The position numbers were made by a program, and so were the translations under genes. Positions 1 to 64,000 of a DNA stretch of 64,000 bases are shown one piece after another. The notes under the pieces are model-generated. The model was not told the origin of the DNA. It did not search any database and worked only from the letters and a program-made list of their open reading frames with translations. The DNA is taken from assembly GCA_030430575.1 (NCBI GenBank), contig JAUIKF010000016.1:62001-126000 (forward strand). The letters run 5' to 3'. The stretch's first letter is position 1; every line of letters starts with the position of its first letter. This stretch comes from Bacteroidia bacterium. Its GTDB lineage: Bacteria > Bacteroidota > Bacteroidia > J057.

Positions 1-2782
1 AGTCGGTTAAGCCCAACGCGGGCGACCATTGGTACACATAATTGCTATCGCCCCCTGCAACGACCCCCGTCAACTGGAAGGAATCTTGAAAACACACCAG
101 GGTATCCATGCCTGCATTGGCAGTGGGGTTGGGAAATACCGTGATATACAGGGTATCAAACACTTGACAATCTGCCGAGTCGGTCGTGAGGATGAGTTGG
201 TGGGTGCCTACACCTGCCAGGAGCGGATCAAAGCGATCGGGCTGGATCAGGCCATTGCTAGTGCTGCTCCAGAGATAATCGATGGTAGGGAAAAAATTGC
301 TTAAGGTAATGATGCCGTCATTGATACACATATCGAAATCTGGCCCCGCACTGATGGAGTCTTTTTCTATCACCCTGACTTGCATGGTTGCGCTGTCTCG
401 GCAGCCATTGGTCGCTACAAAGGTGTATAGCAGGAAATGCACCCCTAGTCCTGCACTGTCAGACAGGAAGATGCCATTGATGGGATCCGTCACGCCATTT
501 CCCGACCAAGTCCCTTGACCATTTACCGTAGGACCGTATCCTGTGAGCACAATCGGCCCATCATCCAAACAATAACTCACGCTATCGAGCACTGTCACCA
601 CAGGCGATTGGCGGACAGTGATCGTGGTTGTATCCACCCCAAAGCAGCCCGTCGAGCTGTCGCCATAGCAATAAATCAAGAAGCCTGTAAACACCGAATC
701 AGGGGTAAAAAAGCCCAGGGAATCTATTTTGGGTCCTTTCCAGAATCCGCCAGATGGAAAGCCTGTTAACTGAATGGGGGTATTGTCTTGACAAATAGAG
801 AGCGGCGGGCCAGCGTCAACTGGTGGAGCGGAAAAAACCGTGATATTGATGGTATCTGTCACATAACAAAAGGCAATACCAAAATTGTAAATGGCCTGAT
901 ATACCCCTGGCATGGTGGGCGTAAACACCCCTGAAGATGTGATGCTGTCGCCTGTCCAGTAGCCCCCGGGCGGGCCCCCAGTCAGTTGGATACTCCCCTG
1001 ACTGAGACACATACTGGTGTCATTGCCTGCATTGGCCGCCGTGGGCGGAATGGCATAGAAAGAGACGGAGTCTCTTACCGTCCCGCAGTCATTGTCCATC
1101 TGGACGATGATCGTATTATTCCCCGACCCAAAGGTGATGACAGGTGGAATAGAATCAGTGGATGAAGAAGGAATTCCCCCAATAAACTGCCAATTAAAGG
1201 CCACAGAATCATTACCCAAATTATACAGAACTACGGTATCCAAACTGAGCGCCAAGCCCCCACATACAGTGTCGATAGGCAATAAATTCACTGTTGGGCG
1301 ATCCTTTACCACGATGGTATCCATCCAGGTAGCAGGTTGACATTGATTTTCCGCTACCAAAGTGACGACATAAGTACCCGCCCGATGGAAGATCAGGATG
1401 GGTTCCTTGCTGTTCATCGTCGTAAGGGTAGGGGGAAAGGGGGGCGGATTGGGTCGCGTACCAAAGCCCCAGCCTGTGGGAGGGTCTACCGACCAGGTAT
1501 AGCCAACACCCGTTGTGGGGGTCGTATTATTGGTGAAATCAACCGCAAGATTGGTACAGCCCAATGAGTCGCTGAGCGTATAGGTGACATCTATCTTGGG
1601 GGTGTCGATGACCGTAATGGGCACGCTTGCAGTTCGAGTTCCACACTCATTGGTCCCTGTCACCGTAGCGAGATAGGTGCCTACGCCTTGGGTATAGGCA
1701 TGTGTTTCAACCAAAAATCCATTTAACAAAACGGTCCCATCCCCAAAGTCCCAATTGATGGTATCTATGGCACAACTGCTCCCTGCATCAAAGGTCACAA
1801 AGGGACTGTCCACACAGACGGTGTCTTCATCGGGAATCAGCCGAGGTACGGGAAAAGTCTTTACCCTTACAGGCGAGGTAATGAAGTGGGGCGAACTCGG
1901 CGCTGGACAGGAATTATAGGCTTTTAGGGTTACATTAAATGAAACCCCACCGGTGGCAATCTGGCAAGGATTGAGACCTGCCAGGCTATACAAATGGGAT
2001 ACACTCCCATGGGAAGTCGTCGTTGTACTATCTCCATCCCCCCATATCCAGACATAATAGTCGATGAAATTGGTGTCCACAGACTGGTTCAATACCGTCA
2101 AGGTATCCCCTTCACAAAAGCTCACCTTGTCCTTGAATCGCAGACTGGCAATCGGTTCTGGGAGAAATCGGACTTGTGTCGTGTAGATGCTGGGGCATAT
2201 CCCGCCGTTTTGCGTGATCGTGACGGTGTAAATTCCAAACTGGGTATATGGATGAGAATAATCCCTGAGAGAAGTATCATTATACACCGTTCCATCGCCC
2301 ATATTCCAGGTGAAAAGCCCCGTCGTGGGCGTATTGATCCGAATCCTCGGCTGGAAGGTGGTGACACTACTGGCCGTATCTACACACTTGGTCAGGCCCG
2401 ATAGCGGGACAGATACCGTGATCGGCACAGGTACATTGACCGTGATCGTCTGGGTAGAAGTACAGGTGGTGCTATCTACCCAAAGGACCGTAAGGCTTAC
2501 ATTGAAGTTCTGTGTGCTGGCGGGGTTGTACTGATGCGTACTTATCTGTCCTGTACCACCTCCCCCGTCTCCATACGTCCAGGTATAGGACAAGGCACCG
2601 GCCTGATTCGCGATAAATGCAACCGTCTGGTTGTGGCAAATCACACCTGAGGGGTTGATGACAAAGCTGGAATCACACTGTCCATAGGCATGTGGAGAGC
2701 CTATGATAAGTGAACCAAGGAACATCAAACTGGTGAAGAATAGGGGGTAAATACGGGAAAAGGCAAGGGAAAAGTGCATCAT
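1..2782 (-). CDS. Large secreted PKD/Ig-like repeat protein, C-terminus cut by window edge
   Basis: The reading frame is open from ATG at 2782 to position 2, giving about 927 residues; the rest lies beyond the left edge. The N-terminus is a signal peptide (MMHFSLAFSRIYPLFF... with a hydrophobic stretch ending AYGQCDSS). Residues about 35-400 carry several PKD-like domains, with motifs such as YTWTYGDGG, FTWNMGDGTV and NWDFGDGT. The part nearer position 1 is a run of modules of the type AGxDxxxC...QLTGxPxGGxWxG...GxFxP. The last visible residues (YQWSPALGLTD) match the Y-W-P-GL-D module of gliding-motility-associated surface proteins. This suggests a T9SS-exported adhesin or matrix protein with a sorting domain outside the window. 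The ATG at 2779 is an equally possible start. Function is inferred from architecture only. Confidence 0.85.
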   Translation of the reverse strand, partial: MMHFSLAFSRIYPLFFTSLMFLGSLIIGSPHAYGQCDSSFVINPSGVICHNQTVAFIANQAGALSYTWTYGDGGGGTGQISTHQYNPASTQNFNVSLTVLWVDSTTCTSTQTITVNVPVPITVSVPLSGLTKCVDTASSVTTFQPRIRINTPTTGLFTWNMGDGTVYNDTSLRDYSHPYTQFGIYTVTITQNGGICPSIYTTQVRFLPEPIASLRFKDKVSFCEGDTLTVLNQSVDTNFIDYYVWIWGDGDSTTTTSHGSVSHLYSLAGLNPCQIATGGVSFNVTLKAYNSCPAPSSPHFITSPVRVKTFPVPRLIPDEDTVCVDSPFVTFDAGSSCAIDTINWDFGDGTVLLNGFLVETHAYTQGVGTYLATVTGTNECGTRTASVPITVIDTPKIDVTYTLSDSLGCTNLAVDFTNNTTPTTGVGYTWSVDPPTGWGFGTRPNPPPFPPTLTTMNSKEPILIFHRAGTYVVTLVAENQCQPATWMDTIVVKDRPTVNLLPIDTVCGGLALSLDTVVLYNLGNDSVAFNWQFIGGIPSSSTDSIPPVITFGSGNNTIIVQMDNDCGTVRDSVSFYAIPPTAANAGNDTSMCLSQGSIQLTGGPPGGYWTGDSITSSGVFTPTMPGVYQAIYNFGIAFCYVTDTINITVFSAPPVDAGPPLSICQDNTPIQLTGFPSGGFWKGPKIDSLGFFTPDSVFTGFLIYCYGDSSTGCFGVDTTTITVRQSPVVTVLDSVSYCLDDGPIVLTGYGPTVNGQGTWSGNGVTDPINGIFLSDSAGLGVHFLLYTFVATNGCRDSATMQVRVIEKDSISAGPDFDMCINDGIITLSNFFPTIDYLWSSTSNGLIQPDRFDPLLAGVGTHQLILTTDSADCQVFDTLYITVFPNPTANAGMDTLVCFQDSFQLTGVVAGGDSNYVYQWSPALGLTD

Positions 2783-2808
2783 ATTTTTTGTCTGGTAAGG
2801 AGGAGATT

Positions 2809-2940
2809 ATAAATTAATTGATTGACTGATTATTAATTTTAGAAAAACGCTTTTAGACCTTATATGCCCTTAAATGCCTTATATGGTTCAAAAAAGTAGA
2901 CGTATCAAATCAATAATCAATCAATTAATAATCAATAATT
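2809..2940. repeat. Hairpin spacer, ATTGATTGA family (copy A1)
   Basis: The left arm (TTAATTGATTGACTGATTAT at about 2815) and right arm (AATCAATAATCAATCAATTA at about 2909) are imperfect complements. The loop of about 65 nt holds the echo CTTATATGCCCTTAAATGCCTTATATGG. It lies just upstream of the PKD protein start. The same arm words recur at 4528, 13915, 19463 and 20807. Confidence 0.8.
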
Positions 2941-3052
2941 CATAGGGCCAATGGCAATGAGATTCAAGCAAAAAATTGATAGGGAGAGAAAAGCAGTATA
3001 GACTGCTGAGTACAAAGCTAAACTACGGTTTTTATAACTGTGCAGCAAGAGA

Positions 3053-3395
3053 AGTACAAGTTCAAACTCAACCTCAACCTCAAACTCCAATTCAACCTCA
3101 ATACAGTGTAACCAAAGTTTTTCGCCATAACAACATTGTTGTCATTTCGACGACCGTAGGCTTTGCGGAGGGAGGAGAAATCTAACAATGTGGTCTAGAA
3201 GCCTGGAAATAACCACTCGAAAGGGCGTGTTAGATTTCTCCCTTCGGTCGAAATGCATGCCCTGAGTATTCCGAAGGGACAACTTTGTTGTAAGAACTAG
3301 AAATTTAATTTACACTGTACTCAATCTCAAGTGTAATTCAATTCTATTCTTTTTTGAACTTGAACTTGAACTTGTATTTGAGTTTGAACTTCTCT
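3053..3395. repeat. Long nested inverted repeat, CAAGTTCAAACTC family (copy E1)
   Basis: The outer arms are CAAGTTCAAACTCAACC (about 3057) and GAGTTTGAACTTC (about 3380), with TTGAAC reiterated in the right arm. Next inside, CAGTGTAA (3104) pairs with TTACACTG (3311). Inside that, GTCATTTCGACGACC and GGAGAAATCTAACA (3150-3188) face TGTTAGATTTCTCCCTTCGG and GTCGAAATGCATGCC (3229-3262). The inner unit resembles the GTCATTTCGAC...GAGAAATCT repeat common in Bacteroidota genomes. The right end stops about 6 nt from the glutaminase stop codon. The 69-codon ORF at 2976-3185 is made of this repeat and is not called. Confidence 0.8.
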
Positions 3396-3400
3396 TTCCC

Positions 3401-4315
3401 TCAAAAAATCGACCGCCCCGTCTTCGTCGTCAGCAACTCCAGCACCTTCATGCCCAAAAAGGAATTCCCTTTGGGGTTGAGGCGGGGACTCCACACAGCG
3501 ACGCTGTATTCGCCTGGATGAATGGCGGCGATGCCGCCACCGACCCCACTTTTGCCAGGAAGGCCTACGCGGAAGGAAAACTCACCTGCCTCGTCATAGA
3601 ACCCACAGGTTTGCATAATGGCGTTGAGGCGCTTGGCTTGGCTCAGGGTGAGGAGTTGCTCGCCTGTGTGAGGCACCTTCCCGTGGAAGGTATAGAGCAA
3701 AAAGGTTTTGGCTAGTTGGCGGCAGCTCATTTCAATGGCACATATGTGGAAGTAAAGGTCTAGTACTTTCTCTATATCATGGTGGATATTGCCAAATGCC
3801 TTCATCAGGTTGGCCATAGCGGCATTTCTATGGCCCCATTGCTTTTCTGAGGCAGCGACGGAATAATTGTAAGAGATGGTATCGTCGCCTGCTATTTTTT
3901 GGATAAATCGGAGATAATCCGCTTTGGGGTCCTTTAATTGCCCGATGAGGTAATCGCAGATGACAAGCGCCCCTGCATTGATAAGGGGATTGCGCGGAAT
4001 CCCCTGTTCAAATTCCAATTGGATCATCGAGTTAAAAGGGTCCCCTGAAGGCTCTACGCCCACGCGTTTCCATATCGGATCTCCTGCCAAAGAGATCGCC
4101 AGGGTGAGGGAAAATACCTTTGAGATACTTTGAATGGAAAATTTTTTTTCGCTTTCCCCAATCGCATAATGCCCGCCTGATACATCACAAAGGTGCGCCC
4201 CAAATGCGTTCGGGTTGACCTTAGCTAATTCTGGAATATAGGAAGCTACTTCGCCTTCTGGGGGCAAAGAGGCCACTTCTTGCCATATTTCGTCGAGTAC
4301 TTGCTGGTAGTTCAT
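3401..4315 (-). CDS. glsA: Glutaminase A
   Basis: This is a full-length 304-residue glutaminase, which hydrolyses L-glutamine to glutamate and ammonia in the cytoplasm. It is a serine-type enzyme of the beta-lactamase fold. The S-x-x-K catalytic pair is visible as Ser63-Ile-Ser-Lys66 in the context FSIQSISKVF. Other family landmarks are NPLINAGAL, a central SxNY-like segment (TISYNYSVAASE), the glycine-rich loop KSGVGGGI and the C-terminal GNSFLGMKVLELL. Length matches the bacterial family of about 300-310 residues. It is a single gene, with hairpin spacers on both sides. A direct role in acid resistance, as known for some homologues, is not indicated by the context. Confidence 0.95.
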   Translation of the reverse strand: MNYQQVLDEIWQEVASLPPEGEVASYIPELAKVNPNAFGAHLCDVSGGHYAIGESEKKFSIQSISKVFSLTLAISLAGDPIWKRVGVEPSGDPFNSMIQLEFEQGIPRNPLINAGALVICDYLIGQLKDPKADYLRFIQKIAGDDTISYNYSVAASEKQWGHRNAAMANLMKAFGNIHHDIEKVLDLYFHICAIEMSCRQLAKTFLLYTFHGKVPHTGEQLLTLSQAKRLNAIMQTCGFYDEAGEFSFRVGLPGKSGVGGGIAAIHPGEYSVAVWSPRLNPKGNSFLGMKVLELLTTKTGRSIF

Positions 4316-4527
4316 GGGGAAGAGGGAAGAGAGAATTTTGAATGATTGAATGATGAATTTTGAATGAGGAAAAAGAGTGCAGAGGATTGAAAATAACTTT
4401 TTTTCAAAAAATGTCCCTCCAAAGGGTGATCGGATTTATCGTCTGCCGACCTACCTAAGCAAATACAGGAATTGAGAATAGATTATCAAAAAAACATTAG
4501 CCTAAATCGATCTCCTTTCCACCTGAC

Positions 4528-4645
4528 GCTTACATAATTATTGATTGACTGATTATTGATTCTTGTTGAAATGAAAAGTATTGACCACAGCAAATGATCA
4601 GCATACCCCAATCAATAATGAATCAATCAGTAATCAATAATCTCC
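4528..4645. repeat. Hairpin spacer, ATTGATTGA family (copy A2)
   Basis: The left arm TTATTGATTGACTGATTATT (about 4537) faces AATCAATAATGAATCAATCA (about 4611), with AGTAATCAATAATC following. The loop is about 55 nt and non-repetitive. The hairpin occupies most of the spacer between the divergent glutaminase and the tail-fibre-like gene. The rest of 4316-4527 is AT-rich and I see nothing else in it. Confidence 0.8.
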
Positions 4646-4676
4646 TCTTTTTTTAACCCTCAAATTCATCACAGCT

Positions 4677-6140
4677 ATGAAACTCCTCACCATCAACTTC
4701 ACCAAGCTTTTTCTCCTCTTTTCCCTTATGGCAGGGTTCACCTTTTCGGCAAACGCCCAGTGGACCAATGATGCCTCCGGCATCAATTACAACAACAGCG
4801 TCGGTGTCGGGACTGCTTCTTCGACCTCGCACAAGCTCTATGTCCGCAATAATACCGCAGCCCAAAATGCAGCTTTTTTCCAGAATAGCAGTACTTCCAC
4901 GGGAGTTACTTCTGCCCTAGAGCTTCGAAATTCCAGTACGACCAGTGGCACTCGCTATGGCTTATATACCTTCGTGCCGACTATCGGAACGGGAACGGGT
5001 TATGGACTGTATGTGACGGCCTCTGGCACTTCAGACTATGCTGCTCAGTTCAATGGGCGGACTTTCCTAAACGGCTATGTCGGTATTGGAACCGCTTTGC
5101 CGAGTGAACAGCTAGAAGTAGCAGGCAATGTAAAAATCACGGGTGGCACCGCCAATGGCATCCTCTTCGCCGACGGCTCTGTCCAGACGACCTCCGCTTC
5201 CAATATCCCAGACAATGACTGGACAGAAAGTGGATCGGATGTCTATCACGATACCGGTCAGGTAGGCATTGGTACGACCACGCCCGCCCACAAATTAGAA
5301 GTCTCTCACGGTAGCATCCTGGGCCCTAATGCCACGAGCAGTAGCTGGCAGCACTATTCGCAGCTCCATTTGCACAATCCTACAGGAACTAGTTCGCTCT
5401 ATGGATTTGACCAGACGACTCGCGCTACTTTCAGCAATAACCGCAGTAGCGAAGTCTGGGCCTTGGAAGCTACGCCTGATGCATCAAGCAGCCATGCTTC
5501 CTTCGCACTTCGCTATGTGAAGCCTGACGGCACAGGCGTGGACAGTCGCATCTTCAATGTACAAGGAGATGGATTTGTGGGCATCAATACGACCACCCCT
5601 ACCGCTCGGCTGGAAGTCATGGACAGTACGACCAATGACTATGACCTTTTTTCCGTTCGGAAATTAAAAAACCTGAGCGATCCACGCCCCTACCGTGACT
5701 ACCTCAAGGTGGATGAAGACGGCCGCGTGACCATGGACATGGTCAATCTGCCTACTCACTACCATGTAGGGATGAAAGGGCCTGTGGCCATTGGGAGTGA
5801 CGATGTGTCAAGCATCAGTTTCCCCTCGGCAGGGAGTACCTATCAGTTGGCGGTTGTAGGCGAAATCATGTGTGAAGGATTGACGGTGAAATTGTCAAGC
5901 GATTGGCCTGACTACGTCTTTGAAGATGACTATGAACTGATGCCATTGGAAGAGGTGAAAGCGCATATCGCGGAGAAAGGGCACCTGCCTGGCGTGGCTT
6001 CTGCAGACGAAGTCGCAGAAAAAGGGCTGAACGTAGCTGAAATGCAGCAGCAGATGATGGAGAAGATTGAAGAGCTTACCCTTCACCTTATCGAGCAGCA
6101 GGCGCGCATTCAAGAACTAGAAGCGCAGCTCGACCGTTAA
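4677..6140 (+). CDS. Secreted tail-fibre-like protein with C-terminal coiled coil
   Basis: The protein has 487 residues with a signal peptide (MKLLTINFTKLFLLFSLMAG...SANAQW). It is built of beta-rich repeats with the recurring phrase VGIGT(T/A)xPxxxLEV, seen near residues 135, 195 and 300. This phrase is typical of Bacteroidota proteins resembling phage tail-fibre/S74-type trimeric fibres. One segment (ILFADGSVQTTS) is a hallmark of that group. The last about 60 residues (HLPGVASADEVAEKG...EMQQQMMEKIEELTLHLIEQQ) are the usual chaperone-like helical tail, likely a trimerising coiled coil. There is no classical T9SS sorting domain. It is probably an extracellular or surface fibre. It is followed after 36 nt by a subtilase and may share a transcript with it. 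Confidence 0.8.
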   Translation: MKLLTINFTKLFLLFSLMAGFTFSANAQWTNDASGINYNNSVGVGTASSTSHKLYVRNNTAAQNAAFFQNSSTSTGVTSALELRNSSTTSGTRYGLYTFVPTIGTGTGYGLYVTASGTSDYAAQFNGRTFLNGYVGIGTALPSEQLEVAGNVKITGGTANGILFADGSVQTTSASNIPDNDWTESGSDVYHDTGQVGIGTTTPAHKLEVSHGSILGPNATSSSWQHYSQLHLHNPTGTSSLYGFDQTTRATFSNNRSSEVWALEATPDASSSHASFALRYVKPDGTGVDSRIFNVQGDGFVGINTTTPTARLEVMDSTTNDYDLFSVRKLKNLSDPRPYRDYLKVDEDGRVTMDMVNLPTHYHVGMKGPVAIGSDDVSSISFPSAGSTYQLAVVGEIMCEGLTVKLSSDWPDYVFEDDYELMPLEEVKAHIAEKGHLPGVASADEVAEKGLNVAEMQQQMMEKIEELTLHLIEQQARIQELEAQLDR

Positions 6141-6176
6141 TTTCCCCTCCTCTTTTATCCTAAAAATCCTACAGTC

Positions 6177-8459
6177 ATGTTACCATACAATCACCACAGC
6201 TTTGTGGGCTACTGCCGCTATGCCTTGTTTTTCCTAGGATTAATAAGCGTTGCCTTTGCCCAATTACCCCTCAATCAGTATCAACCCCTGTCTCAACAGC
6301 AAATTGAAGTCCTGAACGAATTTGCCCAGGAAGAAGATTCGATCTTCCATGCCCGTCGCCAACAAACGATCTTTCAAGCCCAGCAACAAGGGCTTCCCTT
6401 GGTCGAGGAAGATGAACATGGCAATACGCTGTATTTAGACAGATTTGAACAAGGCGAGCCGATTTATCTGCAAGATTTCAACCTCATCTCAGCCAGGGCT
6501 TCTCATACAGATCATGTCAAGGTAGGGGGATCGACGGGGTTTAACCTCACAGGGATTGGTCAAATATTGGGCATATGGGAATCTACAAATATGGACGTTT
6601 CCCACCCTGAATTTGATTTCCGTGCCTTTCAAATGGACGTCCCCTGGATCATCGGGGGGCACCCTACTCATGTCGCTGGGACCATGATTGGCAATGGAAC
6701 CAATCCTGCGGCTGAAGGCATGGCTCCATACGCTTTTCTCCTATCGTACAACTCCATCAATGGGTTGGCAGAAAAGGCCCTTGCTTCTATTATGGGCGTA
6801 AAAGTGGGCAACCACTCTTTTGGGGCGGCTTGTGGGTGGTCCAATTCGACCACTGTTCCCAAATGGAATGGCCCTGTCACTGCCTATGAAGACTGGAAAT
6901 TTGGGGCATACTCCCTGAATGCGAAGAAATGGGATGATTTTTCCTTTGTATCTCCTTTCTTCCTAATTGTGGCTGCTGCAGGCAATCATAGAGGGGATAC
7001 TTATGTCGGAACAGCAAAACACAGAAGTAACCTGGCCGAAGGGGGATATGACACGATGGCGCCTTCATCTACCTCGAAAAACTGCCTCACAGTAGGGGCC
7101 ATTTCAGCCCCTAGTACGACTTCGAGTGCTTCGGCCAGCATCTTGGTGGATCCCACCTATGGTCCTTCGATGACATCTGAAGTCTATAGCAATTGGGGAC
7201 CTACAGATGATGGACGCATCAAACCCGATATCATGGCACACGGTACAGGGGTATTTTCCGCAGATACCGCCGCTAGTGGGTATTCCACTAAGCAAGGGAC
7301 ATCGATGGCTTCACCAGTCGTGGCAGGCACCATCGGCCTCCTCCACGAGCATTGGACCCGGCTGAATGGTATGATCCCGCCCCTTTCACATACCATGAAA
7401 GGCTTGGTCATCCACACGGCTGACGACCTGGATGCACCAGGCCCTGACTACCGGACTGGCTGGGGGCTCTTGAACGGCAAACGCGCAGCAGAAGTCATGG
7501 AACGCGATGCCAAGAGTGGCTGTCAGGCCATTTATGAAAAGGTATTGCCAATCACTGGAAGCTATAGCGTGACGGTCAATACCACGGGATTGAGACCCCT
7601 TAAAGCGACACTGGTGTGGACAGATCCTGGTTACCATACCTATAACACGTTTGTGGTAGACCCCTTGGTCCCTCGTCTCGTGAACGATTTGGACCTCAGA
7701 ATTACCGAGGGGACCAGTACCCATTTGCCCTGGAAGCTTTCGCCGGGTTCTCCTGCCGACCCTGCTACGCGCGGCAATAATATGCTGGACAATGTCGAGC
7801 AGGTCCTCGTCGAAGATCCTGGACAAAAATCCTATACCATTACGGTCAGTCATTCAGGGGTTTTGAAGCATGGCTTTCAAGCCTTTGCCCTGATCATCAC
7901 AGGGCATGGTCCTGAGGCCAAGGTGTATAATTTTGACTATGAAGAATGGGCTGGGGAAATGAACTACCATGCGGCAGACACGATCACTGCGGGAGGTACT
8001 GCTCAGGTGAAACCTGGTGCGCAAGTAGGCTTTTATGCTGCGGATGTCATCCAACTATCTCCCGACTTTGAGGCGCATTATGGAGCGGGTTTTGAAGCAA
8101 AAATCAAGGCTGACCCCTGTGCTTCGACCACCACCCGAACCGCCTCTACCATGGCTGAACCTCCTGCTCCCACAGAAACGGTAGCATCGATTGCCATTCA
8201 GGAATCAACCCTTTCCTGCTTTCCCAATCCGGTCAGTGACCAGATGACCATCAACCTCAACCTCGCCGAGGCCAGCCCCAACTCCCAACTCAGGGTTGTC
8301 AACCAGTTTGGCCAAACCGTCGCCCTGATCTCCGACGGAGCCATTGATCAAGGCATGCACCAGTTCGCCTGGGACAGCCACAAAATGGCCGCAGGCATGT
8401 ACCATGTGATCTTCCAGATGGAAGGGAAGGTGATGACGAGGAAGGTGGTTAAGAAATAA
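6177..8459 (+). CDS. Subtilisin-like (S8) serine protease with T9SS sorting domain, catalytic Asp apparently Glu
   Basis: The protein has 760 residues with a hydrophobic signal sequence ending near LISVAFAQLP. The S8 domain spans about residues 90-440. His162 lies in HPTHVAGTM, the oxyanion Asn in AAAGNH, and Ser376 in GTSMASPVVAG. In this subfamily the catalytic Asp normally sits in GVWDG. Here the segment reads GIWESTNMDVSHPEF, so Glu135 occupies that place. A beta-sandwich follows, and the C-terminal about 80 residues (LSCFPNPVSDQMTINL...GMYHVIFQMEGK...RKVVKK) form a type A T9SS sorting domain. It is exported across the outer membrane and surface-anchored or released. Substrate is unknown. 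Activity is uncertain because of the Asp to Glu change. Confidence 0.9.
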   Translation: MLPYNHHSFVGYCRYALFFLGLISVAFAQLPLNQYQPLSQQQIEVLNEFAQEEDSIFHARRQQTIFQAQQQGLPLVEEDEHGNTLYLDRFEQGEPIYLQDFNLISARASHTDHVKVGGSTGFNLTGIGQILGIWESTNMDVSHPEFDFRAFQMDVPWIIGGHPTHVAGTMIGNGTNPAAEGMAPYAFLLSYNSINGLAEKALASIMGVKVGNHSFGAACGWSNSTTVPKWNGPVTAYEDWKFGAYSLNAKKWDDFSFVSPFFLIVAAAGNHRGDTYVGTAKHRSNLAEGGYDTMAPSSTSKNCLTVGAISAPSTTSSASASILVDPTYGPSMTSEVYSNWGPTDDGRIKPDIMAHGTGVFSADTAASGYSTKQGTSMASPVVAGTIGLLHEHWTRLNGMIPPLSHTMKGLVIHTADDLDAPGPDYRTGWGLLNGKRAAEVMERDAKSGCQAIYEKVLPITGSYSVTVNTTGLRPLKATLVWTDPGYHTYNTFVVDPLVPRLVNDLDLRITEGTSTHLPWKLSPGSPADPATRGNNMLDNVEQVLVEDPGQKSYTITVSHSGVLKHGFQAFALIITGHGPEAKVYNFDYEEWAGEMNYHAADTITAGGTAQVKPGAQVGFYAADVIQLSPDFEAHYGAGFEAKIKADPCASTTTRTASTMAEPPAPTETVASIAIQESTLSCFPNPVSDQMTINLNLAEASPNSQLRVVNQFGQTVALISDGAIDQGMHQFAWDSHKMAAGMYHVIFQMEGKVMTRKVVKK

Positions 8460-8463
8460 GAAA

Positions 8464-8560
8464 AAACGATTGACGAATATCGAACAAGGATTGCAGATTG
8501 ATGAAGTGAAAAACTGCTTCTACTTCTCCAATCCTTGTTCATCAATCATTAATCTGCAAT
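8464..8560. repeat. Hairpin spacer, GAATATCGAACAAGG family (copy B1)
   Basis: The left arm GAATATCGAACAAGGATTG (about 8476) is followed by CAGATTGATGAAG. The right arm is CAATCCTTGTTCATCAATCA (about 8530), then TTAATCTGCAATC. The loop is about 20 nt. It fills the whole 101 nt between two convergent stop codons (8459 and 8561). Confidence 0.85.
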
Positions 8561-9682
8561 CTATTCCTCCACCCGCAACGCTTTTTCCGCCCAATACGCG
8601 TCGTCGTGAAACCCAAAAGCCGTAGGCTGGTAGGTGCCGACAATCGCGACATTCGCCTTCTCAGGCACTTCTAAGCCCAGCAAGTGATAACAAGCATTGA
8701 TATACATGCGCCGCAAGGCTTCATTCAATAAATCCGTTGAAGCACCGATCGTTGCAGTAAAAGACTGCCCCGTTTCCCCGCCAGGAATTTGATAGGACTT
8801 TGTCCACGCAATGGGCTGCATAGGATCATTGGGGTTATAGGCATTTTCGCCTTCTCCAACGATTGTTGAGACGACGCTATCCGTCTCCCGCATCCCATAA
8901 AACAGGTCATTTTTATCAAATTTGCCCGCCCGATCGACGCTTTGTCCCATCACGATATGCTGTGCGTCCCCGTCCATGGGCACTCGGATTCTATACACCT
9001 CCGTCGGTCCCCAAATAGCACCATTGGGAATGCCACTCACAATGGGATGGCTTTCTGCGCCAGACGCGATGATGCCTCGGGTGCTTTGGTGTTTGTGGTG
9101 CCCATGATGTTCCACCCACGTTTCTCCCAGCACCAGTTTGCCAAACCCCGATTTCCAGGTTTCTTTTTCGCCGTTATAATAACAGTCATAATGACGGTAG
9201 GCATGGGTCGTATCTTCGAAGTGAAAAGCGTGCGTCGCCGTTCGGATACCGATGAGGGGCTTGCCTGCTAAGAGGTATTGCTCGATATGCGCCATCTGCT
9301 CCGCCGGTAATTCGCGATAGCGGGTAAAGAGGATCATCAAGTCCGCAGTCGCCAGCTGTTCCAGACCTGGAATATTGAAGCTGTAATTGGGGTCAATCAG
9401 GCCGGGTTTTTCGGGATTTTGGGCAAATAGCACTGTGCATTTGAAGCCGTGATGATGGGACAGGATTTTCGCTAACTGAGGGAGCCCTTCCTCTGAGCGG
9501 TATTCTTCGTCGCCTGATACCAGGACGATGTGCTTGCCTTTGTCAGCAGATTGGGGCAAATAGGTTTCCCACTGGGCAGGCTGATCTGGATGTTGGGTTT
9601 CTGTGGAAATAGTCGTGTTTGTTGAGGGGTTGCTTTGGCAACTGAGGAGAAGAAAGGGGAGGAGGTAGACAAATAGTTTCAT
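8561..9682 (-). CDS. ThuA-like domain lipoprotein
   Basis: This is a 373-residue protein starting at ATG 9682. The longer frame to 9748 reads through intergenic repeat sequence and is rejected. A lipoprotein signal (MKLFVYLLPFLLLSCQSN) gives a lipid-attached Cys. The body from about residue 45 matches the ThuA (trehalose-utilisation type, class I amidotransferase-like) fold: KHIVLVSGDEEYRSEEGL, DLMILFTRYREL, AGKPLIGIRTATHAF, then VEHHGHHKH and HPIVSGIPNGAIWGPTEVY. The family is widespread in sugar- and cofactor-related loci, but the reaction is generally unknown. It is on the same strand as the PVC-type haem protein upstream, and ThuA and PVC domains often co-occur, so a joint periplasmic oxidative role is plausible. 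Confidence 0.85.
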   Translation of the reverse strand: MKLFVYLLPFLLLSCQSNPSTNTTISTETQHPDQPAQWETYLPQSADKGKHIVLVSGDEEYRSEEGLPQLAKILSHHHGFKCTVLFAQNPEKPGLIDPNYSFNIPGLEQLATADLMILFTRYRELPAEQMAHIEQYLLAGKPLIGIRTATHAFHFEDTTHAYRHYDCYYNGEKETWKSGFGKLVLGETWVEHHGHHKHQSTRGIIASGAESHPIVSGIPNGAIWGPTEVYRIRVPMDGDAQHIVMGQSVDRAGKFDKNDLFYGMRETDSVVSTIVGEGENAYNPNDPMQPIAWTKSYQIPGGETGQSFTATIGASTDLLNEALRRMYINACYHLLGLEVPEKANVAIVGTYQPTAFGFHDDAYWAEKALRVEE

Positions 9683-9721
9683 GTGGGTGTTTTGTGAAAA
9701 ATCAAAAAGGAGGAAAAGGAA

Positions 9722-9757
9722 TTTACCACGGATTTCACGGATTAGCACAGATTAAAC
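9722..9757. repeat. CCACGGATTTCACGGATTA short repeat
   Basis: The sequence TTTACCACGGATTTCACGGA followed by TTAGCACAGATTA is a repeat word seen between genes in many bacterial genomes. A diverged reverse-complement counterpart (AATCTGTGGGAATTT...AATCTGTGGTGC) lies at 13157-13186, on the other side of the PVC-type gene. Confidence 0.55.
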
Positions 9758-9758
9758 A

Positions 9759-9832
9759 AGAAAGATCAAGCCCAAACTCAATTGCTCTCTTTTTTGAACT
9801 TAAGCTTGTACTTGAATTTGAGCTTCTCTTTC
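9759..9832. repeat. Hairpin spacer, CAAGTTCAAACTC family (copy E2)
   Basis: The left arm GATCAAGCCCAAACTCAATT (about 9765) faces TTGAACTTAAGCTTGTACTT then GAATTTGAGCTTC (9794-9826). The right end abuts the stop codon (TGA, 9833-9835) of the PVC-type gene. Confidence 0.7.
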
Positions 9833-12800
9833 TCATTCATGCGGATGCGCCTTCAGCAACTCCTCCGCCGTATAAAAGCCTTTTTTATCCGCTATCTCTT
9901 CTCGAACGGCTTTCACCTGCTCCGCAGAGATTACAGAAGCGCGATTGCCAAAGGAATTTCGCACATAGGTCAGCACAGCTGCCACCTCCTCGTCGTTCAT
10001 CAAGCCCGCAAAAGGCGTCATTGGTACCTTGCCGTCGTACGCGCGGTTGAGGACCGTGATGGGTCCCGTAAGGCCATTTAAGGTCAATTTAATCAGGCGC
10101 TCTTCGCTTCCCCTGACCCATTGTGAACCGCGCAAAGGCGGATAGCCAGCCGCTGCCAGTCCCTGACCATGTTCTTGGTGGCAAGTTCCACAATAAGCTT
10201 CTCGTTCGTACAATTCCTTGCCTTTGATATAGGTTTCCTTGTCAGCGCCTTCGAGGTGAGTCCTGATTTCCTTTTTGTCTACTTCCACATTCTTCCCGTT
10301 CAAGTGTGCCAAAGCGGTCTTATAAGGCGCTTCCATCCATTTGTCCAATTCCATTTCGCCCGCTTTCTCCACGATCTTCAATCCATTTTCACGATCGAGC
10401 CACGAAGCCGCCACCAGCGCTTCCAGTCGGACTCGGCCGTGTGCATCGCCTGCCGCTTGAAGCAATAAATCCGCTTGATTATCGATCTGGTGACCAGCGT
10501 AGCGCAGCACCCGTACGGCCGCTGCGCGCGCCCTGAAATCTGTTGCGGAAAGCAATTGCTGAAGCAGATCAGCATCGATTTTATTTAAGCCCCACGTCAC
10601 CCAAAGGGCTTCTAGGAGATGGTGTTCATATTGCGCATGAGTTTTGTCCAATTCCTTTACCCAATTACTGATCGCCGCCAAGACTTCATCTGCGTCTCTC
10701 CCCCTCAATTCTCTGCGTGAGCGGTAGCGTGTCCGATATTCGGGCAGTTTGAGGTTGTCGAGCAACGTAGTGATCGAGGCGCCTGCGACCTCCGCTGGTT
10801 CCACTAGCGGTCGTGAAGGATAGGTAATGCGGTAGATCCGCCCATGGACGTGATCGCGAAGCGGATCACGGGCGTTGTGCTGCATGTGGCCGATCAGGAC
10901 ATTGTGCCAATCGATGAGGAAAAGCGAGCCATCAGGGGCAAATTCCATATCCACAGGGCGGAAATTGGGGTCGTCCCCTTTGACCAGGTCTTGGCGATGG
11001 GCGAGCGTAAAGCCTGTGCCATCATTGAGCATTTGATGTTGTTTCATGCCCAGGAATCCAATGGTATTATTGATCAATAAATCGCCTTGCACCTCATCTG
11101 GAAAGTGCCTGCTCGACACAAATTCCAGTCCTGAAGTGGGACGTACCATGTGATCGCCACTGATCAGGCTGGGCGTCTGCTGCGTAGCACGTCCGTAGCG
11201 CGGCTTCACGGAGCCTGGCATCATCCAGCGGATGAGGGGGCCAGAAGTCTCGGCAAAGATATTTTGCCCCCAGTCATCAAAGGCGATGCCCCAGGGATTG
11301 GGAATGGAGAGCTGAGCAGTGCGTTCGAGGTGTCGCCGTTGTGGCGCATAGCGGAAGAAACCGCCGTTGGTGGCACGTACGGGGCCATAGGGCGTCTCCA
11401 CATTGGTGTGGAGGAAGACGCCCTCGCCCATATAGATGGCGCCTGAGGGATCAGCGCAGAAGGCGCTGATGACATGGTGGGTGTCGTGGTCGTCAAAGCC
11501 ACTTAAAATGATTTCTACTTTATCCGCTTTGTCGTCGCCGTCGGTATCTGTGTACAATTTTAGGTTGGTGCCTTGAGAGACATAAACGCCTTCTGGCGCA
11601 AATTCAAAGCCTACGGGGATGTGGAGATTTTCCACAAAAATGGTCTGTTTATCAGCCTTATTGTCCCCATCTGTATCCTCCAGGATCAGCAATTTATCAT
11701 TGGGCATGGGATCGCCAGGGCGATAGTGGGGATAGGTCGGCATGACTGCGACCCAGAGACGGCCTTGATTGTCGAAGGACAATTGCACGGGGTTGGCGAG
11801 GTCTGGAAATTCTTTTTCGGAGGCAAATAGGTCTATTTGATACCCTTCAGGAACTGTCAATTTATCTAGTGCATCCTCTCCATAAAGATATTCCATGGTT
11901 CCCCTGCCATAGTCATCGACCTTATAATTGGTCTCAACAGGGGTGAGGGGATGGGTCTTGGCATCTGCTGCTGCGACATCCATTTTGCCCCCTATCGCCG
12001 CATTCCAAATCGCCTGGTCGCGGATAGCTGTCATCTCCCGCTTCTTCTTGATTTCGTCAGGATAATTATCAGGACCAAACGGATTGTACCGCCGGCCAAA
12101 TACGTGAACCCCATTGGGACTTTTGAAGTCATCATGCCAGAACCAGTTCTTGTCCATCACAGCGTCATGTACCAGTTCGCGGTGGGTTTCTTCAGCTTCT
12201 TTTGTTCCAAAAAGCTTATCCGCCAACAACACGGCGAATTGTTGGTATCCTTCCTCATTCAACTGAAACCCGTCGATCGTCAATTGCTTTCCACTAGTGA
12301 ACCACCTATGCGTGGGGCTGAACACGTCCACAAATGGCACCTGATGCTTGGTAGCTATTTTCTGCATCGCATCTGCATACATCGCGAGGTGTTCATTTTC
12401 TTGTTGACCGTCGGGCAGGTCATAGGTAGCTGAAAGGTCCTGAAAGGCGATGGGCGAAATGAGAACCAGTCGAGGAGCGGATTGCCCATTATAGGTCTGC
12501 GCAGTTGTATGATTGATAAAAGCCTCCAACTCTCCTTCAAAATTCTTGAGACCCGCTGCCCCTGCAAAGGACTCGTTGTAGCCAAAAAACGCCAAAATGA
12601 CGTCTGTCTCCAGCCGCGTAAGCCACTGGTCGGGCGTTTCAAAATGCCCTTGGCTATTGGAGAAATTGGCCAGCTCATCGTGAAACTTTTCCGCCCCATT
12701 GAAGGCCCAGGGCGAATAACGGCCCGAATGGGGGCGAAAGCCTGGCGTATTGCCGCCGTCGCACATATTGCGGATGAATAGCTTCTGGGTAGGGTAGCGG

Positions 12801-12991
12801 AGGTGCATCTCCGTTTCGAAATGCCCAAAGTTCATCATGCGCGAACAGAGGTTGTTCCCGATCAGGACCATGCGGTCGCCTAGCTTGACGGGCAAGTCCA
12901 GGGACGGCTCCTTGGGGGTGCAATGGGTGAGGAGAAGGCTGATTCCAAGGAGGAAGCAGGGGAGGAGGGTTCGCTTTGCAGGAGAATTCAT
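9833..12991 (-). CDS. Multidomain SGNH hydrolase / PVC-type propeller / cytochrome c lipoprotein
   Basis: The protein has 1052 residues and starts at ATG 12991; the open frame to 13111 runs through a repeat. A lipoprotein signal is present (LLPCFLLGISLLLTHCTPKE). Residues about 30-280 resemble an SGNH/GDSL hydrolase, but the nucleophile block reads VLIGNNLCSRM instead of GDS. The middle has the PVC-type membrane-bound dehydrogenase propeller: VPEGYQIDLFASE, FDNQGRLWVAVMPTYPHY, EDTDGDNKADK, then GVYVSQGTNLKLYTDTDGDD. HEAT-like helices follow (about 730-900). A c-type cytochrome domain closes the protein, with Cys934-Gly-Thr-Cys937-His938. The likely role is periplasmic oxidation of a sugar or alcohol with electron transfer to haem, possibly together with the downstream ThuA-like lipoprotein. 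The substrate is unknown. Confidence 0.88.
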   Translation of the reverse strand: MNSPAKRTLLPCFLLGISLLLTHCTPKEPSLDLPVKLGDRMVLIGNNLCSRMMNFGHFETEMHLRYPTQKLFIRNMCDGGNTPGFRPHSGRYSPWAFNGAEKFHDELANFSNSQGHFETPDQWLTRLETDVILAFFGYNESFAGAAGLKNFEGELEAFINHTTAQTYNGQSAPRLVLISPIAFQDLSATYDLPDGQQENEHLAMYADAMQKIATKHQVPFVDVFSPTHRWFTSGKQLTIDGFQLNEEGYQQFAVLLADKLFGTKEAEETHRELVHDAVMDKNWFWHDDFKSPNGVHVFGRRYNPFGPDNYPDEIKKKREMTAIRDQAIWNAAIGGKMDVAAADAKTHPLTPVETNYKVDDYGRGTMEYLYGEDALDKLTVPEGYQIDLFASEKEFPDLANPVQLSFDNQGRLWVAVMPTYPHYRPGDPMPNDKLLILEDTDGDNKADKQTIFVENLHIPVGFEFAPEGVYVSQGTNLKLYTDTDGDDKADKVEIILSGFDDHDTHHVISAFCADPSGAIYMGEGVFLHTNVETPYGPVRATNGGFFRYAPQRRHLERTAQLSIPNPWGIAFDDWGQNIFAETSGPLIRWMMPGSVKPRYGRATQQTPSLISGDHMVRPTSGLEFVSSRHFPDEVQGDLLINNTIGFLGMKQHQMLNDGTGFTLAHRQDLVKGDDPNFRPVDMEFAPDGSLFLIDWHNVLIGHMQHNARDPLRDHVHGRIYRITYPSRPLVEPAEVAGASITTLLDNLKLPEYRTRYRSRRELRGRDADEVLAAISNWVKELDKTHAQYEHHLLEALWVTWGLNKIDADLLQQLLSATDFRARAAAVRVLRYAGHQIDNQADLLLQAAGDAHGRVRLEALVAASWLDRENGLKIVEKAGEMELDKWMEAPYKTALAHLNGKNVEVDKKEIRTHLEGADKETYIKGKELYEREAYCGTCHQEHGQGLAAAGYPPLRGSQWVRGSEERLIKLTLNGLTGPITVLNRAYDGKVPMTPFAGLMNDEEVAAVLTYVRNSFGNRASVISAEQVKAVREEIADKKGFYTAEELLKAHPHE

Positions 12992-13026
12992 TTTTTTTTT
13001 GATAAAAACAAGTGTCTTGTTTGGGA

Positions 13027-13128
13027 TGGGTTTGATTGATGAATATCGAACAAGGCTTGATGATTGATGAAGGAATGTTTTTTTCTCCCTGCCTAAATCC
13101 TTGTTCATCAATCCTTTTTCTGCAATCC
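13027..13128. repeat. Hairpin spacer, GAATATCGAACAAGG family (copy B2)
   Basis: GATTGATGAATATCGAACAA (13032) followed by GGCTTGATGATTGATGAAGG faces AAATCCTTGTTCATCAATCC (about 13095) followed by TTTTTCTGCAATCC. The loop of about 28 nt contains a T-tract. It lies between the PVC-type gene start and the yhhN stop. Confidence 0.8.
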
Positions 13129-13186
13129 ATCCAGCTATTTTGACTTTTTGGTAAAAAATCTGTGGGAATTTAAGTAATCTGTGGTG

Positions 13187-13837
13187 CTATGGGAAGGGCG
13201 GAATCATAAAATGGCATGACAAAGCAAGCAAATAGATAGATGTCCAGTAGGTTGAGAGAATCCAGACCTCAGAACTGTGAAAACGGTGGACGAATTTGGC
13301 GTAAGCGATGACTGCGTCAGAGAAGGCGAAGAGCAAGGCACTTATGGCTATCCACAGAAAAATCCCTTCTGTCCCCAAACTGCACGCTTGCCAGGCCATA
13401 AAGATAATGGCCAAAATATATAATCCTACGGGAATTGCCATTTTGCTGAGGTTTGGGTAGAGGAAATAGTAGTAGACAAGTGCAATGCTTCCCAATACAA
13501 TCAGGGGGATCAGGTCGTATTGCATCCCTTCAATGCTGATAAATGCCATTGCAAAAAGGATGTGGGCGCATAAAAAAGCCCCTAGCCCATGCACGAAGTA
13601 TTTTTCCTTCAATAAGAAGACATCTCCGATGAGGGAAAAGCACAGGCCTATGAGGATTAATGGGCCATAGGAATGATCTATTCCGCGAGGAGTCATGCCT
13701 ATGGCTGCAAAGGCAATAATCAAAGAAGTGGTAATGGGTTTGGCTACTTGAAAATATCGTGGATTCTCTTGGTATTTGGCAAAGATGGCGATCCCTGCGG
13801 ATAGCAAAATGGTGATTGAAAAGAGAAGTATGCGCAT
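13187..13837 (-). CDS. YhhN-family membrane protein (lysoplasmalogenase-like)
   Basis: This is a 216-residue polytopic inner-membrane protein with about seven or eight hydrophobic segments. Family landmarks are the YFQVAKPITTSLIIAFA block near residue 30, the LCFSLIGDVFLL block with acidic residue near 90, and SALLFAFSDAVIAYAKF near 175. Members include TMEM86/YhhN proteins, some of which hydrolyse the vinyl-ether bond of lysoplasmalogens. The bacterial function is less certain. It is a single gene transcribed towards the PVC-type locus but separated from it by a hairpin spacer. Confidence 0.85.
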   Translation of the reverse strand: MRILLFSITILLSAGIAIFAKYQENPRYFQVAKPITTSLIIAFAAIGMTPRGIDHSYGPLILIGLCFSLIGDVFLLKEKYFVHGLGAFLCAHILFAMAFISIEGMQYDLIPLIVLGSIALVYYYFLYPNLSKMAIPVGLYILAIIFMAWQACSLGTEGIFLWIAISALLFAFSDAVIAYAKFVHRFHSSEVWILSTYWTSIYLLALSCHFMIPPFP

Positions 13838-13914
13838 AACTGCCAGTAAATCTAAGCGGATATTTGATTTTTTCTTAACTTGGAGTCCACTAGCACTCTG
13901 TGGAATAGGGAAGT

Positions 13915-14022
13915 TATTAATTGATAGATTATTGATTGATTAATTGGGGGTAATATCTTGGTGATCAATGAGTAATATTTATTCTTAACATTAATAATCA
14001 GTCAATTCAATAATTACTAATT
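13915..14022. repeat. Hairpin spacer, ATTGATTGA family (copy A3)
   Basis: TTATTAATTGATAGATTATT then GATTGATTAATTGG (about 13914-13947) faces TTAATAATCAGTCAATTCAA then TAATTACTAATTCC (13991-14024), with a loop of about 40 nt. It sits between yhhN and the acyl-CoA synthetase, which are divergent. Confidence 0.75.
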
Positions 14023-14060
14023 CCTTGGGTGCCTTTTCCTCAAAACACTTAACAGCAAAT

Positions 14061-15716
14061 ATGTCAACTAACGTTTACAAAACCCCTGTAGAATACTTCT
14101 ATGACTGGGAGCAGAATAAGGCAAATGAACCTTACCTCAACCAACCCATTGATGGTTCATGGATCACTTACACTTGGAAAGAATTTGGGCAGGAAGCACG
14201 AAAGATGGCTGCTTACCTGAAAGCACAAGGGTACGAATCAGGTTCCAAAATTGCCATTGTATCCAAAAACTGTGCACATTGGCTCATGGTGGACATGGCT
14301 TGCATGTTGGGCGGGTTTATCTCCGTGCCTATTTACCCCAATGTGGCTGCTGAGACCGTCGAATATATCCTAAAACACAGTGAAGCGAAGCTGCTTTTTG
14401 TGGGAAAACTGGACCAGCCCAACTGGGATGTGATGAAGCATGGCGTGCCTGAAGGTTTTTCCTGTATTACTTTCCCCCGTCTGGGCCAGGAAGGCTTCCC
14501 CGTGTGGGACGACGTCCTAGAAGGCGTAGAACCACTCGGGGAAAGCAGGGTGCCTGATATGGATGAAATCATGACGATCATCTATACCTCTGGAACTACT
14601 GGCACGCCTAAAGGCGTCGTTCATAAATATCGTTCGCTCTCTTTCTGCATGTCGCAGTTCAATGACTTGCTGAAACTAAAGCCGAATGAGCGCTTTTTCT
14701 CTTATCTGCCGCTTTCTCATATTGCTGAGCGTATGCTGGTGGGGATGTGTCCATTGGTGGTGGGAGGATCTATTCATTTCGCCCAATCACTCGATACCTT
14801 TGCCGATAACCTCAGGCATTGTAGCCCTACGATCTTCTTGGGCGTGCCTCGTATCTGGACGAAGTTCCAGATGGGGGTATTTGCCAAATTCTCTCCTTCG
14901 AAATTGAGGATGTTGACCTCTATTCCTGTTTTAGGAGGGGTAATCAAGAAAAAAATCCGCGAAGCCCTGGGCCTTAACCAAGCCAGAATATGCTTGACAG
15001 GTGCTGCGCCTATTCCCGTGAGTCTGCTGGAGTGGTACCAAAAATTGGGAATTGGCATTCTGGAAGTCTACGGGATGACAGAGAACAGTGCCTATTCTCA
15101 CTCCAATTTGCCAGGTGACTTTAAATTTGGAACGGTAGGAAAGGTCTTGCCTGGGGTGGAGATGAAGATTACAGACGAAGGGGAAATATGCTTGAAATGT
15201 GAAGCGAATTTGGTGGAATATTACAAAGAACCTGAGAAGACGGCCGAGACAATTCGCGATGGCTGGTTGCATACAGGAGACGTCGGCGAAATAGATAGCG
15301 AAGGCTGGGTGCGTATCACAGGCCGTGTCAAGGACATTTTCAAAACGTCCAAGGCCAAATACGTCGCGCCAAATCCTATCGAGATGAAGCTCTCCAAAAA
15401 CGCCAATATCGAGCAGGTGTGCGTCGTAGGGACTGGAATCCCCCAACCGATTGGCTTGGTGGTCCTTTCTGAAAGTGCCCAGAAAATGGGCCGTGAGGAA
15501 TTGAATACGAGCTTGGAAGGGACTCTCAACCATGTGAATCCTATGCTGGAACACCATGAAAGACTACAAAAACTTGTTGTAGTCAAAGAACCCTGGACGC
15601 CAGAAAACGGGCTATTGACACCTACCCTCAAGATCAAGCGCAACCAGATCGACAAGGTCTATGGAAGCCATTATGAAGGCTGGTATGAAGGCGGAAAAGG
15701 CGTCGCGTGGGAATAG
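14061..15716 (+). CDS. Long-chain fatty acid-CoA ligase (AMP-forming)
   Basis: This is a 551-residue member of the ANL adenylating superfamily, starting at ATG 14061 (MSTNVYKTPVEYFYDW). The TTG at 14025 would add residues encoded by spacer sequence and is rejected. The P-loop-like A3 motif is IIYTSGTTGTPKGVVHKY near residue 175. Other motifs are LEVYGMTENSAYSH (A5 region), GWLHTGDVGEID (A7) and GRVKDIFKTSKAKYVAP (A8). It activates fatty acids to acyl-CoA via acyl-AMP. The insertion pattern resembles long-chain acyl-CoA synthetases rather than acetyl-CoA synthetase. A C-terminal lysine in TLKIKRNQI matches the A10 lysine. It stands alone, followed directly by a hairpin spacer. Confidence 0.92.
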   Translation: MSTNVYKTPVEYFYDWEQNKANEPYLNQPIDGSWITYTWKEFGQEARKMAAYLKAQGYESGSKIAIVSKNCAHWLMVDMACMLGGFISVPIYPNVAAETVEYILKHSEAKLLFVGKLDQPNWDVMKHGVPEGFSCITFPRLGQEGFPVWDDVLEGVEPLGESRVPDMDEIMTIIYTSGTTGTPKGVVHKYRSLSFCMSQFNDLLKLKPNERFFSYLPLSHIAERMLVGMCPLVVGGSIHFAQSLDTFADNLRHCSPTIFLGVPRIWTKFQMGVFAKFSPSKLRMLTSIPVLGGVIKKKIREALGLNQARICLTGAAPIPVSLLEWYQKLGIGILEVYGMTENSAYSHSNLPGDFKFGTVGKVLPGVEMKITDEGEICLKCEANLVEYYKEPEKTAETIRDGWLHTGDVGEIDSEGWVRITGRVKDIFKTSKAKYVAPNPIEMKLSKNANIEQVCVVGTGIPQPIGLVVLSESAQKMGREELNTSLEGTLNHVNPMLEHHERLQKLVVVKEPWTPENGLLTPTLKIKRNQIDKVYGSHYEGWYEGGKGVAWE

Positions 15717-15853
15717 GGGAATGAGTAAATGATTAAATGATAAGATGAATAAATGTTCAATGATAGGATGAGGGAATGATAGAATGATAGAATAGGATAT
15801 GCCAAAAAGATGTCCATTCTCTCATCCTATCATGCTATCATTCTATCATTTTC
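15717..15853. repeat. Hairpin spacer, ATGATAGAATG family (copy D1)
   Basis: The left arm is built of ATGAxxxAATGATTAAATGAT words (15721-15797), ending GGAATGATAGAATGATAGAA. The right arm is CATTCTCTCATCCTATCATG then CTATCATTCTATCATTTTC (15813-15853). The loop is about 22 nt. It starts right after the acyl-CoA ligase stop codon and ends about 25 nt before the holB start. Confidence 0.85.
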
Positions 15854-15877
15854 TTCCACCCCAGAACCTATAACTTT

Positions 15878-16999
15878 TTGTTTTTCAAAGACATCATCGG
15901 TCAATCAGCCGCCAAAGCGCATGTCTTGGCGGCGATTGCGCGTGGGCGCCTGCCCCACGCCCTCATGCTCAGAGGCCCAGCTGGCACGGGCAAGCTGGCC
16001 ATGGCGACTGCCATCGCCCAATACATCAACTGCCTGAACCCTACGGAGGAGGATAGCTGTGGGAAGTGTAGCAATTGCATCAAAATTGCCAAGGGCATCC
16101 ATGCCGACATGCACTTTGTCCTACCAATCATTTCCAAAAAGGAAAAAGGGAAACAATGGCTGACAGAAGACTATTTTGAAGAATTCCGCCCACATTTCTT
16201 TGAAGACCCTTATTTTAGTTTTGAGCAATGGCAGCAGACCTTGGGCGGTGAAAATAAGCAGCTCATGATCAGTGTGCATGAGATTCGCGCCTTGAAGCGG
16301 AAGGTCTTCCTCAAAGCATTTGAAGGGAAATACAAGGTCATTGTGCTCTGGCAAGCGGAGCGTGTCCGCACTGAAGCGGCCAACGCCTTCCTCAAGCTGC
16401 TAGAAGAGCCGCCAGATAAGACGATTATCATCATGACTTGCTCAGATCCCAGCCAACTCCTGACGACCATCAATTCGCGCTGTCAGCAGGTATCCATGGG
16501 AAGATTGGACAAGGCAGAGATTCAGGCGTATTTGCAGCAATCAAAAGGCCTGGAAGCCGACCGCGCAGAATCGCTGGCAGCGATTGCTGAAGGCAGTATT
16601 GGGCAAGCATTGGCCTATATCGATGAGGAAAAAATGGCGATGAATACGCTCTATGCAGGATGGCTCCGCATGGTCTATACGGGCCATTATGGCCGTATTC
16701 AGAAAGAAATAGAGCCTATTTCGCGGGAGAGCAAGGAGTTTCAAAAACTCTTTCTCATCTTTGCAGCCAAGAAAATGCGGGACTCCTTGCTCTTTCATTT
16801 AGGATTAGAACAACTTTCCCTCGCCACTACTGCTGAGCGTGAATTTCAATCTAAATTCTCCCAGCTCATCAATGCTGAGAAAGTCGAAAAAATGGTGGCA
16901 CTCATGGACGACAGTTACCGTCAGATCGCTGGCAACGCCAATGCGCCTATGGTCTTCGCAGCACTTTCATTACGGCTGCACGCAGTGCTGAGGGGGTAG
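15878..16999 (+). CDS. holB: DNA polymerase III subunit delta' (clamp-loader ATPase homologue)
   Basis: The protein has 373 residues with a TTG start (LFFKDIIGQSAAKAHV), chosen because the DIIGQ motif normally begins a few residues from the N-terminus of this family and no ATG lies upstream in frame. It has a Walker A-like GPAGTGK at 33-39 and a zinc-binding set Cys52, Cys61, Cys64, Cys67. The arginine-finger/sensor region reads ANAFLKLLEEPPDKTIIIM, then INSRCQQVSMGRL (the SRC motif). It is part of the replisome clamp loader that opens the beta sliding clamp. It is alone, bounded on both sides by hairpin spacers. Confidence 0.92.
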   Translation: MFFKDIIGQSAAKAHVLAAIARGRLPHALMLRGPAGTGKLAMATAIAQYINCLNPTEEDSCGKCSNCIKIAKGIHADMHFVLPIISKKEKGKQWLTEDYFEEFRPHFFEDPYFSFEQWQQTLGGENKQLMISVHEIRALKRKVFLKAFEGKYKVIVLWQAERVRTEAANAFLKLLEEPPDKTIIIMTCSDPSQLLTTINSRCQQVSMGRLDKAEIQAYLQQSKGLEADRAESLAAIAEGSIGQALAYIDEEKMAMNTLYAGWLRMVYTGHYGRIQKEIEPISRESKEFQKLFLIFAAKKMRDSLLFHLGLEQLSLATTAEREFQSKFSQLINAEKVEKMVALMDDSYRQIAGNANAPMVFAALSLRLHAVLRG

Positions 17000-17006
17000 C
17001 GGGAAA

Positions 17007-17092
17007 GAAGTTCTATGTTTTAGGTTCTATGTTTTAAGTTGAAGAATAGCCTAGAACCTAGAACTTAAAACCTAGAACCTAGAACATCTTCA
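17007..17092. repeat. Hairpin spacer, CTAGAACCTAGAAC family (copy F)
   Basis: GTTCTATGTTTTAGGTTCTA then TGTTTTAAGTTG (17010-17041) faces CTAGAACCTAGAACTTAAAA then CCTAGAACCTAGAACATC (17051-17090). It fills the spacer between the holB stop and the next start codon almost exactly. Confidence 0.85.
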
Positions 17093-17093
17093 C

Positions 17094-18110
17094 ATGGCTT
17101 TACTAAAAAGAAATATGAGCTTCAATGCCATCATCCCCTGGGTGGTGGTGTCGCTGATGACGGTCTATGTGAGTGGATTGAGCTATTATGCCAATCACCG
17201 CAGCATGCCAGAACCAGCCTTTGATTTCTATGGGACGAGCGATGTGCTGCTAAGCCTGGCAAGCGAGCAAGGCGCGGGAAAGGATGTCGTATTGGGAACG
17301 TTTAACAACATTATCGAAGGAGAGCGTCAGACGGTTGCAGCAGAAGAAGATGCGCCTGGTGTGTACCGAGTTCCCTTTCGCGTCAATAGTCCACGGTCGG
17401 CCTTTCTCTACATCAATGATATTCCTATCGAAATATTTCTAGTTCCTGACAGCTCCTTGAAGGTAACTGCACGGTATGACTCAGAAAACTTTGAAGTAGA
17501 CAGTTTGGCCTTTGAAGGGTATACCGAGGGGATTTGTAGGTATTATCGGGAAAAATCGCGGAAATTTTTACGGCGCCACATTCGTGCTTATCGAAATACG
17601 GTCGTGGCTGATAGTCTTTCCCTTCATGCCCATATCCTGGACTCATTGGCGGTCCATGAGTTGGCGCACTTGCTGATTCGTTCTACGCCCAATGAACTGC
17701 CTCAGTGGTTTATTCATTTTGAGAAAAATGAGATTTTGTACCAAAAGGCCTACCTCAAACTCTCCAATGCTTATAATCGCCTGGTCTATCCAGGCTACCT
17801 CGATGAGATTGAGACCCATAATGAGGAGGCCGTATTTTCCTACTACTATTACCTCTACCTAAAGGCATTGATTCAGTCCAATATCGATGTGAAAGAAGAC
17901 CAGCCTTCTACAGCGCTGGAATTACTCGCCGTAGCGGATACCCTGTTGATGGACGAAGTCAGGGATGTCTACCTGACAAGTACGATCTTCGATTTTATCC
18001 GAAATAATGAGCTTACGCAAGCTTCTGAACTCCTACAGCGCTTCTCTGGTACTTTCAGCAAGAAGAAGTATGAGCGCTTTTTGCAAAAGCAGTTGGCGGA
18101 AAGGGGGTGA
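17094..18110 (+). CDS. Membrane-anchored protein of unknown function
   Basis: This is a 338-residue protein with one N-terminal transmembrane segment (FNAIIPWVVVSLMTVYVSGL), so the bulk should be periplasmic. Residues about 85-130 (FRVNSPRSAFLYINDIPIEI, then FLVPDSSLKV) resemble the beta-sandwich found before thioredoxin folds in Bacteroidota TlpA-type proteins (DUF4369-like). The rest is helical, with no CxxC and no thioredoxin domain. It could be a domain-reduced relative of those proteins, but this is weak. I do not recognise the family. It is transcribed in the same direction as holB, with a hairpin spacer between, and converges on the lipoprotein gene downstream. Confidence 0.75.
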   Translation: MALLKRNMSFNAIIPWVVVSLMTVYVSGLSYYANHRSMPEPAFDFYGTSDVLLSLASEQGAGKDVVLGTFNNIIEGERQTVAAEEDAPGVYRVPFRVNSPRSAFLYINDIPIEIFLVPDSSLKVTARYDSENFEVDSLAFEGYTEGICRYYREKSRKFLRRHIRAYRNTVVADSLSLHAHILDSLAVHELAHLLIRSTPNELPQWFIHFEKNEILYQKAYLKLSNAYNRLVYPGYLDEIETHNEEAVFSYYYYLYLKALIQSNIDVKEDQPSTALELLAVADTLLMDEVRDVYLTSTIFDFIRNNELTQASELLQRFSGTFSKKKYERFLQKQLAERG

Positions 18111-18115
18111 AGAAA

Positions 18116-18236
18116 TTGAAGAATATCGAACAAGGACTAAGTGATTGCAGAATATTGAACAAGGATTGATGATTTTTGAAGTAAAGAAGCCTTTATACTT
18201 CTTCAATCCTTGTTCATCAATCGTCAATCATCAATC
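18116..18236. repeat. Hairpin spacer, GAATATCGAACAAGG family (copy B3)
   Basis: The left arm has two tandem units, GAATATCGAACAAGGACTAA (18120) and GAATATTGAACAAGGATTGA (18150). The right arm is CTTCAATCCTTGTTCATCAA then TCGTCAATCATCAATC (18198-18236). It lies between convergent stop codons (18110 and 18249). Confidence 0.85.
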
Positions 18237-18248
18237 TATTATCTTCCC

Positions 18249-19460
18249 CTATATCCCCAACTGATTCAGCTCTCCCTTATAGATGCTGCACATCATCAGT
18301 TTGACGTCTTTGTGGCGGGGTTCTAGCTGATCAAAGACGTCGGACGCCTTTTCGCTATCTTCAAAGAAACTGTGGGTGAGGATGAAATTGCTTTTTCCAT
18401 TTCCCATCGTTACCCTGACCAAATGACTCGCCGCTACGCCTGCGTTGAGCAATTCAAACTGGCGAGCCTTCGCCGCCTCCTCGGTTGACTCAGCGCCAAA
18501 ATGCACCAAATAGAGGTTTTCTGGTTTGCCAGATATAGCGGAAATGGATTTCATCTTTTCGCTGATCAGCGCGTGGTAGCGGGATTGGGTATTTTCCTTG
18601 ACAAATGCTTCAAGCGTCTCCCCTTCAGACATCAGGTAATACTCCTGATTCATTGGGTCTCCTACTCTGTAGCTTTGATAATCCTGCTCAGTTACCTGAA
18701 AGACCCCAACAAAGGTGCTAAGCGCCTCCTGAAAGCGCGGAGCGATTTTCGTATAATACTCACTTTTAGGATGATTTGCATATAATTCTTCTCCGATGAG
18801 GATCATATCTCGGTATGGCGCCAAATTGTTGTAAGGGTATTCTCCCCCCATCGAATTGGCATCCGCCTGTTGGAACTCAAGGAAAAGCTTCAAGGGTTCA
18901 GAACCGATGGTTTCAATCTGAGAAGCGAGCATTTTATGCCCTTTGAGGGTCACAAACATACCCTCCGCTGTCGCAATGCTCAATCCTAATTGCTGGAGCT
19001 CTTCGACATATCCTTCGATTCCTTCATAAAATACATCTTCATCCAATTCCTCAAAAATGGGATTGAGTTTGGGAATGATCGTCTGGTCCCGCTGGCCAAT
19101 CACTTGCAGAATGTCCCCTTCACTGGCAATTCGGTCCCCTGTCACCACTTGCTGGGCATAGGTTGAAAATTGGTCGTAAAGTGTGGGGGTTGACTGAAGA
19201 AGTTGGTGAAGGTGGGGAAATTGTTGCTCAAACGAAAAAGCCATGCGGCTCATGCTCCGGTCAGTAGGCGCTCCACGCGCCATGAGTTCGTCGTCATCCG
19301 CAACCATGCTGTCGCTAGCAGGGGCAGTCTGATCCGTAGCAGAGGGAGAAGATGTGGTAGGATTTTGTGTCTCGGTGGAGTCTGCCGCGGTTTTAGGACC
19401 GCATGCAGTGACCGTCAGCAAGACAATAAGGCTGCAGATCAAACAAAAGGGACTACGCAT
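18249..19460 (-). CDS. Lipoprotein of unknown function with SPOR-like C-terminal pattern
   Basis: The protein has 403 residues from ATG 19460; the frame to 19526 reads back through a hairpin spacer and is rejected. The lipoprotein signal is MRSPFCLICSLIVLLTVTAC. A Ser/Thr/Ala-rich linker (residues about 22-70) is followed by a helical body. The C-terminal about 80 residues (NLYLVHFGAESTEEAAKARQ..., then FILTHSFFEDSEKASDVFDQL) show a beta-alpha-beta pattern reminiscent of SPOR domains. I cannot confirm that. It probably sits on the outer membrane or in the periplasm. It is in the same orientation as clpX, from which it is separated by a hairpin spacer. Confidence 0.75.
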   Translation of the reverse strand: MRSPFCLICSLIVLLTVTACGPKTAADSTETQNPTTSSPSATDQTAPASDSMVADDDELMARGAPTDRSMSRMAFSFEQQFPHLHQLLQSTPTLYDQFSTYAQQVVTGDRIASEGDILQVIGQRDQTIIPKLNPIFEELDEDVFYEGIEGYVEELQQLGLSIATAEGMFVTLKGHKMLASQIETIGSEPLKLFLEFQQADANSMGGEYPYNNLAPYRDMILIGEELYANHPKSEYYTKIAPRFQEALSTFVGVFQVTEQDYQSYRVGDPMNQEYYLMSEGETLEAFVKENTQSRYHALISEKMKSISAISGKPENLYLVHFGAESTEEAAKARQFELLNAGVAASHLVRVTMGNGKSNFILTHSFFEDSEKASDVFDQLEPRHKDVKLMMCSIYKGELNQLGI

Positions 19461-19462
19461 GG

Positions 19463-19565
19463 AATTATTGATTATAAATTGATTGATTATTGATTGGAAG
19501 GAAAATGCTGTTTTATTGATTATCAACTACTTACCAATAATTAATAATCAATCAATCAATAATCT
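19463..19565. repeat. Hairpin spacer, ATTGATTGA family (copy A4)
   Basis: TTATTGATTATAAATTGATT then GATTATTGATTGG (19464-19497) faces CCAATAATTAATAATCAATC then AATCAATAATC (19535-19565). It ends about 6 nt from the clpX stop codon at 19571. Confidence 0.85.
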
Positions 19566-19570
19566 CTTCA

Positions 19571-20797
19571 TCAGCTTGCTGCGCGAAATTCAATCAGACT
19601 GGCTTCCAACTGTTGCTTGGCCATGTCGACTGTGATATGGTAATGCTCCACTTCGCTATCAGGCATATCGTACATAATGTCGAGCATGATGGCCTCGATG
19701 ATGGAGCGCAGGCCACGAGCCCCCAATTTGAGGGCATCAGCCTTATCGACGATCACCTCTATAGCATCCTCGTCAAAAGAAAGCGTCTTTCCTTCAAGCT
19801 CAAACATTTTTTGATATTGCTTGACCAAAGAGTTCTTTGGCTCCATGAGGATGTTGCGAAGGGCTTTTTTGTCGAGTGGATTGAGGTAGGAAAGTACGGG
19901 CAAACGGCCAATAATTTCGGGAATCAACCCATATTTGCGCAAGTCTGAAGGTTGGAGGTATTTGTACAGATTAACCGATTTGGAGACTTGGGTGGTCGGC
20001 GTACTGTTGAACCCTACTGTCTTGACAGATAGGCGGCTAGAGATGGTATCCTCTATTCCTACAAATGCACCTCCACAAATAAACAGGATGTTTTTGGTAT
20101 CAATCTGAACGAGGCTTTGCTCTGGGTGCTTACGTCCTCCTTTAGGAGGAACATTGGCAGTGGTACCCTCCAATAGTTTCAGCAAGGCTTGCTGTACGCC
20201 CTCTCCGCTCACATCTCTTGTGATAGAGGGGTTGTCAGATTTGCGGGCAATTTTGTCGATTTCGTCGATATAGACGATGCCTTTTTCGGCAGCTTCTACG
20301 TCGTAGTCCGCTTCTTGGAGAAGACGTACCAAAACACTCTCGACATCTTCTCCCACATATCCTGCCTCAGTCAGGACGGTCGCATCAGCAATGCAGAAGG
20401 GCACTTTGAGAATCTTCGCGATGGTACGAGCCATCAACGTCTTCCCTGTGCCAGTCCGGCCTACCAGGAGAATATTGCTTTTATCCAATTCCACTTCTGA
20501 ATCTCCTCCCGTACGCTCATAGCTCATGATCCGCCGATAGTGATTGTAAACGGCCACGGAGAGCACCTTTTTGGCGTCCTCCTGACCGATTACAAAATCG
20601 TTGAGGTGCTCCATGATCTCACGGGGTTTGGGGACACGCGTGATGCGTGTAGTGGGTTTCTGCCGAAATTCCTCTTCAATAATCGTGTTGGCATGGGCTA
20701 CACAGTTCTCGCAAATATGCGCACCGCCATAGCCAGCCAGCAAGATTTGAACTTCTTGTTTGGACCTCCCGCAGAAGGAGCAACTCTCTTGTTTCAT
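19571..20797 (-). CDS. clpX: ATP-dependent Clp protease ATP-binding subunit ClpX
   Basis: This is a 408-residue AAA+ unfoldase. The N-terminal zinc-binding domain has Cys6, Cys9, Cys29 and Cys32. Walker A is GRTGTGKT at 113-120, the pore loop GYVG at 146-149 and Walker B IVYIDEID at 174-181. The substrate-gripping RKHP loop is present as GGRKHPEQ. It unfolds tagged proteins and feeds them into ClpP. It lies downstream of clpP on the same strand, the usual clpP-clpX order. A 109-nt hairpin spacer separates the two genes, so co-transcription may be attenuated or processed. Confidence 0.97.
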
Positions 20798-20806
20798 GCT
20801 ATAATG

Positions 20807-20905
20807 ATTGATTGATGATTAATTGATTGATAATTAATTGGGGAATCTCTTCCCCTGTAGTATGCAAAGCATCAATCAATAATGAATAATCAGTAATATA
20901 ATAAT
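20807..20905. repeat. Hairpin spacer, ATTGATTGA family (copy A5) between clpP and clpX
   Basis: GATTGATTGATGATTAATTG then ATTGATAATTAATTGG (20809-20845) faces CATCAATCAATAATGAATAA then TCAGTAATATAATAATC (20870-20906). It abuts the clpP stop (TAA, 20907-20909) within about 2 nt. Confidence 0.85.
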
Positions 20906-20906
20906 C

Positions 20907-21587
20907 TTACTTCTTCCCTGTTAAAATTTCGTCTATCAGACCGTATTCTTTGGCTTCTCCAGCTTTCATCCACTTATCGCGGTCACTATCATTCCAAATG
21001 GTCTCGTATTCCTGGCCCGAATGCTGAGCAATAATTTCATACAGCTCCTTTTTCAGCTTCTGAATCTCTTCATGAACGATGGCAATATCAGAAGCTTGTC
21101 CTCTGGCACCCCCCATCGGCTGGTGGATCATCACACGAGAGTGTGGCAATGCAGAACGCTTGCCTGCGGAACCAGCTGTTAAGAGAACTGCACCCATGGA
21201 GGCAGCCATGCCTGTACAAATGGTGGCAACATCCGGTGCGACGATCTGCATAGTGTCATAAATCGCCAAGCCTGCATAGACAGATCCTCCTGGTGAGTTG
21301 ATATAGATACTCACATCTTTAGATGAATCCACCGACTGCAAAAATAGCAATTGTCCGGTGATTACATTGGATACATAATCGTTGATTTCTGTCCCTAGAA
21401 AAATAATGCGGTCCATCATCAAGCGTGAAAACACGTCAATAGCTCGGAATGGACGCTCCCGCTCTTCGATAATGTACTGAGTCATCGCCTGTACATCAGG
21501 AGCGATAGCACTTTCATAGTTGTGCAGCGTCGTGCTGCTGATGCCGAGGTGCTTGACGGCATATTGCTGAAATTCGTCTGGTCTCAT
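20907..21587 (-). CDS. clpP: ATP-dependent Clp protease proteolytic subunit ClpP
   Basis: This 226-residue serine peptidase forms the tetradecameric proteolytic chamber that works with ClpX. The catalytic triad is visible: Ser130 in GMAASMGA, His155 in VMIHQPMGG and Asp204 in SDRDKW. Other signatures are YINSPGGSVYAGLAIYDTM and the C-terminal EAKEYGLIDEIL. The N-terminus is somewhat longer than in E. coli and may include a processed propeptide. The upstream region (21588-21660) is AT-rich; TAATTTCG on the minus strand resembles a Bacteroidota -7 element but the -33 box is unclear. It is first of the clpP-clpX pair. Confidence 0.97.
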   Translation of the reverse strand: MRPDEFQQYAVKHLGISSTTLHNYESAIAPDVQAMTQYIIEERERPFRAIDVFSRLMMDRIIFLGTEINDYVSNVITGQLLFLQSVDSSKDVSIYINSPGGSVYAGLAIYDTMQIVAPDVATICTGMAASMGAVLLTAGSAGKRSALPHSRVMIHQPMGGARGQASDIAIVHEEIQKLKKELYEIIAQHSGQEYETIWNDSDRDKWMKAGEAKEYGLIDEILTGKK

Positions 21588-21808
21588 AATTTTGGCTTTT
21601 AAGTTAGCGAAATTAGGAAGAATAAAACTAAAATGATTGGAATTGTTCAGTCAAGAACTCGGCCAAGGGAAAATATCCTGTCAATTTGGCGGAATTTTGC
21701 TCGCAAAGCCTCGCAAAATTCATGTAAAAAATATCAAGGAAGGGTTATTCATAAAAAAACGAGATTTGTGTATCTTAGCGGGATAACCAAACACGGTCAA
21801 CACATCTT

Positions 21809-24800
21809 ATGAAGTTATTTCTACGCCTTTTCGGCATAATGCTGGGAGGATTAGTCCCTGCCATCCTTTTTGCCCAGTCTATCGCTCCTTCAGGGACTTC
21901 CCTTTTTGTTTTGCCAGATGACGCGCCTTATGTGGAAGGACAAATTCTTTTTAAGGTATCTCCTGCCTTTCAGGAACACTGCCAAAAGGATGTGATTGAT
22001 ATTCCTAGCCTCGTAGCCCTTTTTGACCAATTGGACTATATTTCCCTCAAACAAAACTTCCCCTCTTCTTCTCAGGCGGCACATAAGCAGGAGGTAGACC
22101 CTTTTTCAATTCGCTATATCTACGAATTGCAATATGGTGGCGCGCTGGATATCACCTCTGCTATTAATCTATTGCTCGGCCATAGTGCGATAGCCTATGC
22201 TGAACCTCGATATATCTACGAACCTTTTTTTCAGCCCAATGACCCCCTGGCAGATACCACTTTTGGCGGGGCGAATCAATGGTACCTGGCGACGATCCAA
22301 GCTAGAGAAGCATGGGATGTGGAGCAAGGGGATACTGCTGTGGTAATCGGAATCACAGATTCAGGGACTTCGTATGACCATCCTGACCTCAAGCAGAATA
22401 TTGCTTTTAACCACGCTGACCCATTTGATGGCGTGGATAATGATAATGATGGGTACGTTGATAATTATCGAGGATGGGATTTTGCTGGCGTAGATGGTCA
22501 AGGGGTAGGAGATAATGATGCGACCTATAAAGATGATACCCATGGGGTCAATGTAGCTGGTATTCCCGCTGCGACGACCAATAATAATTTTGGTACGGCA
22601 GGAATAGGCTTCAATTGTAGCTATCTGCCTTTGAAAGCCAGTCCAGACAATTTCCGGGGGGCTATCACCCATGGATATGAAGCCGTCTTTTATGCGGCTG
22701 AGCAAGGGGCTCAGGTCATTAACTGTTCTTGGGGAGGAAGGGTAAAAAGTAAAGTGGCGGAAGATGTGATCGCTTATGTGACGGAGCTACGGCAAGTGGC
22801 CGTAATAGCAGCAGCAGGAAATACGCCGTTGGATCTTCGCTTCTATCCGGCATCTTTTAAAAACGTATTGTCCGTGGCCAATACCCAGTTCGAGGACACG
22901 GCTTGCTGTCCAGCGGGCTTAGGAACTACTTATAACCATGCGGTAGATGTTTCCGCTCCTGGATGGAAAATAGCTACTACCAATAACAGTTCTACTTTTA
23001 CAGGGTTTAATGGGACCTCCGCAGCGTCGCCGCTGGCGGCAGGGGTTGTGGGCATTACATTGGCCCACTATCCTCACTACACTGGTTTGCAAGCCGCTGA
23101 GCGTGTCCGCGTCACCACGGATGACATTTACCACATTCCCCAAAATCAATTACTCCAAGACAAACTGGGGACAGGAAGGGTAAATATGTTCAAGGCGGTG
23201 ACCGACCCGTTGAAGCCTTCTATTCGCTTAGAAAACTATGAACTGGTCAATCTAAGGGGAAATCAGGATTTCTTGCCAGGAGATACGGTCATCTTATCTG
23301 GAGATTTTATCAATCTTCTCGACCCCTCTACGGCTGACCTGACCTTGTCCGTCCAGGTATTGGATACGCACCAATTGGGCTTTATCGAATTCATAGATGC
23401 TGCCTTTTTGCCAGGGATCGTGAATATGAATGAGCAGTTTAGCAATGGGACATCCCCGTTTGTCTTTAGACTGAAAACCAATACCCCAGAAGACCTGGCC
23501 ATCAACCTCAAACTCACCTATACGGATACTGCGCTTCGCTACCGCGATTTTCAATATGTGAATTTCATCGCCAATGCTACCATCGTAGATATTGCGGTCA
23601 ATCGCCTTCATTGCTCGATCAACAGCAGAGGAGGGATCGGATATGGGGATTTTCCCAAAAATAAAATCGGGCTTGGTGTGCAGTACAATGGCAATGAGCG
23701 AAGCCCCTTGTATGAGGGAGGATTGCTATTTGGAAACTCATTGGTACAGATTGCAGGAAATCTACGGAATGCATCTGCTCAGCAAGATCAAGACTTGGAC
23801 TATCTCCAGCGCGCTAGAGAAGTGAGTTCCCCGCAATTGGCTGACTTTGAGGCGTTTGCAGAATTTGATGACCGAGGGAACGGGCTCCCTAGCGGGGTGT
23901 CTGTGACCCAGCGTGCCTATGCATGGAATACCAATGCTGATGGCGATTATGTCATCTTTGAATACGAATTTCACAATCCCACTCCTACAGATATTACCAA
24001 CTTTTTTGCCGGTATTTTTGCCGATTGGGACATTGTAGATTCTACCAAAGATGCGACCTATTATGACAATGGATTCAAAATGGTATATGCCCTCGATGTG
24101 CAACGCCGGGACCCTGCCTTCTATGGCGTCTCCTTGCTCTCAGATGATGTCTTTCGCGCATTTGCCAACAGCGTAGACAATTTCAACTTTACCGATGCGG
24201 CTAAATTTGCGGCGATTTCCAATGCCCCTACGGCCACTACAGCTACCGCAGGCACAAGTGGTACTGGCCAAAACATCTTTCACGTAGCTGGAGCAGGGCC
24301 CCTCACCCTCCCTGCCAACGGAAGCTATAAGGTGGCCTTTGCCCTGTTAGCAGGGTCTAGTTTTAGTCATATGATTAATATTCAGAGTACAGCCGAACGG
24401 AAGTACAAATGTTATATTTTGGGAGAAGGTCCAGTCGCAGGCTTTTCCGTTCCCTCCAGCCAGGTGACTGTCAATCAGCCCCTGCAATTTACCGATCTGA
24501 ATACCACGGCAACAGGATGGACCTGGGATTTTGGTGACGGGAACACTTCTACCCTCCGCAACCCCCAACATATCTTCACCCAAACGGGCTTGTATACCGT
24601 TACCTTCACTGCTTCTGATGGCGTATGTCAGATCGTGACTCGCCAGCAAGTGCGGGTAAAACCTCAAGCGAACAGCCTGGAACCTGCTCTCCAAGAGGCG
24701 ATTCGCCTCTTCCCCAATCCCAGCGAGGGCCAATTTGTCATTCGCCTCGGCGAGGGACTCAGCGGCCCTGTACGCTTTACTGTCACCAATATGTTGGGCC

Positions 24801-24949
24801 AAAAAGTGGCGCAGCAAGGCATTGTGCACCTCTCGGGTACGCGTGAAGTGCCCTTTGACCTGGCGCAGCAGCCTGATGGGGTGTATATCGTTCAGGTAGA
24901 GGGGAAGGCTTTTTCCCATACGATGAAGTGGGTGAAAGGAGGGGAATGA
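21809..24949 (+). CDS. Subtilisin-like (S8) serine protease with PKD and T9SS sorting domain
   Basis: The protein has 1046 residues with a signal peptide (MKLFLRLFGIMLGGLVPAIL, then FAQS). A propeptide is followed by the S8 domain, with an intact triad: Asp184 in GITDSGTSYDHPDL, His245 in DTHGVNVAGI and Ser404 in NGTSAASPLAAG. A calcium-binding-like DGVDNDNDGYVDNY lies between Asp and His. A long beta-rich region follows, then a PKD domain (TGWTWDFGDGNTSTLRNPQH) near residues 890-950. A type A T9SS sorting domain (RLFPNPSEGQFVIRL ... PDGVYIVQVEG) is last. It is a secreted or surface protease. Unlike the S8 gene at 6.2 kb, its catalytic residues are canonical. TATCTTAG at 21771 may be part of its promoter. 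Confidence 0.92.
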   Translation: MKLFLRLFGIMLGGLVPAILFAQSIAPSGTSLFVLPDDAPYVEGQILFKVSPAFQEHCQKDVIDIPSLVALFDQLDYISLKQNFPSSSQAAHKQEVDPFSIRYIYELQYGGALDITSAINLLLGHSAIAYAEPRYIYEPFFQPNDPLADTTFGGANQWYLATIQAREAWDVEQGDTAVVIGITDSGTSYDHPDLKQNIAFNHADPFDGVDNDNDGYVDNYRGWDFAGVDGQGVGDNDATYKDDTHGVNVAGIPAATTNNNFGTAGIGFNCSYLPLKASPDNFRGAITHGYEAVFYAAEQGAQVINCSWGGRVKSKVAEDVIAYVTELRQVAVIAAAGNTPLDLRFYPASFKNVLSVANTQFEDTACCPAGLGTTYNHAVDVSAPGWKIATTNNSSTFTGFNGTSAASPLAAGVVGITLAHYPHYTGLQAAERVRVTTDDIYHIPQNQLLQDKLGTGRVNMFKAVTDPLKPSIRLENYELVNLRGNQDFLPGDTVILSGDFINLLDPSTADLTLSVQVLDTHQLGFIEFIDAAFLPGIVNMNEQFSNGTSPFVFRLKTNTPEDLAINLKLTYTDTALRYRDFQYVNFIANATIVDIAVNRLHCSINSRGGIGYGDFPKNKIGLGVQYNGNERSPLYEGGLLFGNSLVQIAGNLRNASAQQDQDLDYLQRAREVSSPQLADFEAFAEFDDRGNGLPSGVSVTQRAYAWNTNADGDYVIFEYEFHNPTPTDITNFFAGIFADWDIVDSTKDATYYDNGFKMVYALDVQRRDPAFYGVSLLSDDVFRAFANSVDNFNFTDAAKFAAISNAPTATTATAGTSGTGQNIFHVAGAGPLTLPANGSYKVAFALLAGSSFSHMINIQSTAERKYKCYILGEGPVAGFSVPSSQVTVNQPLQFTDLNTTATGWTWDFGDGNTSTLRNPQHIFTQTGLYTVTFTASDGVCQIVTRQQVRVKPQANSLEPALQEAIRLFPNPSEGQFVIRLGEGLSGPVRFTVTNMLGQKVAQQGIVHLSGTREVPFDLAQQPDGVYIVQVEGKAFSHTMKWVKGGE

Positions 24950-24961
24950 GGAAGGGGGTAA

Positions 24962-25018
24962 AGAGGGTTCAAGCGTTCAATTCATTCAAGGGTTCAAGGG
25001 ATGTTTAAGGGTTTAATT
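24962..25018. repeat. Single-arm low-complexity repeat, GGGTTCAAGCGTTCAA type
   Basis: AGGGTTCAAGCGTTCAATTC then ATTCAAGGGTTCAAGGG follow the S8 protease stop. Related words (GGTTTAAGGGTTCAAGCG) occur at 35486 and at 58973. I find no good complementary second arm here, so this may be half of a former hairpin. Confidence 0.5.
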
Positions 25019-25492
25019 GGAATGGGCATATTCTGGTGGTGTTTTTTTTCACCAGCAATAGGTTGGTCACAGCCTGATACGGTTTATGCAGGATTGATTG
25101 TTGAGGGTGAATATATTGACCTATCGCCAGATTTCGAATGTTTACTCATTTATTCGCAAGACACGATTTCGATACCCTTTCAGAAAACGTTTTTACTTAT
25201 TCCACCTCTCGACAAAGAAAAAAAATATGAGCTTTTGGTGCGATATAAAACCTATTGCCTGAGGTTTGATCCATTTGCTATTCAAGATTTTAAGAATAGA
25301 ATCGAGTTTGTGATTGATTTGACTCCATTCGAAGAGGAAAATGTACAAAGAATAAGGAGAAAAAAGCGCCTGAAGTATTTGTACTATTACCTATTGTCTC
25401 CTAATTTTTCTATCAAGAAACAGCAAGAAAATGCTCGTAATGGGATTTTATATCCTACGTTAAGGTCGAAGGTTAAAGGGGGATATGATTAA
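25001..25492 (+). CDS. Small secreted protein of unknown function
   Basis: This is a 163-residue protein with a signal peptide. The ATG at 25001 lies in repeat-like sequence. The in-frame ATG at 25022 (MGIFWWCFFSPAIGWSQPD) gives a more usual signal peptide and may be the true start. The mature part is short and beta-rich (GLIVEGEYIDLSPDFECLLI), ending in a basic stretch IRRKKRLKYLYYYLL. No family is recognised. It is AT-rich compared with the upstream protease. It lies downstream of the S8 protease on the same strand and is followed by a clear terminator. Confidence 0.6.
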   Translation: MFKGLIGMGIFWWCFFSPAIGWSQPDTVYAGLIVEGEYIDLSPDFECLLIYSQDTISIPFQKTFLLIPPLDKEKKYELLVRYKTYCLRFDPFAIQDFKNRIEFVIDLTPFEEENVQRIRRKKRLKYLYYYLLSPNFSIKKQQENARNGILYPTLRSKVKGGYD

Positions 25493-25507
25493 AGCTAAAA
25501 CATGAAT

Positions 25508-25546
25508 AATCCCGAATCTTCATTGCTGAAAATTCGGGATTGTTTT
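25508..25546 (+). terminator. Intrinsic terminator
   Basis: The stem AATCCCGAAT (25508-25517) pairs perfectly with ATTCGGGATT (25532-25541), followed by GTTTT. It follows the small secreted protein gene. Confidence 0.75.
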
Positions 25547-25611
25547 AACAGGCTTTCTTCATCCTGTTAGATGTTTAAGCTGGTCATCCTACCCAAAATC
25601 ACTTAGTTTGG

Positions 25612-28305
25612 TTACTGCTTCACCAGTTTGATATGCGCTTTTTGGCTGCCCTGGCTTACTTCCAAGACATATACCCCAGCAGCTAGTTCTTGCATAGGAA
25701 GAGAGAACTTATTTTTCCCTGGCATAACTTCCACAGCTTCTTGATAGGCTTTCTGTCCTATTGCATTCAGGAGGGTGAGCCTCAAATCGCCAGGTTGCGC
25801 CGCATCGAGTTCTACAAAGAGTTGGTTGGTTACAGGATTAGGAAATGCTTTCAGCGCTTCTATCCCAATCAATTGATCATCAATAGAAGTAGCGGTGAGC
25901 GTATATACTTCTTCGTATCTACAGTGATTCTTATCTGTAACAGTGAAAATATATTGGCGGGGAGATAAATTAGATAGAGTAGCTGTAGTAGCGCCAGTAT
26001 TCCACCAGTAGGTGTAAGGCCCTACGCCGCCTCTTGGCTTAATTTCAATACTTGCATCATTGGCACCTGTTCCATAATCAACTTCCACATCGGCTGATAC
26101 AATGCGGTAGCCATTTGGGTAGAGGTCACTTTCCCATATTCCACGACCATAGGTAGCAGCTCTGATTTTACCAAAGCAATAGCTGATCTCCAATTCGCGG
26201 ATTCTTACGTTGGGGAGATTATCCATAAAGGGTTCCCAATCGCCTAGTGTACTATCGCGGTAGTAGATTCCCACACTTGTCCCTACATAAAGTGCTTCTT
26301 TGCTACCATTTTGATAGACAATGGCTTCCACTGGAAGGTCAGGCAATGAACCAGAAATATCTGTCCAGTTGCTTCCTGCGTCTGTTGTTTTCCAGACCCC
26401 ATTTGAGTGAGAGGCATATACCACATTGGGGCGCTGAGGATCTACTGCCATGTCCAAAAAGGTTCCTTGTCCATCATTAAAGGATAAGGTCTCCCAACTT
26501 ACGCCTTTGTCTAGGGAACGGTAGAAGGCTCCTCCAGAGGATGCGTATATGAAAAATCCTTGAGCCAATTGTGGGACATCAATTTGGGCAATATTGGCCC
26601 CTCCAAGGCTTGATAATTTTGTCCAGTTGACAGCATCAGTGGTCCTCCAGATATTCTGAAAGCCCGCATAAAAGGTTTTGCCGTCATTGGGATCCTGGAT
26701 AAAAGGGGTAGTCCAGGCGCCCGTTTCGCCAGTTGAGTTGGGGGTAATCCAACCGTTACCATTGCGTTGGATAAAGCCATTTTGGGAAGAAGAAGCGTAG
26801 AAATTGGGGTCAGACCAACTGAGCAGGCATTCCATTCCATCGCCACCAGAGACGAAACGCCAAGAAGATCCATCATAACGCATTGTACTATTATCCTGAG
26901 ACCCCCCTATGATGTCTGCATAATCAAACACTGAAGTTCCCAAACGATAAAACTGGGTGATTGACAGGCCTTGGTTTCTAGATCGCCAATTTGTGCCTGT
27001 TGCTCCGACAGATTCATATACACCGCCATCACTTCCCACCCACATATCTCCTGTGATGGGGCTAAATTCAATGTCGTGAATATCTACGTGGAGCGAATTC
27101 GGGCCAAATCCATTTCTATCGGTTCTTTGCCAGGATTGGCCGCCATTGGTCGATTTATAAAAAGGAAAATCTCCAATAAATACATCATCTGCATTGGCTG
27201 GGTTGACATTAAGGGCCAGGTCATACCATGATTGTGTGAAGTTCAATCCAACACTGGTTCCTGATCTTTGGGAAAAACTTTGCCCTGAATTAGTGGACCG
27301 ATATAGACCCTCAAAGTCATTGGAAGTGGTAGCAACCAAGATAAAGACATAATCCGGCTCATCGGCAGTGACCGCCACCATCATCCTGCCAACACCTCCT
27401 GAAACAGGGCTTGAAAGACCGTTGGCACCTTGTGTCCATGTATTTCCACCATCTGTTGTTTTGTAATATCCATTATCACCTCCATATCCTACTGCATACA
27501 TGATGTCGGGATTGGTCGGGTGGAAAACAATGTCTTCCAAGTTAGCGGTTAGCACATTTGTCCAATTAGCTCCTCCATCATAAGACCGTTCTACTCCCCT
27601 CGTTCCAGCAGAAAAGATTGTATCAGGATTGTTAGGGTGGATCAATAATTCATCAAAATACTGCCCATTCGTATTGACAGGGAAAACATTACTCCATGTA
27701 TTTCCTCCATCTATTGACTTCAATATACCAAAACAAGGGGTATTCTGTCCGTCATTATCTCCCGTACTCATATAAATAGTATTGGGGTCAGTAGGATGCA
27801 CTACGACATCCGATACGCCTAAAGAAGGCAAGTTGTCTGTCAATCCGACCCAACTGTTTCCGCGATTCGTGGTTTTCCATAACCCTCCACCTGGCGTTCC
27901 AGCGTACATTACATCTGCATCATAGGGATCAAATGCAATGGCATTCACGCGGCCTACACCAAAAGATATGGGCGTTATCGGGCCTATGAGACGCCAATCC
28001 CCTCCATTCCGAGAAGAAGTTTGGTGTAGGCGCATATATTCTTGAAAATTGCGGACTTCTTGACTCCTGTCGATGTTGCCATCTGCGTCTGCATAATTTC
28101 TCATCATCTCCAGCCAGCGACCAATAGGCTTATACCCTTTGTCTGTTTTAGGGCGATTGCCCCACCATGCATCTACTGCTTTTTCAATTTCATAGATATT
28201 GCGGTCCTCTGCGTTCATCATCTCTACCCAGTCCTGGGCACTCAGTCCCAATGGGACCAAAAATGTGATTGCCAGTATTACCTGAATTATAAGCTTCTTT
28301 TTCAT
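25612..28305 (-). CDS. BNR/sortilin-like beta-propeller protein with T9SS sorting domain
   Basis: The protein has 897 residues from ATG 28305 (MKKKLIIQVILAITFLVPLG, signal peptide ending SAQDW); the frame to 28365 adds an unlikely leader. The body has many Asp-box (BNR) repeats of the VPS10/sortilin-like propeller type: TTNRGNSWVGL, SIDGGNTWSNV, SYDGGANWTNV, TTDGGNTWTQG, STNGGQSWQRT, TTDAGSNWTDI. A short Ig/SprB-like segment follows (YTYWWNTGATTATLSNL). The C-terminus is a type A T9SS sorting domain (LKAFPNPVTNQLFVEL ... AAGVYVLEVSQG). It is secreted or surface-exposed. Related proteins include glycosidases and adhesins. I see no catalytic residues that decide between them. Confidence 0.88.
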   Translation of the reverse strand: MKKKLIIQVILAITFLVPLGLSAQDWVEMMNAEDRNIYEIEKAVDAWWGNRPKTDKGYKPIGRWLEMMRNYADADGNIDRSQEVRNFQEYMRLHQTSSRNGGDWRLIGPITPISFGVGRVNAIAFDPYDADVMYAGTPGGGLWKTTNRGNSWVGLTDNLPSLGVSDVVVHPTDPNTIYMSTGDNDGQNTPCFGILKSIDGGNTWSNVFPVNTNGQYFDELLIHPNNPDTIFSAGTRGVERSYDGGANWTNVLTANLEDIVFHPTNPDIMYAVGYGGDNGYYKTTDGGNTWTQGANGLSSPVSGGVGRMMVAVTADEPDYVFILVATTSNDFEGLYRSTNSGQSFSQRSGTSVGLNFTQSWYDLALNVNPANADDVFIGDFPFYKSTNGGQSWQRTDRNGFGPNSLHVDIHDIEFSPITGDMWVGSDGGVYESVGATGTNWRSRNQGLSITQFYRLGTSVFDYADIIGGSQDNSTMRYDGSSWRFVSGGDGMECLLSWSDPNFYASSSQNGFIQRNGNGWITPNSTGETGAWTTPFIQDPNDGKTFYAGFQNIWRTTDAVNWTKLSSLGGANIAQIDVPQLAQGFFIYASSGGAFYRSLDKGVSWETLSFNDGQGTFLDMAVDPQRPNVVYASHSNGVWKTTDAGSNWTDISGSLPDLPVEAIVYQNGSKEALYVGTSVGIYYRDSTLGDWEPFMDNLPNVRIRELEISYCFGKIRAATYGRGIWESDLYPNGYRIVSADVEVDYGTGANDASIEIKPRGGVGPYTYWWNTGATTATLSNLSPRQYIFTVTDKNHCRYEEVYTLTATSIDDQLIGIEALKAFPNPVTNQLFVELDAAQPGDLRLTLLNAIGQKAYQEAVEVMPGKNKFSLPMQELAAGVYVLEVSQGSQKAHIKLVKQ

Positions 28306-28498
28306 GTTAGCCCTGTTAAAATTATGAGTTGTTGTTGAATTGTTAGTAATAATAAATATTCCCAACCTGCCAATTTAACACATAACTGTCTAGTGCCCAA
28401 ATAGGTTGTTTGACATCATAACAAAGGCAATAATCGGGCGGGAAAGGGCAATTATGCCCATCAGAATGTGGCCTGGAGACTTGATGGTTCAAGCGTAT

Positions 28499-29239
28499 TT
28501 ACAGAATCAAATACGCGATAAAGTAATCTGCAATCACCATGCTCAGACACCCATACACCACGGCTCTCGTGGATGATTCCCCCACTTCTAGCGCGCCGCC
28601 GCGCGTGAAGAATCCTTGGTAGGCAGCTACCGAGGAGATCAGAAAACCAAAGGTCACGGCTTTCACATACATCACGACCACCTGAAGGGGATCGTAATAT
28701 TCTTTGATGCCTTGGAGGAAATCGGTGGCAGTGACTTCACCTGTGGTATGGCCTGCGATCATGCCACCAAGAATACTCAGAAAGGCGGAGATCGTCACAA
28801 GGATGGGGAAAGAAATCAAGCCCGCAGTGATTCGGGGAATGATCAAATATCCTTTCGAATTGATGCCCATGACTTCTATGGCATCGATCTGCTCGGTGAC
28901 GCGCATGGTCCCGATCTGGGAGGCGATATTGGAGCCGATGCGGCCAGCCAGGATAAAGGAAAGCACCGTAGGCGATAGTTCGAGGAGGGTAGTGGCGGCC
29001 ACGACACTTCCGATGATAGAAGTGGGCAGAAGCCCCGTTTCAAGCTGATAAGCGGTCTGTAGAGTGGACACTGCTCCGATAAAGGTCGAAATGATCACAA
29101 CGATAAATACACTCCCAGCAGTCATGGAAATGGCTTCCGCTAAGGTGAGGTGATAATAAATCCTCAGCTTCTCTGGCGATTTGAAAATACCGCCCATCAA
29201 GAGGACGTATCTACCGATATGATGCAAAAGGCTCAGCAC
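28499..29239 (-). CDS. mlaE: MlaE-family ABC transporter permease
   Basis: The protein has 246 residues with a GTG start at 29239 (VLSLLHHIGRYVLLMGG), just after a hairpin spacer. It has five or six transmembrane segments. MlaE family landmarks are STFIGAVSTLQTAYQL, the cytoplasmic block GRIGSNIASQIGTMRVTEQI with DAIEVMGIN, and the C-terminal TRGGALEVGESSTRAVVYG. It is the membrane component of the Mla-type system that moves phospholipids between membranes and maintains outer-membrane asymmetry. The partner ATPase (MlaF) and MCE protein (MlaD) are not adjacent in this window, which is unusual because the genes are often clustered. Confidence 0.9.
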   Translation of the reverse strand: MLSLLHHIGRYVLLMGGIFKSPEKLRIYYHLTLAEAISMTAGSVFIVVIISTFIGAVSTLQTAYQLETGLLPTSIIGSVVAATTLLELSPTVLSFILAGRIGSNIASQIGTMRVTEQIDAIEVMGINSKGYLIIPRITAGLISFPILVTISAFLSILGGMIAGHTTGEVTATDFLQGIKEYYDPLQVVVMYVKAVTFGFLISSVAAYQGFFTRGGALEVGESSTRAVVYGCLSMVIADYFIAYLIL

Positions 29240-29242
29240 AGG

Positions 29243-29439
29243 AGAATGATTAAATGATTAGATGAGAAAAGGAATAAATGGGGGAATGGTCAATGATAGA
29301 ATGATAGAATGATAGAATGAAATGAGAGAATAAGCCAATGATAGAATGATAGGATGAGTGAATGATAGACTGAGATGAGAGAATATTGGAAACTGAACTT
29401 CTTGCCATTCTATCATCCTCTCCTTCACTCATTCTATCA
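29243..29439. repeat. Hairpin spacer, ATGATAGAATG family (copy D2), reaching into the ribBA stop
   Basis: The left arm is an array of GAATGATAGAATGATAGAAT and related words (29243-29378), longer than in D1. The right arm is CATTCTATCATCCTCTCC then TTCACTCATTCTATCATTTC (29405-29443). On the minus strand the ribBA stop TGA is part of the repeated word AATGATAGAATGA. Confidence 0.85.
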
Positions 29440-30654
29440 TTTCTTCTCCAGAATCTCGTGGCCCATTTTTAGCTTTTTGGTTAAAAGGTAATGTTCGTTG
29501 TGCGCATTGGGCGAAATTTCAATAGGGACTCGCTCGACAATTTCCAGCCCGTATCCAATCAGTCCAGCACGCTTCTGCGGATTATTGGTGATGAGGCGCA
29601 TCTTGCGCACACCCAGGTCGCGCAGGATCTGGGCACCTACCCCATAGTCTCGCTGATCCATTTTGAATCCCAATTCGATATTCGCCTCCACTGTATCTCG
29701 GCCTAACTCTTGCAATTTATATGCTTTGAGTTTATTGATCAACCCTATCCCTCGACCTTCCTGATTCATATACAAAATCACCCCTTTCCCTTCTTCCTCA
29801 ACCATCTGCATGGCCCGGGCTAGCTGCGGCCCGCAGTCACATCTACAGGAGCCAAAGATGTCTCCTGTCACACAGGACGAGTGCACCCGCAATAATACAG
29901 GTTCATTCTCCTCCCATTCACCTTTGACCAAGGCCAAGTGGATTTCGCCCGAATCAATCTGACGATAAGCCACCATGTCAAAATCTCCACTTTCTGTGGG
30001 CATTTGGACGCTGATCTCTCGCTTGATCAGGGATTCCTTCTCTAATCGATATTGAATCAGATCTTCGATGGTAACGAGCTTCATGTCAAAGCGGTCCGCG
30101 ACCTTGCGCAAGTCTGGCAGACGCGCCATGGAACCGTCCTCATTCATGATCTCTACGATCACAGCAGCGGGCGTCAGCCCAGCGATTCGAGCCAGGTCAA
30201 TGGCAGCCTCTGTATGTCCTGCACGACGGAGCACACCGCCATCTTTCGCTTTTAGTGGGAAAATATGGCCTGGCTTTCCAAAGTCTTCAGGCTTGGTCTC
30301 CGGATCAATCAAGGCCTGAACCGTCTTGGAGCGGTCACTCGCAGAGATGCCCGTGGTACACCCTTTTTTGAGGTAATCGACAGACACCGTAAAGGCCGTC
30401 GCATGCAGATCGGTGTTTTTGCCTACCATCATGTCCAACTCCAATTCATCACACCGTTCTTCTGTGAGGGGCGCACAGATCAGCCCCCGTGCATGTGTCG
30501 CCATGAAGTTGATCACTTCTGGGGTCACGAATTCTGCCGCCACGATGAAGTCGCCTTCATTTTCGCGATCTGCATCATCTACGACGATGACCATCTTGCC
30601 CTGACGGATGTCTTCAATGGCGGATTCTATGCTATCAATTTGGATGTCTTCCAT
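29437..30654 (-). CDS. ribBA: Bifunctional 3,4-dihydroxy-2-butanone-4-phosphate synthase / GTP cyclohydrolase II
   Basis: This is a 405-residue riboflavin-biosynthesis enzyme with both usual halves. The RibB half (about 1-205) has [16 protein letters not shown], the acidic metal-binding loop, and [17 protein letters not shown]. The RibA half (about 206-405) has the zinc-binding block [16 protein letters not shown], then [20 protein letters not shown] and [13 protein letters not shown]. It makes two early intermediates of FMN/FAD from ribulose 5-phosphate and GTP. No FMN riboswitch is visible upstream; the region holds hairpin element C1. The last codon is followed by a stop contributed by repeat D2. 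Confidence 0.96.
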
Positions 30655-30690
30655 GGGGTAAAGTTATGGATTATTATGGGAAAGAGAAGA

Positions 30691-30914
30691 GAGACCGCTC
30701 GCCCTTCGGGCTCGCTGCGAGAACCGAGACCGTTCGTCGCCCTGCTCCTCACTACGAGACCGCTCGCCTTTCAGGCTCGCTGCGAGACTAGAGACAAGAA
30801 AAATGCTTTTAGTCTCGAAGCTCGGTGAGTCTTCGAGCCGAGCGGTCTCGGTTCTCGCAGTGAGCGCCAGCGAACGGTCTCGCAGCGAGGGCTGTCTTCA
30901 GCCCGAGCGGTCTC
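30691..30914. repeat. Modular hairpin element, GAGACCGCTCG family (copy C1)
   Basis: It begins GAGACCGCTCGCCCTTCGGG and ends in the complement GAGCGGTCTC (30905-30914). The centre is CTAGAGACAAGAAAAATGCT then TTTAGTCTCG. Each arm has several modules GAGAxCG(C/T)TCG...CTCGCTGC, each with its own small GC-rich palindrome (such as CGCCCTTCGGGCTCG). It supplies the stop codon of the WbqC-family gene (30898-30900). Confidence 0.9.
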
Positions 30915-31518
30915 CTTCCGCCAACACACGCCTACTCTCAGGCCCTTCATTGCACAGCAAATCAATGATGGACAAGTCTGGCTCAAACCCCTCAAAGACC
31001 TGCGGATATGGGATTGGCTGATACCAGGCGGGCCACTGCTCACGTCGCGGGTGAAAGTCCAGGCGAAGATCTCTAGCTATCGTTTCAGCATATAAGTGGA
31101 TTGGGGTATCTAATGTTTCGATCGGCGTGGTGATAGACAGCAGTTTTGCGAGCATCTGGATGATGTCATAATTGAGTTGCCAAAGATGGTCATAAGGCTG
31201 TTCAAAAAAGGGCTTGAAATAATCAGCGTAATAGTCGAAGTAAGGTGAGTTTTTGTAGGAAAAATAAATGGAGCGCCAATGCCCTCGTTGCCATTTCTCC
31301 TGGTAGACGATTTTCTTTTCCCGAACGTTGACACTGTCCTGACGGCGAGAGACAGGCACACTGAGTGTCAATACGCCATTAGCTCCGCGGATCATCATCC
31401 GATTGGTATAGTGCTGCTTCACATAAGGTGCTTGTAGATCAAGCAACACTCGATCTGCTTGGACACATGCGGTAAACCATGAGATGGGTGGGAAGTAGTA
31501 TAAGGGGAGAAGCCACAT
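30898..31518 (-). CDS. WbqC-family protein
   Basis: This is a 206-residue protein from ATG 31518 (MWLLPLYYFPPISWF); the frame to 31566 reads through repeat H. WbqC family landmarks are the N-terminal YFPPISWF, then HYTNRMMIRGANGVLTLSVP, EKWQRGHWRSIYFSYKNSPY, then FDYYADYFKPFFEQPYDHL and the C-terminal YPQVFEGFEPDLSIIDLL. Members occur in polysaccharide or O-antigen loci and some Bacteroidota; the biochemical function is not established. The last codons (GDRSG-stop) come from hairpin element C1, so the native C-terminus has probably been replaced by a few repeat-encoded residues. It is on the same strand as ribBA. Confidence 0.88.
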   Translation of the reverse strand: MWLLPLYYFPPISWFTACVQADRVLLDLQAPYVKQHYTNRMMIRGANGVLTLSVPVSRRQDSVNVREKKIVYQEKWQRGHWRSIYFSYKNSPYFDYYADYFKPFFEQPYDHLWQLNYDIIQMLAKLLSITTPIETLDTPIHLYAETIARDLRLDFHPRREQWPAWYQPIPYPQVFEGFEPDLSIIDLLCNEGPESRRVLAEGDRSG

Positions 31519-31520
31519 GG

Positions 31521-31655
31521 AAGAATTAAAATGAAAATAAGAATTAAAATGAAAATAAAATGGCAATAATGGGTTGAATTATTAACCCATGATTTTTTTG
31601 TATAAATGATTCATATTTTAATTTTCATTTAGATTTTCATTTTGATTTATTCTAT
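31521..31655. repeat. Hairpin spacer, AATTAAAATGAAAAT family (copy H)
   Basis: GAATTAAAATGAAAATAAGA then ATTAAAATGAAAATAAAATG (31524-31562) faces CATATTTTAATTTTCATTTA then GATTTTCATTTTGATTT (31611-31648). Inside the loop is GGGTTGAATTATTAACCC. The rest of the spacer up to 31807 is AT-rich promoter-like DNA with nothing else evident. Confidence 0.8.
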
Positions 31656-31807
31656 TGGGTGATATTTTTCTCTATCTCCCGTCTTTAATTGTGTAATGAA
31701 GCCAACAGGATAATCTTTAGAAGTATTATCTTTATGTGTTTCTTGAGAATGAATTCTGAAAATCCCACAAACAAACCCTGGCACAGGGATGAAAGTTAAT
31801 AGAAAAT

Positions 31808-33271
31808 ATGAAAAAACTACTGCTATCCATCACGATCCTCCTTCTCTGCACCAGCCTCCGGGCAGGAGATGTGGAGTTTTACCTCGACTATGCACGGTTT
31901 CAAGGGCCTGATGATCAGCCTTATGTGGAGGTATACTTGTCCATAGATGCTACTTCGGTGTCTTACAAGCCCACTGAAGCTAGCACTTGGCAAGCTTCTG
32001 TCAATATCCAGCTCCAGGTGTTTCAGTTGGTAGGCAAAGATTCCGTGGCAAAGTTCACGGATAACTACAACTTGCTCAGCCCACAATTTCCAGATACGAC
32101 TTTGGAGTATACCCGGCAGAACTTTGTCGAGATGCGTCGCATCCCGCTAGCGCCTGGCGAGTACCTCGTCCAGGTGATGATGAAGGACAACCAAGACGAC
32201 GGAGGGACCCCCGTCGTGAATTTTGCTGAATTTGAACTGGAGGCTTCAAACGGGACGGATTTCCATTTCAGCGACCTGGAATTTGTGGCGCGTGTCACGA
32301 AGAGCGACCAGGAGAGTATTCTGAACAAAAACGGCTATGAGATCGTGCCATTTGGCATCAATTCCAATTTTGTCGACCAAAAGAAACTGGGTTTTTACCT
32401 CGAATACTACCATGCAGACAAGGTCTTTAAGGATGATTTTTATGCGCAAGCGACTATCCTGCAAGGGGATCGGCCCTTATTGATGTATGATATTACCCGA
32501 AAAAAATCCCCCAAACCGATCGACATTTTCTCTGGTGAATTTGATATTGAAAAGCTTCCTTCTCAGACCTATCGGCTTCAAGTGAAATTGTTCAATAAAG
32601 AACAGCCTGAAGGGAAAGTCATGAATAAAACTTTCTATGTAGCCAATTCTAAGGTAATGCCTGATATGGCAGAGTATAGCCTTAGCCGGAGCGAATCAGA
32701 GTTTCTGAATGAATATAGTGAAGAGCAGCTTGACTATTATATCAAAACATTAATCCATATCAGTACAGAAGGGGAAATACGGTTTGCAAAAGCCTTAGAG
32801 ACATTTGATGATAAGAAAAATTACCTGTTTGCATTTTGGGAAAAACGCTTGTCTGCGGATAAAACCGTTGAAGGCTTGTGGAAAGGACATTTATCTGCCT
32901 TGGACTATACCAATGAGATGTTCAAATCCGTGCTTCGAGATGGCTGGATGACGGATCGTGGGCGTGTATTCCTCCAATATGGGATTCCAAGCGACATCGA
33001 ACGCTTTATGAGGGAGGCCGATAGGCTGCCACATGAGATTTGGAAGTATGACAAATTAGGGGCACAAGCACAGGTGATCTTCGTATTCCTCGATGATGAC
33101 CTCGCCACCGACGAGTATCCCCTCATTCACTCCAATAAGTATGGAGAACTACAGAACTTTGGTTGGGAGACCATGCTCGAAGATGGGCGCACGCCGCTTC
33201 AAGAGTCGAATCGTACGCGAGACGATTACGAAAAGAACCGATCGCTGATTCGAGACACAGGGAGGAATTAA
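31808..33271 (+). CDS. GWxTD domain-containing secreted protein
   Basis: The protein has 487 residues with a signal peptide (MKKLLLSITILLLCTSLRAG). The name-giving motif is Gly379-Trp-Met-Thr-Asp383 followed by RGRVFLQYGIPSDIER. N-terminal beta-sandwich segments (VEFYLDYARFQGPDDQPYVE, then VYLSIDA) and a central helical region complete the architecture typical of Bacteroidota/Ignavibacteria GWxTD proteins. The function of the family is unknown; it is predicted to be periplasmic or outer-membrane associated. It is followed by a TTGAAC-array hairpin and the acyltransferase gene on the same strand. Confidence 0.9.
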   Translation: MKKLLLSITILLLCTSLRAGDVEFYLDYARFQGPDDQPYVEVYLSIDATSVSYKPTEASTWQASVNIQLQVFQLVGKDSVAKFTDNYNLLSPQFPDTTLEYTRQNFVEMRRIPLAPGEYLVQVMMKDNQDDGGTPVVNFAEFELEASNGTDFHFSDLEFVARVTKSDQESILNKNGYEIVPFGINSNFVDQKKLGFYLEYYHADKVFKDDFYAQATILQGDRPLLMYDITRKKSPKPIDIFSGEFDIEKLPSQTYRLQVKLFNKEQPEGKVMNKTFYVANSKVMPDMAEYSLSRSESEFLNEYSEEQLDYYIKTLIHISTEGEIRFAKALETFDDKKNYLFAFWEKRLSADKTVEGLWKGHLSALDYTNEMFKSVLRDGWMTDRGRVFLQYGIPSDIERFMREADRLPHEIWKYDKLGAQAQVIFVFLDDDLATDEYPLIHSNKYGELQNFGWETMLEDGRTPLQESNRTRDDYEKNRSLIRDTGRN

Positions 33272-33278
33272 GAGAAGA

Positions 33279-33388
33279 CAAACTCAAGTTCAAACTCAAA
33301 CTCAAGCTCAAAGTATCTTCTTGAACTTGAACTTGAACTTGAACTTGAACTTGAACTTGAACTTGAACTTGAACTTGAACTTGAACTT
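33279..33388. repeat. Hairpin spacer with TTGAAC tandem array (copy E3)
   Basis: The left arm is ACAAACTCAAGTTCAAACTC then AAACTCAAGCTCAAAG (33282-33318). The right arm is about eleven nearly perfect tandem copies of the hexamer TTGAAC (33325-33386). Arm lengths differ, so the right arm has expanded beyond its partner. It lies between the GWxTD stop and the acyltransferase start. Confidence 0.9.
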
Positions 33389-33404
33389 TCCCTAACTTTG
33401 CGGC

Positions 33405-34316
33405 ATGTATGCCCCACTATATTACCTCATTAAAGGCAGCCTATACTTATTCAGTAGGCTGCCTTTTTGGGTGATGTACCGAATCAGTGAGGTGTTGTTT
33501 GTAATAGCCTTTTATGTAGTGGGGTATCGGAAAAAAGTGGTACTGGACAACTTGCAAAAGGCATTTCCTGAAAAACCCCTCCAAGAGATCAAAACGATCC
33601 GCAGACGCTTTTATCTTCACCTCTGCGACCTGCTCGTCGAATCTCTCAAAGGTGTCACCTTGAGTGCTCGCCAACTCGAAAAGCGCATGCGCTTTGACAG
33701 TCCAGAAGTCGTCGATGCCGTCGCCAAGAGTGGGCGCAGCGCCATCATCATCGCCTCTCACTACGGCAATTTCGAATGGACCAATGCCTGCATTGACTAC
33801 CACGCAGGGACTGTGCCCACTTTCACCATCTACCACGAACTGAAAAACCCCTATTTTGAGCGGCTGATGCGTGGCATCCGTACGCGCTGGGGTACCCAAT
33901 TGATCCCCAAACAGACGGCCTTTCGCGCTGCGCTGCGCGAACTCAAAGGCCATTGCATGATTGGCTTTGTCAGTGACCAGTCACCTAGCAGGCGCAAGCA
34001 GCTTTACTTCAGCCAATTCCTCGGTCGTCCTACGGCCATGCATGAAGGGGCGGCGATGATTGCCGTAGGACGCAATATCCCCGCATACTTTGCGGATGTC
34101 AGGAAGATCAAACGTGGGCATTACACTTGTACCCTTATCCCTATTCCCACCGAAACCTATGCTGCTACCAAGGATGTTCATGGCTTTACCGATCACCACG
34201 CTGCTATGCTGGAGGCTGTCATTCGTGAGGAGCCAGCCTATTGGCTATGGTCTCATCGGCGCTGGAAGCATGCGCCGAGAGAGGGAGATGAGGTGGGGGA
34301 CGGGTTAAGCGTTTAA
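33405..34316 (+). CDS. LpxL/HtrB-type lysophospholipid acyltransferase
   Basis: This is a 303-residue integral or peripheral inner-membrane acyltransferase. An N-terminal hydrophobic segment (YYLIKGSLYLFSRLPFWVMY) is followed by the LpxL-type catalytic region: ASHYGNFEWTNACIDYH (the HxxxxD/E motif as HYGNFE), then YHELKNPYFERLMRGIRTRW and FVSDQSPSRRKQLYFSQFLG. The C-terminal EEPAYWLWSHRRWKH matches the family end. It probably adds a secondary acyl chain to lipid A. A different phospholipid or ornithine-lipid acceptor is possible. It may be co-transcribed with the GWxTD gene. Confidence 0.9.
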   Translation: MYAPLYYLIKGSLYLFSRLPFWVMYRISEVLFVIAFYVVGYRKKVVLDNLQKAFPEKPLQEIKTIRRRFYLHLCDLLVESLKGVTLSARQLEKRMRFDSPEVVDAVAKSGRSAIIIASHYGNFEWTNACIDYHAGTVPTFTIYHELKNPYFERLMRGIRTRWGTQLIPKQTAFRAALRELKGHCMIGFVSDQSPSRRKQLYFSQFLGRPTAMHEGAAMIAVGRNIPAYFADVRKIKRGHYTCTLIPIPTETYAATKDVHGFTDHHAAMLEAVIREEPAYWLWSHRRWKHAPREGDEVGDGLSV

Positions 34317-34411
34317 TTCGTTCTGGGATGAAACACAATCAGCATAGCTTGGGGTTGGTGGAAAGTGTATTGAGCTTGGATGATTTATTCAAACCCTAAA
34401 ACCCTCCCCTC

Positions 34412-35479
34412 ATGCAAAACAGCATCCCATGTACTTACATGCGCGCAGGGACCTCCAAAGGCCCCTTCCTTGACTTGCGGGACTTGCCGCAAGACAGCGA
34501 GGAACGCAATCAAGCCTTGCTGCGCATCATGGGTTCTCCTGACAACCGACAGATTGACGGCATAGGCGGAGCCACACCTACCACCAGCAAAGTAGTGATG
34601 GTCCAACCCTCTACACGACCAGGTATAGATGTCGATTACCTATTTGCCCAGGTCTTTATCGACAAGCCTATTGTCGACACCAAACCCACTTGTGGCAATA
34701 TGATGAGCGGCGTGGCACCCTTTGCTATCGAAAAAGGCTGGGTACAAGCTAGACATCCTGAAACGACTGTCAAGATTTACAATATCAACACCGACTCGAC
34801 CATTGAGATGGTGGTACAAACCCCGAATGGAGGAGTGAATTATACGGATGGTGACTTTGTCATAGATGGGGTACAAGGGACTGGCGCACCCATCTTGATG
34901 CGTTTGTCAGGCATCGCTGGCGGCGCTACTGGCGAGCTTTTCCCGACGGGAAATCGGCGTGATGTGATAGATGGCATAGAAGTTTCTATTGTGGATGCGG
35001 GGAACTTACTCATGCTACTGAAGGCAGAAGCTTTGGGGTTGAATGGGACTGAAGGGAAGGCGTATTTTGAGGGGAATAAGGCATTTATGGCAAAAATAGA
35101 AGCCCTTCGATTGAAGGCGGGCAGGATGGCAGGACTGGGCGATGTGTCTGAAAGTGTCCTGCCCAGGATAAGCATCCTTTCTCCTCCACGCAATGGGGGA
35201 ACGATTAAGTCTCAGTACTTTACCCCGCACACCTTTCACCCCACTCACGCCGTGAGCGGCGCTATTTGTATCGGAACTGCCACCAAGGCAGCAGAAACGG
35301 TGGCGTCAGAGATTGCCCATTTATCCGAATCCTCCACCAAGGACATTGTCGTCGAACATGTCGCCGGAAAAATTCCTGTGAAGATCGAAGTAGCAGGATC
35401 AGGGGCTGATTTTGAGGTCATCCATGCTAGTTCCTGGCGGACAGCGCGGAAGCTGATGGAGGGAAGAGTGTTCTTTTGA
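34412..35479 (+). CDS. PrpF-family isomerase (4-oxalomesaconate tautomerase-like)
   Basis: This is a 355-residue PrpF-fold protein related to diaminopimelate epimerase. Landmarks are the start IPCTYMRAGTSKGPFLDLRD, IDGIGGATPTTSKVVMV, then DTKPTCGNMMSGVAPFA, which carries the conserved Cys, and HPTHAVSGAICIGTATKA. Known members are PrpF (aconitate isomerase in the 2-methylcitrate cycle) and GalD (4-oxalomesaconate tautomerase in gallate degradation). The neighbourhood has neither prpC/acnD nor gallate genes, so the substrate is open. It is a single gene, followed by a cluster of stem-loops. Confidence 0.9.
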   Translation: MQNSIPCTYMRAGTSKGPFLDLRDLPQDSEERNQALLRIMGSPDNRQIDGIGGATPTTSKVVMVQPSTRPGIDVDYLFAQVFIDKPIVDTKPTCGNMMSGVAPFAIEKGWVQARHPETTVKIYNINTDSTIEMVVQTPNGGVNYTDGDFVIDGVQGTGAPILMRLSGIAGGATGELFPTGNRRDVIDGIEVSIVDAGNLLMLLKAEALGLNGTEGKAYFEGNKAFMAKIEALRLKAGRMAGLGDVSESVLPRISILSPPRNGGTIKSQYFTPHTFHPTHAVSGAICIGTATKAAETVASEIAHLSESSTKDIVVEHVAGKIPVKIEVAGSGADFEVIHASSWRTARKLMEGRVFF

Positions 35480-35482
35480 AGA

Positions 35483-35748
35483 AGGTTTAAGGGTTCAAGC
35501 GTTGGGGCTGCTCCGGTAACTCCTTTTTAAAGGAGTTTTGCCTTCTTGCGACGGGTTGAAACCCAGTCGCAATGGTAAAATGACGCGGAAAAAACTATTG
35601 CGACGCGGCGTTCGACTGAGCTCACGCCGAAGTCTTTAGTCCGTCGCAAAAAGCCTAAAAGTCAAAATTGACTTTCCAGTGTGGACCCCCACGCTGTCGA
35701 GGATTTCCGGATTGTGGAGCGGCTCTTTGCGTAATCCTCGACCAAGAG
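35483..35748. repeat. Spacer with three stacked stem-loops
   Basis: After a GGTTTAAGGGTTCAAGCG word, there are three structures. First, ACTCCTTTTTAAAGGAGT (35519-35536). Second, TTGCGACGGGTT (35555) with AACCCAGTCGCAA, followed by a longer ATTGCGACGCGGCG...TCCGTCGCAA. Third, a perfect 10-bp stem GTCGAGGATT (35696-35705) and AATCCTCGAC (35733-35742). The last abuts the sulfatase stop codon at 35749. Together they could terminate both convergent genes. Confidence 0.7.
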
Positions 35749-37134
35749 TCACCGCCCCTTGCTCCGCTTCCAATCTTCAATCTGACTCGTCAATTCTTCG
35801 ACCAGCTCTGCATTCTGCTCCGCCACATTTTCCTCATTGCGTGGATCCTTTTCCATGTCAAATAGCGCCTTAGTTCCTAGCGTCAGGTTCCATTTAAAAA
35901 ACCATTGCTCATTCCTCAGCCAATACCCCTCGACCGTTTTGCCCATCATATCCCCTTCCCAGCGCATTTGATCAATATTTCCTATGATTTCTCCCCGTAG
36001 ATGGGAAGCTTTCCCTTCAATCACAGGCCTATACGACTGACCAAAATAGGTGCCAGGGACAGGAAGGCCCAGGTAATCCAAAATGGTCGCAGGAATGTCT
36101 GCACTATGCATCAAGTCTTGCTTGACTACACCTGCTTCAATATGCCCTTTCCACGAAAAAATAATCGGTGTACGAAAGGACTGGTCGTACATGGAAAGCT
36201 TGCCTTTGTCACCTCCATTGTGCCAACGAAGGGAGTCATGCCGAAACTCCTGATCGGGATTTTGTTCCCAGCCATTGTCATTCACATAGATAAATAAGGT
36301 ATTGTCAAATTCTTCCTTTTCCTTCAAATACCGCGTCAGTTCCCCTACGCCCTCATCAAACCAGGTACAGTTGGCGTAATAGCGCTTGGCCGATTCTGTC
36401 ATGTCCTCATTGCGGTAGCGATTGTAATAAGCTTCAGGTGCGTCAAAAGGATAATGTGGCAGTTCTGGTGCATACCAGATGAAAAAAGGCGCTTCGCTGT
36501 TTTTATCGATGAAGTCATAGACTGGTTCCATCGTGGCGCGCGCCAGCTCCAAGCCCGATCCGCCCATAAATTGTTTGAACCATTTGCTCCCATTTTCCCT
36601 GTCCTTCACTGTCCATCCTGTCGTCATGCCTTCCGAAAAACCGCCGTTTTCATACGAGTATTCCCACCATTTCCCGCCCTGAAAGCTCACATAGCCGCTT
36701 TCGGCTAGGAGTTTAGGCAAAGTCTTAAAATGTTGCATGGCATGAAACCGAAACTCCGTAGCAAATGCTTGCCATTCCTCTGGCGTCAACTCCGCATGCG
36801 CTTCCTTTTCTTGATCGATCAGCGCATTGACTTCTCTGTCATATTCGATGGGCAGGGTCCCAGTCATCAGAGATTGAAGAGACGGCCGACAGTGATTGGC
36901 AGGGACATAGCCTTGGGTGAAAAGGGTACCGCTGGCCGCGAGACTGTCCATATGGGGGGTATGGACATAGTCTGCCCCCATAAATCCAAAGTAGGGATAG
37001 CCTTGGTCGTCGCCGATGAGGAGGACGATGTTGGGGAGGGTGGGGGATTCAGAGGGATTCTCTGGGGACTCTTCGGTGGGCGTACAAGCTATAAGGAAAA
37101 TTAAAAGGGAGAAGATGGAGCAAAAGGATTTCAT
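35749..37134 (-). CDS. Sulfatase (arylsulfatase A-like) lipoprotein
   Basis: The protein has 461 residues from ATG 37134; a longer frame to 37221 is not needed. The lipoprotein signal is SIFSLLIFLIACTPTEE. The alkaline-phosphatase superfamily fold starts with NIVLLIGDDQGYPYFGFMGA (metal-binding Asp pair). The formylglycine site is Cys82 in NHCRPSLQSLMTG; the classical motif is C-x-P-S-R, so Leu replaces Arg at the fifth position, as in some sulfatase subfamilies. The C-terminal part has FIYVNDNGWEQNP and HSADIPATILDYLGLP. It desulfates glycans or other sulfate esters outside the cytoplasm. No SusCD or glycosidase genes are nearby. Confidence 0.9.
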   Translation of the reverse strand: MKSFCSIFSLLIFLIACTPTEESPENPSESPTLPNIVLLIGDDQGYPYFGFMGADYVHTPHMDSLAASGTLFTQGYVPANHCRPSLQSLMTGTLPIEYDREVNALIDQEKEAHAELTPEEWQAFATEFRFHAMQHFKTLPKLLAESGYVSFQGGKWWEYSYENGGFSEGMTTGWTVKDRENGSKWFKQFMGGSGLELARATMEPVYDFIDKNSEAPFFIWYAPELPHYPFDAPEAYYNRYRNEDMTESAKRYYANCTWFDEGVGELTRYLKEKEEFDNTLFIYVNDNGWEQNPDQEFRHDSLRWHNGGDKGKLSMYDQSFRTPIIFSWKGHIEAGVVKQDLMHSADIPATILDYLGLPVPGTYFGQSYRPVIEGKASHLRGEIIGNIDQMRWEGDMMGKTVEGYWLRNEQWFFKWNLTLGTKALFDMEKDPRNEENVAEQNAELVEELTSQIEDWKRSKGR

Positions 37135-37198
37135 AGAATAAAAGTAATTTGTGCGAAAGGGAGAATCATCTTTTCGAAAAAATAGCCTCAAAAAACCG

Positions 37199-37206
37199 TA
37201 TCTTTG
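37199..37206 (+). promoter_or_regulatory. Possible Bacteroidota -7 box upstream of the ybaB-like gene
   Basis: TATCTTTG matches the Bacteroidota -7 consensus TAnnTTTG and lies 29 nt before the start codon. A weak -33-like TTTTCG is at 37171-37176. Transcription start is unproven. Confidence 0.45.
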
Positions 37207-37235
37207 ACCCTTATTAACCAAAATAGACTGCTAAT

Positions 37236-37574
37236 ATGTTCAATTTAGGCGATATGATGGGCAAGTTCAAGGAGATGCAAGACCGCATGAAAGTGGCCAA
37301 GGAAGCGCTTGACGACATCATTGTAGAATCAGAGGCGGGAGGCGGTATGGTGCGTGTCCGCGCCAATGCCAACCGCAAAGTGCTGAAGATCACCATCGAT
37401 CCAGATATTATCGACAAGGACGATCCAGAGATCATGGCTGATCTGATCGCCGCTGCGATCAATAAGGCCCTCGACCAGGCCGAGGTACGCGGCCGCGACG
37501 AGCTGCAAAAAGCCACCCAAGGCATGATGCCCAATATCCCCGGGCTGGATCTCAGTAAGTTTGGACTCTCTTAA
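37236..37574 (+). CDS. YbaB/EbfC-family nucleoid-associated protein
   Basis: The protein has 112 residues: a helical N-terminus (DMMGKFKEMQDRMKVAKEAL), then the beta-rich dimerisation core (GGGMVRVRANANRKVLKITI) and a C-terminal helix ending MPNIPGLDLSKFG. The family binds DNA as a dimer and often sits near dnaX/recR. Here it is separate from those genes and precedes a glycosyltransferase. The hairpin spacer G fills the gap to the next gene exactly. Confidence 0.93.
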   Translation: MFNLGDMMGKFKEMQDRMKVAKEALDDIIVESEAGGGMVRVRANANRKVLKITIDPDIIDKDDPEIMADLIAAAINKALDQAEVRGRDELQKATQGMMPNIPGLDLSKFGLS

Positions 37575-37576
37575 GA

Positions 37577-37662
37577 ATGTTTTGTGTTTTGGGTTTTGTG
37601 TTTCGAGTTGAAGCTAGACCCAAAACTCAAAACTCAAAACTCAAAACTCAAAACTCAAAACC
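37577..37662. repeat. Hairpin spacer with AACTCAAAACTC tandem arm (copy G)
   Basis: The left arm TGTTTTGTGTTTTGGGTTTT then GTGTTTCGAGTTG (37579-37611) faces six tandem copies of CAAAACT (heptamer or so, 37619-37662). It spans exactly from the ybaB stop to the glycosyltransferase start. Confidence 0.85.
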
Positions 37663-37664
37663 GT

Positions 37665-38687
37665 TTGAACGCTCCCCCTGTTTCTGTCCTGATCCTCAAC
37701 TGGAATGGACGCGCTTTATTGGGACAATTTGTCCCAAAAGTGCTTGCCTCCACCTACCCCAACATGAAAGTGCTGGTGGCGGACAATGGCTCTACAGATG
37801 ATAGCCGCGAATTCTTGGCGGCCCATTTCCCGGAAGTAGAAGTATTGGCCTTGGAAGAAAATCACGGTTTTGCGCAAGGGAACAATCTTGCCCTTCCTCA
37901 TATCGATTCACCGTATGTCGTTTTGCTGAATAGCGATGTGGAAGTGACGCCTGGCTGGCTGGAACCCATGGTGGAGACCATGTTGTCGGATGAAAACATC
38001 GCTGTTGTCCAGCCCAAGGTGATGGCTTATCACCAAAAGGATCATTTTGAAGATGCAGGCTCGGCAGGCGGCTATATCGATGCCTTGGGGTACCCCTTTT
38101 GCCGTGGGCGGCTGTTTTTTACCCTGGAAAAAGATGAAGGACAATACGACCAAGCCCATGAAATCTTCTGGGCGAGTGGGGCCTGCTGCCTAATAAGGAA
38201 GTCAGTTGTAGACAAAATAGGACTGTTTGAACCTTCCTTTTTTGCCCATATGGAAGAGATAGACTTCTGCTGGCGTGCCCAAAACTTTGGATATAGACTC
38301 ATGTATGAGCCACGCAGTACCATTTACCATATAGGTGGCGGTACGCTGAAAAAGGGAAGCCCACGAAAAACCTTTCTCAATGCCCGCAATAGCTTGGCAA
38401 TGATGTATAAAAACCTGCCGAAGGGGCAGGTATTCCCAAAGATATTTACTCGCTTGTGTCTGGACGGGGTTTGGGCTGCGCGTGCGCTAGCTCAGCTGGA
38501 CTTTGGCACCATAGGCGCTATCTTCAAGGCGCACATGCACTTTTATGGCAAATTGGGGTTTTGGCGAAAAAGGAGGAAGGAGATTTATCAGGGGAAAAAA
38601 ATCAGCCCTCCTAAGCATGGCTATTACCCCAAAAGCATCGTCTGGCAGTATTTTATCAAGGGGAAAAGGAAGTATTCAGAGCTGTAG
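37665..38687 (+). CDS. Family 2 glycosyltransferase
   Basis: The protein has 340 residues, with TTG at 37665 taken as start (LNAPPVSVLILNWNG); the ATG at 37584 would add about 27 residues encoded by the repeat (KLKTQNSKLKTQN). The GT-A fold has VSVLILNWNG, VADNGSTDDSREFL, HGFAQGNNLAL and the metal-binding region VLLNSDVEVTPGWLE. The rhamnosyltransferase-like middle is FWASGACCLIRKSV, and FFAHMEEIDFCWRAQNFGYR is the usual catalytic block. It transfers a sugar to a surface polysaccharide or lipid-linked acceptor at the inner membrane. Its stop codon overlaps the first base of hairpin element C2. Confidence 0.9.
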   Translation: MNAPPVSVLILNWNGRALLGQFVPKVLASTYPNMKVLVADNGSTDDSREFLAAHFPEVEVLALEENHGFAQGNNLALPHIDSPYVVLLNSDVEVTPGWLEPMVETMLSDENIAVVQPKVMAYHQKDHFEDAGSAGGYIDALGYPFCRGRLFFTLEKDEGQYDQAHEIFWASGACCLIRKSVVDKIGLFEPSFFAHMEEIDFCWRAQNFGYRLMYEPRSTIYHIGGGTLKKGSPRKTFLNARNSLAMMYKNLPKGQVFPKIFTRLCLDGVWAARALAQLDFGTIGAIFKAHMHFYGKLGFWRKRRKEIYQGKKISPPKHGYYPKSIVWQYFIKGKRKYSEL

Positions 38688-38930
38688 AGACCGCTCCCTG
38701 CGGTCGCTGCGAGACCGTTCGCGTCTTCGACACTCACTGTGAGACCGCTCACGCCGAAGACGGCCTTCGCTGCGGGATCGCTCGAAGACTCGCTGCGAGA
38801 CTAAAGGCAAATATCTTCTCTTGTCCCGCAGCGAGGTGAGTCTTCGAGCCGAGCGGTCTCGCAGTGAGTCGTGAAGCGGCGAACGATCTCGCTTCTCGCA
38901 GCGAGGGCCGTCTTCGGCCCGAGCGGTCTC
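38687..38930. repeat. Modular hairpin element, GAGACCGCTCG family (copy C2)
   Basis: It starts with the G of the glycosyltransferase stop (TAG/AGACCGCTCC) and ends GAGCGGTCTC at 38921-38930. The centre is GAGACTAAAGGCAAATATCT then TCTCTTGTCCCGC. The arms contain palindromes such as GGGCCGTCTTCGGCCC. Confidence 0.9.
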
Positions 38931-38935
38931 CCCAT

Positions 38936-38962
38936 AAAAAAAACCCGACATGGCTGTCGGGT
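38936..38962 (-). terminator. Intrinsic terminator for the TonB/PKD operon
   Basis: Read on the minus strand, the stem CCCGACA-GCCA-TGTCGGG is followed by eight T residues (the A-tract at 38936-38943). It lies 77 nt beyond the stop at 39039 and separates that operon from element C2. Confidence 0.8.
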
Positions 38963-39038
38963 CTTGTAAGTCGGATGAGGGACGAAAAAAAATTGGATGT
39001 GTAGTCTTTTTCTTCGACCTGTCCTGTAGAAATATCAA

Positions 39039-40319
39039 TTAATCTAACAAATCAAAACTAACTCTAAGTTGCTGGTATACAGGGACTTTTTTTCCGTTTT
39101 GCTCGCCAGAAGACCACTTGGGCATGATGCTAAGAATACGGAGAACTTCCTGGTCATATGCACCACCTAAGCCTTTGACAATCGTAGGCTGACTGATATT
39201 ACCATTTGCATCTACGACAAATCGTACATCGACTTTACCTTCGCGCTGATTGGTGACATTGGGGTAGCGGATATTCTTTCTGATGAAGCGATACATGGCT
39301 TGGCGACCGCCTGGGAAGCTAGGCATTTTGCTAGCGTAGAAAAACGGCTTATTGTTCGCTGCAGCGTCATTGGGATTGATAGGCTTAGCTACTTCTTCCG
39401 CTGGCTTATCAGTTGTTTCAGTCGTTGTGTCTTCAGGTCCAGCATCTTCTTCAGAAGGCCCATCGAGGGTACCTGGATTTTCCAATGATATAGGCTGGTT
39501 TGTGGAAGTTTCTGTACCATCTCCTTCCTGTGAAGTCTCCTCTGCAATTGGCGCTTCTATGGTGATGGGATAAGTTGCATAAATCTTCCTTGGCGTATTG
39601 TTGCCAAAAGCGCGAAGAATCAGGGTATAGACTCCAGGCTCAGCAAATGAATAGGTTTCATTTCGCTTAATCTCCTTGCGGGTGCCATCACCAAAGTCCA
39701 TTTCAAAGGTAGTTCCTGGTTCCCAGTTTACTACCTGAAGGGATAATTCTCCCCCTACAACACGCTCCCCACGAATCCGGAATCCAAATTCTTTGGTCGC
39801 TTCATTATCAGAATTATCCTCCTGCTGGGTGGCGATGGGTTCATTCCCTAAGGCTGCCTGGAGGGCATCATCGACAGGAGAGGTATTATCAGCGTCCTCA
39901 TTGTTGAGGGCTTCGTCTCCTCCTTGCCCTTCTTCAAATTGCATATCAGAAGTAGCAACCACACTGAAATCCCAATCGCTTCTGCGAGAGATAAGGGTAG
40001 CGTATTCGTCGTAGGAGGCAATGGTGTCACGACGGTCTTCGCCTGGATAGTTGACGACTATGCGGTCATTGCCATCACCGCCTGTAAAGAAGGCCCTTAT
40101 TTTTTCATCAGTCAGTTCCGTAGCAAAATAGCTTTGATAGTTGAGGCCAGCCGATGCCTTATCAGCGCCTGAAGCAAGGATCTTTGGGACAAAAAAGGCA
40201 CTACTTACAGCGACAGCACCTACTGCCCCAAGAATAAAGAGCTTTCTTCGTTTGGATGATCGCTCCTTGGATTCTAGTGCCTTTAAATAGTCACTACTGG
40301 GGGTTACGCTCTTTTTCAT
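39039..40319 (-). CDS. Membrane-anchored PKD and TonB C-terminal domain protein
   Basis: The protein has 426 residues. A cytoplasmic N-terminus rich in charge (LKALESKERSSKRRK) is followed by one transmembrane helix (LFILGAVGAVAVSSAFF) and a periplasmic part. A PKD-like domain (TTFEMDFGDGTRKEIKRNET) covers about residues 195-260. An acidic, Thr-rich linker leads to a TonB C-terminal domain: SFPGGRQAMYRFIRKNIRYP, then EGKVDVRFVVDANGNIS and VLRILSIMPKW. The TonB fold suggests contact with an outer-membrane or periplasmic partner. The PKD-TonB combination without ExbBD nearby is uncommon. It lies 8 nt downstream of the 633-residue kinase-like protein, so they are almost certainly co-transcribed. 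Confidence 0.85.
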   Translation of the reverse strand: MKKSVTPSSDYLKALESKERSSKRRKLFILGAVGAVAVSSAFFVPKILASGADKASAGLNYQSYFATELTDEKIRAFFTGGDGNDRIVVNYPGEDRRDTIASYDEYATLISRRSDWDFSVVATSDMQFEEGQGGDEALNNEDADNTSPVDDALQAALGNEPIATQQEDNSDNEATKEFGFRIRGERVVGGELSLQVVNWEPGTTFEMDFGDGTRKEIKRNETYSFAEPGVYTLILRAFGNNTPRKIYATYPITIEAPIAEETSQEGDGTETSTNQPISLENPGTLDGPSEEDAGPEDTTTETTDKPAEEVAKPINPNDAAANNKPFFYASKMPSFPGGRQAMYRFIRKNIRYPNVTNQREGKVDVRFVVDANGNISQPTIVKGLGGAYDQEVLRILSIMPKWSSGEQNGKKVPVYQQLRVSFDLLD

Positions 40320-40327
40320 GTTGTGGA

Positions 40328-42229
40328 TTAGAGATTTAGGTTTTTACGAAATTCGGCATATACTTTTGGCTTCATCAGCGTGCTAAACACGGTGTGGATA
40401 CGTTCCTCCATCTTGCTCACAGAACAATCTTCAGATGTGAACCCTACAAACTTGATTTCAGTTGTACGCTTCAACAATCCTTCTTGGAGGACGAGGATAT
40501 TAAATTCATTGAGGTTGGCATGAGGTACAGGCAAAGACCGGACTTCGTCAAAGATGCTCATCACAAACTTGATGTCTTTGCTTGAGAGCTTTTCAAAAGA
40601 AGCTTTCTTGTCTAAGCCTACCTTTTTTACATATTCTTTCAAGGTGAATCTTGGGATAAAGTCGCGGTAATAATATTTCCCTTCGGCTACATCCTTGATC
40701 TCGCTCAGTTCTTGGTAATAGACAAGTTCCTTATTATAGAGCTTTTCAAAATTGGCCATCTTCTGGCGATTGCCGATAGACGCACGGTCAATCATGCGTA
40801 CAACCTTATTGCCAGGCTTGCCCCTGAGGGTAGCTTTTTTGGTAGCAAATTCGGGATCTATCAAGACGCCTTTGATGTCAAATAGCTCCTGTAGGCTAGG
40901 TATTTTATTACCGTTCGGATTAGATACAGCTACTTGCGTACTCCGTGAACTACTGGCGAAAGAGGTACTTGCTGGTGTGACAGCAACCTGGAGAGAAGCG
41001 CTACTTAAGGCTTCTTGTATGTTCCATACGATGACCTCTCTTGGCATATTGAGCTTCGCACCAATAGCCGCAAATCGCTCTTCATAGTCGTTCTTTTTGG
41101 AGGCGTCCACGCAGGTATGGCGGATGTCGGTGAGCAGTTTTTCACGCTCTTCTTTGAGACGGCGCTCACGTTCTACGGCCTTCCGACGAGCTTCTTCTTC
41201 AGCTCTACGGCGGGCTTCTTCGGCTCTGAGCTTCGCGATTTCCTTGGCAGTCAAGCCTACGCCTTTAGTGATAGCCAAAAGTTCGCCCTGGCTTTTATCC
41301 TTCAGAGGGTTCAGCACTTTGGCGCCTAAGCGTAAGTCCTTAGTAAGGTAATCTTTCAGCACGCGATTGTCCAGGTATTCGCCCAATAACACCACCTTGT
41401 TGATCCCAAGGGAGTCTACTTGCTCCTTGCTCAGGCGATCTTTAAGGCTGGGTAAATTGGTAACTGACACTTCTTCGTGACGACGAGCAGATAGATTCAG
41501 TTCAGCCTTGATGCTGACTCTTCCTGTGGATCGATTGAGAGAGTAGGTGCTGTCAGACGCAGGCTTGGAGAGATTGCTTGAAAGCTGACTCATCAAGCTA
41601 GCCTTGCTCTTCGCATCTACTTTGAGGCCTGCATTGGTGAATTGGGATACCACTTCATCTAGCAAGCCTTGCATGGCTGCGCTCTGGCCAATTTCCTTGT
41701 AAGAAATATAGCGAAAAGCATCCGTTCCTTGAGCTTTCCCATTGAGCTTGCCATTGGGAATATTGCAATAGCATAAGTTCAAGCAATCGTCCATCGCTTC
41801 GAGGACGACACAACTTTCTTTGGCTAACTTGGGGTTGCCATTCATTCCGCGCAAATACGACAGTGGCAGATGTTCTGCATAAAGCAGGTCGAAGTTTGCC
41901 GCATTTTTGCTTTTACTGAAAAAATCGTGAATCTCATTGCTGTCATACAAGGAGCCATCCTTGCGCAAGTTGCCTACAGCAAAGGCAACAGAGGTCGGGA
42001 TCTTTCCTTTGGGGACATTGAGATTCGCTTTTTTTGCATACTGTTCGTAGGCCTTGCCAATTTTGTCCAGATTGGTATCCAACACTTGAAGCATTGTCTT
42101 ACCACCATAATCTATGTATTCTCTGGAACTTAGGGGCAATAGCTCCGTGGTATCTGTGTAGACACCGGCGAACAATTTACTTCTGGTGAGAATAATACAA
42201 AGCATAGGTCCAAAAAATTTAGTATACAA
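40328..42229 (-). CDS. Unknown protein with charged coiled coil and degenerate kinase-like C-terminus
   Basis: This is a 633-residue protein without signal peptide. The N-terminal about 200 residues include IPTSVAFAVGNLRKDGSLYD and KESCVVLEAMDDCLNLCYC; I do not recognise the fold, though an actin/Hsp70-like ATPase relative is conceivable. A charged coiled coil (KLRAEEARRRAEEEARRKAV) spans about residues 335-375. The C-terminus reads LPVPHANLNEFNILVL and then IKFVGFTSEDC. This resembles the HxDxxxxNIL catalytic loop and the (I/L)DFG segment of protein kinases, but with Asp replaced by Asn and DFG replaced by GFT. If so, it is a pseudokinase. It forms an operon with the PKD/TonB protein. ATG at 42205 (MLCIILTRSK) is an alternative start. 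Confidence 0.75.
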   Translation of the reverse strand: MYTKFFGPMLCIILTRSKLFAGVYTDTTELLPLSSREYIDYGGKTMLQVLDTNLDKIGKAYEQYAKKANLNVPKGKIPTSVAFAVGNLRKDGSLYDSNEIHDFFSKSKNAANFDLLYAEHLPLSYLRGMNGNPKLAKESCVVLEAMDDCLNLCYCNIPNGKLNGKAQGTDAFRYISYKEIGQSAAMQGLLDEVVSQFTNAGLKVDAKSKASLMSQLSSNLSKPASDSTYSLNRSTGRVSIKAELNLSARRHEEVSVTNLPSLKDRLSKEQVDSLGINKVVLLGEYLDNRVLKDYLTKDLRLGAKVLNPLKDKSQGELLAITKGVGLTAKEIAKLRAEEARRRAEEEARRKAVERERRLKEEREKLLTDIRHTCVDASKKNDYEERFAAIGAKLNMPREVIVWNIQEALSSASLQVAVTPASTSFASSSRSTQVAVSNPNGNKIPSLQELFDIKGVLIDPEFATKKATLRGKPGNKVVRMIDRASIGNRQKMANFEKLYNKELVYYQELSEIKDVAEGKYYYRDFIPRFTLKEYVKKVGLDKKASFEKLSSKDIKFVMSIFDEVRSLPVPHANLNEFNILVLQEGLLKRTTEIKFVGFTSEDCSVSKMEERIHTVFSTLMKPKVYAEFRKNLNL

Positions 42230-42751
42230 TAATGAATATTACACAGTTGTCTTTTTTATGCAGATGTATATTTTTGTATACATTTGTAAAGGGTCAATTT
42301 TAGTCAAAAAATCACCAGCCCAAAGATGGAATCATCTTTAGTTTTAAGTCATAAAGACTTCATTACCCAAGGTTAATTGGGTTATTTTATCCAGCGACAG
42401 AAAGGATTAATTTCTGATATGTGGAAAATAATTTTAGAGTAAAGTAATTTTACTGGAATTACAAAAGGAGTGAATAAAATACCTTCTATCACCCATGTCC
42501 AAAAACTATTCCAAAAAATTTTTTTTCACCCTTCGCATGGTTTGGGGGGTAAAATCATTGTAAGATTTATGGGAAAAATGTTAATTTTTTCCAGTTATAA
42601 AAATCACCTTTTGAATAAACTTTCGTTGATATGTGTACCCAAAATACCATATTTATTAGATTTGTTTCGGGTATTTGTATTATATCGCACGGTTTTTGCC
42701 CCGAAATATGATGTTGGATTTTTATCTTTTACTGTATAAAAATAATATCAA
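42230..42751. other. AT-rich divergent intergenic region
   Basis: These 522 nt separate the kinase-like operon (-) from the heptose-kinase gene (+). They are markedly AT-rich and hold T-tracts, TATACA words and TGTATACATTTGTA near 42270. I see no long inverted arms of the kind filling other spacers. The 89-codon frame at 42470-42739 is AT-rich, lacks similarity I can recognise and is not called. Confidence 0.5.
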
Positions 42752-43768
42752 TTGCCTGCAAATAACACATCTTCCTTCCTTGCCTCAGCCAAAAACCTCA
42801 AAATCCTCGTTATCGGGGATCTGATGATCGATCAATACTTATGGGGATCCATTGATCGCATATCGCCAGAAGCACCTGTTCCTGTCGTGGATGTCTACGA
42901 TCGCGAACGCCGCCTTGGTGGCGCTGCCAATGCAGCCCTTAACTTAAAAGCTTTAGGAGCTACCCCTGTTTTATGTGGTGTCACTGGAAAAGACAAAAAC
43001 AGTTTGGAGTTGCTAGAGCTTGCGCGTAAGGAAGGATTTGATACACAGCTTATATTTAGCTTCCCTTCTCGAAAGACGACTGTCAAAACACGTATAATTT
43101 GCAACAACCAGCACGTGATGCGCGTCGACGATGAGGATCGCCATGCACTAGCCTCTCAGGAAAATACAGAGGTGATGGATGCTGTATTTGAAATGCTTAC
43201 AGGGTTTGATGCCATCATATTTTCAGATTATGACAAAGGGATGTTGAGTGAGACATTGATCAGTATGCTCACCATACACGCTGAACAGCATGATGTGCCT
43301 GTCATAGTAGATCCCAAGTTCAAGAACTTTCACCACTATCCAGATTGTAACCTGTTTAAGCCCAACCTCAAGGAGCTGAATGAAGGCCTAGATATACAGT
43401 TAGATAAAAATGATTTGGATGGAATAGCTTTAGCTGTCGAAGAACTGCGTTCAAATATGCCACACCGACAAACGCTGGTCACCCTCAGTGAAAATGGAAT
43501 GCTCTTCGTCGATGAGAACCTTAAAGCAACTCACCTGCCTGCCTATAGAAGAAATATCGTGGATGTTTCAGGGGCAGGAGACACCGTAGCTGCTGTCTTA
43601 TGCCTCGGCATAGCTGCAGGGCTGTCGCCGCTGATAGCCGCTAAATATGCCAACCTCGCTGGAGGGTTGGTGTGTGAAGAGGTAGGGGTCGTTCCAATAG
43701 ACCCCAAACGCCTCGTGGCGGAATCTGAGCAGTCGCCTAATGGGAAACATCCATTTGCCACAAAATAA
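42752..43768 (+). CDS. rfaE1: D-glycero-beta-D-manno-heptose-7-phosphate kinase (PfkB family)
   Basis: This is a 338-residue PfkB-type sugar kinase with a TTG start (LPANNTSSFLASAKN). The N-terminal signature ILVIGDLMIDQYLWGSIDRI with SPEAPVPV is diagnostic of RfaE/HldE domain I. Glycine-rich RLGGAANAALNLKALGA follows. The catalytic base is Asp277 in VDVSGAGDTVAAVL. It phosphorylates heptose-7-phosphate at C1 in ADP-heptose synthesis for lipopolysaccharide core. The nucleotidyltransferase domain (RfaE2) of the fused enzyme is absent, as expected for a stand-alone kinase. It is followed by a clear terminator. Confidence 0.92.
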   Translation: MPANNTSSFLASAKNLKILVIGDLMIDQYLWGSIDRISPEAPVPVVDVYDRERRLGGAANAALNLKALGATPVLCGVTGKDKNSLELLELARKEGFDTQLIFSFPSRKTTVKTRIICNNQHVMRVDDEDRHALASQENTEVMDAVFEMLTGFDAIIFSDYDKGMLSETLISMLTIHAEQHDVPVIVDPKFKNFHHYPDCNLFKPNLKELNEGLDIQLDKNDLDGIALAVEELRSNMPHRQTLVTLSENGMLFVDENLKATHLPAYRRNIVDVSGAGDTVAAVLCLGIAAGLSPLIAAKYANLAGGLVCEEVGVVPIDPKRLVAESEQSPNGKHPFATK

Positions 43769-43810
43769 CTGTAAGAATGATAGAGGGGGATGGTAGGCTA
43801 TTTTGTATAG

Positions 43811-43840
43811 AAAAAGGAGCCATAAGGCTCCTTTTTCTGT
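43811..43840 (+). terminator. Intrinsic terminator after the heptose kinase
   Basis: A perfect 11-bp stem, AAAAAGGAGCC (43811-43821) and GGCTCCTTTTT (43826-43836), has a 4-nt loop. The flanking A and T tracts make it bidirectional. Confidence 0.92.
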
Positions 43841-43970
43841 TTTGTATTACTGTGAGTGCAAAAAACCCACTATTTGAGTCCGTAAGAATTGCGGGCTGTT
43901 CTCGAAGAATGGTAAGCAGAAAGGGCCTTTCTTTGTATCGTTACCCATAACCCCCTATTCGCTTGCTCTC

Positions 43971-44396
43971 ATGAATTTTACAAACACCCTTATAGAAACC
44001 ACTGTGGTCATCAGCTGCAGTCCCTTCAGCAAAGATGAAAAAAGCCTTTTAGGCCTTATGAATCAGTGGCTCGCCAAACAAGACTTAGGCTATCTGAAGA
44101 GAAGTGCTCATCGCCTTACCTCAGAGAAGTTGTATTTGGATTTTTATATATGTGTAAAAAATCGCCACTATGGAAAAGTCATTACACATTTGGATAAAAT
44201 GATAGCAGAAAATACACTTCCTTCAGATACATTGATTCGAACCCAAGGGAGCTGGCTTGTTCAGACAGGACATAACTCCCATCGCTATGAACTCATCGAT
44301 GAATTGGTACAGTATTCCCCTCAATTGCGGCCAATAAGCCTAAGACGCCCAGAAGCTATCGCCCAAGCACTCAGTGAACAAAGAATTATAAATTGA
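43971..44396 (+). CDS. Small protein of unknown function
   Basis: This is a 141-residue predicted cytoplasmic protein with no signal peptide or transmembrane segment. It has two Cys near the start (VVISCSPFSKDEKS), an alternating alpha/beta pattern (LYLDFYICVKNRHYGKVITH) and a conserved-looking end RPEAIAQALSEQR. No family is recognised. It is preceded by about 200 nt containing the terminator of the previous gene. It converges on the histidine-phosphatase gene with only three bases between the stop codons, one of the few gene ends here without a hairpin spacer. Confidence 0.65.
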   Translation: MNFTNTLIETTVVISCSPFSKDEKSLLGLMNQWLAKQDLGYLKRSAHRLTSEKLYLDFYICVKNRHYGKVITHLDKMIAENTLPSDTLIRTQGSWLVQTGHNSHRYELIDELVQYSPQLRPISLRRPEAIAQALSEQRIIN

Positions 44397-44399
44397 TTC

Positions 44400-45254
44400 C
44401 TAAAGGGAACGTGCCAGTTCTGTCAAGTCGTTGGTACGTACCCGTGCGACAAATTCTGCCTCACCACCTGGAACAGGACGGAACAAAATGACATCCCCTT
44501 GGTCCATCGGACCAAATGGCGGAGACCCGCCTACAGAATGCCCGATAAATACGGTGAGTTCCCCTTCGGGAACGCCTTGGACAGAGATTCTCTCATAGGT
44601 GTTGGCTGGCCGATTGGGTTCGTCATAGACAAAAAAGGTGATGGCGGTATCTTCAATAATCCGTGGACCTAGCTCCATGAGTTCTGCTGTCTGGATACAC
44701 CGACAAAATTCACTGGACAATATGCGCGTGACAGGCGTACCGATTTGCTTAAGCGCTGTTCCAGTCAGTTGTGCCTGTTCGATGCCATCCAGCGAAAGTT
44801 GGCGTGCGCTATCGGCGCTACAGCTTTTCCACCATGAACCACCTAACGAGGACTGGTCAGCTCCAGAATCAGCTTCTGCGTGACGGAAATAAAGCACCAA
44901 TCCTCCTTGTTGCAATGCTTTGTATTCTTCTTTGATGTCTGTCACAACGAGTTGAATCGCGTCTGTGAGCGTTTCATCTTCCTGGCTGACAGCCCGAACG
45001 ACATAAGTACCATTGTTAAATGGCGCTGTATAGATACCATCTTCAGAAATGGTCCCGCCATTATCATCTTCAATATACCAGTCGACGTCCATATTAGCGG
45101 AAAATAGGAGAATCGTTCCTGGATTGATCAAGGTTTCTCCATTTACGGTGATCACCAATCTATCGGGGAGTTTGGGACCGTCATCTTCCTGACAAGCAGT
45201 CCACAGGGTAGCTAGGAGCAACAGTCCTAATAAGGAAATGAAAAAGTTTTTCAT
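44400..45254 (-). CDS. Histidine phosphatase-superfamily lipoprotein
   Basis: This is a 284-residue protein with a lipoprotein signal (MKNFFISLLGLLLLATLWTA, then Cys). Residues about 30-105 form an Ig-like beta domain (LVITVNGETLINPGTILLFS). The C-terminal histidine-phosphatase domain has the RHA nucleophile motif in LYFRHAEADSG, ILSSEFCRCIQTAELM and the second catalytic His in VFIGHSVGGSPPFG. It should hydrolyse a phosphate ester outside the cytoplasm. The substrate is unknown. It is a single gene with hairpin element C3 about 57 nt upstream of the start. Confidence 0.85.
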   Translation of the reverse strand: MKNFFISLLGLLLLATLWTACQEDDGPKLPDRLVITVNGETLINPGTILLFSANMDVDWYIEDDNGGTISEDGIYTAPFNNGTYVVRAVSQEDETLTDAIQLVVTDIKEEYKALQQGGLVLYFRHAEADSGADQSSLGGSWWKSCSADSARQLSLDGIEQAQLTGTALKQIGTPVTRILSSEFCRCIQTAELMELGPRIIEDTAITFFVYDEPNRPANTYERISVQGVPEGELTVFIGHSVGGSPPFGPMDQGDVILFRPVPGGEAEFVARVRTNDLTELARSL

Positions 45255-45310
45255 AGTGCCATCAAATAGGTTTGAGGTTGTTTATTGCAAAGGAACAAAA
45301 ATAATTAGAA

Positions 45311-45586
45311 AAGACCGCGTGGGAAGAGACCGCTCAGGCCGAAGACGGCCTTCGCTGTCAGACCATTCGTCGTTTCACTCCTCATTCCGAGACCGCTTAG
45401 GCTTGCGCCTTCGCTGTCAGATCGTTCGCCTTTTAGGCTCACTGTCAGACTAAAAGACCTTTTCAGACATAACGAAATTCTTGTCTCGCAGCGAAGGCGA
45501 GTCTTCGAGCCTGAGCGGTCTCGCAGTGAGGCCATCAGGCCGAACGGTCTCGCCTCTCGCAGCGAGCCTGAAAGGCGAGCGATCTC
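45311..45586. repeat. Modular hairpin element, GAGACCGCTCG family (copy C3)
   Basis: It begins AAGACCGCGTGGGAAGAGAC with CGCTCAGGCCGAAGACGGCC and ends GAGCGATCTC at 45577-45586. The centre is CAGACTAAAAGACCTTTTCA then GACATAACGAAATTCTTGTC. It is the only copy lying between divergent genes, so neither end touches a stop codon. Confidence 0.88.
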
Positions 45587-45689
45587 GCCCCTTTCACTCC
45601 TTTTTTTTGACCTTTCATGATATAAGTGCTCAGATTTCTCGGAAGAATACGTCTTATTTGTATAAAGTCTTATATCAAGCCAAAATCCT

Positions 45690-46286
45690 ATGAAAACTCA
45701 CATCTTTTTCCTCGCCGTATTTACCCTGCTATCTTCCAGTCTTTTTGCCCAAAAACTGACTTTTGAGGTATATAAAGGGAAGGAAGTTATTGGAAGCCTT
45801 GAGGCGTGGAAGCATTCCGAAGGAGCCAATAGCACCTTTGCCCTTCAGCAGCAAGTCAGCCCATTTTCTGCCCAATCATTTAGCCTTACGGCCAATTATG
45901 AAAATGGGAAATTGGTCTCTGCCATCAGCAGGAATTTATTTGAAGATGAAGTCCAAACGAGCACAAGCGTTAAATGGGACGGTGAAACCTATCATGTCCT
46001 GCAAGACGCAACGTATACTGCGCTGGATAGCGGCCCCGCACCGATCAGCACGGCTAGCCTATACTTCCATGAGCCTTCAGGTAAAAAACGCGTTTTTTCC
46101 GAAACAGATGGTAAATTCCTATCCCTCAAGCAGTTCAGCGATCATACCTATGGCTATCAACTGCCCAATGGCGATAAGCATTACTTCACCTATGAAAATG
46201 GGGCCTGCGTCGAAGTGAAATGGGTGCAGCCGCTGCGGACTGTCATCTATAAGTTGACAGATAGCCAGACGTTTGCGGCGTTTTAG
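45690..46286 (+). CDS. Small secreted protein (DUF6134-like)
   Basis: This is a 198-residue protein with a signal peptide (MKTHIFFLAVFTLLSSSLFA, then QKLTF). It is beta-rich throughout (LTFEVYKGKEVIGSLEAWK, FSLTANYENGKLVSAIS, YGYQLPNGDKHYFTYENGAC), suggesting a lipocalin/beta-sandwich-like fold acting in the periplasm or outside. The pattern matches a group of Bacteroidota secreted proteins often labelled DUF6134; this assignment is from memory. It is followed by a clear terminator. Confidence 0.75.
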   Translation: MKTHIFFLAVFTLLSSSLFAQKLTFEVYKGKEVIGSLEAWKHSEGANSTFALQQQVSPFSAQSFSLTANYENGKLVSAISRNLFEDEVQTSTSVKWDGETYHVLQDATYTALDSGPAPISTASLYFHEPSGKKRVFSETDGKFLSLKQFSDHTYGYQLPNGDKHYFTYENGACVEVKWVQPLRTVIYKLTDSQTFAAF

Positions 46287-46312
46287 ACGGAAAACTAAAA
46301 TACATTTTTGCG

Positions 46313-46345
46313 AATGCTCCTTGCTGTTGTGAGGAGCATTTTTTG
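46313..46345 (+). terminator. Intrinsic terminator
   Basis: ATGCTCCT (46314-46321) pairs with AGGAGCAT (46332-46339), followed by TTTTTG. It follows the small secreted protein gene. Confidence 0.88.
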
Positions 46346-46481
46346 TTTCATGTAGATCCTTTTTAAATGCGTATGCGAGGAAAAATATTTGCCTTACTGC
46401 TTGTGTATTGAAATAATTCCTCATATATTTATTCTTGTATAAACATATTATCATTTCTAAACTTTCTTAACCCCAAGTCCT

Positions 46482-49400
46482 ATGAAAGTCGCAGGATTCT
46501 ATTACCCCATCCGTACCTTCGTATGTATGTTCCTCAGCATGATGATGCTTGGAGGAAATGGCCTGATGGGCCACCCCAATGACACTCCCGAAAATGTTAC
46601 TGGAAGCTTTCCCGTGACAATTACCAATGTGATTCCGCCTAACCCTGTGTGTCCAGGTACCCATTTTTCTTTTGTCGTAGATGCCTGTATTGACCCCACG
46701 CTTCCTTTTCCCGCTGGGGGATTGACTTTGTCCTTTGATTTTCCGCCAGGATTTACAGTGATTCCAGTAGGTCTTATGCAAGTTAATCCACCAAATCCAA
46801 CTATTGGATTCATGAATCTACAAGCTTCAGATTTTGCGCCCTGTCTCAGCATTCCAATTATCTTATTGCCTGACCCTGGCCTTGCAGCAGGGTCCTATAT
46901 GGGCATAGCAGGCGCTTCTGGTCCCAATGTTTGTATTGATCCTAACTCATTGCCGATGCCCAATATGGTAGTGGTACAGCCCTTGACAATCACCAAGATG
47001 GCCAGTACCCCTAACCCCATGCGAGGGACTGCATTTACCTATACCATTGAAGTTTGTAATCATGACTTGAGTGCGACTAATGATGTCTTTGTAAGGGATA
47101 TATTGGATCCCAATATTTCTTTCCTTAGCTCACCGAATTTTTTTGAAGTGACTCCTGGCGTGCATGAAACGCCCATTTTTACGCTCCCAGCAGCGATGAG
47201 TCCCACTATGCCCACTTGTACCACCCTTACAATGGATGTGGTCATTGATGCCGAAGCCTGTACACAATACACCAACTGTGCCACGGTGTTTCACGGCCCT
47301 TGTTCGGCGACTGCTTGTGCTGATGTGGTACCGTGGGATGCAGATTATGTGATCCAAGGTGCTTTCGTAAATTCAAATACAGTCCCCATACCTGTTAGTG
47401 CATCCACCGTATTAATCGATGGTCAGTTGATCATTGATAATATTTATTCGATTCAGGGCAAAGATGTCACGTTAACCCCTGGAAGTTCTATTTTGATCAC
47501 CCCTGCACTTCCAGGCCCATCAAGATTAGATATTTCACAAAGCCATCTTCATGGTTGTAATGAAATGTGGGGAGGAATCGTGATCGATGGATTGGGTGAT
47601 ACAGAATTGATCGTGCGGGATGGTAGTTTGATAACTGATATGCAATGTGGGATTGTCAGTAGAAATGGAGGTCGTTTTGAGATCACAAACTCTGTTTTGG
47701 ATAAAAATTTGCGACATGTTTTTGTGGATCAATTTGGTGCTGCCCACAATGGATTTATTACTGGAAGCACCCTTAGTTGCACAGGTCCTTTTTTACCTTA
47801 TGATCCTACAAATAGCACTGCTTGTTTTGGTTGGTTGCCAAATACACTTTCGACAAGGACGGTAGTAGGAATTCAAATCAATCAAGTAGCGGCCATTTCT
47901 ATCGGCCAAGACAATATTTTTGATAATATTGATAAGGGGATAGAAATTGTTGGATCTAATGTCACTGTTACAAACAATTTATTCACGAACCTTCACACAG
48001 GCGTATACGCTGAGGATTCTGAAGTACAAATGCACACCAATACCTTTGACAACATGACCTTCGGCAATGATCTTTACCGATCTGATGTGGTCGTCACCAA
48101 TAGCAGCTACAGCAATATGGTGGACCCTGGCAGCCTGACGGCGACGGCGGTAGCTATCCGAGCCGAAGGCCCTACGATTGCTCCGACCACCTTCAACACC
48201 CTCTCGGTCGAAAACTCAACCCTGACAGGGTGTAATTATGGCATTTTTGTCCAAGACCATTATCATACGGAGATTCGGGATAATGCGCTGAGTGAAATGG
48301 TCTCAGGTATTTATATTGGAAATATCAATGCCCGAGGAGGGTTTAATGTGGATGTAATTGAAGGCAATACGATTGAAGACATGTTTTTGGGTGGAATATC
48401 GGTGATCAACCGCTCGTATGGGAATACCTATGTCCGCCAGCACAACGAATTAGCCAATACTGGCTTTTGGGGGATTTTGCTGCAAAGCAACCTCCCCACA
48501 TCCGTCAATGGGGGATTTGCGGATATAGTGAGTGAAAATACTGTCCTAGATGCTCAAGTCGGTATCAAGATAAGTGGCTATAAAAATGTCCATGTCAACA
48601 GCAATACCGTCTCGACAGACCCAGGCATTGCCCCATTTGGCGGCGGGATTATGAGAGGCTATGATTTTGCCAATAATGTCCATCTACAAGCCCATTACAA
48701 CACTGCTACCAACAATAGCACCAACGGCACCCACCAGGGCTTCTTCCACCAACTCAATAGCGTGACCGCTATGTCCTGCAATGAAGCCGAACTGACAGGC
48801 CACGGCTTTATGTTCGATGGGCTAAATGCCTTTACCAGCTTTGTGGGCAATAGTATGCAGGATGCTTATTCGGGGCTTACCTTGCAGAATAATGGAGAGA
48901 TAGGTGATCAGCCTGATCAGGGAGCTATTCCATTGGGCACGAATGAGAATGAATGGGATGGGAGTTTTGGGTTTGCGCAGACGTATACGAGGAATGTGTC
49001 TATTGGGCCATGGTCTGAATTCCATATAAGCACTGTACCAGGATCGACGATGCACCCTACTTCAAATCTTACTGATGGGGGTAGTTTAGCTATACCTTTC
49101 TCACAAGTTTCAAACCCCAACCTTCAAGATTGTGAACCTCCCAATAATTTGCAATTAAGGATGGCCAAGTATGAGGCAATAGCAAATGGCACCTACCCTA
49201 CATCTGAAAGTAATCTACTGATGTACCAATATAGCCTTTATCACTTGATTGAAATGGACAGTGTATCAGTGGATAGTAGCCTGATTATTTCAGCATTTTA
49301 CGACTCTGCCGAGCAAGCCACTATTGGCAAATTCTATAAAGTAGACTCTTTGCTCGATGCAGAAGATTTTATTAATGCATATACCGTCAATATGCCTATT

Positions 49401-49937
49401 TCATCGCCCCACTTGATTGAACAAAATATTCAGTTATTCAACCAAATTCAGCTTAATTATCGACTCAATCAGCAAACGGCCTATACAATTGGACAAATAG
49501 ACAGCCTAGAATATCTCGCCTATCAGTGTCCCTCAGAAGGCGGACCTGCCGTCATTCGTGCAAGGGTTATCCTTGAAAACCAATTAGTTTTGCAGTACGA
49601 TTCAGAGACTTCCTGGTATGAATTTCCACAAGACTGCGAGACTCCAGAAGAGCGGTTTGCCGAATCGCCATTTAAGAATGCTGAACTTGACCCTTATCTG
49701 CAATTTTTCCCTAATCCAACCACTGGAATGTTTAATGTCACCTATCCCGTGGAAATAGAAAACCTATCCATTGAGATAGTTGACTTATTGGGTCGGAATA
49801 TCCGATCTTTAAGGTTAAAGAAAAATGTCTCTTCTATGGCTTTCGACCTGAGGAATCTGGCGCGAGGTACGTATCTGGTGATTTGGAAAAAAGGGCAGCA
49901 AATAGTAAAAACGGAAAGATTATTAATTACAAATTAA
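46482..49937 (+). CDS. Right-handed beta-helix surface protein with T9SS sorting domain
   Basis: The protein has 1151 residues with a signal sequence (FVCMFLSMMMLGGNGLMGHP). Residues about 30-290 have Ig/DUF11-like beta domains (VQPLTITKMASTPNPMRGTA, FTYTIEVCNHDLSATNDVFV). About 300-820 is a parallel beta-helix with many short repeats (GIEIVGSNVTVTNNLFTNLH, GVYAEDSEVQMHTNTFDNM, GIYIGN, GIKISGYKNVHVNSNTVS), a fold used for carbohydrate binding or lysis. A helical region follows. The C-terminus is a type A T9SS sorting domain (LQFFPNPTTGMFNVTYP ... LARGTYLVIWKKGQ). It is exported to the cell surface. No polysaccharide-lyase residues can be assigned. Confidence 0.9.
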   Translation: MKVAGFYYPIRTFVCMFLSMMMLGGNGLMGHPNDTPENVTGSFPVTITNVIPPNPVCPGTHFSFVVDACIDPTLPFPAGGLTLSFDFPPGFTVIPVGLMQVNPPNPTIGFMNLQASDFAPCLSIPIILLPDPGLAAGSYMGIAGASGPNVCIDPNSLPMPNMVVVQPLTITKMASTPNPMRGTAFTYTIEVCNHDLSATNDVFVRDILDPNISFLSSPNFFEVTPGVHETPIFTLPAAMSPTMPTCTTLTMDVVIDAEACTQYTNCATVFHGPCSATACADVVPWDADYVIQGAFVNSNTVPIPVSASTVLIDGQLIIDNIYSIQGKDVTLTPGSSILITPALPGPSRLDISQSHLHGCNEMWGGIVIDGLGDTELIVRDGSLITDMQCGIVSRNGGRFEITNSVLDKNLRHVFVDQFGAAHNGFITGSTLSCTGPFLPYDPTNSTACFGWLPNTLSTRTVVGIQINQVAAISIGQDNIFDNIDKGIEIVGSNVTVTNNLFTNLHTGVYAEDSEVQMHTNTFDNMTFGNDLYRSDVVVTNSSYSNMVDPGSLTATAVAIRAEGPTIAPTTFNTLSVENSTLTGCNYGIFVQDHYHTEIRDNALSEMVSGIYIGNINARGGFNVDVIEGNTIEDMFLGGISVINRSYGNTYVRQHNELANTGFWGILLQSNLPTSVNGGFADIVSENTVLDAQVGIKISGYKNVHVNSNTVSTDPGIAPFGGGIMRGYDFANNVHLQAHYNTATNNSTNGTHQGFFHQLNSVTAMSCNEAELTGHGFMFDGLNAFTSFVGNSMQDAYSGLTLQNNGEIGDQPDQGAIPLGTNENEWDGSFGFAQTYTRNVSIGPWSEFHISTVPGSTMHPTSNLTDGGSLAIPFSQVSNPNLQDCEPPNNLQLRMAKYEAIANGTYPTSESNLLMYQYSLYHLIEMDSVSVDSSLIISAFYDSAEQATIGKFYKVDSLLDAEDFINAYTVNMPISSPHLIEQNIQLFNQIQLNYRLNQQTAYTIGQIDSLEYLAYQCPSEGGPAVIRARVILENQLVLQYDSETSWYEFPQDCETPEERFAESPFKNAELDPYLQFFPNPTTGMFNVTYPVEIENLSIEIVDLLGRNIRSLRLKKNVSSMAFDLRNLARGTYLVIWKKGQQIVKTERLLITN

Positions 49938-49942
49938 GTTTG

Positions 49943-49980
49943 GGAAGGTGTGAGCAATTTACATGTTCACGCCTTCTTAT
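49943..49980 (+). terminator. Probable intercistronic stem-loop terminator
   Basis: GAAGGTGTGA (49943-49952) pairs with TCACGCCTTC (49966-49975, one mismatch), followed by TTATTTC. It lies 8-40 nt before the next start codon, so it may be partial. Confidence 0.6.
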
Positions 49981-49987
49981 TTCATAG

Positions 49988-52150
49988 ATGAATCTAAGAC
50001 GCTTGATATACCTATTCTTATGTATGCCCATTACACTTTTCGGGCAGAAGGGGGACTTTACATGGGTGTTTGGGGATTCCTGTGGTCTAAAGTTTAGTTC
50101 TACACAGAGTGACCCAGTGTTTTTTAGAACACCTATTCCAAAAAGGATTGGGAATAATGAAAACTTCGCATCTATTTCGGATTCTAGTGGGAATTTGTTG
50201 TTTTATTTAGGGTATGCTCCTGGATTTTCTCAAATAAGTACTTCTAGTCATCAAGCAATGGATAGTGGTTCACATTTATCTACTAATTCTTCTGTTACGA
50301 ATGGAGCCATCATTATTGCTGTTCCTAATGCCCCTAATTTGTATTATTTGCTTTATATCAATAGTCGTTATTTCTACTATGCTACCATAGATATGGGTAA
50401 GAATAATGGAAAAGGGAAAGTGATTAATAAAGATAATTACTTATATCAACCTCCTCTGGGAGAAAACATGGACGAAAAATTGATGGCTATACGACATGGA
50501 AATGGAGTAGACTGGTGGGTCATGATCCATAAATCTAATACAAATCAATTTATCAAATACCTTGTCACTGCTAGCAATATATCAGGCCCGTATTTCCAAA
50601 GGATAGGAACCTCCAATGGACGAGGGTATGCTCCTAGTGGGGAGATATCTGCAAACCCTAATGGGAATAAGCTTGCCACAGTTACAGGTAATGGCTTAAT
50701 CGAATTGTTTGATTTTGACAGGTGTACAGGAGAATTGTCAAATCCTATTTCCTTAGGACATGATAAGCCTCAATACGACCTTGCCAAAGAATGGGACAAT
50801 TTCTTTTATGGCTGCTCCTTTTCACCTGATGGGAGTAAGTTTTATGTATCTAATACTTGGGAATTGTATCAATTTGACCTAAATGAAGCTGATATTAAAG
50901 CCAGTAAAACTTTAGTCTGGAAGCATCCGGAGAGAAATATTCACAATGTTATTGGGCAGCATCAACTTGGCCCTAATGGAAAGGTTTATATAGCACATTG
51001 GGTAGTTATCCCTCACAAATACAATCAGAGCCTTTCTGTTATCCACAATCCCAATGAGAAAGGGCAAGCCTCAAACTTTCGATCAGCAAATTTTTTCTTA
51101 GAAGGCCAATTATCTAATTATGGCCTCCCCAACTTCCCCAACTACCGCCTCGGGGCGCTCCCCCTCCCCCCAGCAGACGCTGGGCCAGACACCCAAACCG
51201 CCTGCGCTGCGGATTCGGTGCAGATCGGTGGGCCACCCCAACCCCACTGCCTCTACGCCTGGTCGCCCAGCGAAGGACTCAGCGATGCCAGCATCGCCCA
51301 GCCATGGGCTTCGCCAGAGACCAGCATGGCTTATGTCCTGACGATCATCGATACGACACGATCTTGCCGAAATGTGAATACCGATACGGTCTGGGTGGAG
51401 GTGCAGATGCCTGTTCCAAGCTTTAGCGTGGAAGCAGGAGAAGGGGATACGATCTGTCCTGGAGCTGCAATGCGACTGGGCCTGCCGCCTGTCCCAGGCT
51501 ACCGCTATCGCTGGTGGCCCGGCGAAGGGCTAGATGACCCGCTTGCCGCCCAGCCCCTGGCGCGGCCTGAGCAGAGTCAGTACTACTACCTGACCGTCAC
51601 GGATACGCGCCGTGTATGTGACCATATCGCCACAGACAGCGTCTGGGTGGAGGTCCACCAGCCGCAATTGGCGGAGGCGGGGCCAGACGTGAAGCTCTGC
51701 GAAGGCAAAGAGATGGTGGAAGTCATTGGCACGCCAGGAATGGCTGACTGGACCTACAGTTGGTCTCCGCCGATCGGGCTGGATGATGCCCGCCAGGCGC
51801 AGCCACAGGTCTTTACTCAGACCAGTATGGTTTACCATATGACGGTTGTCAAAGACACTTTTTGCATAAGCCACGACTCAGTGCTTGTGACAGTGGAGCC
51901 TTGTGAACACATCTACCTCCCCAATGCCTTCACGCCCAATGGCGATGGGCTGAACGAAACCTTTGAAGTGATCAATTTACCCCGAAATTGTCACCTCCAG
52001 GTCTGGAACCGATGGGGCAATCTGGTTTTTCAATCGGCTGATTACCAGAATGATTGGCGGGCAGAAGGTTTGTCGGAAGGGGTGTATGTTTTTCGGCTGG
52101 TGACAGCTGATGGGAGAGAATACACGGGGAGTGTGACGGTCATGCGGTAG
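49988..52150 (+). CDS. Propeller-type secreted protein with type B (gliding-motility-associated) C-terminal domain
   Basis: The protein has 720 residues with a signal peptide (LIYLFLCMPITLFGQKGDF). Residues about 20-385 form a beta-propeller-like domain (DSSGNLLFYLGYAPGF, CSFSPDGSKFYVSNTWELYQ) ending NYGLPNFPNYRLG. Three modules of about 75 residues follow, with AGPD or AGEGD, Cys and YxWxPxxGLxD...AQPxAxP. The C-terminus is the type B T9SS domain: LPNAFTPNGDGLNETFEV, LQVWNRWGNLVFQS and GVYVFRLVTADGREYTG. Base composition changes abruptly near 51120, from AT-rich to GC-rich, exactly at the domain boundary. The stop codon abuts hairpin element C4. Confidence 0.9.
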   Translation: MNLRRLIYLFLCMPITLFGQKGDFTWVFGDSCGLKFSSTQSDPVFFRTPIPKRIGNNENFASISDSSGNLLFYLGYAPGFSQISTSSHQAMDSGSHLSTNSSVTNGAIIIAVPNAPNLYYLLYINSRYFYYATIDMGKNNGKGKVINKDNYLYQPPLGENMDEKLMAIRHGNGVDWWVMIHKSNTNQFIKYLVTASNISGPYFQRIGTSNGRGYAPSGEISANPNGNKLATVTGNGLIELFDFDRCTGELSNPISLGHDKPQYDLAKEWDNFFYGCSFSPDGSKFYVSNTWELYQFDLNEADIKASKTLVWKHPERNIHNVIGQHQLGPNGKVYIAHWVVIPHKYNQSLSVIHNPNEKGQASNFRSANFFLEGQLSNYGLPNFPNYRLGALPLPPADAGPDTQTACAADSVQIGGPPQPHCLYAWSPSEGLSDASIAQPWASPETSMAYVLTIIDTTRSCRNVNTDTVWVEVQMPVPSFSVEAGEGDTICPGAAMRLGLPPVPGYRYRWWPGEGLDDPLAAQPLARPEQSQYYYLTVTDTRRVCDHIATDSVWVEVHQPQLAEAGPDVKLCEGKEMVEVIGTPGMADWTYSWSPPIGLDDARQAQPQVFTQTSMVYHMTVVKDTFCISHDSVLVTVEPCEHIYLPNAFTPNGDGLNETFEVINLPRNCHLQVWNRWGNLVFQSADYQNDWRAEGLSEGVYVFRLVTADGREYTGSVTVMR

Positions 52151-52444
52151 AAGACCGCTCGGGCCGAAGACGGCCCTCGCTGCGAGATCGTTCGCCTTGC
52201 CGGCTCACTGCGGGATCGTTTCGGCCTGACGGCCTTACTGCGAGATCACTCGAAGACTCGCTTTGAGACTAAAGGCAATTTCTTTCTCTTGTCTCATAGC
52301 GAGGTGAGTCTTCGAACCGAGCGGCCCTTCGACATGGCTCAGGACAAGTCTCACAGTGAGTGCCGAAGGCGCGAACGATCTCGCAGTGAGGGCGCAGCCC
52401 GAACGGTCTCGCAGCGAAGGCGAGTCTTCGAGCCTGAGCGGTCT
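52150..52444. repeat. Modular hairpin element, GAGACCGCTCG family (copy C4), fills a convergent gap
   Basis: AAGACCGCTCGGGCCGAAGA follows the TAG of the upstream gene directly. The other end, read on the minus strand, is TTAGACCGCTCAGGC, where TAG is the stop of the kinase gene. The centre is GAGACTAAAGGCAATTTCTT then TCTCTTGTCTC. The whole 292-nt gap is repeat. Confidence 0.92.
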
Positions 52445-55400
52445 AACCCTCCAACTGCTTCATCGGAATCCGAATGACAAATTCGCTGCCCTCTCCTGGG
52501 GTACTGGTGGCAGTGATATCTCCTTTATGTTGCTGGATAATGCCATAGGAAATGGAAAGGCCGAGGCCTGTACCTGCGCCGACATCCTTGGTCGTAAAAA
52601 ATGGCTCAAAAATATGCTCTAGCACTTCCTCTTTCATGCCCGAACCCGTATCGCGAATGCTGATACGGAGCATCTCGCCTTCCTCTTCTTTGGTAGAGAT
52701 AAAGATTTCTCCTTTCTCTGGCATTGCATCTAGCGCGTTATTCAGGAGGTTCATAAAGACCTGGTTGAGCTTGCCGGGGAGGCATTCGATGCGTGGAATG
52801 GTCGCATAGTCTTTGTGGACCGTGATACGCCCCTTAAACTTATTATTGAGCAAGGTTAATGTACTGTCTATACCGTCATGGACATCGGCCATTTTGAAGT
52901 CTTGCTCGTCCAGGCGAGAGAAGTTTTTGAGTCCTAGGACGATCTCCTTGGTACGGTTGGCCCCATCTCGCATGCCTGTCAATAACATCTCTATTTCTTC
53001 AAAAAGAAAATCGGTGTCTATTTCCTCCCCAAATTCTTTTACCTCTTTTAGGCTCTCAGAAATATTGGTAGAAGTCTCTAACGCTTTCACCTTCATGAGA
53101 AGCTCTTTGATGTCTTCTATATCGCGGGTGAGCGGGCCAATATTTCCTGTGACGAAGTTAATGGGGTTATTGATCTCATGGGCGATTCCAGCGGTGAGCT
53201 GGCCAAGGGATGCCATCTTTTCGGATTGCACGAGTTGGGACTGGGTGGATTGCAGTTTGCCTAATGTAGCGCCCAACTGACGGTTTTTGCGATCGAGTTC
53301 TTTGGTACGTAGTCTTACCTTCTCATCCAAATGCTCATACAACCGCGCATTCTCAAAAGAAATGGCGATCTGGGAGGAAAGCAGGCGAAATATCTCTGTT
53401 CGATCTTGGGTAAAAGCGCCTATGGTCAGGTTATTTTCCAGGTAAATAAGCCCTGTAAGGTGGCCTTTATGGGCTATGGGATAACATAAGACGGATTTGG
53501 GCTTATGTTCGCGGATGTAGGCATCTTGCTGATAAGCTTCGTTTTCGGCAGCGTGCTGTAGGACAATGGCTTTTTGTGTCCGTGCCACGTAGTTCACGAT
53601 GGCAGGAGAGAGAAAGGAAGCTTCCTCCAAGGGGATGCGCTCGCGGACCTTAATCCCTGACTGAGCGTCTCCATGTGCCAGGACAGAGAGTTTGCCTTGT
53701 TGATTTTCGATAAATGCGCCTCTTTCGGCCCCCGCATTTTCCATCGCGATCTGCATCATTTTCTCCAACAAATTACTCAAAACCACCTCGCCTGACAGCG
53801 CGATAGATGCTTTGGTAATACTCTCTAAGTCAATGCCTTTCAGGCTTTCTGTGCTGGACGTCGAGCGAGTGCTCGATGAGGCACTTGAGCTGCCCTTGCG
53901 AACTGCCCGCCCGATGAAGTGTGGATACCGCTGTTCCAAAAAGGCTGTTTTGGCCGCTGCGCCCCAACTGCGATAGACTTTCCAAGCTTGCAATAAGTGG
54001 GTTTCAGCCAAAAAGCGATGCCCTTGCTCCCTGAAAAATTTCCCAGTCAACTCCCAGGCGAGGGCTTCTTCATTCATATATTCGTGTTCCTTGGCAAACC
54101 GAATGGCCTTTTCATATAACTCCCGAGCGATGATCTCCTCCCCTAGCACACGGTGCTTTTCGGCCTCCACCAAATAATACTTGTGCAGGTGATTGGTAGG
54201 CGCATACTCTGCCAGCATCGATAGCTCGTCGAGGCATTCTTCTACCCGTACCATGAGGACCTTCTGTGCGCGTGGTCGCGCCTCAGGATAGCGTGCCAGG
54301 CACAGGAGGGCATCATACATCCAGTGATGACTGCCTTTGATGAGTTCTGCTTTCTCCTGGATTTCAGATGCCTGGGTGGCATACTGTTGCCCTTCCTCAT
54401 AGGCTTCAAACAAGTAGGCCAGGATCATCTTATTCAGGTAAAGATTGTATAATCCTGGGTGATCATGCATGAGCTGATGATGCTCCACCATATCTTCTTC
54501 GGTATAGGCCTTTCCCTGCAGCAAATAAGGTTTAGGACAAGGGTGAAGAAGGTTTTGAATGACTTGAAGGGCCAAATTCAAATAATTGAGGCCAATATGG
54601 CGTCCTCTCTGAGCTACATCACGGATATACTGGAGCAGTTTTGCTTCTAGGCCGCTGAGTTCTGTACCTGACAGGTAAGCGTAGTATACATATTGAATGA
54701 TGCAAAAAGTAGCATTGCTGAGGTCTCCAGCGTTTAATCCACTTTCAAATCCTTCCAACAGGGGAGGTAGGCAATCTCTCAGATGAAGTTGAAATGGGGC
54801 AAGGGAGGAATAAAAAGAATAGTAGGTCCGTGCTTTGAGGGATTCGGACTGAAACCTTTCCAGCAATGCCAGCCCCATCTCAGCGTAAGCATATCCTTTG
54901 TCTATTCGCCCAAAGCGGGTCGCAAGCATGACCCCGTATCCGATAAATGCTGCTGCAGAGTTTGGCGACAAACCACTTTCAATCGAAATGGCTACTTGCT
55001 TAAAAGCCAATAGGGGGGGGAGGTAGGATTGGGTGATATGTACAGGCGGTTCGATGACAGAGATCACCCGCATCGCTGCCAGCTTCAGCGGATCAGTCAT
55101 TTCTGGCAGGCGCATGATGTCTTCCTTGCTGAGACCTCGTAATTGCCAGCGGCTTTTGAGGTAGGCCAGGCGTGTATCGATTTCTCGTGGATTGGAAGGA
55201 AAGGAAATGCCTAATAACTTTAAAAAAGCTAAGCCTTCTGCCACGGCCTCAGCCAGTTTATTTTGGGCCAAAAGCGCCTGGGTGCGCAATTCATAAGCCT
55301 TCACCTTGTCCACGAGGTTGACAGACTGGCTGATCAAGCGTTGGCTGAGTTCCATGAGCAGGCTATAATTGCCTTCCAGGAAAGCTGCTTCCATCGCCTC

Positions 55401-57752
55401 ACTTGCCAGCCCATGGTTGAGGCTGTAATTGTTTTCCCAGCCAAAGGCGGCAAGCAAGTCTAGACCTTGCTGGAGGTAGCTAAGGGCTGTTTTATAGGCG
55501 GCAGCCGAGTTAGCCTTTTGCCCAGCGATGTGATGTAGACGAGCGAGTTTCCTTTTCTCTTCACGTCCTTCCACCAAATCGATCCCCCGGTTCCATTGAC
55601 CTACGATATCAAAAATATGATCCCGGAGGGCCTCCTCATTCTTTTGCTTCTCTAATTTTTCCAGGACCAACCGACCGATCTTCAAGTGTAGAGCTGGGGT
55701 GATATTTTCGGAGATAAGGGAATAAACAGCTTGACGAATGCGGTCATGGGTAAAACTGAATGAGGGTTCCCCAGCAGTATTTACGTCAGTCAAGTCAGCT
55801 ACCAATCCCTCATCGATGGCCCGTGTCAAGGCCGCATTCAGCTCCTGATCCGATACTTCATGAATGGCTTGTAAAGTGCTGAAAGCAAACTGATTGCCAA
55901 TACAAGCCGCTTTTTTGAGGGTTTCCTGGGTGGCAGCAGGCAGGCGTTGGATCTTGCCAGCCATGAGTTCTACCACATTGTCCGAGATGTTGAGTTGCTG
56001 AATCGCATTGTGATCCCATATCCAGCGGCGGTCCTTTTGGGAAAAAGTGAGGAGTTCTTTTTCATACAGCGACATGAGCATCTGCCGCACAAAAAAAGGA
56101 TTTCCCTGCGTTTTGGTATAGACCAATTCTGCCAATAGTTGACAATCAGCTTTCCCGCATCGCAGCGTAGCACTGATCAGCTCGGTGACGGCATCTTGTG
56201 AGAGATTGCTTATTTCCAGTTGTTCTACCAAGGCGCCTTTGTCAAGCAGGCGGTCATAGGCTTTCAGCAGGGGATGATCAGCTGCGATTTCATTGTCTCG
56301 CAAGGCCGTGATAATCCAGAAATACTGATTGTCGGGGTGGGTGAGGAGCAGTTCGATGAGATCGATAGAGTCTCCGTCAGCCCACTGACAGTCGTCGAGG
56401 AAAAAGACCAATGGATGCTGGGCATCCGAAAGGGCCTTGATGAAATTCAAGAAAGTATAGCGAAGGCGGTTTTGCGCTTCGGTAGCCCCTACTTCTGGCA
56501 CATCGGGCTGCTGCCCGATGATGAGTTGAAGCTCTGGGACGACATCTATAAGTAGTTTCCCATTTTCTCCTACAGCATCGAGAATCTTTTTTTTCCAGGC
56601 TTCTAGTCGATTACTGCTTTCGGTGAGGAGTTGGCGTACCAATTGCCCAAAAGCGCGGTTGGTACCTTGATAAGGCACGCTGCTTTGGAGTTGGTCAAAA
56701 TGCCCCATAGCAAAATAGCCGCCCTTGCGACCTACGCGGTTGCGAAATGCATTGACCAAGGCAGATTTCCCGATGCCCGCATAGCCTTTGATCATCACCA
56801 ATTCTACTGTGCCCAAGGTCACTCGATCAAAAGACTTGATCAGGTGCTTAAATTCTTTCCGCCTTCCATAAAGGGCCTCTGGAAATTCAAGTTTCCCCGT
56901 AAGGTCCTTTGTCCCCAATTCAAAGTCATGGATTTCTCCTTCACTCTCCAATAATTTCTGACAATGCTGCAAATCTGCCAAGAGGCCGCTTGCCGACTGA
57001 TAGCGCGCATCAGGGTTCTTAGCGAGCAATCGCAGGATCAATTCAGAAAGGACATGAGGAATGTCTCCTTGGATAGCTTCTGGCGGCGTAGGAGGCGTCG
57101 CCAGATGGGCATGCACTAGCTCTGCAGGGTCTTTCCCCTCGAAAGGCAACCGCCTGGTAAAAAGCTCATACAGGCTCACGCCAAAAGAATACAGATCGGA
57201 ACGAGTATCTACTGCTTGATTGACACGGCCAGTCTGTTCTGGAGAAATATAGGCCATCGTGCCTTCCAGGGAGGATGGACGGGTATTTTCATCTCCTTTT
57301 GTTTCTTGCTTTACTGCAAAAGCAAAGTCGATAATCTTCACTGTCGGCCCTTGAGGTTTGGGGACAATGAGGATATTGTTGCTGGTAAAGTCACGGTGAA
57401 TGATGCCTTGGCCATGAATCGCTTCCAAAGCTTTGGCTACTTCTACAGCTACAGCGAGTCGATCTGCAAAGGGTTTTTCTTCTTTGACAAAAGCTTGCTT
57501 AAGGGATGCACCTGGCACGTGTTCCAAAAAGATGGCGGGGCGATCTTCGAACCTTCCCATTCGATAGGCTTTCCGCACGCATTCCAGCGCCAACTGGTGC
57601 GTAAGCGCATATTCATTCTGCAAATAAGCCAACTGATGCGGAGCGGGATCTACCTCTTTGAGCATCTTGATGACTACAGGCTGGCCTTCATCTTGTGTGT
57701 CGAGATAGAGATTCGACTTGGTGCCGTCATATATGAGTGTGAGACCTTCCAT
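52443..57752 (-). CDS. Giant trifunctional serine/threonine kinase - AAA ATPase - GAF - sensor histidine kinase
   Basis: This is a 1769-residue cytoplasmic signalling protein. Residues 1-270 are a Ser/Thr kinase: Lys29, His119-Arg-Asp121, Asn126, Asp142 in IIDFAFA (DFG variant) and GTMAYISPEQTGR. Residues about 290-620 are an AAA/predictor-like ATPase with Walker A GYAGIGKSALV and Walker B LVFFLDDCQWAD. A long helical TPR-like region follows. A GAF domain lies at about 1330-1470 (ENAGAERGAFIENQQGKLSV). A coiled coil leads to the histidine kinase, with phosphoacceptor His1525 in GIAHEINNPINFV and HATPase boxes NLLNNALDAMP, DTGSGM and GTGLGLSISYGI. No receiver or transmembrane segment is visible, and no cognate response regulator is nearby. 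Confidence 0.93.
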   Translation of the reverse strand: MEGLTLIYDGTKSNLYLDTQDEGQPVVIKMLKEVDPAPHQLAYLQNEYALTHQLALECVRKAYRMGRFEDRPAIFLEHVPGASLKQAFVKEEKPFADRLAVAVEVAKALEAIHGQGIIHRDFTSNNILIVPKPQGPTVKIIDFAFAVKQETKGDENTRPSSLEGTMAYISPEQTGRVNQAVDTRSDLYSFGVSLYELFTRRLPFEGKDPAELVHAHLATPPTPPEAIQGDIPHVLSELILRLLAKNPDARYQSASGLLADLQHCQKLLESEGEIHDFELGTKDLTGKLEFPEALYGRRKEFKHLIKSFDRVTLGTVELVMIKGYAGIGKSALVNAFRNRVGRKGGYFAMGHFDQLQSSVPYQGTNRAFGQLVRQLLTESSNRLEAWKKKILDAVGENGKLLIDVVPELQLIIGQQPDVPEVGATEAQNRLRYTFLNFIKALSDAQHPLVFFLDDCQWADGDSIDLIELLLTHPDNQYFWIITALRDNEIAADHPLLKAYDRLLDKGALVEQLEISNLSQDAVTELISATLRCGKADCQLLAELVYTKTQGNPFFVRQMLMSLYEKELLTFSQKDRRWIWDHNAIQQLNISDNVVELMAGKIQRLPAATQETLKKAACIGNQFAFSTLQAIHEVSDQELNAALTRAIDEGLVADLTDVNTAGEPSFSFTHDRIRQAVYSLISENITPALHLKIGRLVLEKLEKQKNEEALRDHIFDIVGQWNRGIDLVEGREEKRKLARLHHIAGQKANSAAAYKTALSYLQQGLDLLAAFGWENNYSLNHGLASEAMEAAFLEGNYSLLMELSQRLISQSVNLVDKVKAYELRTQALLAQNKLAEAVAEGLAFLKLLGISFPSNPREIDTRLAYLKSRWQLRGLSKEDIMRLPEMTDPLKLAAMRVISVIEPPVHITQSYLPPLLAFKQVAISIESGLSPNSAAAFIGYGVMLATRFGRIDKGYAYAEMGLALLERFQSESLKARTYYSFYSSLAPFQLHLRDCLPPLLEGFESGLNAGDLSNATFCIIQYVYYAYLSGTELSGLEAKLLQYIRDVAQRGRHIGLNYLNLALQVIQNLLHPCPKPYLLQGKAYTEEDMVEHHQLMHDHPGLYNLYLNKMILAYLFEAYEEGQQYATQASEIQEKAELIKGSHHWMYDALLCLARYPEARPRAQKVLMVRVEECLDELSMLAEYAPTNHLHKYYLVEAEKHRVLGEEIIARELYEKAIRFAKEHEYMNEEALAWELTGKFFREQGHRFLAETHLLQAWKVYRSWGAAAKTAFLEQRYPHFIGRAVRKGSSSASSSTRSTSSTESLKGIDLESITKASIALSGEVVLSNLLEKMMQIAMENAGAERGAFIENQQGKLSVLAHGDAQSGIKVRERIPLEEASFLSPAIVNYVARTQKAIVLQHAAENEAYQQDAYIREHKPKSVLCYPIAHKGHLTGLIYLENNLTIGAFTQDRTEIFRLLSSQIAISFENARLYEHLDEKVRLRTKELDRKNRQLGATLGKLQSTQSQLVQSEKMASLGQLTAGIAHEINNPINFVTGNIGPLTRDIEDIKELLMKVKALETSTNISESLKEVKEFGEEIDTDFLFEEIEMLLTGMRDGANRTKEIVLGLKNFSRLDEQDFKMADVHDGIDSTLTLLNNKFKGRITVHKDYATIPRIECLPGKLNQVFMNLLNNALDAMPEKGEIFISTKEEEGEMLRISIRDTGSGMKEEVLEHIFEPFFTTKDVGAGTGLGLSISYGIIQQHKGDITATSTPGEGSEFVIRIPMKQLEG

Positions 57753-57865
57753 GTGTAGCTATACCACTGTCAAGCAATCGAAGTTAGTGAAAAATTAGGT
57801 ACCACACCTAACGTGTGGGGAAAGGCCCCTGAGATGAAGGGAATGGCAGGAAAGAGATTGGAGAA

Positions 57866-57958
57866 TACTGATTGCAGAACAAGGATTTATGAAGGATTGT
57901 CAGCTAATAACCTCTTTGCCTTCCTCAATCTTAATTCCTTGTTCGATATTCATCAATC
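57866..57958. repeat. Hairpin spacer, GAATATCGAACAAGG family (copy B4), enters the DUF3052 gene end
   Basis: AATACTGATTGCAGAACAAG then GATTTATGAAGGATTG (57867-57900) faces CAATCTTAATTCCTTGTTCG then ATATTCATCAATCCC (57927-57961). On the minus strand the right arm encodes the last residues IDEYRTRN and stop of the DUF3052 protein. Confidence 0.8.
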
Positions 57959-58362
57959 CCTCGGTCTTTTACCCTGAATACAAATTTCAGCCCTGACCAA
58001 TCCTCGTCAACGGCGCATACTTTGACATCTACCAAGCCTATATTGAGTCCATGTTCGCGGATCAATTCTCGGTTGAGGTCGGTTTCAATCTTGGAAGCCT
58101 TTTTGGGCCAGGAAAGCCACAACATGCCCGCAGGCTTTAGGCGAGCTTTTAGTGTGGGGAGCAGTTCCAATAGGACCTGCTCTTCCTTGCAAAAAAGATG
58201 GATAAAATCCACTTTAGATGCATCGGCTTTCGCCACCTTCACGCCCTCGGGCAATGGTCCCAATAAGTCAAAATAGGCCTCTATTGGCTCAATCACGAGC
58301 ATTTCATAGCCGGCCTTGATGCCGAGCTTGCGTTGCAAGGGGGTGGATGAATAACCTGCCAT
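57931..58362 (-). CDS. DUF3052-family protein
   Basis: This is a 143-residue protein from ATG 58362 (MAGYSSTPLQRKLGIKAGYE), the usual start of this family. The longer frame to 58464 only translates element C5 (RSRSEGESS). The signature LWLSWPKKASKIETDLNREL with GLVDVKVCAVDEDWSGLKFV is characteristic. The family is small, cytoplasmic and of unknown function. The C-terminal tail IDEYRTRN after VFRVKDRG is encoded by repeat B4, so the native end was probably at or before KDRG. Confidence 0.9.
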   Translation of the reverse strand: MAGYSSTPLQRKLGIKAGYEMLVIEPIEAYFDLLGPLPEGVKVAKADASKVDFIHLFCKEEQVLLELLPTLKARLKPAGMLWLSWPKKASKIETDLNRELIREHGLNIGLVDVKVCAVDEDWSGLKFVFRVKDRGIDEYRTRN

Positions 58363-58374
58363 AATGGGGGAATA

Positions 58375-58615
58375 AGACCGCTCGGGCTTCGAAGACTCGC
58401 CCTCGCTGCGAGACCGGTCGCCCTTCGGGCTCCCTGCGAGATCGTTCGTCGCGGAGCTCCTCACTGCGAGATCGCTCGGTTCGAAGACTCACCTCGCTAC
58501 GAGACAAGAGAAGATTTTTGCCTTTAATCTCGCAGCGAGTCTTCGAGCGGTCTCGCAGTGAGTGCCGAAGGCGCAAACGATCTCGCTTCTCGCAGCGAGC
58601 GAAGCGAGCGGTCTC
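58375..58615. repeat. Modular hairpin element, GAGACCGCTCG family (copy C5)
   Basis: It begins AAGACCGCTCGGGCTTCGAA 13 nt upstream of the DUF3052 start. It ends GAGCGGTCTC at 58606-58615, immediately next to the phasin-like stop (TAA then GAGACCGC on the minus strand). The centre is GAGACAAGAGAAGATTTTTG then CCTTTAATCTCGC. Confidence 0.9.
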
Positions 58616-58960
58616 TTAATCTTTCTTAATTGTTGTTCGCTTAGCGGGAGTTTTGGGTTTGGGAAGGGCAGCGACCTTCGCTTCCAACTCAGCAACACGC
58701 TGCTCAAGGGCTTCGTAGTCACTTTGAGAGGGGATATTCAGTCGCTCGATGACACTTTCTGTGACAGACTGCAAGCGCTCTTCGAAGTCTTCCCGCTTGG
58801 CCTGCGCCGTGTCCAACAGATCATTCAAGATCTTTTTCCCTTCAGATTTTGAGAGCTTGCCGTCATGGACGAGGTCATCCACAGCGGTTTGTAGTTTTTC
58901 GGCTGTGAAGGCGACTAGGCCTACACCAGTGTAGAGGAATTTTTTGAATAGGTCTTCCAT
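58616..58960 (-). CDS. Phasin-like (polyhydroxyalkanoate granule-associated) small helical protein
   Basis: This is a 114-residue all-helical protein. The N-terminal MEDLFKKFLYTGVGLVAFTA is amphipathic, followed by VDDLVHDGKLSKSEGKKILN, coiled-coil heptads (DYEALEQRVAELEAKVAAL) and a basic Pro/Lys tail (PKPKTPAKRTTIKKD). This is the layout of PhaF/PhaI-type phasins, which coat polyester granules and can bind DNA through the basic tail. No pha synthase genes are nearby, so a general coiled-coil role is also possible. Confidence 0.8.
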   Translation of the reverse strand: MEDLFKKFLYTGVGLVAFTAEKLQTAVDDLVHDGKLSKSEGKKILNDLLDTAQAKREDFEERLQSVTESVIERLNIPSQSDYEALEQRVAELEAKVAALPKPKTPAKRTTIKKD

Positions 58961-58965
58961 AGATG

Positions 58966-59115
58966 AGCGTTCAAAGGTTTAGGGTTCAGTCAGAGGTTTA
59001 GGGTTCAGAGTTTAGGGTCGGAGTTTGGGGTTTAAGTACTTTTGAGTAAGCAATGATAATTAATGGGGTTTATTCAAAATTCAACCCTTCGATAAACTCA
59101 GGGCAAGCATTCCTT
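58966..59115. repeat. Single-arm TTTAGGGTTCAG repeat spacer
   Basis: GGTTTAGGGTTCAGTCAGAG then GTTTAGGGTTCAGAGTTTAG (58978-59017) is a short tandem word. A weak complement (ATTCAACCCTTCGATAAACT) is at 59080. The remaining bases to 59256 are AT-rich and form the leader of the ion-channel gene. Confidence 0.5.
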
Positions 59116-59256
59116 CATTCAAAATTACTCCCAAGGGTAAAGGTAATCAGTTATCATGAAACCTAAGAAGGGAAACAGATGTTTTTCAGGAAGATGATTT
59201 TAACTAAAATTAGCCCCATATTAGGGGAAATTATGCAAGCAAGATAAATAAATGGC

Positions 59257-60090
59257 ATGTCAAAGAATAGAGTACCAAAAAATCCGCTAAAGGCTAAGAT
59301 TCACGAAATAATATTTGAAGCGGAGACGCCGATTGGAAAAATATTTGATGTCAGCTTGCTCATAGCGATTCTACTGAGTGTATTGATTGTGATGCTAGAA
59401 AGCGTAGTGCCTATCAATCGCAAGTATGGGGAGTTGCTGGTCATATTGGATTGGGTAATCACCGTGCTATTCACGATAGAATATGTGCTGAGGATCTATG
59501 CCGTTCGCAAACCCTGGCGATATATTTTTAGCTTTTATGGCTTGGTGGACTTTCTGTCAATCATTCCTACATATCTCAGTGTATTTGTGCCAGGCTCTCA
59601 CTACCTGACGACGATTCGTATGCTGCGCCTGTTGCGGATATTCAGGGTGCTGAAACTCACAAAATACCTGGTAGAATCCCAGACCTTGGTCATTGCCATA
59701 GGGCGGAGCCGCAGAAAAATCACTGTTTTCTTAGGGGCTGTGCTAATCATTATTTTCATTGTGGGTTCAATGATGTACTTTATTGAGGGCATCATAGCAG
59801 GCAATGAGCGATTTAGCAATATCCCTGAAGCGATGTATTGGGCGATTGTGACAGTCACTACAGTGGGGTATGGAGACATTACTCCTATCACCCCACTTGG
59901 GAAATTCTTTTCGGCCATGCTCATGATCCTCGCCTATGGCGTCCTAGCTGTGCCTACGGGCATCGTATCTGCCGAGCTGGTCCAAACTCAGCGGGAAGAG
60001 TTGCACCCCACGCTGGCTTGTGAAGGGTGTGGCCGAGAAGGCCATGCCGATGATGCAGAATACTGTAAATATTGTGGCGAAGAACTGTAA
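59257..60090 (+). CDS. Voltage-gated-type potassium channel with C-terminal zinc ribbon
   Basis: This is a 277-residue six-transmembrane cation channel. The S4 segment carries regularly spaced arginines (TIRMLRLLRIFRVLKLTKYL). The pore loop has the K+ selectivity filter Thr202-Val-Gly-Tyr-Gly-Asp207. The pore helix begins PEAMYWAIVTVT. After S6 a short cytoplasmic tail carries a zinc-ribbon-like set Cys255, Cys258, Cys270 and Cys273 (CEGCGREG ... CKYCGEEL). It conducts K+ across the inner membrane. The zinc ribbon may regulate tetramer gating or assembly. ATG 59257 is chosen because the upstream ATG 59252 is out of frame. A terminator follows. Confidence 0.92.
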   Translation: MSKNRVPKNPLKAKIHEIIFEAETPIGKIFDVSLLIAILLSVLIVMLESVVPINRKYGELLVILDWVITVLFTIEYVLRIYAVRKPWRYIFSFYGLVDFLSIIPTYLSVFVPGSHYLTTIRMLRLLRIFRVLKLTKYLVESQTLVIAIGRSRRKITVFLGAVLIIIFIVGSMMYFIEGIIAGNERFSNIPEAMYWAIVTVTTVGYGDITPITPLGKFFSAMLMILAYGVLAVPTGIVSAELVQTQREELHPTLACEGCGREGHADDAEYCKYCGEEL

Positions 60091-60195
60091 TATCCCCTGT
60101 ACACATCTTTGTACAATGGTGTATACACCCATTGGAACTCAGGGGGGAGTTGGCGTGAATTTCGTGAGATAGAAAAAAAAGGAAAAATTTTTTTG

Positions 60196-60238
60196 CCCTC
60201 AAAAATGGTATTTAACGCTATTTTTGAGGGTTTTTTAT
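60196..60238 (+). terminator. Intrinsic terminator after the ion channel
   Basis: CCCTCAAAAAT (60196-60206) pairs perfectly with ATTTTTGAGGG (60220-60230), followed by six T residues. Confidence 0.92.
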
Positions 60239-60409
60239 TTTGGAAATAGATCGGGTGAAGCCAAGATTCGAATTGTGGAATGAATATTGCAAGAAACTAT
60301 TGTGAATGCGTATTTATACGAAGTACTTTGAAATTGTGATTTGATTTTGGTTCCCAATTTGATGTTTCATCAAATGACTTAGGATACACTTTAACAGCCT
60401 CATTATGGA

Positions 60410-60630
60410 TACCTGTTAACCCTAACCCCTAGCAGTTAACCTAATCCCTGGCACCCATAACCCCTGGCACTTTTTAGTCAACTGTAACCCCTAGCACAGT
60501 TTGCTATTCCTAACCCCTGGCACTTTTAGTCAACTGTAACCCCTAGCGCAGTTTGCTACCCTTAACCCCTGGCACTTTTAGTCAACTGTAACCCCTAGCG
60601 CAGTTTGCTACCCTTAACCCCTAGTTAGTT
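60410..60630. repeat. Tandem repeat, about 52-53 bp period
   Basis: The unit TAACCCCTGGCACTTTTAGT with CAACTGTAACCCCTAGCGCA and GTTTGCTACCCT begins at 60458, 60511 and 60563, with degraded partial units before and after. Unit length is 53 then 52. Within a unit AGTCAACTG and CAGTTTGCT are near-complements, so each copy may fold. The region 60240-60410 before it shows nothing further. Confidence 0.88.
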
Positions 60631-60674
60631 GAAGTAGACTTCCTAAAAAAACAACCATGAAAATTACAATTTAG

Positions 60675-60716
60675 CCTGACTCCCATATGCGATTGCATCA
60701 AGAGTCAGGTTTTTTA
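60675..60716 (+). terminator. Intrinsic terminator-like stem-loop
   Basis: CCTGACTC (60675-60682) pairs with GAGTCAGG (60702-60709), followed by TTTTTT. It directly follows a five-codon ORF (ATG AAA ATT ACA ATT TAG, 60657-60674) and overlaps the end region of the next minus-strand gene. Confidence 0.75.
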
Positions 60717-61844
60717 TTTTACCTCACTCACAATAAATTCCCTCAAATAATAAGCATCTTTCCCCTCTACTTTGAGGTAATAAGTCCCCGGCGGATAATC
60801 AGATAAGTCAATTTGCATTTGATTGCTGCCCTTTGGGCAGCGTTCTACTTTTGTCCCTTTTAGGTATTTTTTATCCGCATCCAGCAGGCTAAAAGTCAGG
60901 TCTTGCTTTTTATAGTTTGTATAAAGGACCCTATATTGTCGGGTGCCTGGCTCTACAAAAACTCGTGTGACTTCCAGGCTTTTGACCATATCTGCCTCAA
61001 TACAGATCGCCTTCCCAAACGCTCGCTCATCATCTTCTCCCACCTTGACAATCCTATAACAATAGCTTTCCCCATCCTGATAATGCGTGCGATTATCAGT
61101 ATACTGGTAATGGGCATTGCCTTGGCCTACCGTATGTTCTGCCTCTATCACTTGCATCACCCGCCCATAAGGGGAGCTTCCATTTTGCATTCGTTCTACC
61201 AAAAATAGGCGCACAGGCTCCTTGGCATCTACTTCCCAGGATATCGTCACTTCATTATTTTCGAAATGAGCCTGAAGGTGATTCGGTTCAAAGTAAGGCG
61301 GCGCATCGTCGTAATCATTTTGCAGCCGCAAATAGTCTTGTGGCTTCAGGGGATTGGTTGCATGACCGATGAGTTCAAGGTCAAATGTGCAAATATTGCC
61401 ATCATAACCATCTACATAAATGAAATAGGACTGCGCGTGGATAGGATTTCGGAGAAATAACCGCAAATGCTTCTCTGCATACGGATTGGCACAAGCGCGA
61501 TAAATAAATGATTCTGCCCCACAATCGTCTGCCTCAATGATCAGCGCTTGCAAGCCCGCAGGCGTCGCGCAAGACTTAGGGGTGATGACCACCTCATAGT
61601 ATTGGAGGGCAGAATCTCCTATAAATTGGTACCAAAGGTCATTCTCAAATGTCTTAATACAAGTCACCGGTTCTCCTTCTGGCGTCTCATCATGGGAGGT
61701 AGTCCCCCCGGCATTGGATTCAGACCATAGGATCTGCCCTGGGCTGATGGGGAGGGCGTGTTGGCAGAGATCGTTTGGAGGAAGTTGGGCAAAAACTACT
61801 GCAGTTAATAAGGAGGCAAGCAAGGTCGAACAATACTTTTTCAT
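60714..61844 (-). CDS. Secreted beta-rich protein of unknown function
   Basis: This is a 376-residue protein with a signal peptide (MKKYCSTLLASLLTAVVFAQ). The N-terminal domain (PPNDLCQHALPISPGQILW, then FENDLWYQFIGDSALQYYEV) resembles the domain that starts NDxCxxAxxI in many Bacteroidota surface proteins, where it forms a jelly-roll. The second half is fibronectin-like (EVTISWEVDAKEPVRLFLVE). The C-terminal LSDYPPGTYYLKVEGKDAYY resembles the end of a T9SS sorting domain but is short of its usual start. It is probably exported to the periplasm or cell surface. It is in the same direction as the DUF1415 gene, 27 nt apart. Confidence 0.8.
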   Translation of the reverse strand: MKKYCSTLLASLLTAVVFAQLPPNDLCQHALPISPGQILWSESNAGGTTSHDETPEGEPVTCIKTFENDLWYQFIGDSALQYYEVVITPKSCATPAGLQALIIEADDCGAESFIYRACANPYAEKHLRLFLRNPIHAQSYFIYVDGYDGNICTFDLELIGHATNPLKPQDYLRLQNDYDDAPPYFEPNHLQAHFENNEVTISWEVDAKEPVRLFLVERMQNGSSPYGRVMQVIEAEHTVGQGNAHYQYTDNRTHYQDGESYCYRIVKVGEDDERAFGKAICIEADMVKSLEVTRVFVEPGTRQYRVLYTNYKKQDLTFSLLDADKKYLKGTKVERCPKGSNQMQIDLSDYPPGTYYLKVEGKDAYYLREFIVSEVK

Positions 61845-61871
61845 GGTATTATTACGCTGAGGGTCAGGTGC

Positions 61872-62426
61872 TTATTTCTTTATTTCTTCTATTAGCGTTT
61901 GCAACACTTCTCCCCCCAATTCCCTCAGCCGCGCGATATTCCTTGCAGGAATCCCTTCAGCATCAGGATGTAGCGCCACAGCCTGGGTGACGCTCTCCTC
62001 ACGTAGCAGGTGGAGCATAGGATAGGGAGAGCGATTGCTATAGTTGGCGGGATCGTCTGGGTCGGTATCTTCGAATTGATAATCGGGGTGAAAACTCGCG
62101 ATCTGGAGGATGCCTTCCAGGCCTGCTTCTACGAGTAGGTAGTCTGCTACAGCCAGGAAGTCGAGATATGCCTCGAAGTCTGTCAGGCAATTAGGATGGA
62201 TCAATAAAGTCGTCTCTACCTCACTTGGGGGTTGCTCGTAGAGATAAGCCATAGCTCCTAAGAGCGCCTGCGCTAGCTCATCCTCATTCGTCGAGGCAAC
62301 GACCTGAAAGCGAATGGTACCCTTGCCAAAAGGGACCTTGGCAAAGGGGCAGAGGTTCTGTCCGATGACCAGGTGTTCGATCCAGCGGCGGGTATGAACG
62401 ATGATTTTTTCGTTGGGGATATCCAC
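61872..62426 (-). CDS. DUF1415-family protein
   Basis: This is a 184-residue cytoplasmic protein. The family start is IIVHTRRWIEHLVIGQNLCP, with FAKVPFGKG. The middle is TLLIHPNCLTDFEAYLDFL, and ASFHPDYQFEDTDPDDPANY with SNRSPYPMLHLLREES is the most conserved block. The function is unknown. The stop of the binding-protein gene and this start are one base apart, so the two are co-transcribed. Confidence 0.9.
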   Translation of the reverse strand: MDIPNEKIIVHTRRWIEHLVIGQNLCPFAKVPFGKGTIRFQVVASTNEDELAQALLGAMAYLYEQPPSEVETTLLIHPNCLTDFEAYLDFLAVADYLLVEAGLEGILQIASFHPDYQFEDTDPDDPANYSNRSPYPMLHLLREESVTQAVALHPDAEGIPARNIARLRELGGEVLQTLIEEIKK

Positions 62427-62427
62427 A

Positions 62428-63369
62428 CTATTCTTCTTTATTTGGCTTAAAAAACTGATCCTTCTGCAAGTTGCTGTGAAGGATATGGGCGAGTTCTGCC
62501 AAGCCTTCCAGCATGCGTGGACCTGGGCGAAAAAATAGGTCAGGGTCTACGATGAAGACTTGTTTGTGTAAGTCAGCAGGGGTATTGGTGAGTATAGGGT
62601 AAAGGGCAATCAAGTCCGCATAAGCCTGATCGCTGCCAAAAGGAAGAATGAGGTATTCAGGTTGGGCCTGTAATAGTTGGGAAGGGGAGACATTGAGAAA
62701 GGGAGTAGATTGATTGGCAAAAGCATTTTTCCCGCCTGCTTTATCTATCATTTCCTGTAAGATTCCCGTACCCCCTGCCACTTGCAGCGGATCAATACTC
62801 ACCACGATAGCCGTGTTGTAATTGATTTCTGGTTCGGCAGCCTCTGTGATGCGATTTTCCACAGCTTCAAGAGAATCTGCCAAGGCTTCTGCCTGTTGCG
62901 TCAGCTCCGTGACCTTGCCGATCTCTCGAATCCCTTCATAGATAGCCCCCAGGCTATCATAAGCTTGATTCCAAAGCGGGGTAGCCAATTGCTCGACTAC
63001 AGTTGCTGCCGCTCCCCCAAAGACTTCATGGGTTCCCAAAATCAAGTCGGCTTCTATCTCCGCTAGTTGTTGGATGTCTAGGGAAGGGCGTAAGCTCACT
63101 TGCTCCAACATCGCTGTCTCGTCAGGATAATCACAGGCTTCTGAACACGCCACAAGCTTGGCCTCAGCACCGAGGGCATAGATGATCTCGGTAATATTGG
63201 GAGCAATGGAAATGAGCTTCTTGGGTGCCTCTTTTAGAACCAGTTGAGTCCCGTCGGTTCGCTTGAGGGTAAGCGAAATAGACGGTGCATTTTCGATTAA
63301 CTCCTTATTGGGGGACCCTGTGCAGGCCATCAAGAGAGCGAGGATGGATAAGGGGAAAAAGGGTTTCAT
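62428..63369 (-). CDS. BtuF-like periplasmic binding lipoprotein (cobalamin or iron complex)
   Basis: This is a 313-residue lipoprotein (MKPFFPLSILALLMACTGSP). The class III (helical-backbone) binding-protein fold has KKLISIAPNITEIIYALGAE, ACSEACDYPDE, then IQQLAEIEADLILGTHEVFG and the C-terminal EYLILPFGSDQAYADLIALY. The pattern S-xx-P-N-x-T-E is typical of BtuF/vitamin B12-type receptors. It likely delivers cobalamin or a related metal complex to an ABC importer. The permease and ATPase are not adjacent. It is co-transcribed with the DUF1415 gene. Confidence 0.88.
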   Translation of the reverse strand: MKPFFPLSILALLMACTGSPNKELIENAPSISLTLKRTDGTQLVLKEAPKKLISIAPNITEIIYALGAEAKLVACSEACDYPDETAMLEQVSLRPSLDIQQLAEIEADLILGTHEVFGGAAATVVEQLATPLWNQAYDSLGAIYEGIREIGKVTELTQQAEALADSLEAVENRITEAAEPEINYNTAIVVSIDPLQVAGGTGILQEMIDKAGGKNAFANQSTPFLNVSPSQLLQAQPEYLILPFGSDQAYADLIALYPILTNTPADLHKQVFIVDPDLFFRPGPRMLEGLAELAHILHSNLQKDQFFKPNKEE

Positions 63370-63399
63370 AGGAGGTCATGGAATGGTTGAAAAAATATA

Positions 63400-63470
63400 G
63401 ACCTCGGAGGATTTAGCCAGGGTAGTTGATTAATCCTCCGAGGTCTTGTTTTTTACTCCGAGGTCTTGTT
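63400..63470 (-). terminator. Perfect 14-bp stem-loop with an extra right-arm copy
   Basis: GACCTCGGAGGATT (63400-63413) pairs with AATCCTCCGAGGTC (63432-63445), followed by TTGTTTTTTACTCCGAGGTC (63446-63465), in which the right-arm tail is repeated. It lies between the binding-protein gene start (63369) and the small HTH-type gene. It probably terminates transcription. The T-tract is on the plus strand, while both flanking genes are on the minus strand. Confidence 0.75.
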
Positions 63471-63484
63471 GTTACTTAAACGCA

Positions 63485-63512
63485 AGAGGCTGCCTTGATT
63501 AAAGCCAGCCTC
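63485..63512 (-). terminator. Possible terminator for the small HTH-type gene
   Basis: Read on the minus strand GAGGCTGGCTTT-AATC-AAGGCAGCCTC forms an imperfect stem followed by TTGCGTTT, about 35 nt after the stop codon at 63546. Confidence 0.6.
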
Positions 63513-63545
63513 TCACGCTTGAAATTGTTATACAAACAGTTTCGT

Positions 63546-63815
63546 TCAATTTTCTTGTGGTGTGTCAGTTTCTTTTTGAGCAGCCAAAATCTCTTGTGCC
63601 ATATTGAAGATCCGTGGATCATCGATCTGGACGATACCGCCACCAGGTCCTGGTTCATAATGTACGCCTACTACTTCTCCTTTTCTAAAGTTAGCACCGC
63701 CAAAATAGTTCCGGACAGTCTCTACTGTCACGCCAAGTTCATTAGCGATGCTTTGCATGCTTCCATCGGGCAAGCTGTCTTTGATTTTGCGTAATTCGTT
63801 AAAAGTTAGTGTCAT
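63546..63815 (-). CDS. Small helix-turn-helix-type DNA-binding protein
   Basis: This is an 89-residue protein, taken from ATG 63815 (MTLTFNELRKIKDSLP); four further codons upstream are possible. The segment SMQSIANELGVTVETVRNYF is a typical helix-turn-helix, as in LacI-like or transposase-type N-termini. The remainder (GGANFRKGEVVGVHYEPGP, GGGIVQIDDPRIFNMAQEIL) is short and may serve dimerisation. Similar small DNA-binding proteins are conserved in Bacteroidota. The regulon is unknown. A terminator-like hairpin follows it. Confidence 0.75.
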   Translation of the reverse strand: MTLTFNELRKIKDSLPDGSMQSIANELGVTVETVRNYFGGANFRKGEVVGVHYEPGPGGGIVQIDDPRIFNMAQEILAAQKETDTPQEN

Positions 63816-63883
63816 AATTATTAACAATTTTATGATGTTTGGATGTTAAGTCTAAGTTAGCACATTTCGCTGGTAAACCAAAC

Positions 63884-64000
63884 TCATTGCCAGTCAATAG
63901 GTTTATTCGCTTCAAAATCATATAGAGTCATTTCGCGAAGGCGCGCCAATGCCAGCCAAAAGCTCCTCAGATTCATCAAATAGCGTTGGCGTGCGCCATC
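63884..64000 (-). CDS. C-terminus of an outer-membrane efflux (TolC-family-like) protein, partial
   Basis: A 38-codon open frame enters from the right edge and ends at TGA 63884-63886. The visible residues RQRYLMNLRSFWLALARLRE then MTLYDFEANKPIDWQ fit the last helix of TolC-family proteins, where a Y-L-x-A-L-x-x-Y/F-W-x-A...L-R-x-T-L-Y-D-F pattern recurs. Only the tail is visible, so the family call is tentative. Confidence 0.5.
   Translation of the reverse strand, partial: DGARQRYLMNLRSFWLALARLREMTLYDFEANKPIDWQ

Follow-up and report, generated by a model that had tools for sequence, protein, structure and literature searches.

A composite palindromic repeat that contacts genes at their stop codons and probably acts as a stop-codon donor in a Bacteroidia genome

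The locus described here raises the question of why several copies of a large palindromic element should begin almost exactly where the neighbouring genes stop. The stretch of DNA analysed (64 kb; the window) belongs to a draft genome of 8.16 Mb in 127 contigs, which encodes the CHU_C type IX secretion signal domain, in keeping with a large-genome member of the Bacteroidota. The initial annotation had described five copies of a modular element in the window, all five adjacent gene 3' ends meeting the element at the stop codon, and had proposed either targeted insertion at gene ends or strong selection against any gap. All five copies are present (Table 1), the module pattern and the centre described for them are real, and the five stop contacts (30898, inside a copy; 38687, TA+G; 52150; 52443; 58616) are exact to the base claimed. 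The copy placed at 45311 also exists, but its clean left end is at 45326 and 45311 marks a degenerate outer piece at best; because this copy sits in a divergent spacer it has no 3' end to contact, and the five contacts therefore come from four copies only.

Table 1. Copies of the GAGACC repeat and short-unit inverted-repeat spacers in the window.
Feature	Position	Orientation	Relation to neighbouring genes
Copy 1	30691..30914	.	codirectional gene 30898-31566 (-) ends inside, at the TGA of the outermost mini-palindrome GGGCTGAAGACAGCCC
Copy 2	38687..38930	+	gene 37584-38687 (+) ends in TAG, formed of TA and the first G of the element; a terminator-like hairpin lies in the 109 nt that separate the right end from the next 3' end
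Copy 3	45326..45586	+	within divergent spacer; touches no gene 3' end
Copy 4	52151..52444	+	convergent genes on both sides, both stops touched: TAG ending at 52150, then AAGACC; minus-strand TAG starting at 52445 (contact at 52443, TTAG/ACC); embedded CCCTTCGACATGGCTCAGGACAAG
Copy 5	58374..58615	-	gene 58616-58960 (-): TAA abuts GAGACC directly; next gene start 12 nt beyond the other end
Short-unit spacer	8460-8560		
Short-unit spacer	15717-15877		
Short-unit spacer	17000-17114		
Short-unit spacer	18111-18248		
Short-unit spacer	19422-19570		
Short-unit spacer	33272-33404		

Each copy is an imperfect dyad, in which module-bearing arms flank a conserved centre (GAGACTAAAGGCAA...CTTGTCTC). The module consensus is GAGACCGCTC-X-CTCGCTGC, also written GAGA(C/T)CG(C/T)TC-X-CTCGCTGC, in which each X forms a small palindrome; 102 distinct X were found among 254 modules, and pairing is kept in many of the variants (for example GCCC..GGGC/ACCC..GGGT and GGCCGAAGACGGCC/GGCTGAAGACAGCC). 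Modules match on the minus strand in the left arm and on the plus strand in the right, so that they run head-to-tail within an arm and are reversed only at the centre, and each end of the element reads GAGACC inward. Module number varies between copies, and a few copies retain a single arm. The centre recurs in either orientation and sets the direction of a copy, which is unrelated to that of the neighbouring genes (comparison of the two revealed no bias). From either strand the RNA can form a very stable hairpin starting at the stop codon; folding energies lay between about -105 and -170 kcal/mol among the copies that were folded, and two window copies had hairpin z-scores of -10.7 and -7.4. 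Some copies have pieces like CCCTGAGCCTGTCGAAGGG or CCCTTCGACATGGCTCAGGACAAG embedded in them (window 52325-52350; G000 C19:80825, C11:72671 and C64:8952), apparently another dispersed repeat nested inside.

Copies were counted in 1.53 Mb read contiguously, on contigs picked for holding matches and with gene calls made by the analysis itself. This sample contained 57 copies, 49 of which were full-length (169-302 bp, median 245 bp). Across the whole genome 565 sites matched the core 14-mer when as many as two mismatches were allowed, compared with 30 for a reversed-pattern control. Extrapolation puts the genome-wide number at roughly 150-300 copies (~174 from the match count, ~300 from length), a figure that is uncertain because the sampled contigs were chosen for matches. 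Identity between a copy and its nearest neighbour was at most 91% (median 83%), and there is therefore no sign of a recent burst. No match at the Rfam 15 gathering score was found within the 64-kb window.

Where a gene 3' end faces an intact element end, the stop lay at -1, 0 or +1 nt from it in 42/63 cases (26 at -1, as T+GA; 7 at 0, as TA+G; 9 at +1) and within -2 to +6 in 50/63. Gene starts, one mis-called case excepted, were 8-295 nt from the element, many at 12-17. The full-length copies comprised 26 between codirectional genes, 16 between convergent and 7 between divergent ones. Among the codirectional copies 25/26 lay within 6 nt of the stop. Had they been spread uniformly over the rebuilt spacers, 12.9 would be expected, and none of 100,000 simulations on that assumption gave more than 21 of 26. 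Random distances to stop codons are thus rejected for the sampled contigs, and the precision that the initial annotation had noticed is real; both the abundance of the repeat and its 3'-end contacts are far above chance. Three REP-like families that share this genome are not positioned at stops, which indicates that stop contact is no general trait of palindromic repeats here. The rebuilt spacers had a median length of 24 nt, against 94 nt in the same-genus relative and 134.5 nt elsewhere in the genome, which fits either spacer loss or insertion accompanied by deletion.

The earlier proposals did not consider that the element itself might supply the stops, and the reading frames and stop usage show that it supplies many of them; for these contacts the ancestral gene is not the source. 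The three frames in which genes meet the element were represented 34:16:10 (P = 4e-4), the commonest being that in which GA completes a TGA. The base before GAGACC was T in 28/32 in-frame contacts, compared with 16/41 ends facing a gene start (P = 3e-9), so that the T reflects the reading frame and is no sign of a target preference in general. The stops of contacting genes were TGA (31), TAG (18) or TAA (4, i.e. 4/53), a depletion of TAA (P = 3e-7), which is the commonest stop genome-wide (44%). For genes running past the element end, the outermost X mostly held a stop in the right frame, at most 20 nt in (GGCTGA, GCCTAA, GCTAAA), and at other ends such internal stops were present in 0/101 for frame A and 2/102 for frame C. 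The genes neighbouring the copies map to different contigs in the only same-genus genome; because gene order differs, no empty site could be read and comparison of these loci with the relative is limited to C termini. Contacting proteins ended earlier than their orthologues by a small margin and with few controls (mean -1.65 aa, compared with -0.53 in controls; P = 0.048). One protein, presumably a 3-hydroxyacyl-CoA dehydrogenase, ends GKGFY* where its orthologues read GKGFYDYSK/A*, and a second, which we take to be a DNA glycosylase, has lost 13 residues.

The arms of a copy tend not to match. An X was shared between the two arms of one copy once, compared with 7.7 expected on re-pairing arms (P = 0.0045); similar X were found between arms in 19 cases compared with 38 among re-paired arms; and arm complementarity was 34.1, against 40.1 +/- 1.6 for arms re-paired among copies. 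Avoidance of shared X indicates that long perfect inverted repeats are disfavoured, and selection for arm pairing is ruled out since arms are less complementary than re-paired ones. SbcCD of E. coli has a 246-bp interrupted palindrome among its targets (PMC3315005). An intact SbcC is encoded here (G000 C70:35510-38536, L210); searches of the assembly gave no SbcD, also when the protein of the same-genus relative served as query, although this relative and most members of the family encode one. Its absence may be a true loss, given that the assembly is 99% complete, the alternative being an assembly gap. Erosion of the flanks driven by SbcCD was set aside because SbcD was not found. Spacers with strong inverted repeats numbered 8/211 in the same-genus genome and 100/762 here, the GAGACC family excluded; a tie between the absence of SbcD and this palindrome load is a lead and not a result.

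We consider it probable that these copies represent a composite palindromic repeat family with BIME-like anatomy, most likely non-autonomous, that lives at gene 3' ends as a stop-codon donor. At the contacts a frame arriving with T becomes TGA, and one arriving with TA becomes TAG, at the first bases of the element; frames missing both end in the stop of the outermost mini-palindrome or at their own stop just upstream. New copies would land at gene ends or very close to them, the original stop would be replaced or lost together with most of the spacer, and copies would survive where the gene still terminates immediately; the mismatched arms may allow the repeat to be replicated. By analogy with work on E. 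coli REPs, ribosome release, mRNA ends or transcription may be affected. Copies inside 3' spacers are rarer than donation with random landing predicts, too few for such landing, and a further placement process is therefore needed, either integration aimed at termination sites or spacer loss. One alternative, that insertions arose by chance and survived only in tiny spacers that forced their ends onto stops, would partly explain the double contacts, in which both stops are touched by 13/16 copies between convergent genes, because convergent stops in the same-genus genome lie a median of only 9.5 nt apart. However, the placement of codirectional copies rejects uniform insertion in rebuilt spacers, and with it tight packing as a complete explanation; packing also leaves the frame and T biases unexplained, and we regard it as very improbable.

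Integration by a recombinase or transposase at a termination codon or one to three bases into it (T^, TA^ or after the stop), leaving the downstream spacer intact, would account for exact contact even where 74-295 nt of spacer remain on the other side, for the different placement of the other REP families of the genome and for the nine element ends that come right after a complete stop codon, since complete own stops directly before GAGACC fit targeting. However, target duplications of at least 3 nt were seen in 0/49 copies (chance alone would give 1.7 at 3 nt), a search for flanking inverted duplications around the copies found none, and the seven full-length copies in divergent spacers have no stop; the targeted insertion put forward initially is not demonstrated. 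Such integration also predicts neither the frame bias, nor the depletion of TAA, nor the stop-bearing outer mini-palindromes; the rebuilt spacers are shorter than ordinary and no enzyme was identified. It is in our view possible but doubtful. Unlikely, too, is a mobile palindrome of a class distinct from RAYT/REP that would integrate programmatically at termination codons by means of an enzyme and whose outer modules would evolve an in-frame stop for each host gene. Strong selection against any gap, the other initial proposal, fits the shortened spacers but could not be told apart from targeting. Another view is that the hairpin would be kept only if it starts at the stop, acting on translation termination or the mRNA 3' end. 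The strong hairpin beginning at the stop and the preserved mini-palindromes are consistent with this, as is the reduction of translation by E. coli REPs less than 16 nt from the stop (PMC12306157). Against it are the same seven divergent copies, the absence of an orientation preference and the low complementarity of the arms, which means that pairing of the whole hairpin is not maximised, and this kind of functional placement appears quite improbable.

Transposases were sought only as the Y1_Tnp type, of which the assembly has three genes. The GAGACC unit was absent from 1.5 kb (or to the contig end) around all three, and mobilisation of the repeat by a RAYT was rejected because none of these genes adjoins a unit. 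Two RAYT-like genes (L032, L033) are each flanked by a REP family of their own (GCGACGGGTTTAAACCCGTCGC; GGGCGGATTACGC...AATCCGCCC), and these REPs recur at window 35480-35748. The GAGACC repeat had no match in 59 other genomes searched as relatives and none in IMG/VR, and a GTDB scan gave only one exact 19-mer, in a MAG stretch without other trace of the element.

Several other repeats occur nearby. A 28-nt REP, GTAGGGTCAGGACATGTCCTGACCCTAC, occurs at 13 places in the contigs sampled (examples are G000 C11:91456, L066; C73:159084, L082; C64:4556, L070). In every copy it is centred exactly in a perfect and unique inverted repeat (6-16 nt), as though the REP had taken the place of a hairpin loop or had arisen by copying back; about one third of the GTAGAG REPs are likewise centred in an inverted repeat. 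Many other window spacers (examples in Table 1) consist of an inverted repeat with arms built from tandem short units (AATGATAG, TTGAAC, ATTGATTGATT and GTTCTAGG types), and these often begin at a stop codon, a contact that is less telling because the units carry stops themselves. Simple-unit inverted repeats of GGGTTTCGGGTTTTGGG type start at stop codons in the same-genus genome (G001; L145, L127, L161), so that unrelated sequences share this architecture. A tandem 52-mer (TTTTAGTCAACTGTAACCCCTAGC...) separates convergent genes at window 60400-60630.

The GAGACC repeat resembles known bacterial palindromic repeats but is unusual in its size, its modular build and the precision of its placement. 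REPs located between convergent and unidirectional genes are found near 3' ends, and the termini of GTAG REPs often give a TAG stop (PMC3733652); BIMEs are mosaics mobilised by RAYTs in which palindromes are preserved (PMC2817692); and ribosome stalling has been attributed to REPs that lie no more than 15 nt from a stop, as cited in PMC12306157. Like these, the GAGACC repeat is made of extragenic palindromic units in mosaic arrays, of high copy number and with preserved palindromes, and it is enriched where convergent or unidirectional genes have their 3' ends (by the contacts at 42/63 facing ends) and lies within the 15-nt distance from the stop. Unlike REPs and BIMEs, with their 20-40 nt units and GTAG/CGTC tags, its units end in GAGACC and whole elements are dyads of ~245 bp with head-to-tail modules in each arm, which reverse only at the centre where BIME mosaics alternate; the stop that it mainly donates is TGA, unlike that of GTAG REPs; and no cognate RAYT was found among the three Y1_Tnp genes of the assembly. 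Because the tag, the cognate RAYT and the alternating orientation all fail, we file it as a kind of extragenic palindrome and not as a REP. With MITE-like repeats such as ERIC and RU (PMC2229807, PMC2759123) it shares a short, non-coding, dispersed sequence with inverted ends, but it differs in having no target duplication or near-identical copies and in its variable module number, and a search limited to Y1 transposases gave no partner transposon. It documents in numbers how a repeat family takes over stop codons from its host, and it leaves a signature that can be read from the frame, the T before GAGACC, stop usage and the stop-bearing outer mini-palindromes. Its size is nearly equal to that of the interrupted palindrome, 246 bp long, placed in lacZ of E. 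coli (PMC3315005); unlike that artificial construct its copies are imperfect, and opposing arms that avoid matching may be a natural answer to palindrome instability. Together, the stop signature and the arm mismatch provide testable handles on how extragenic palindromes reach their sites.
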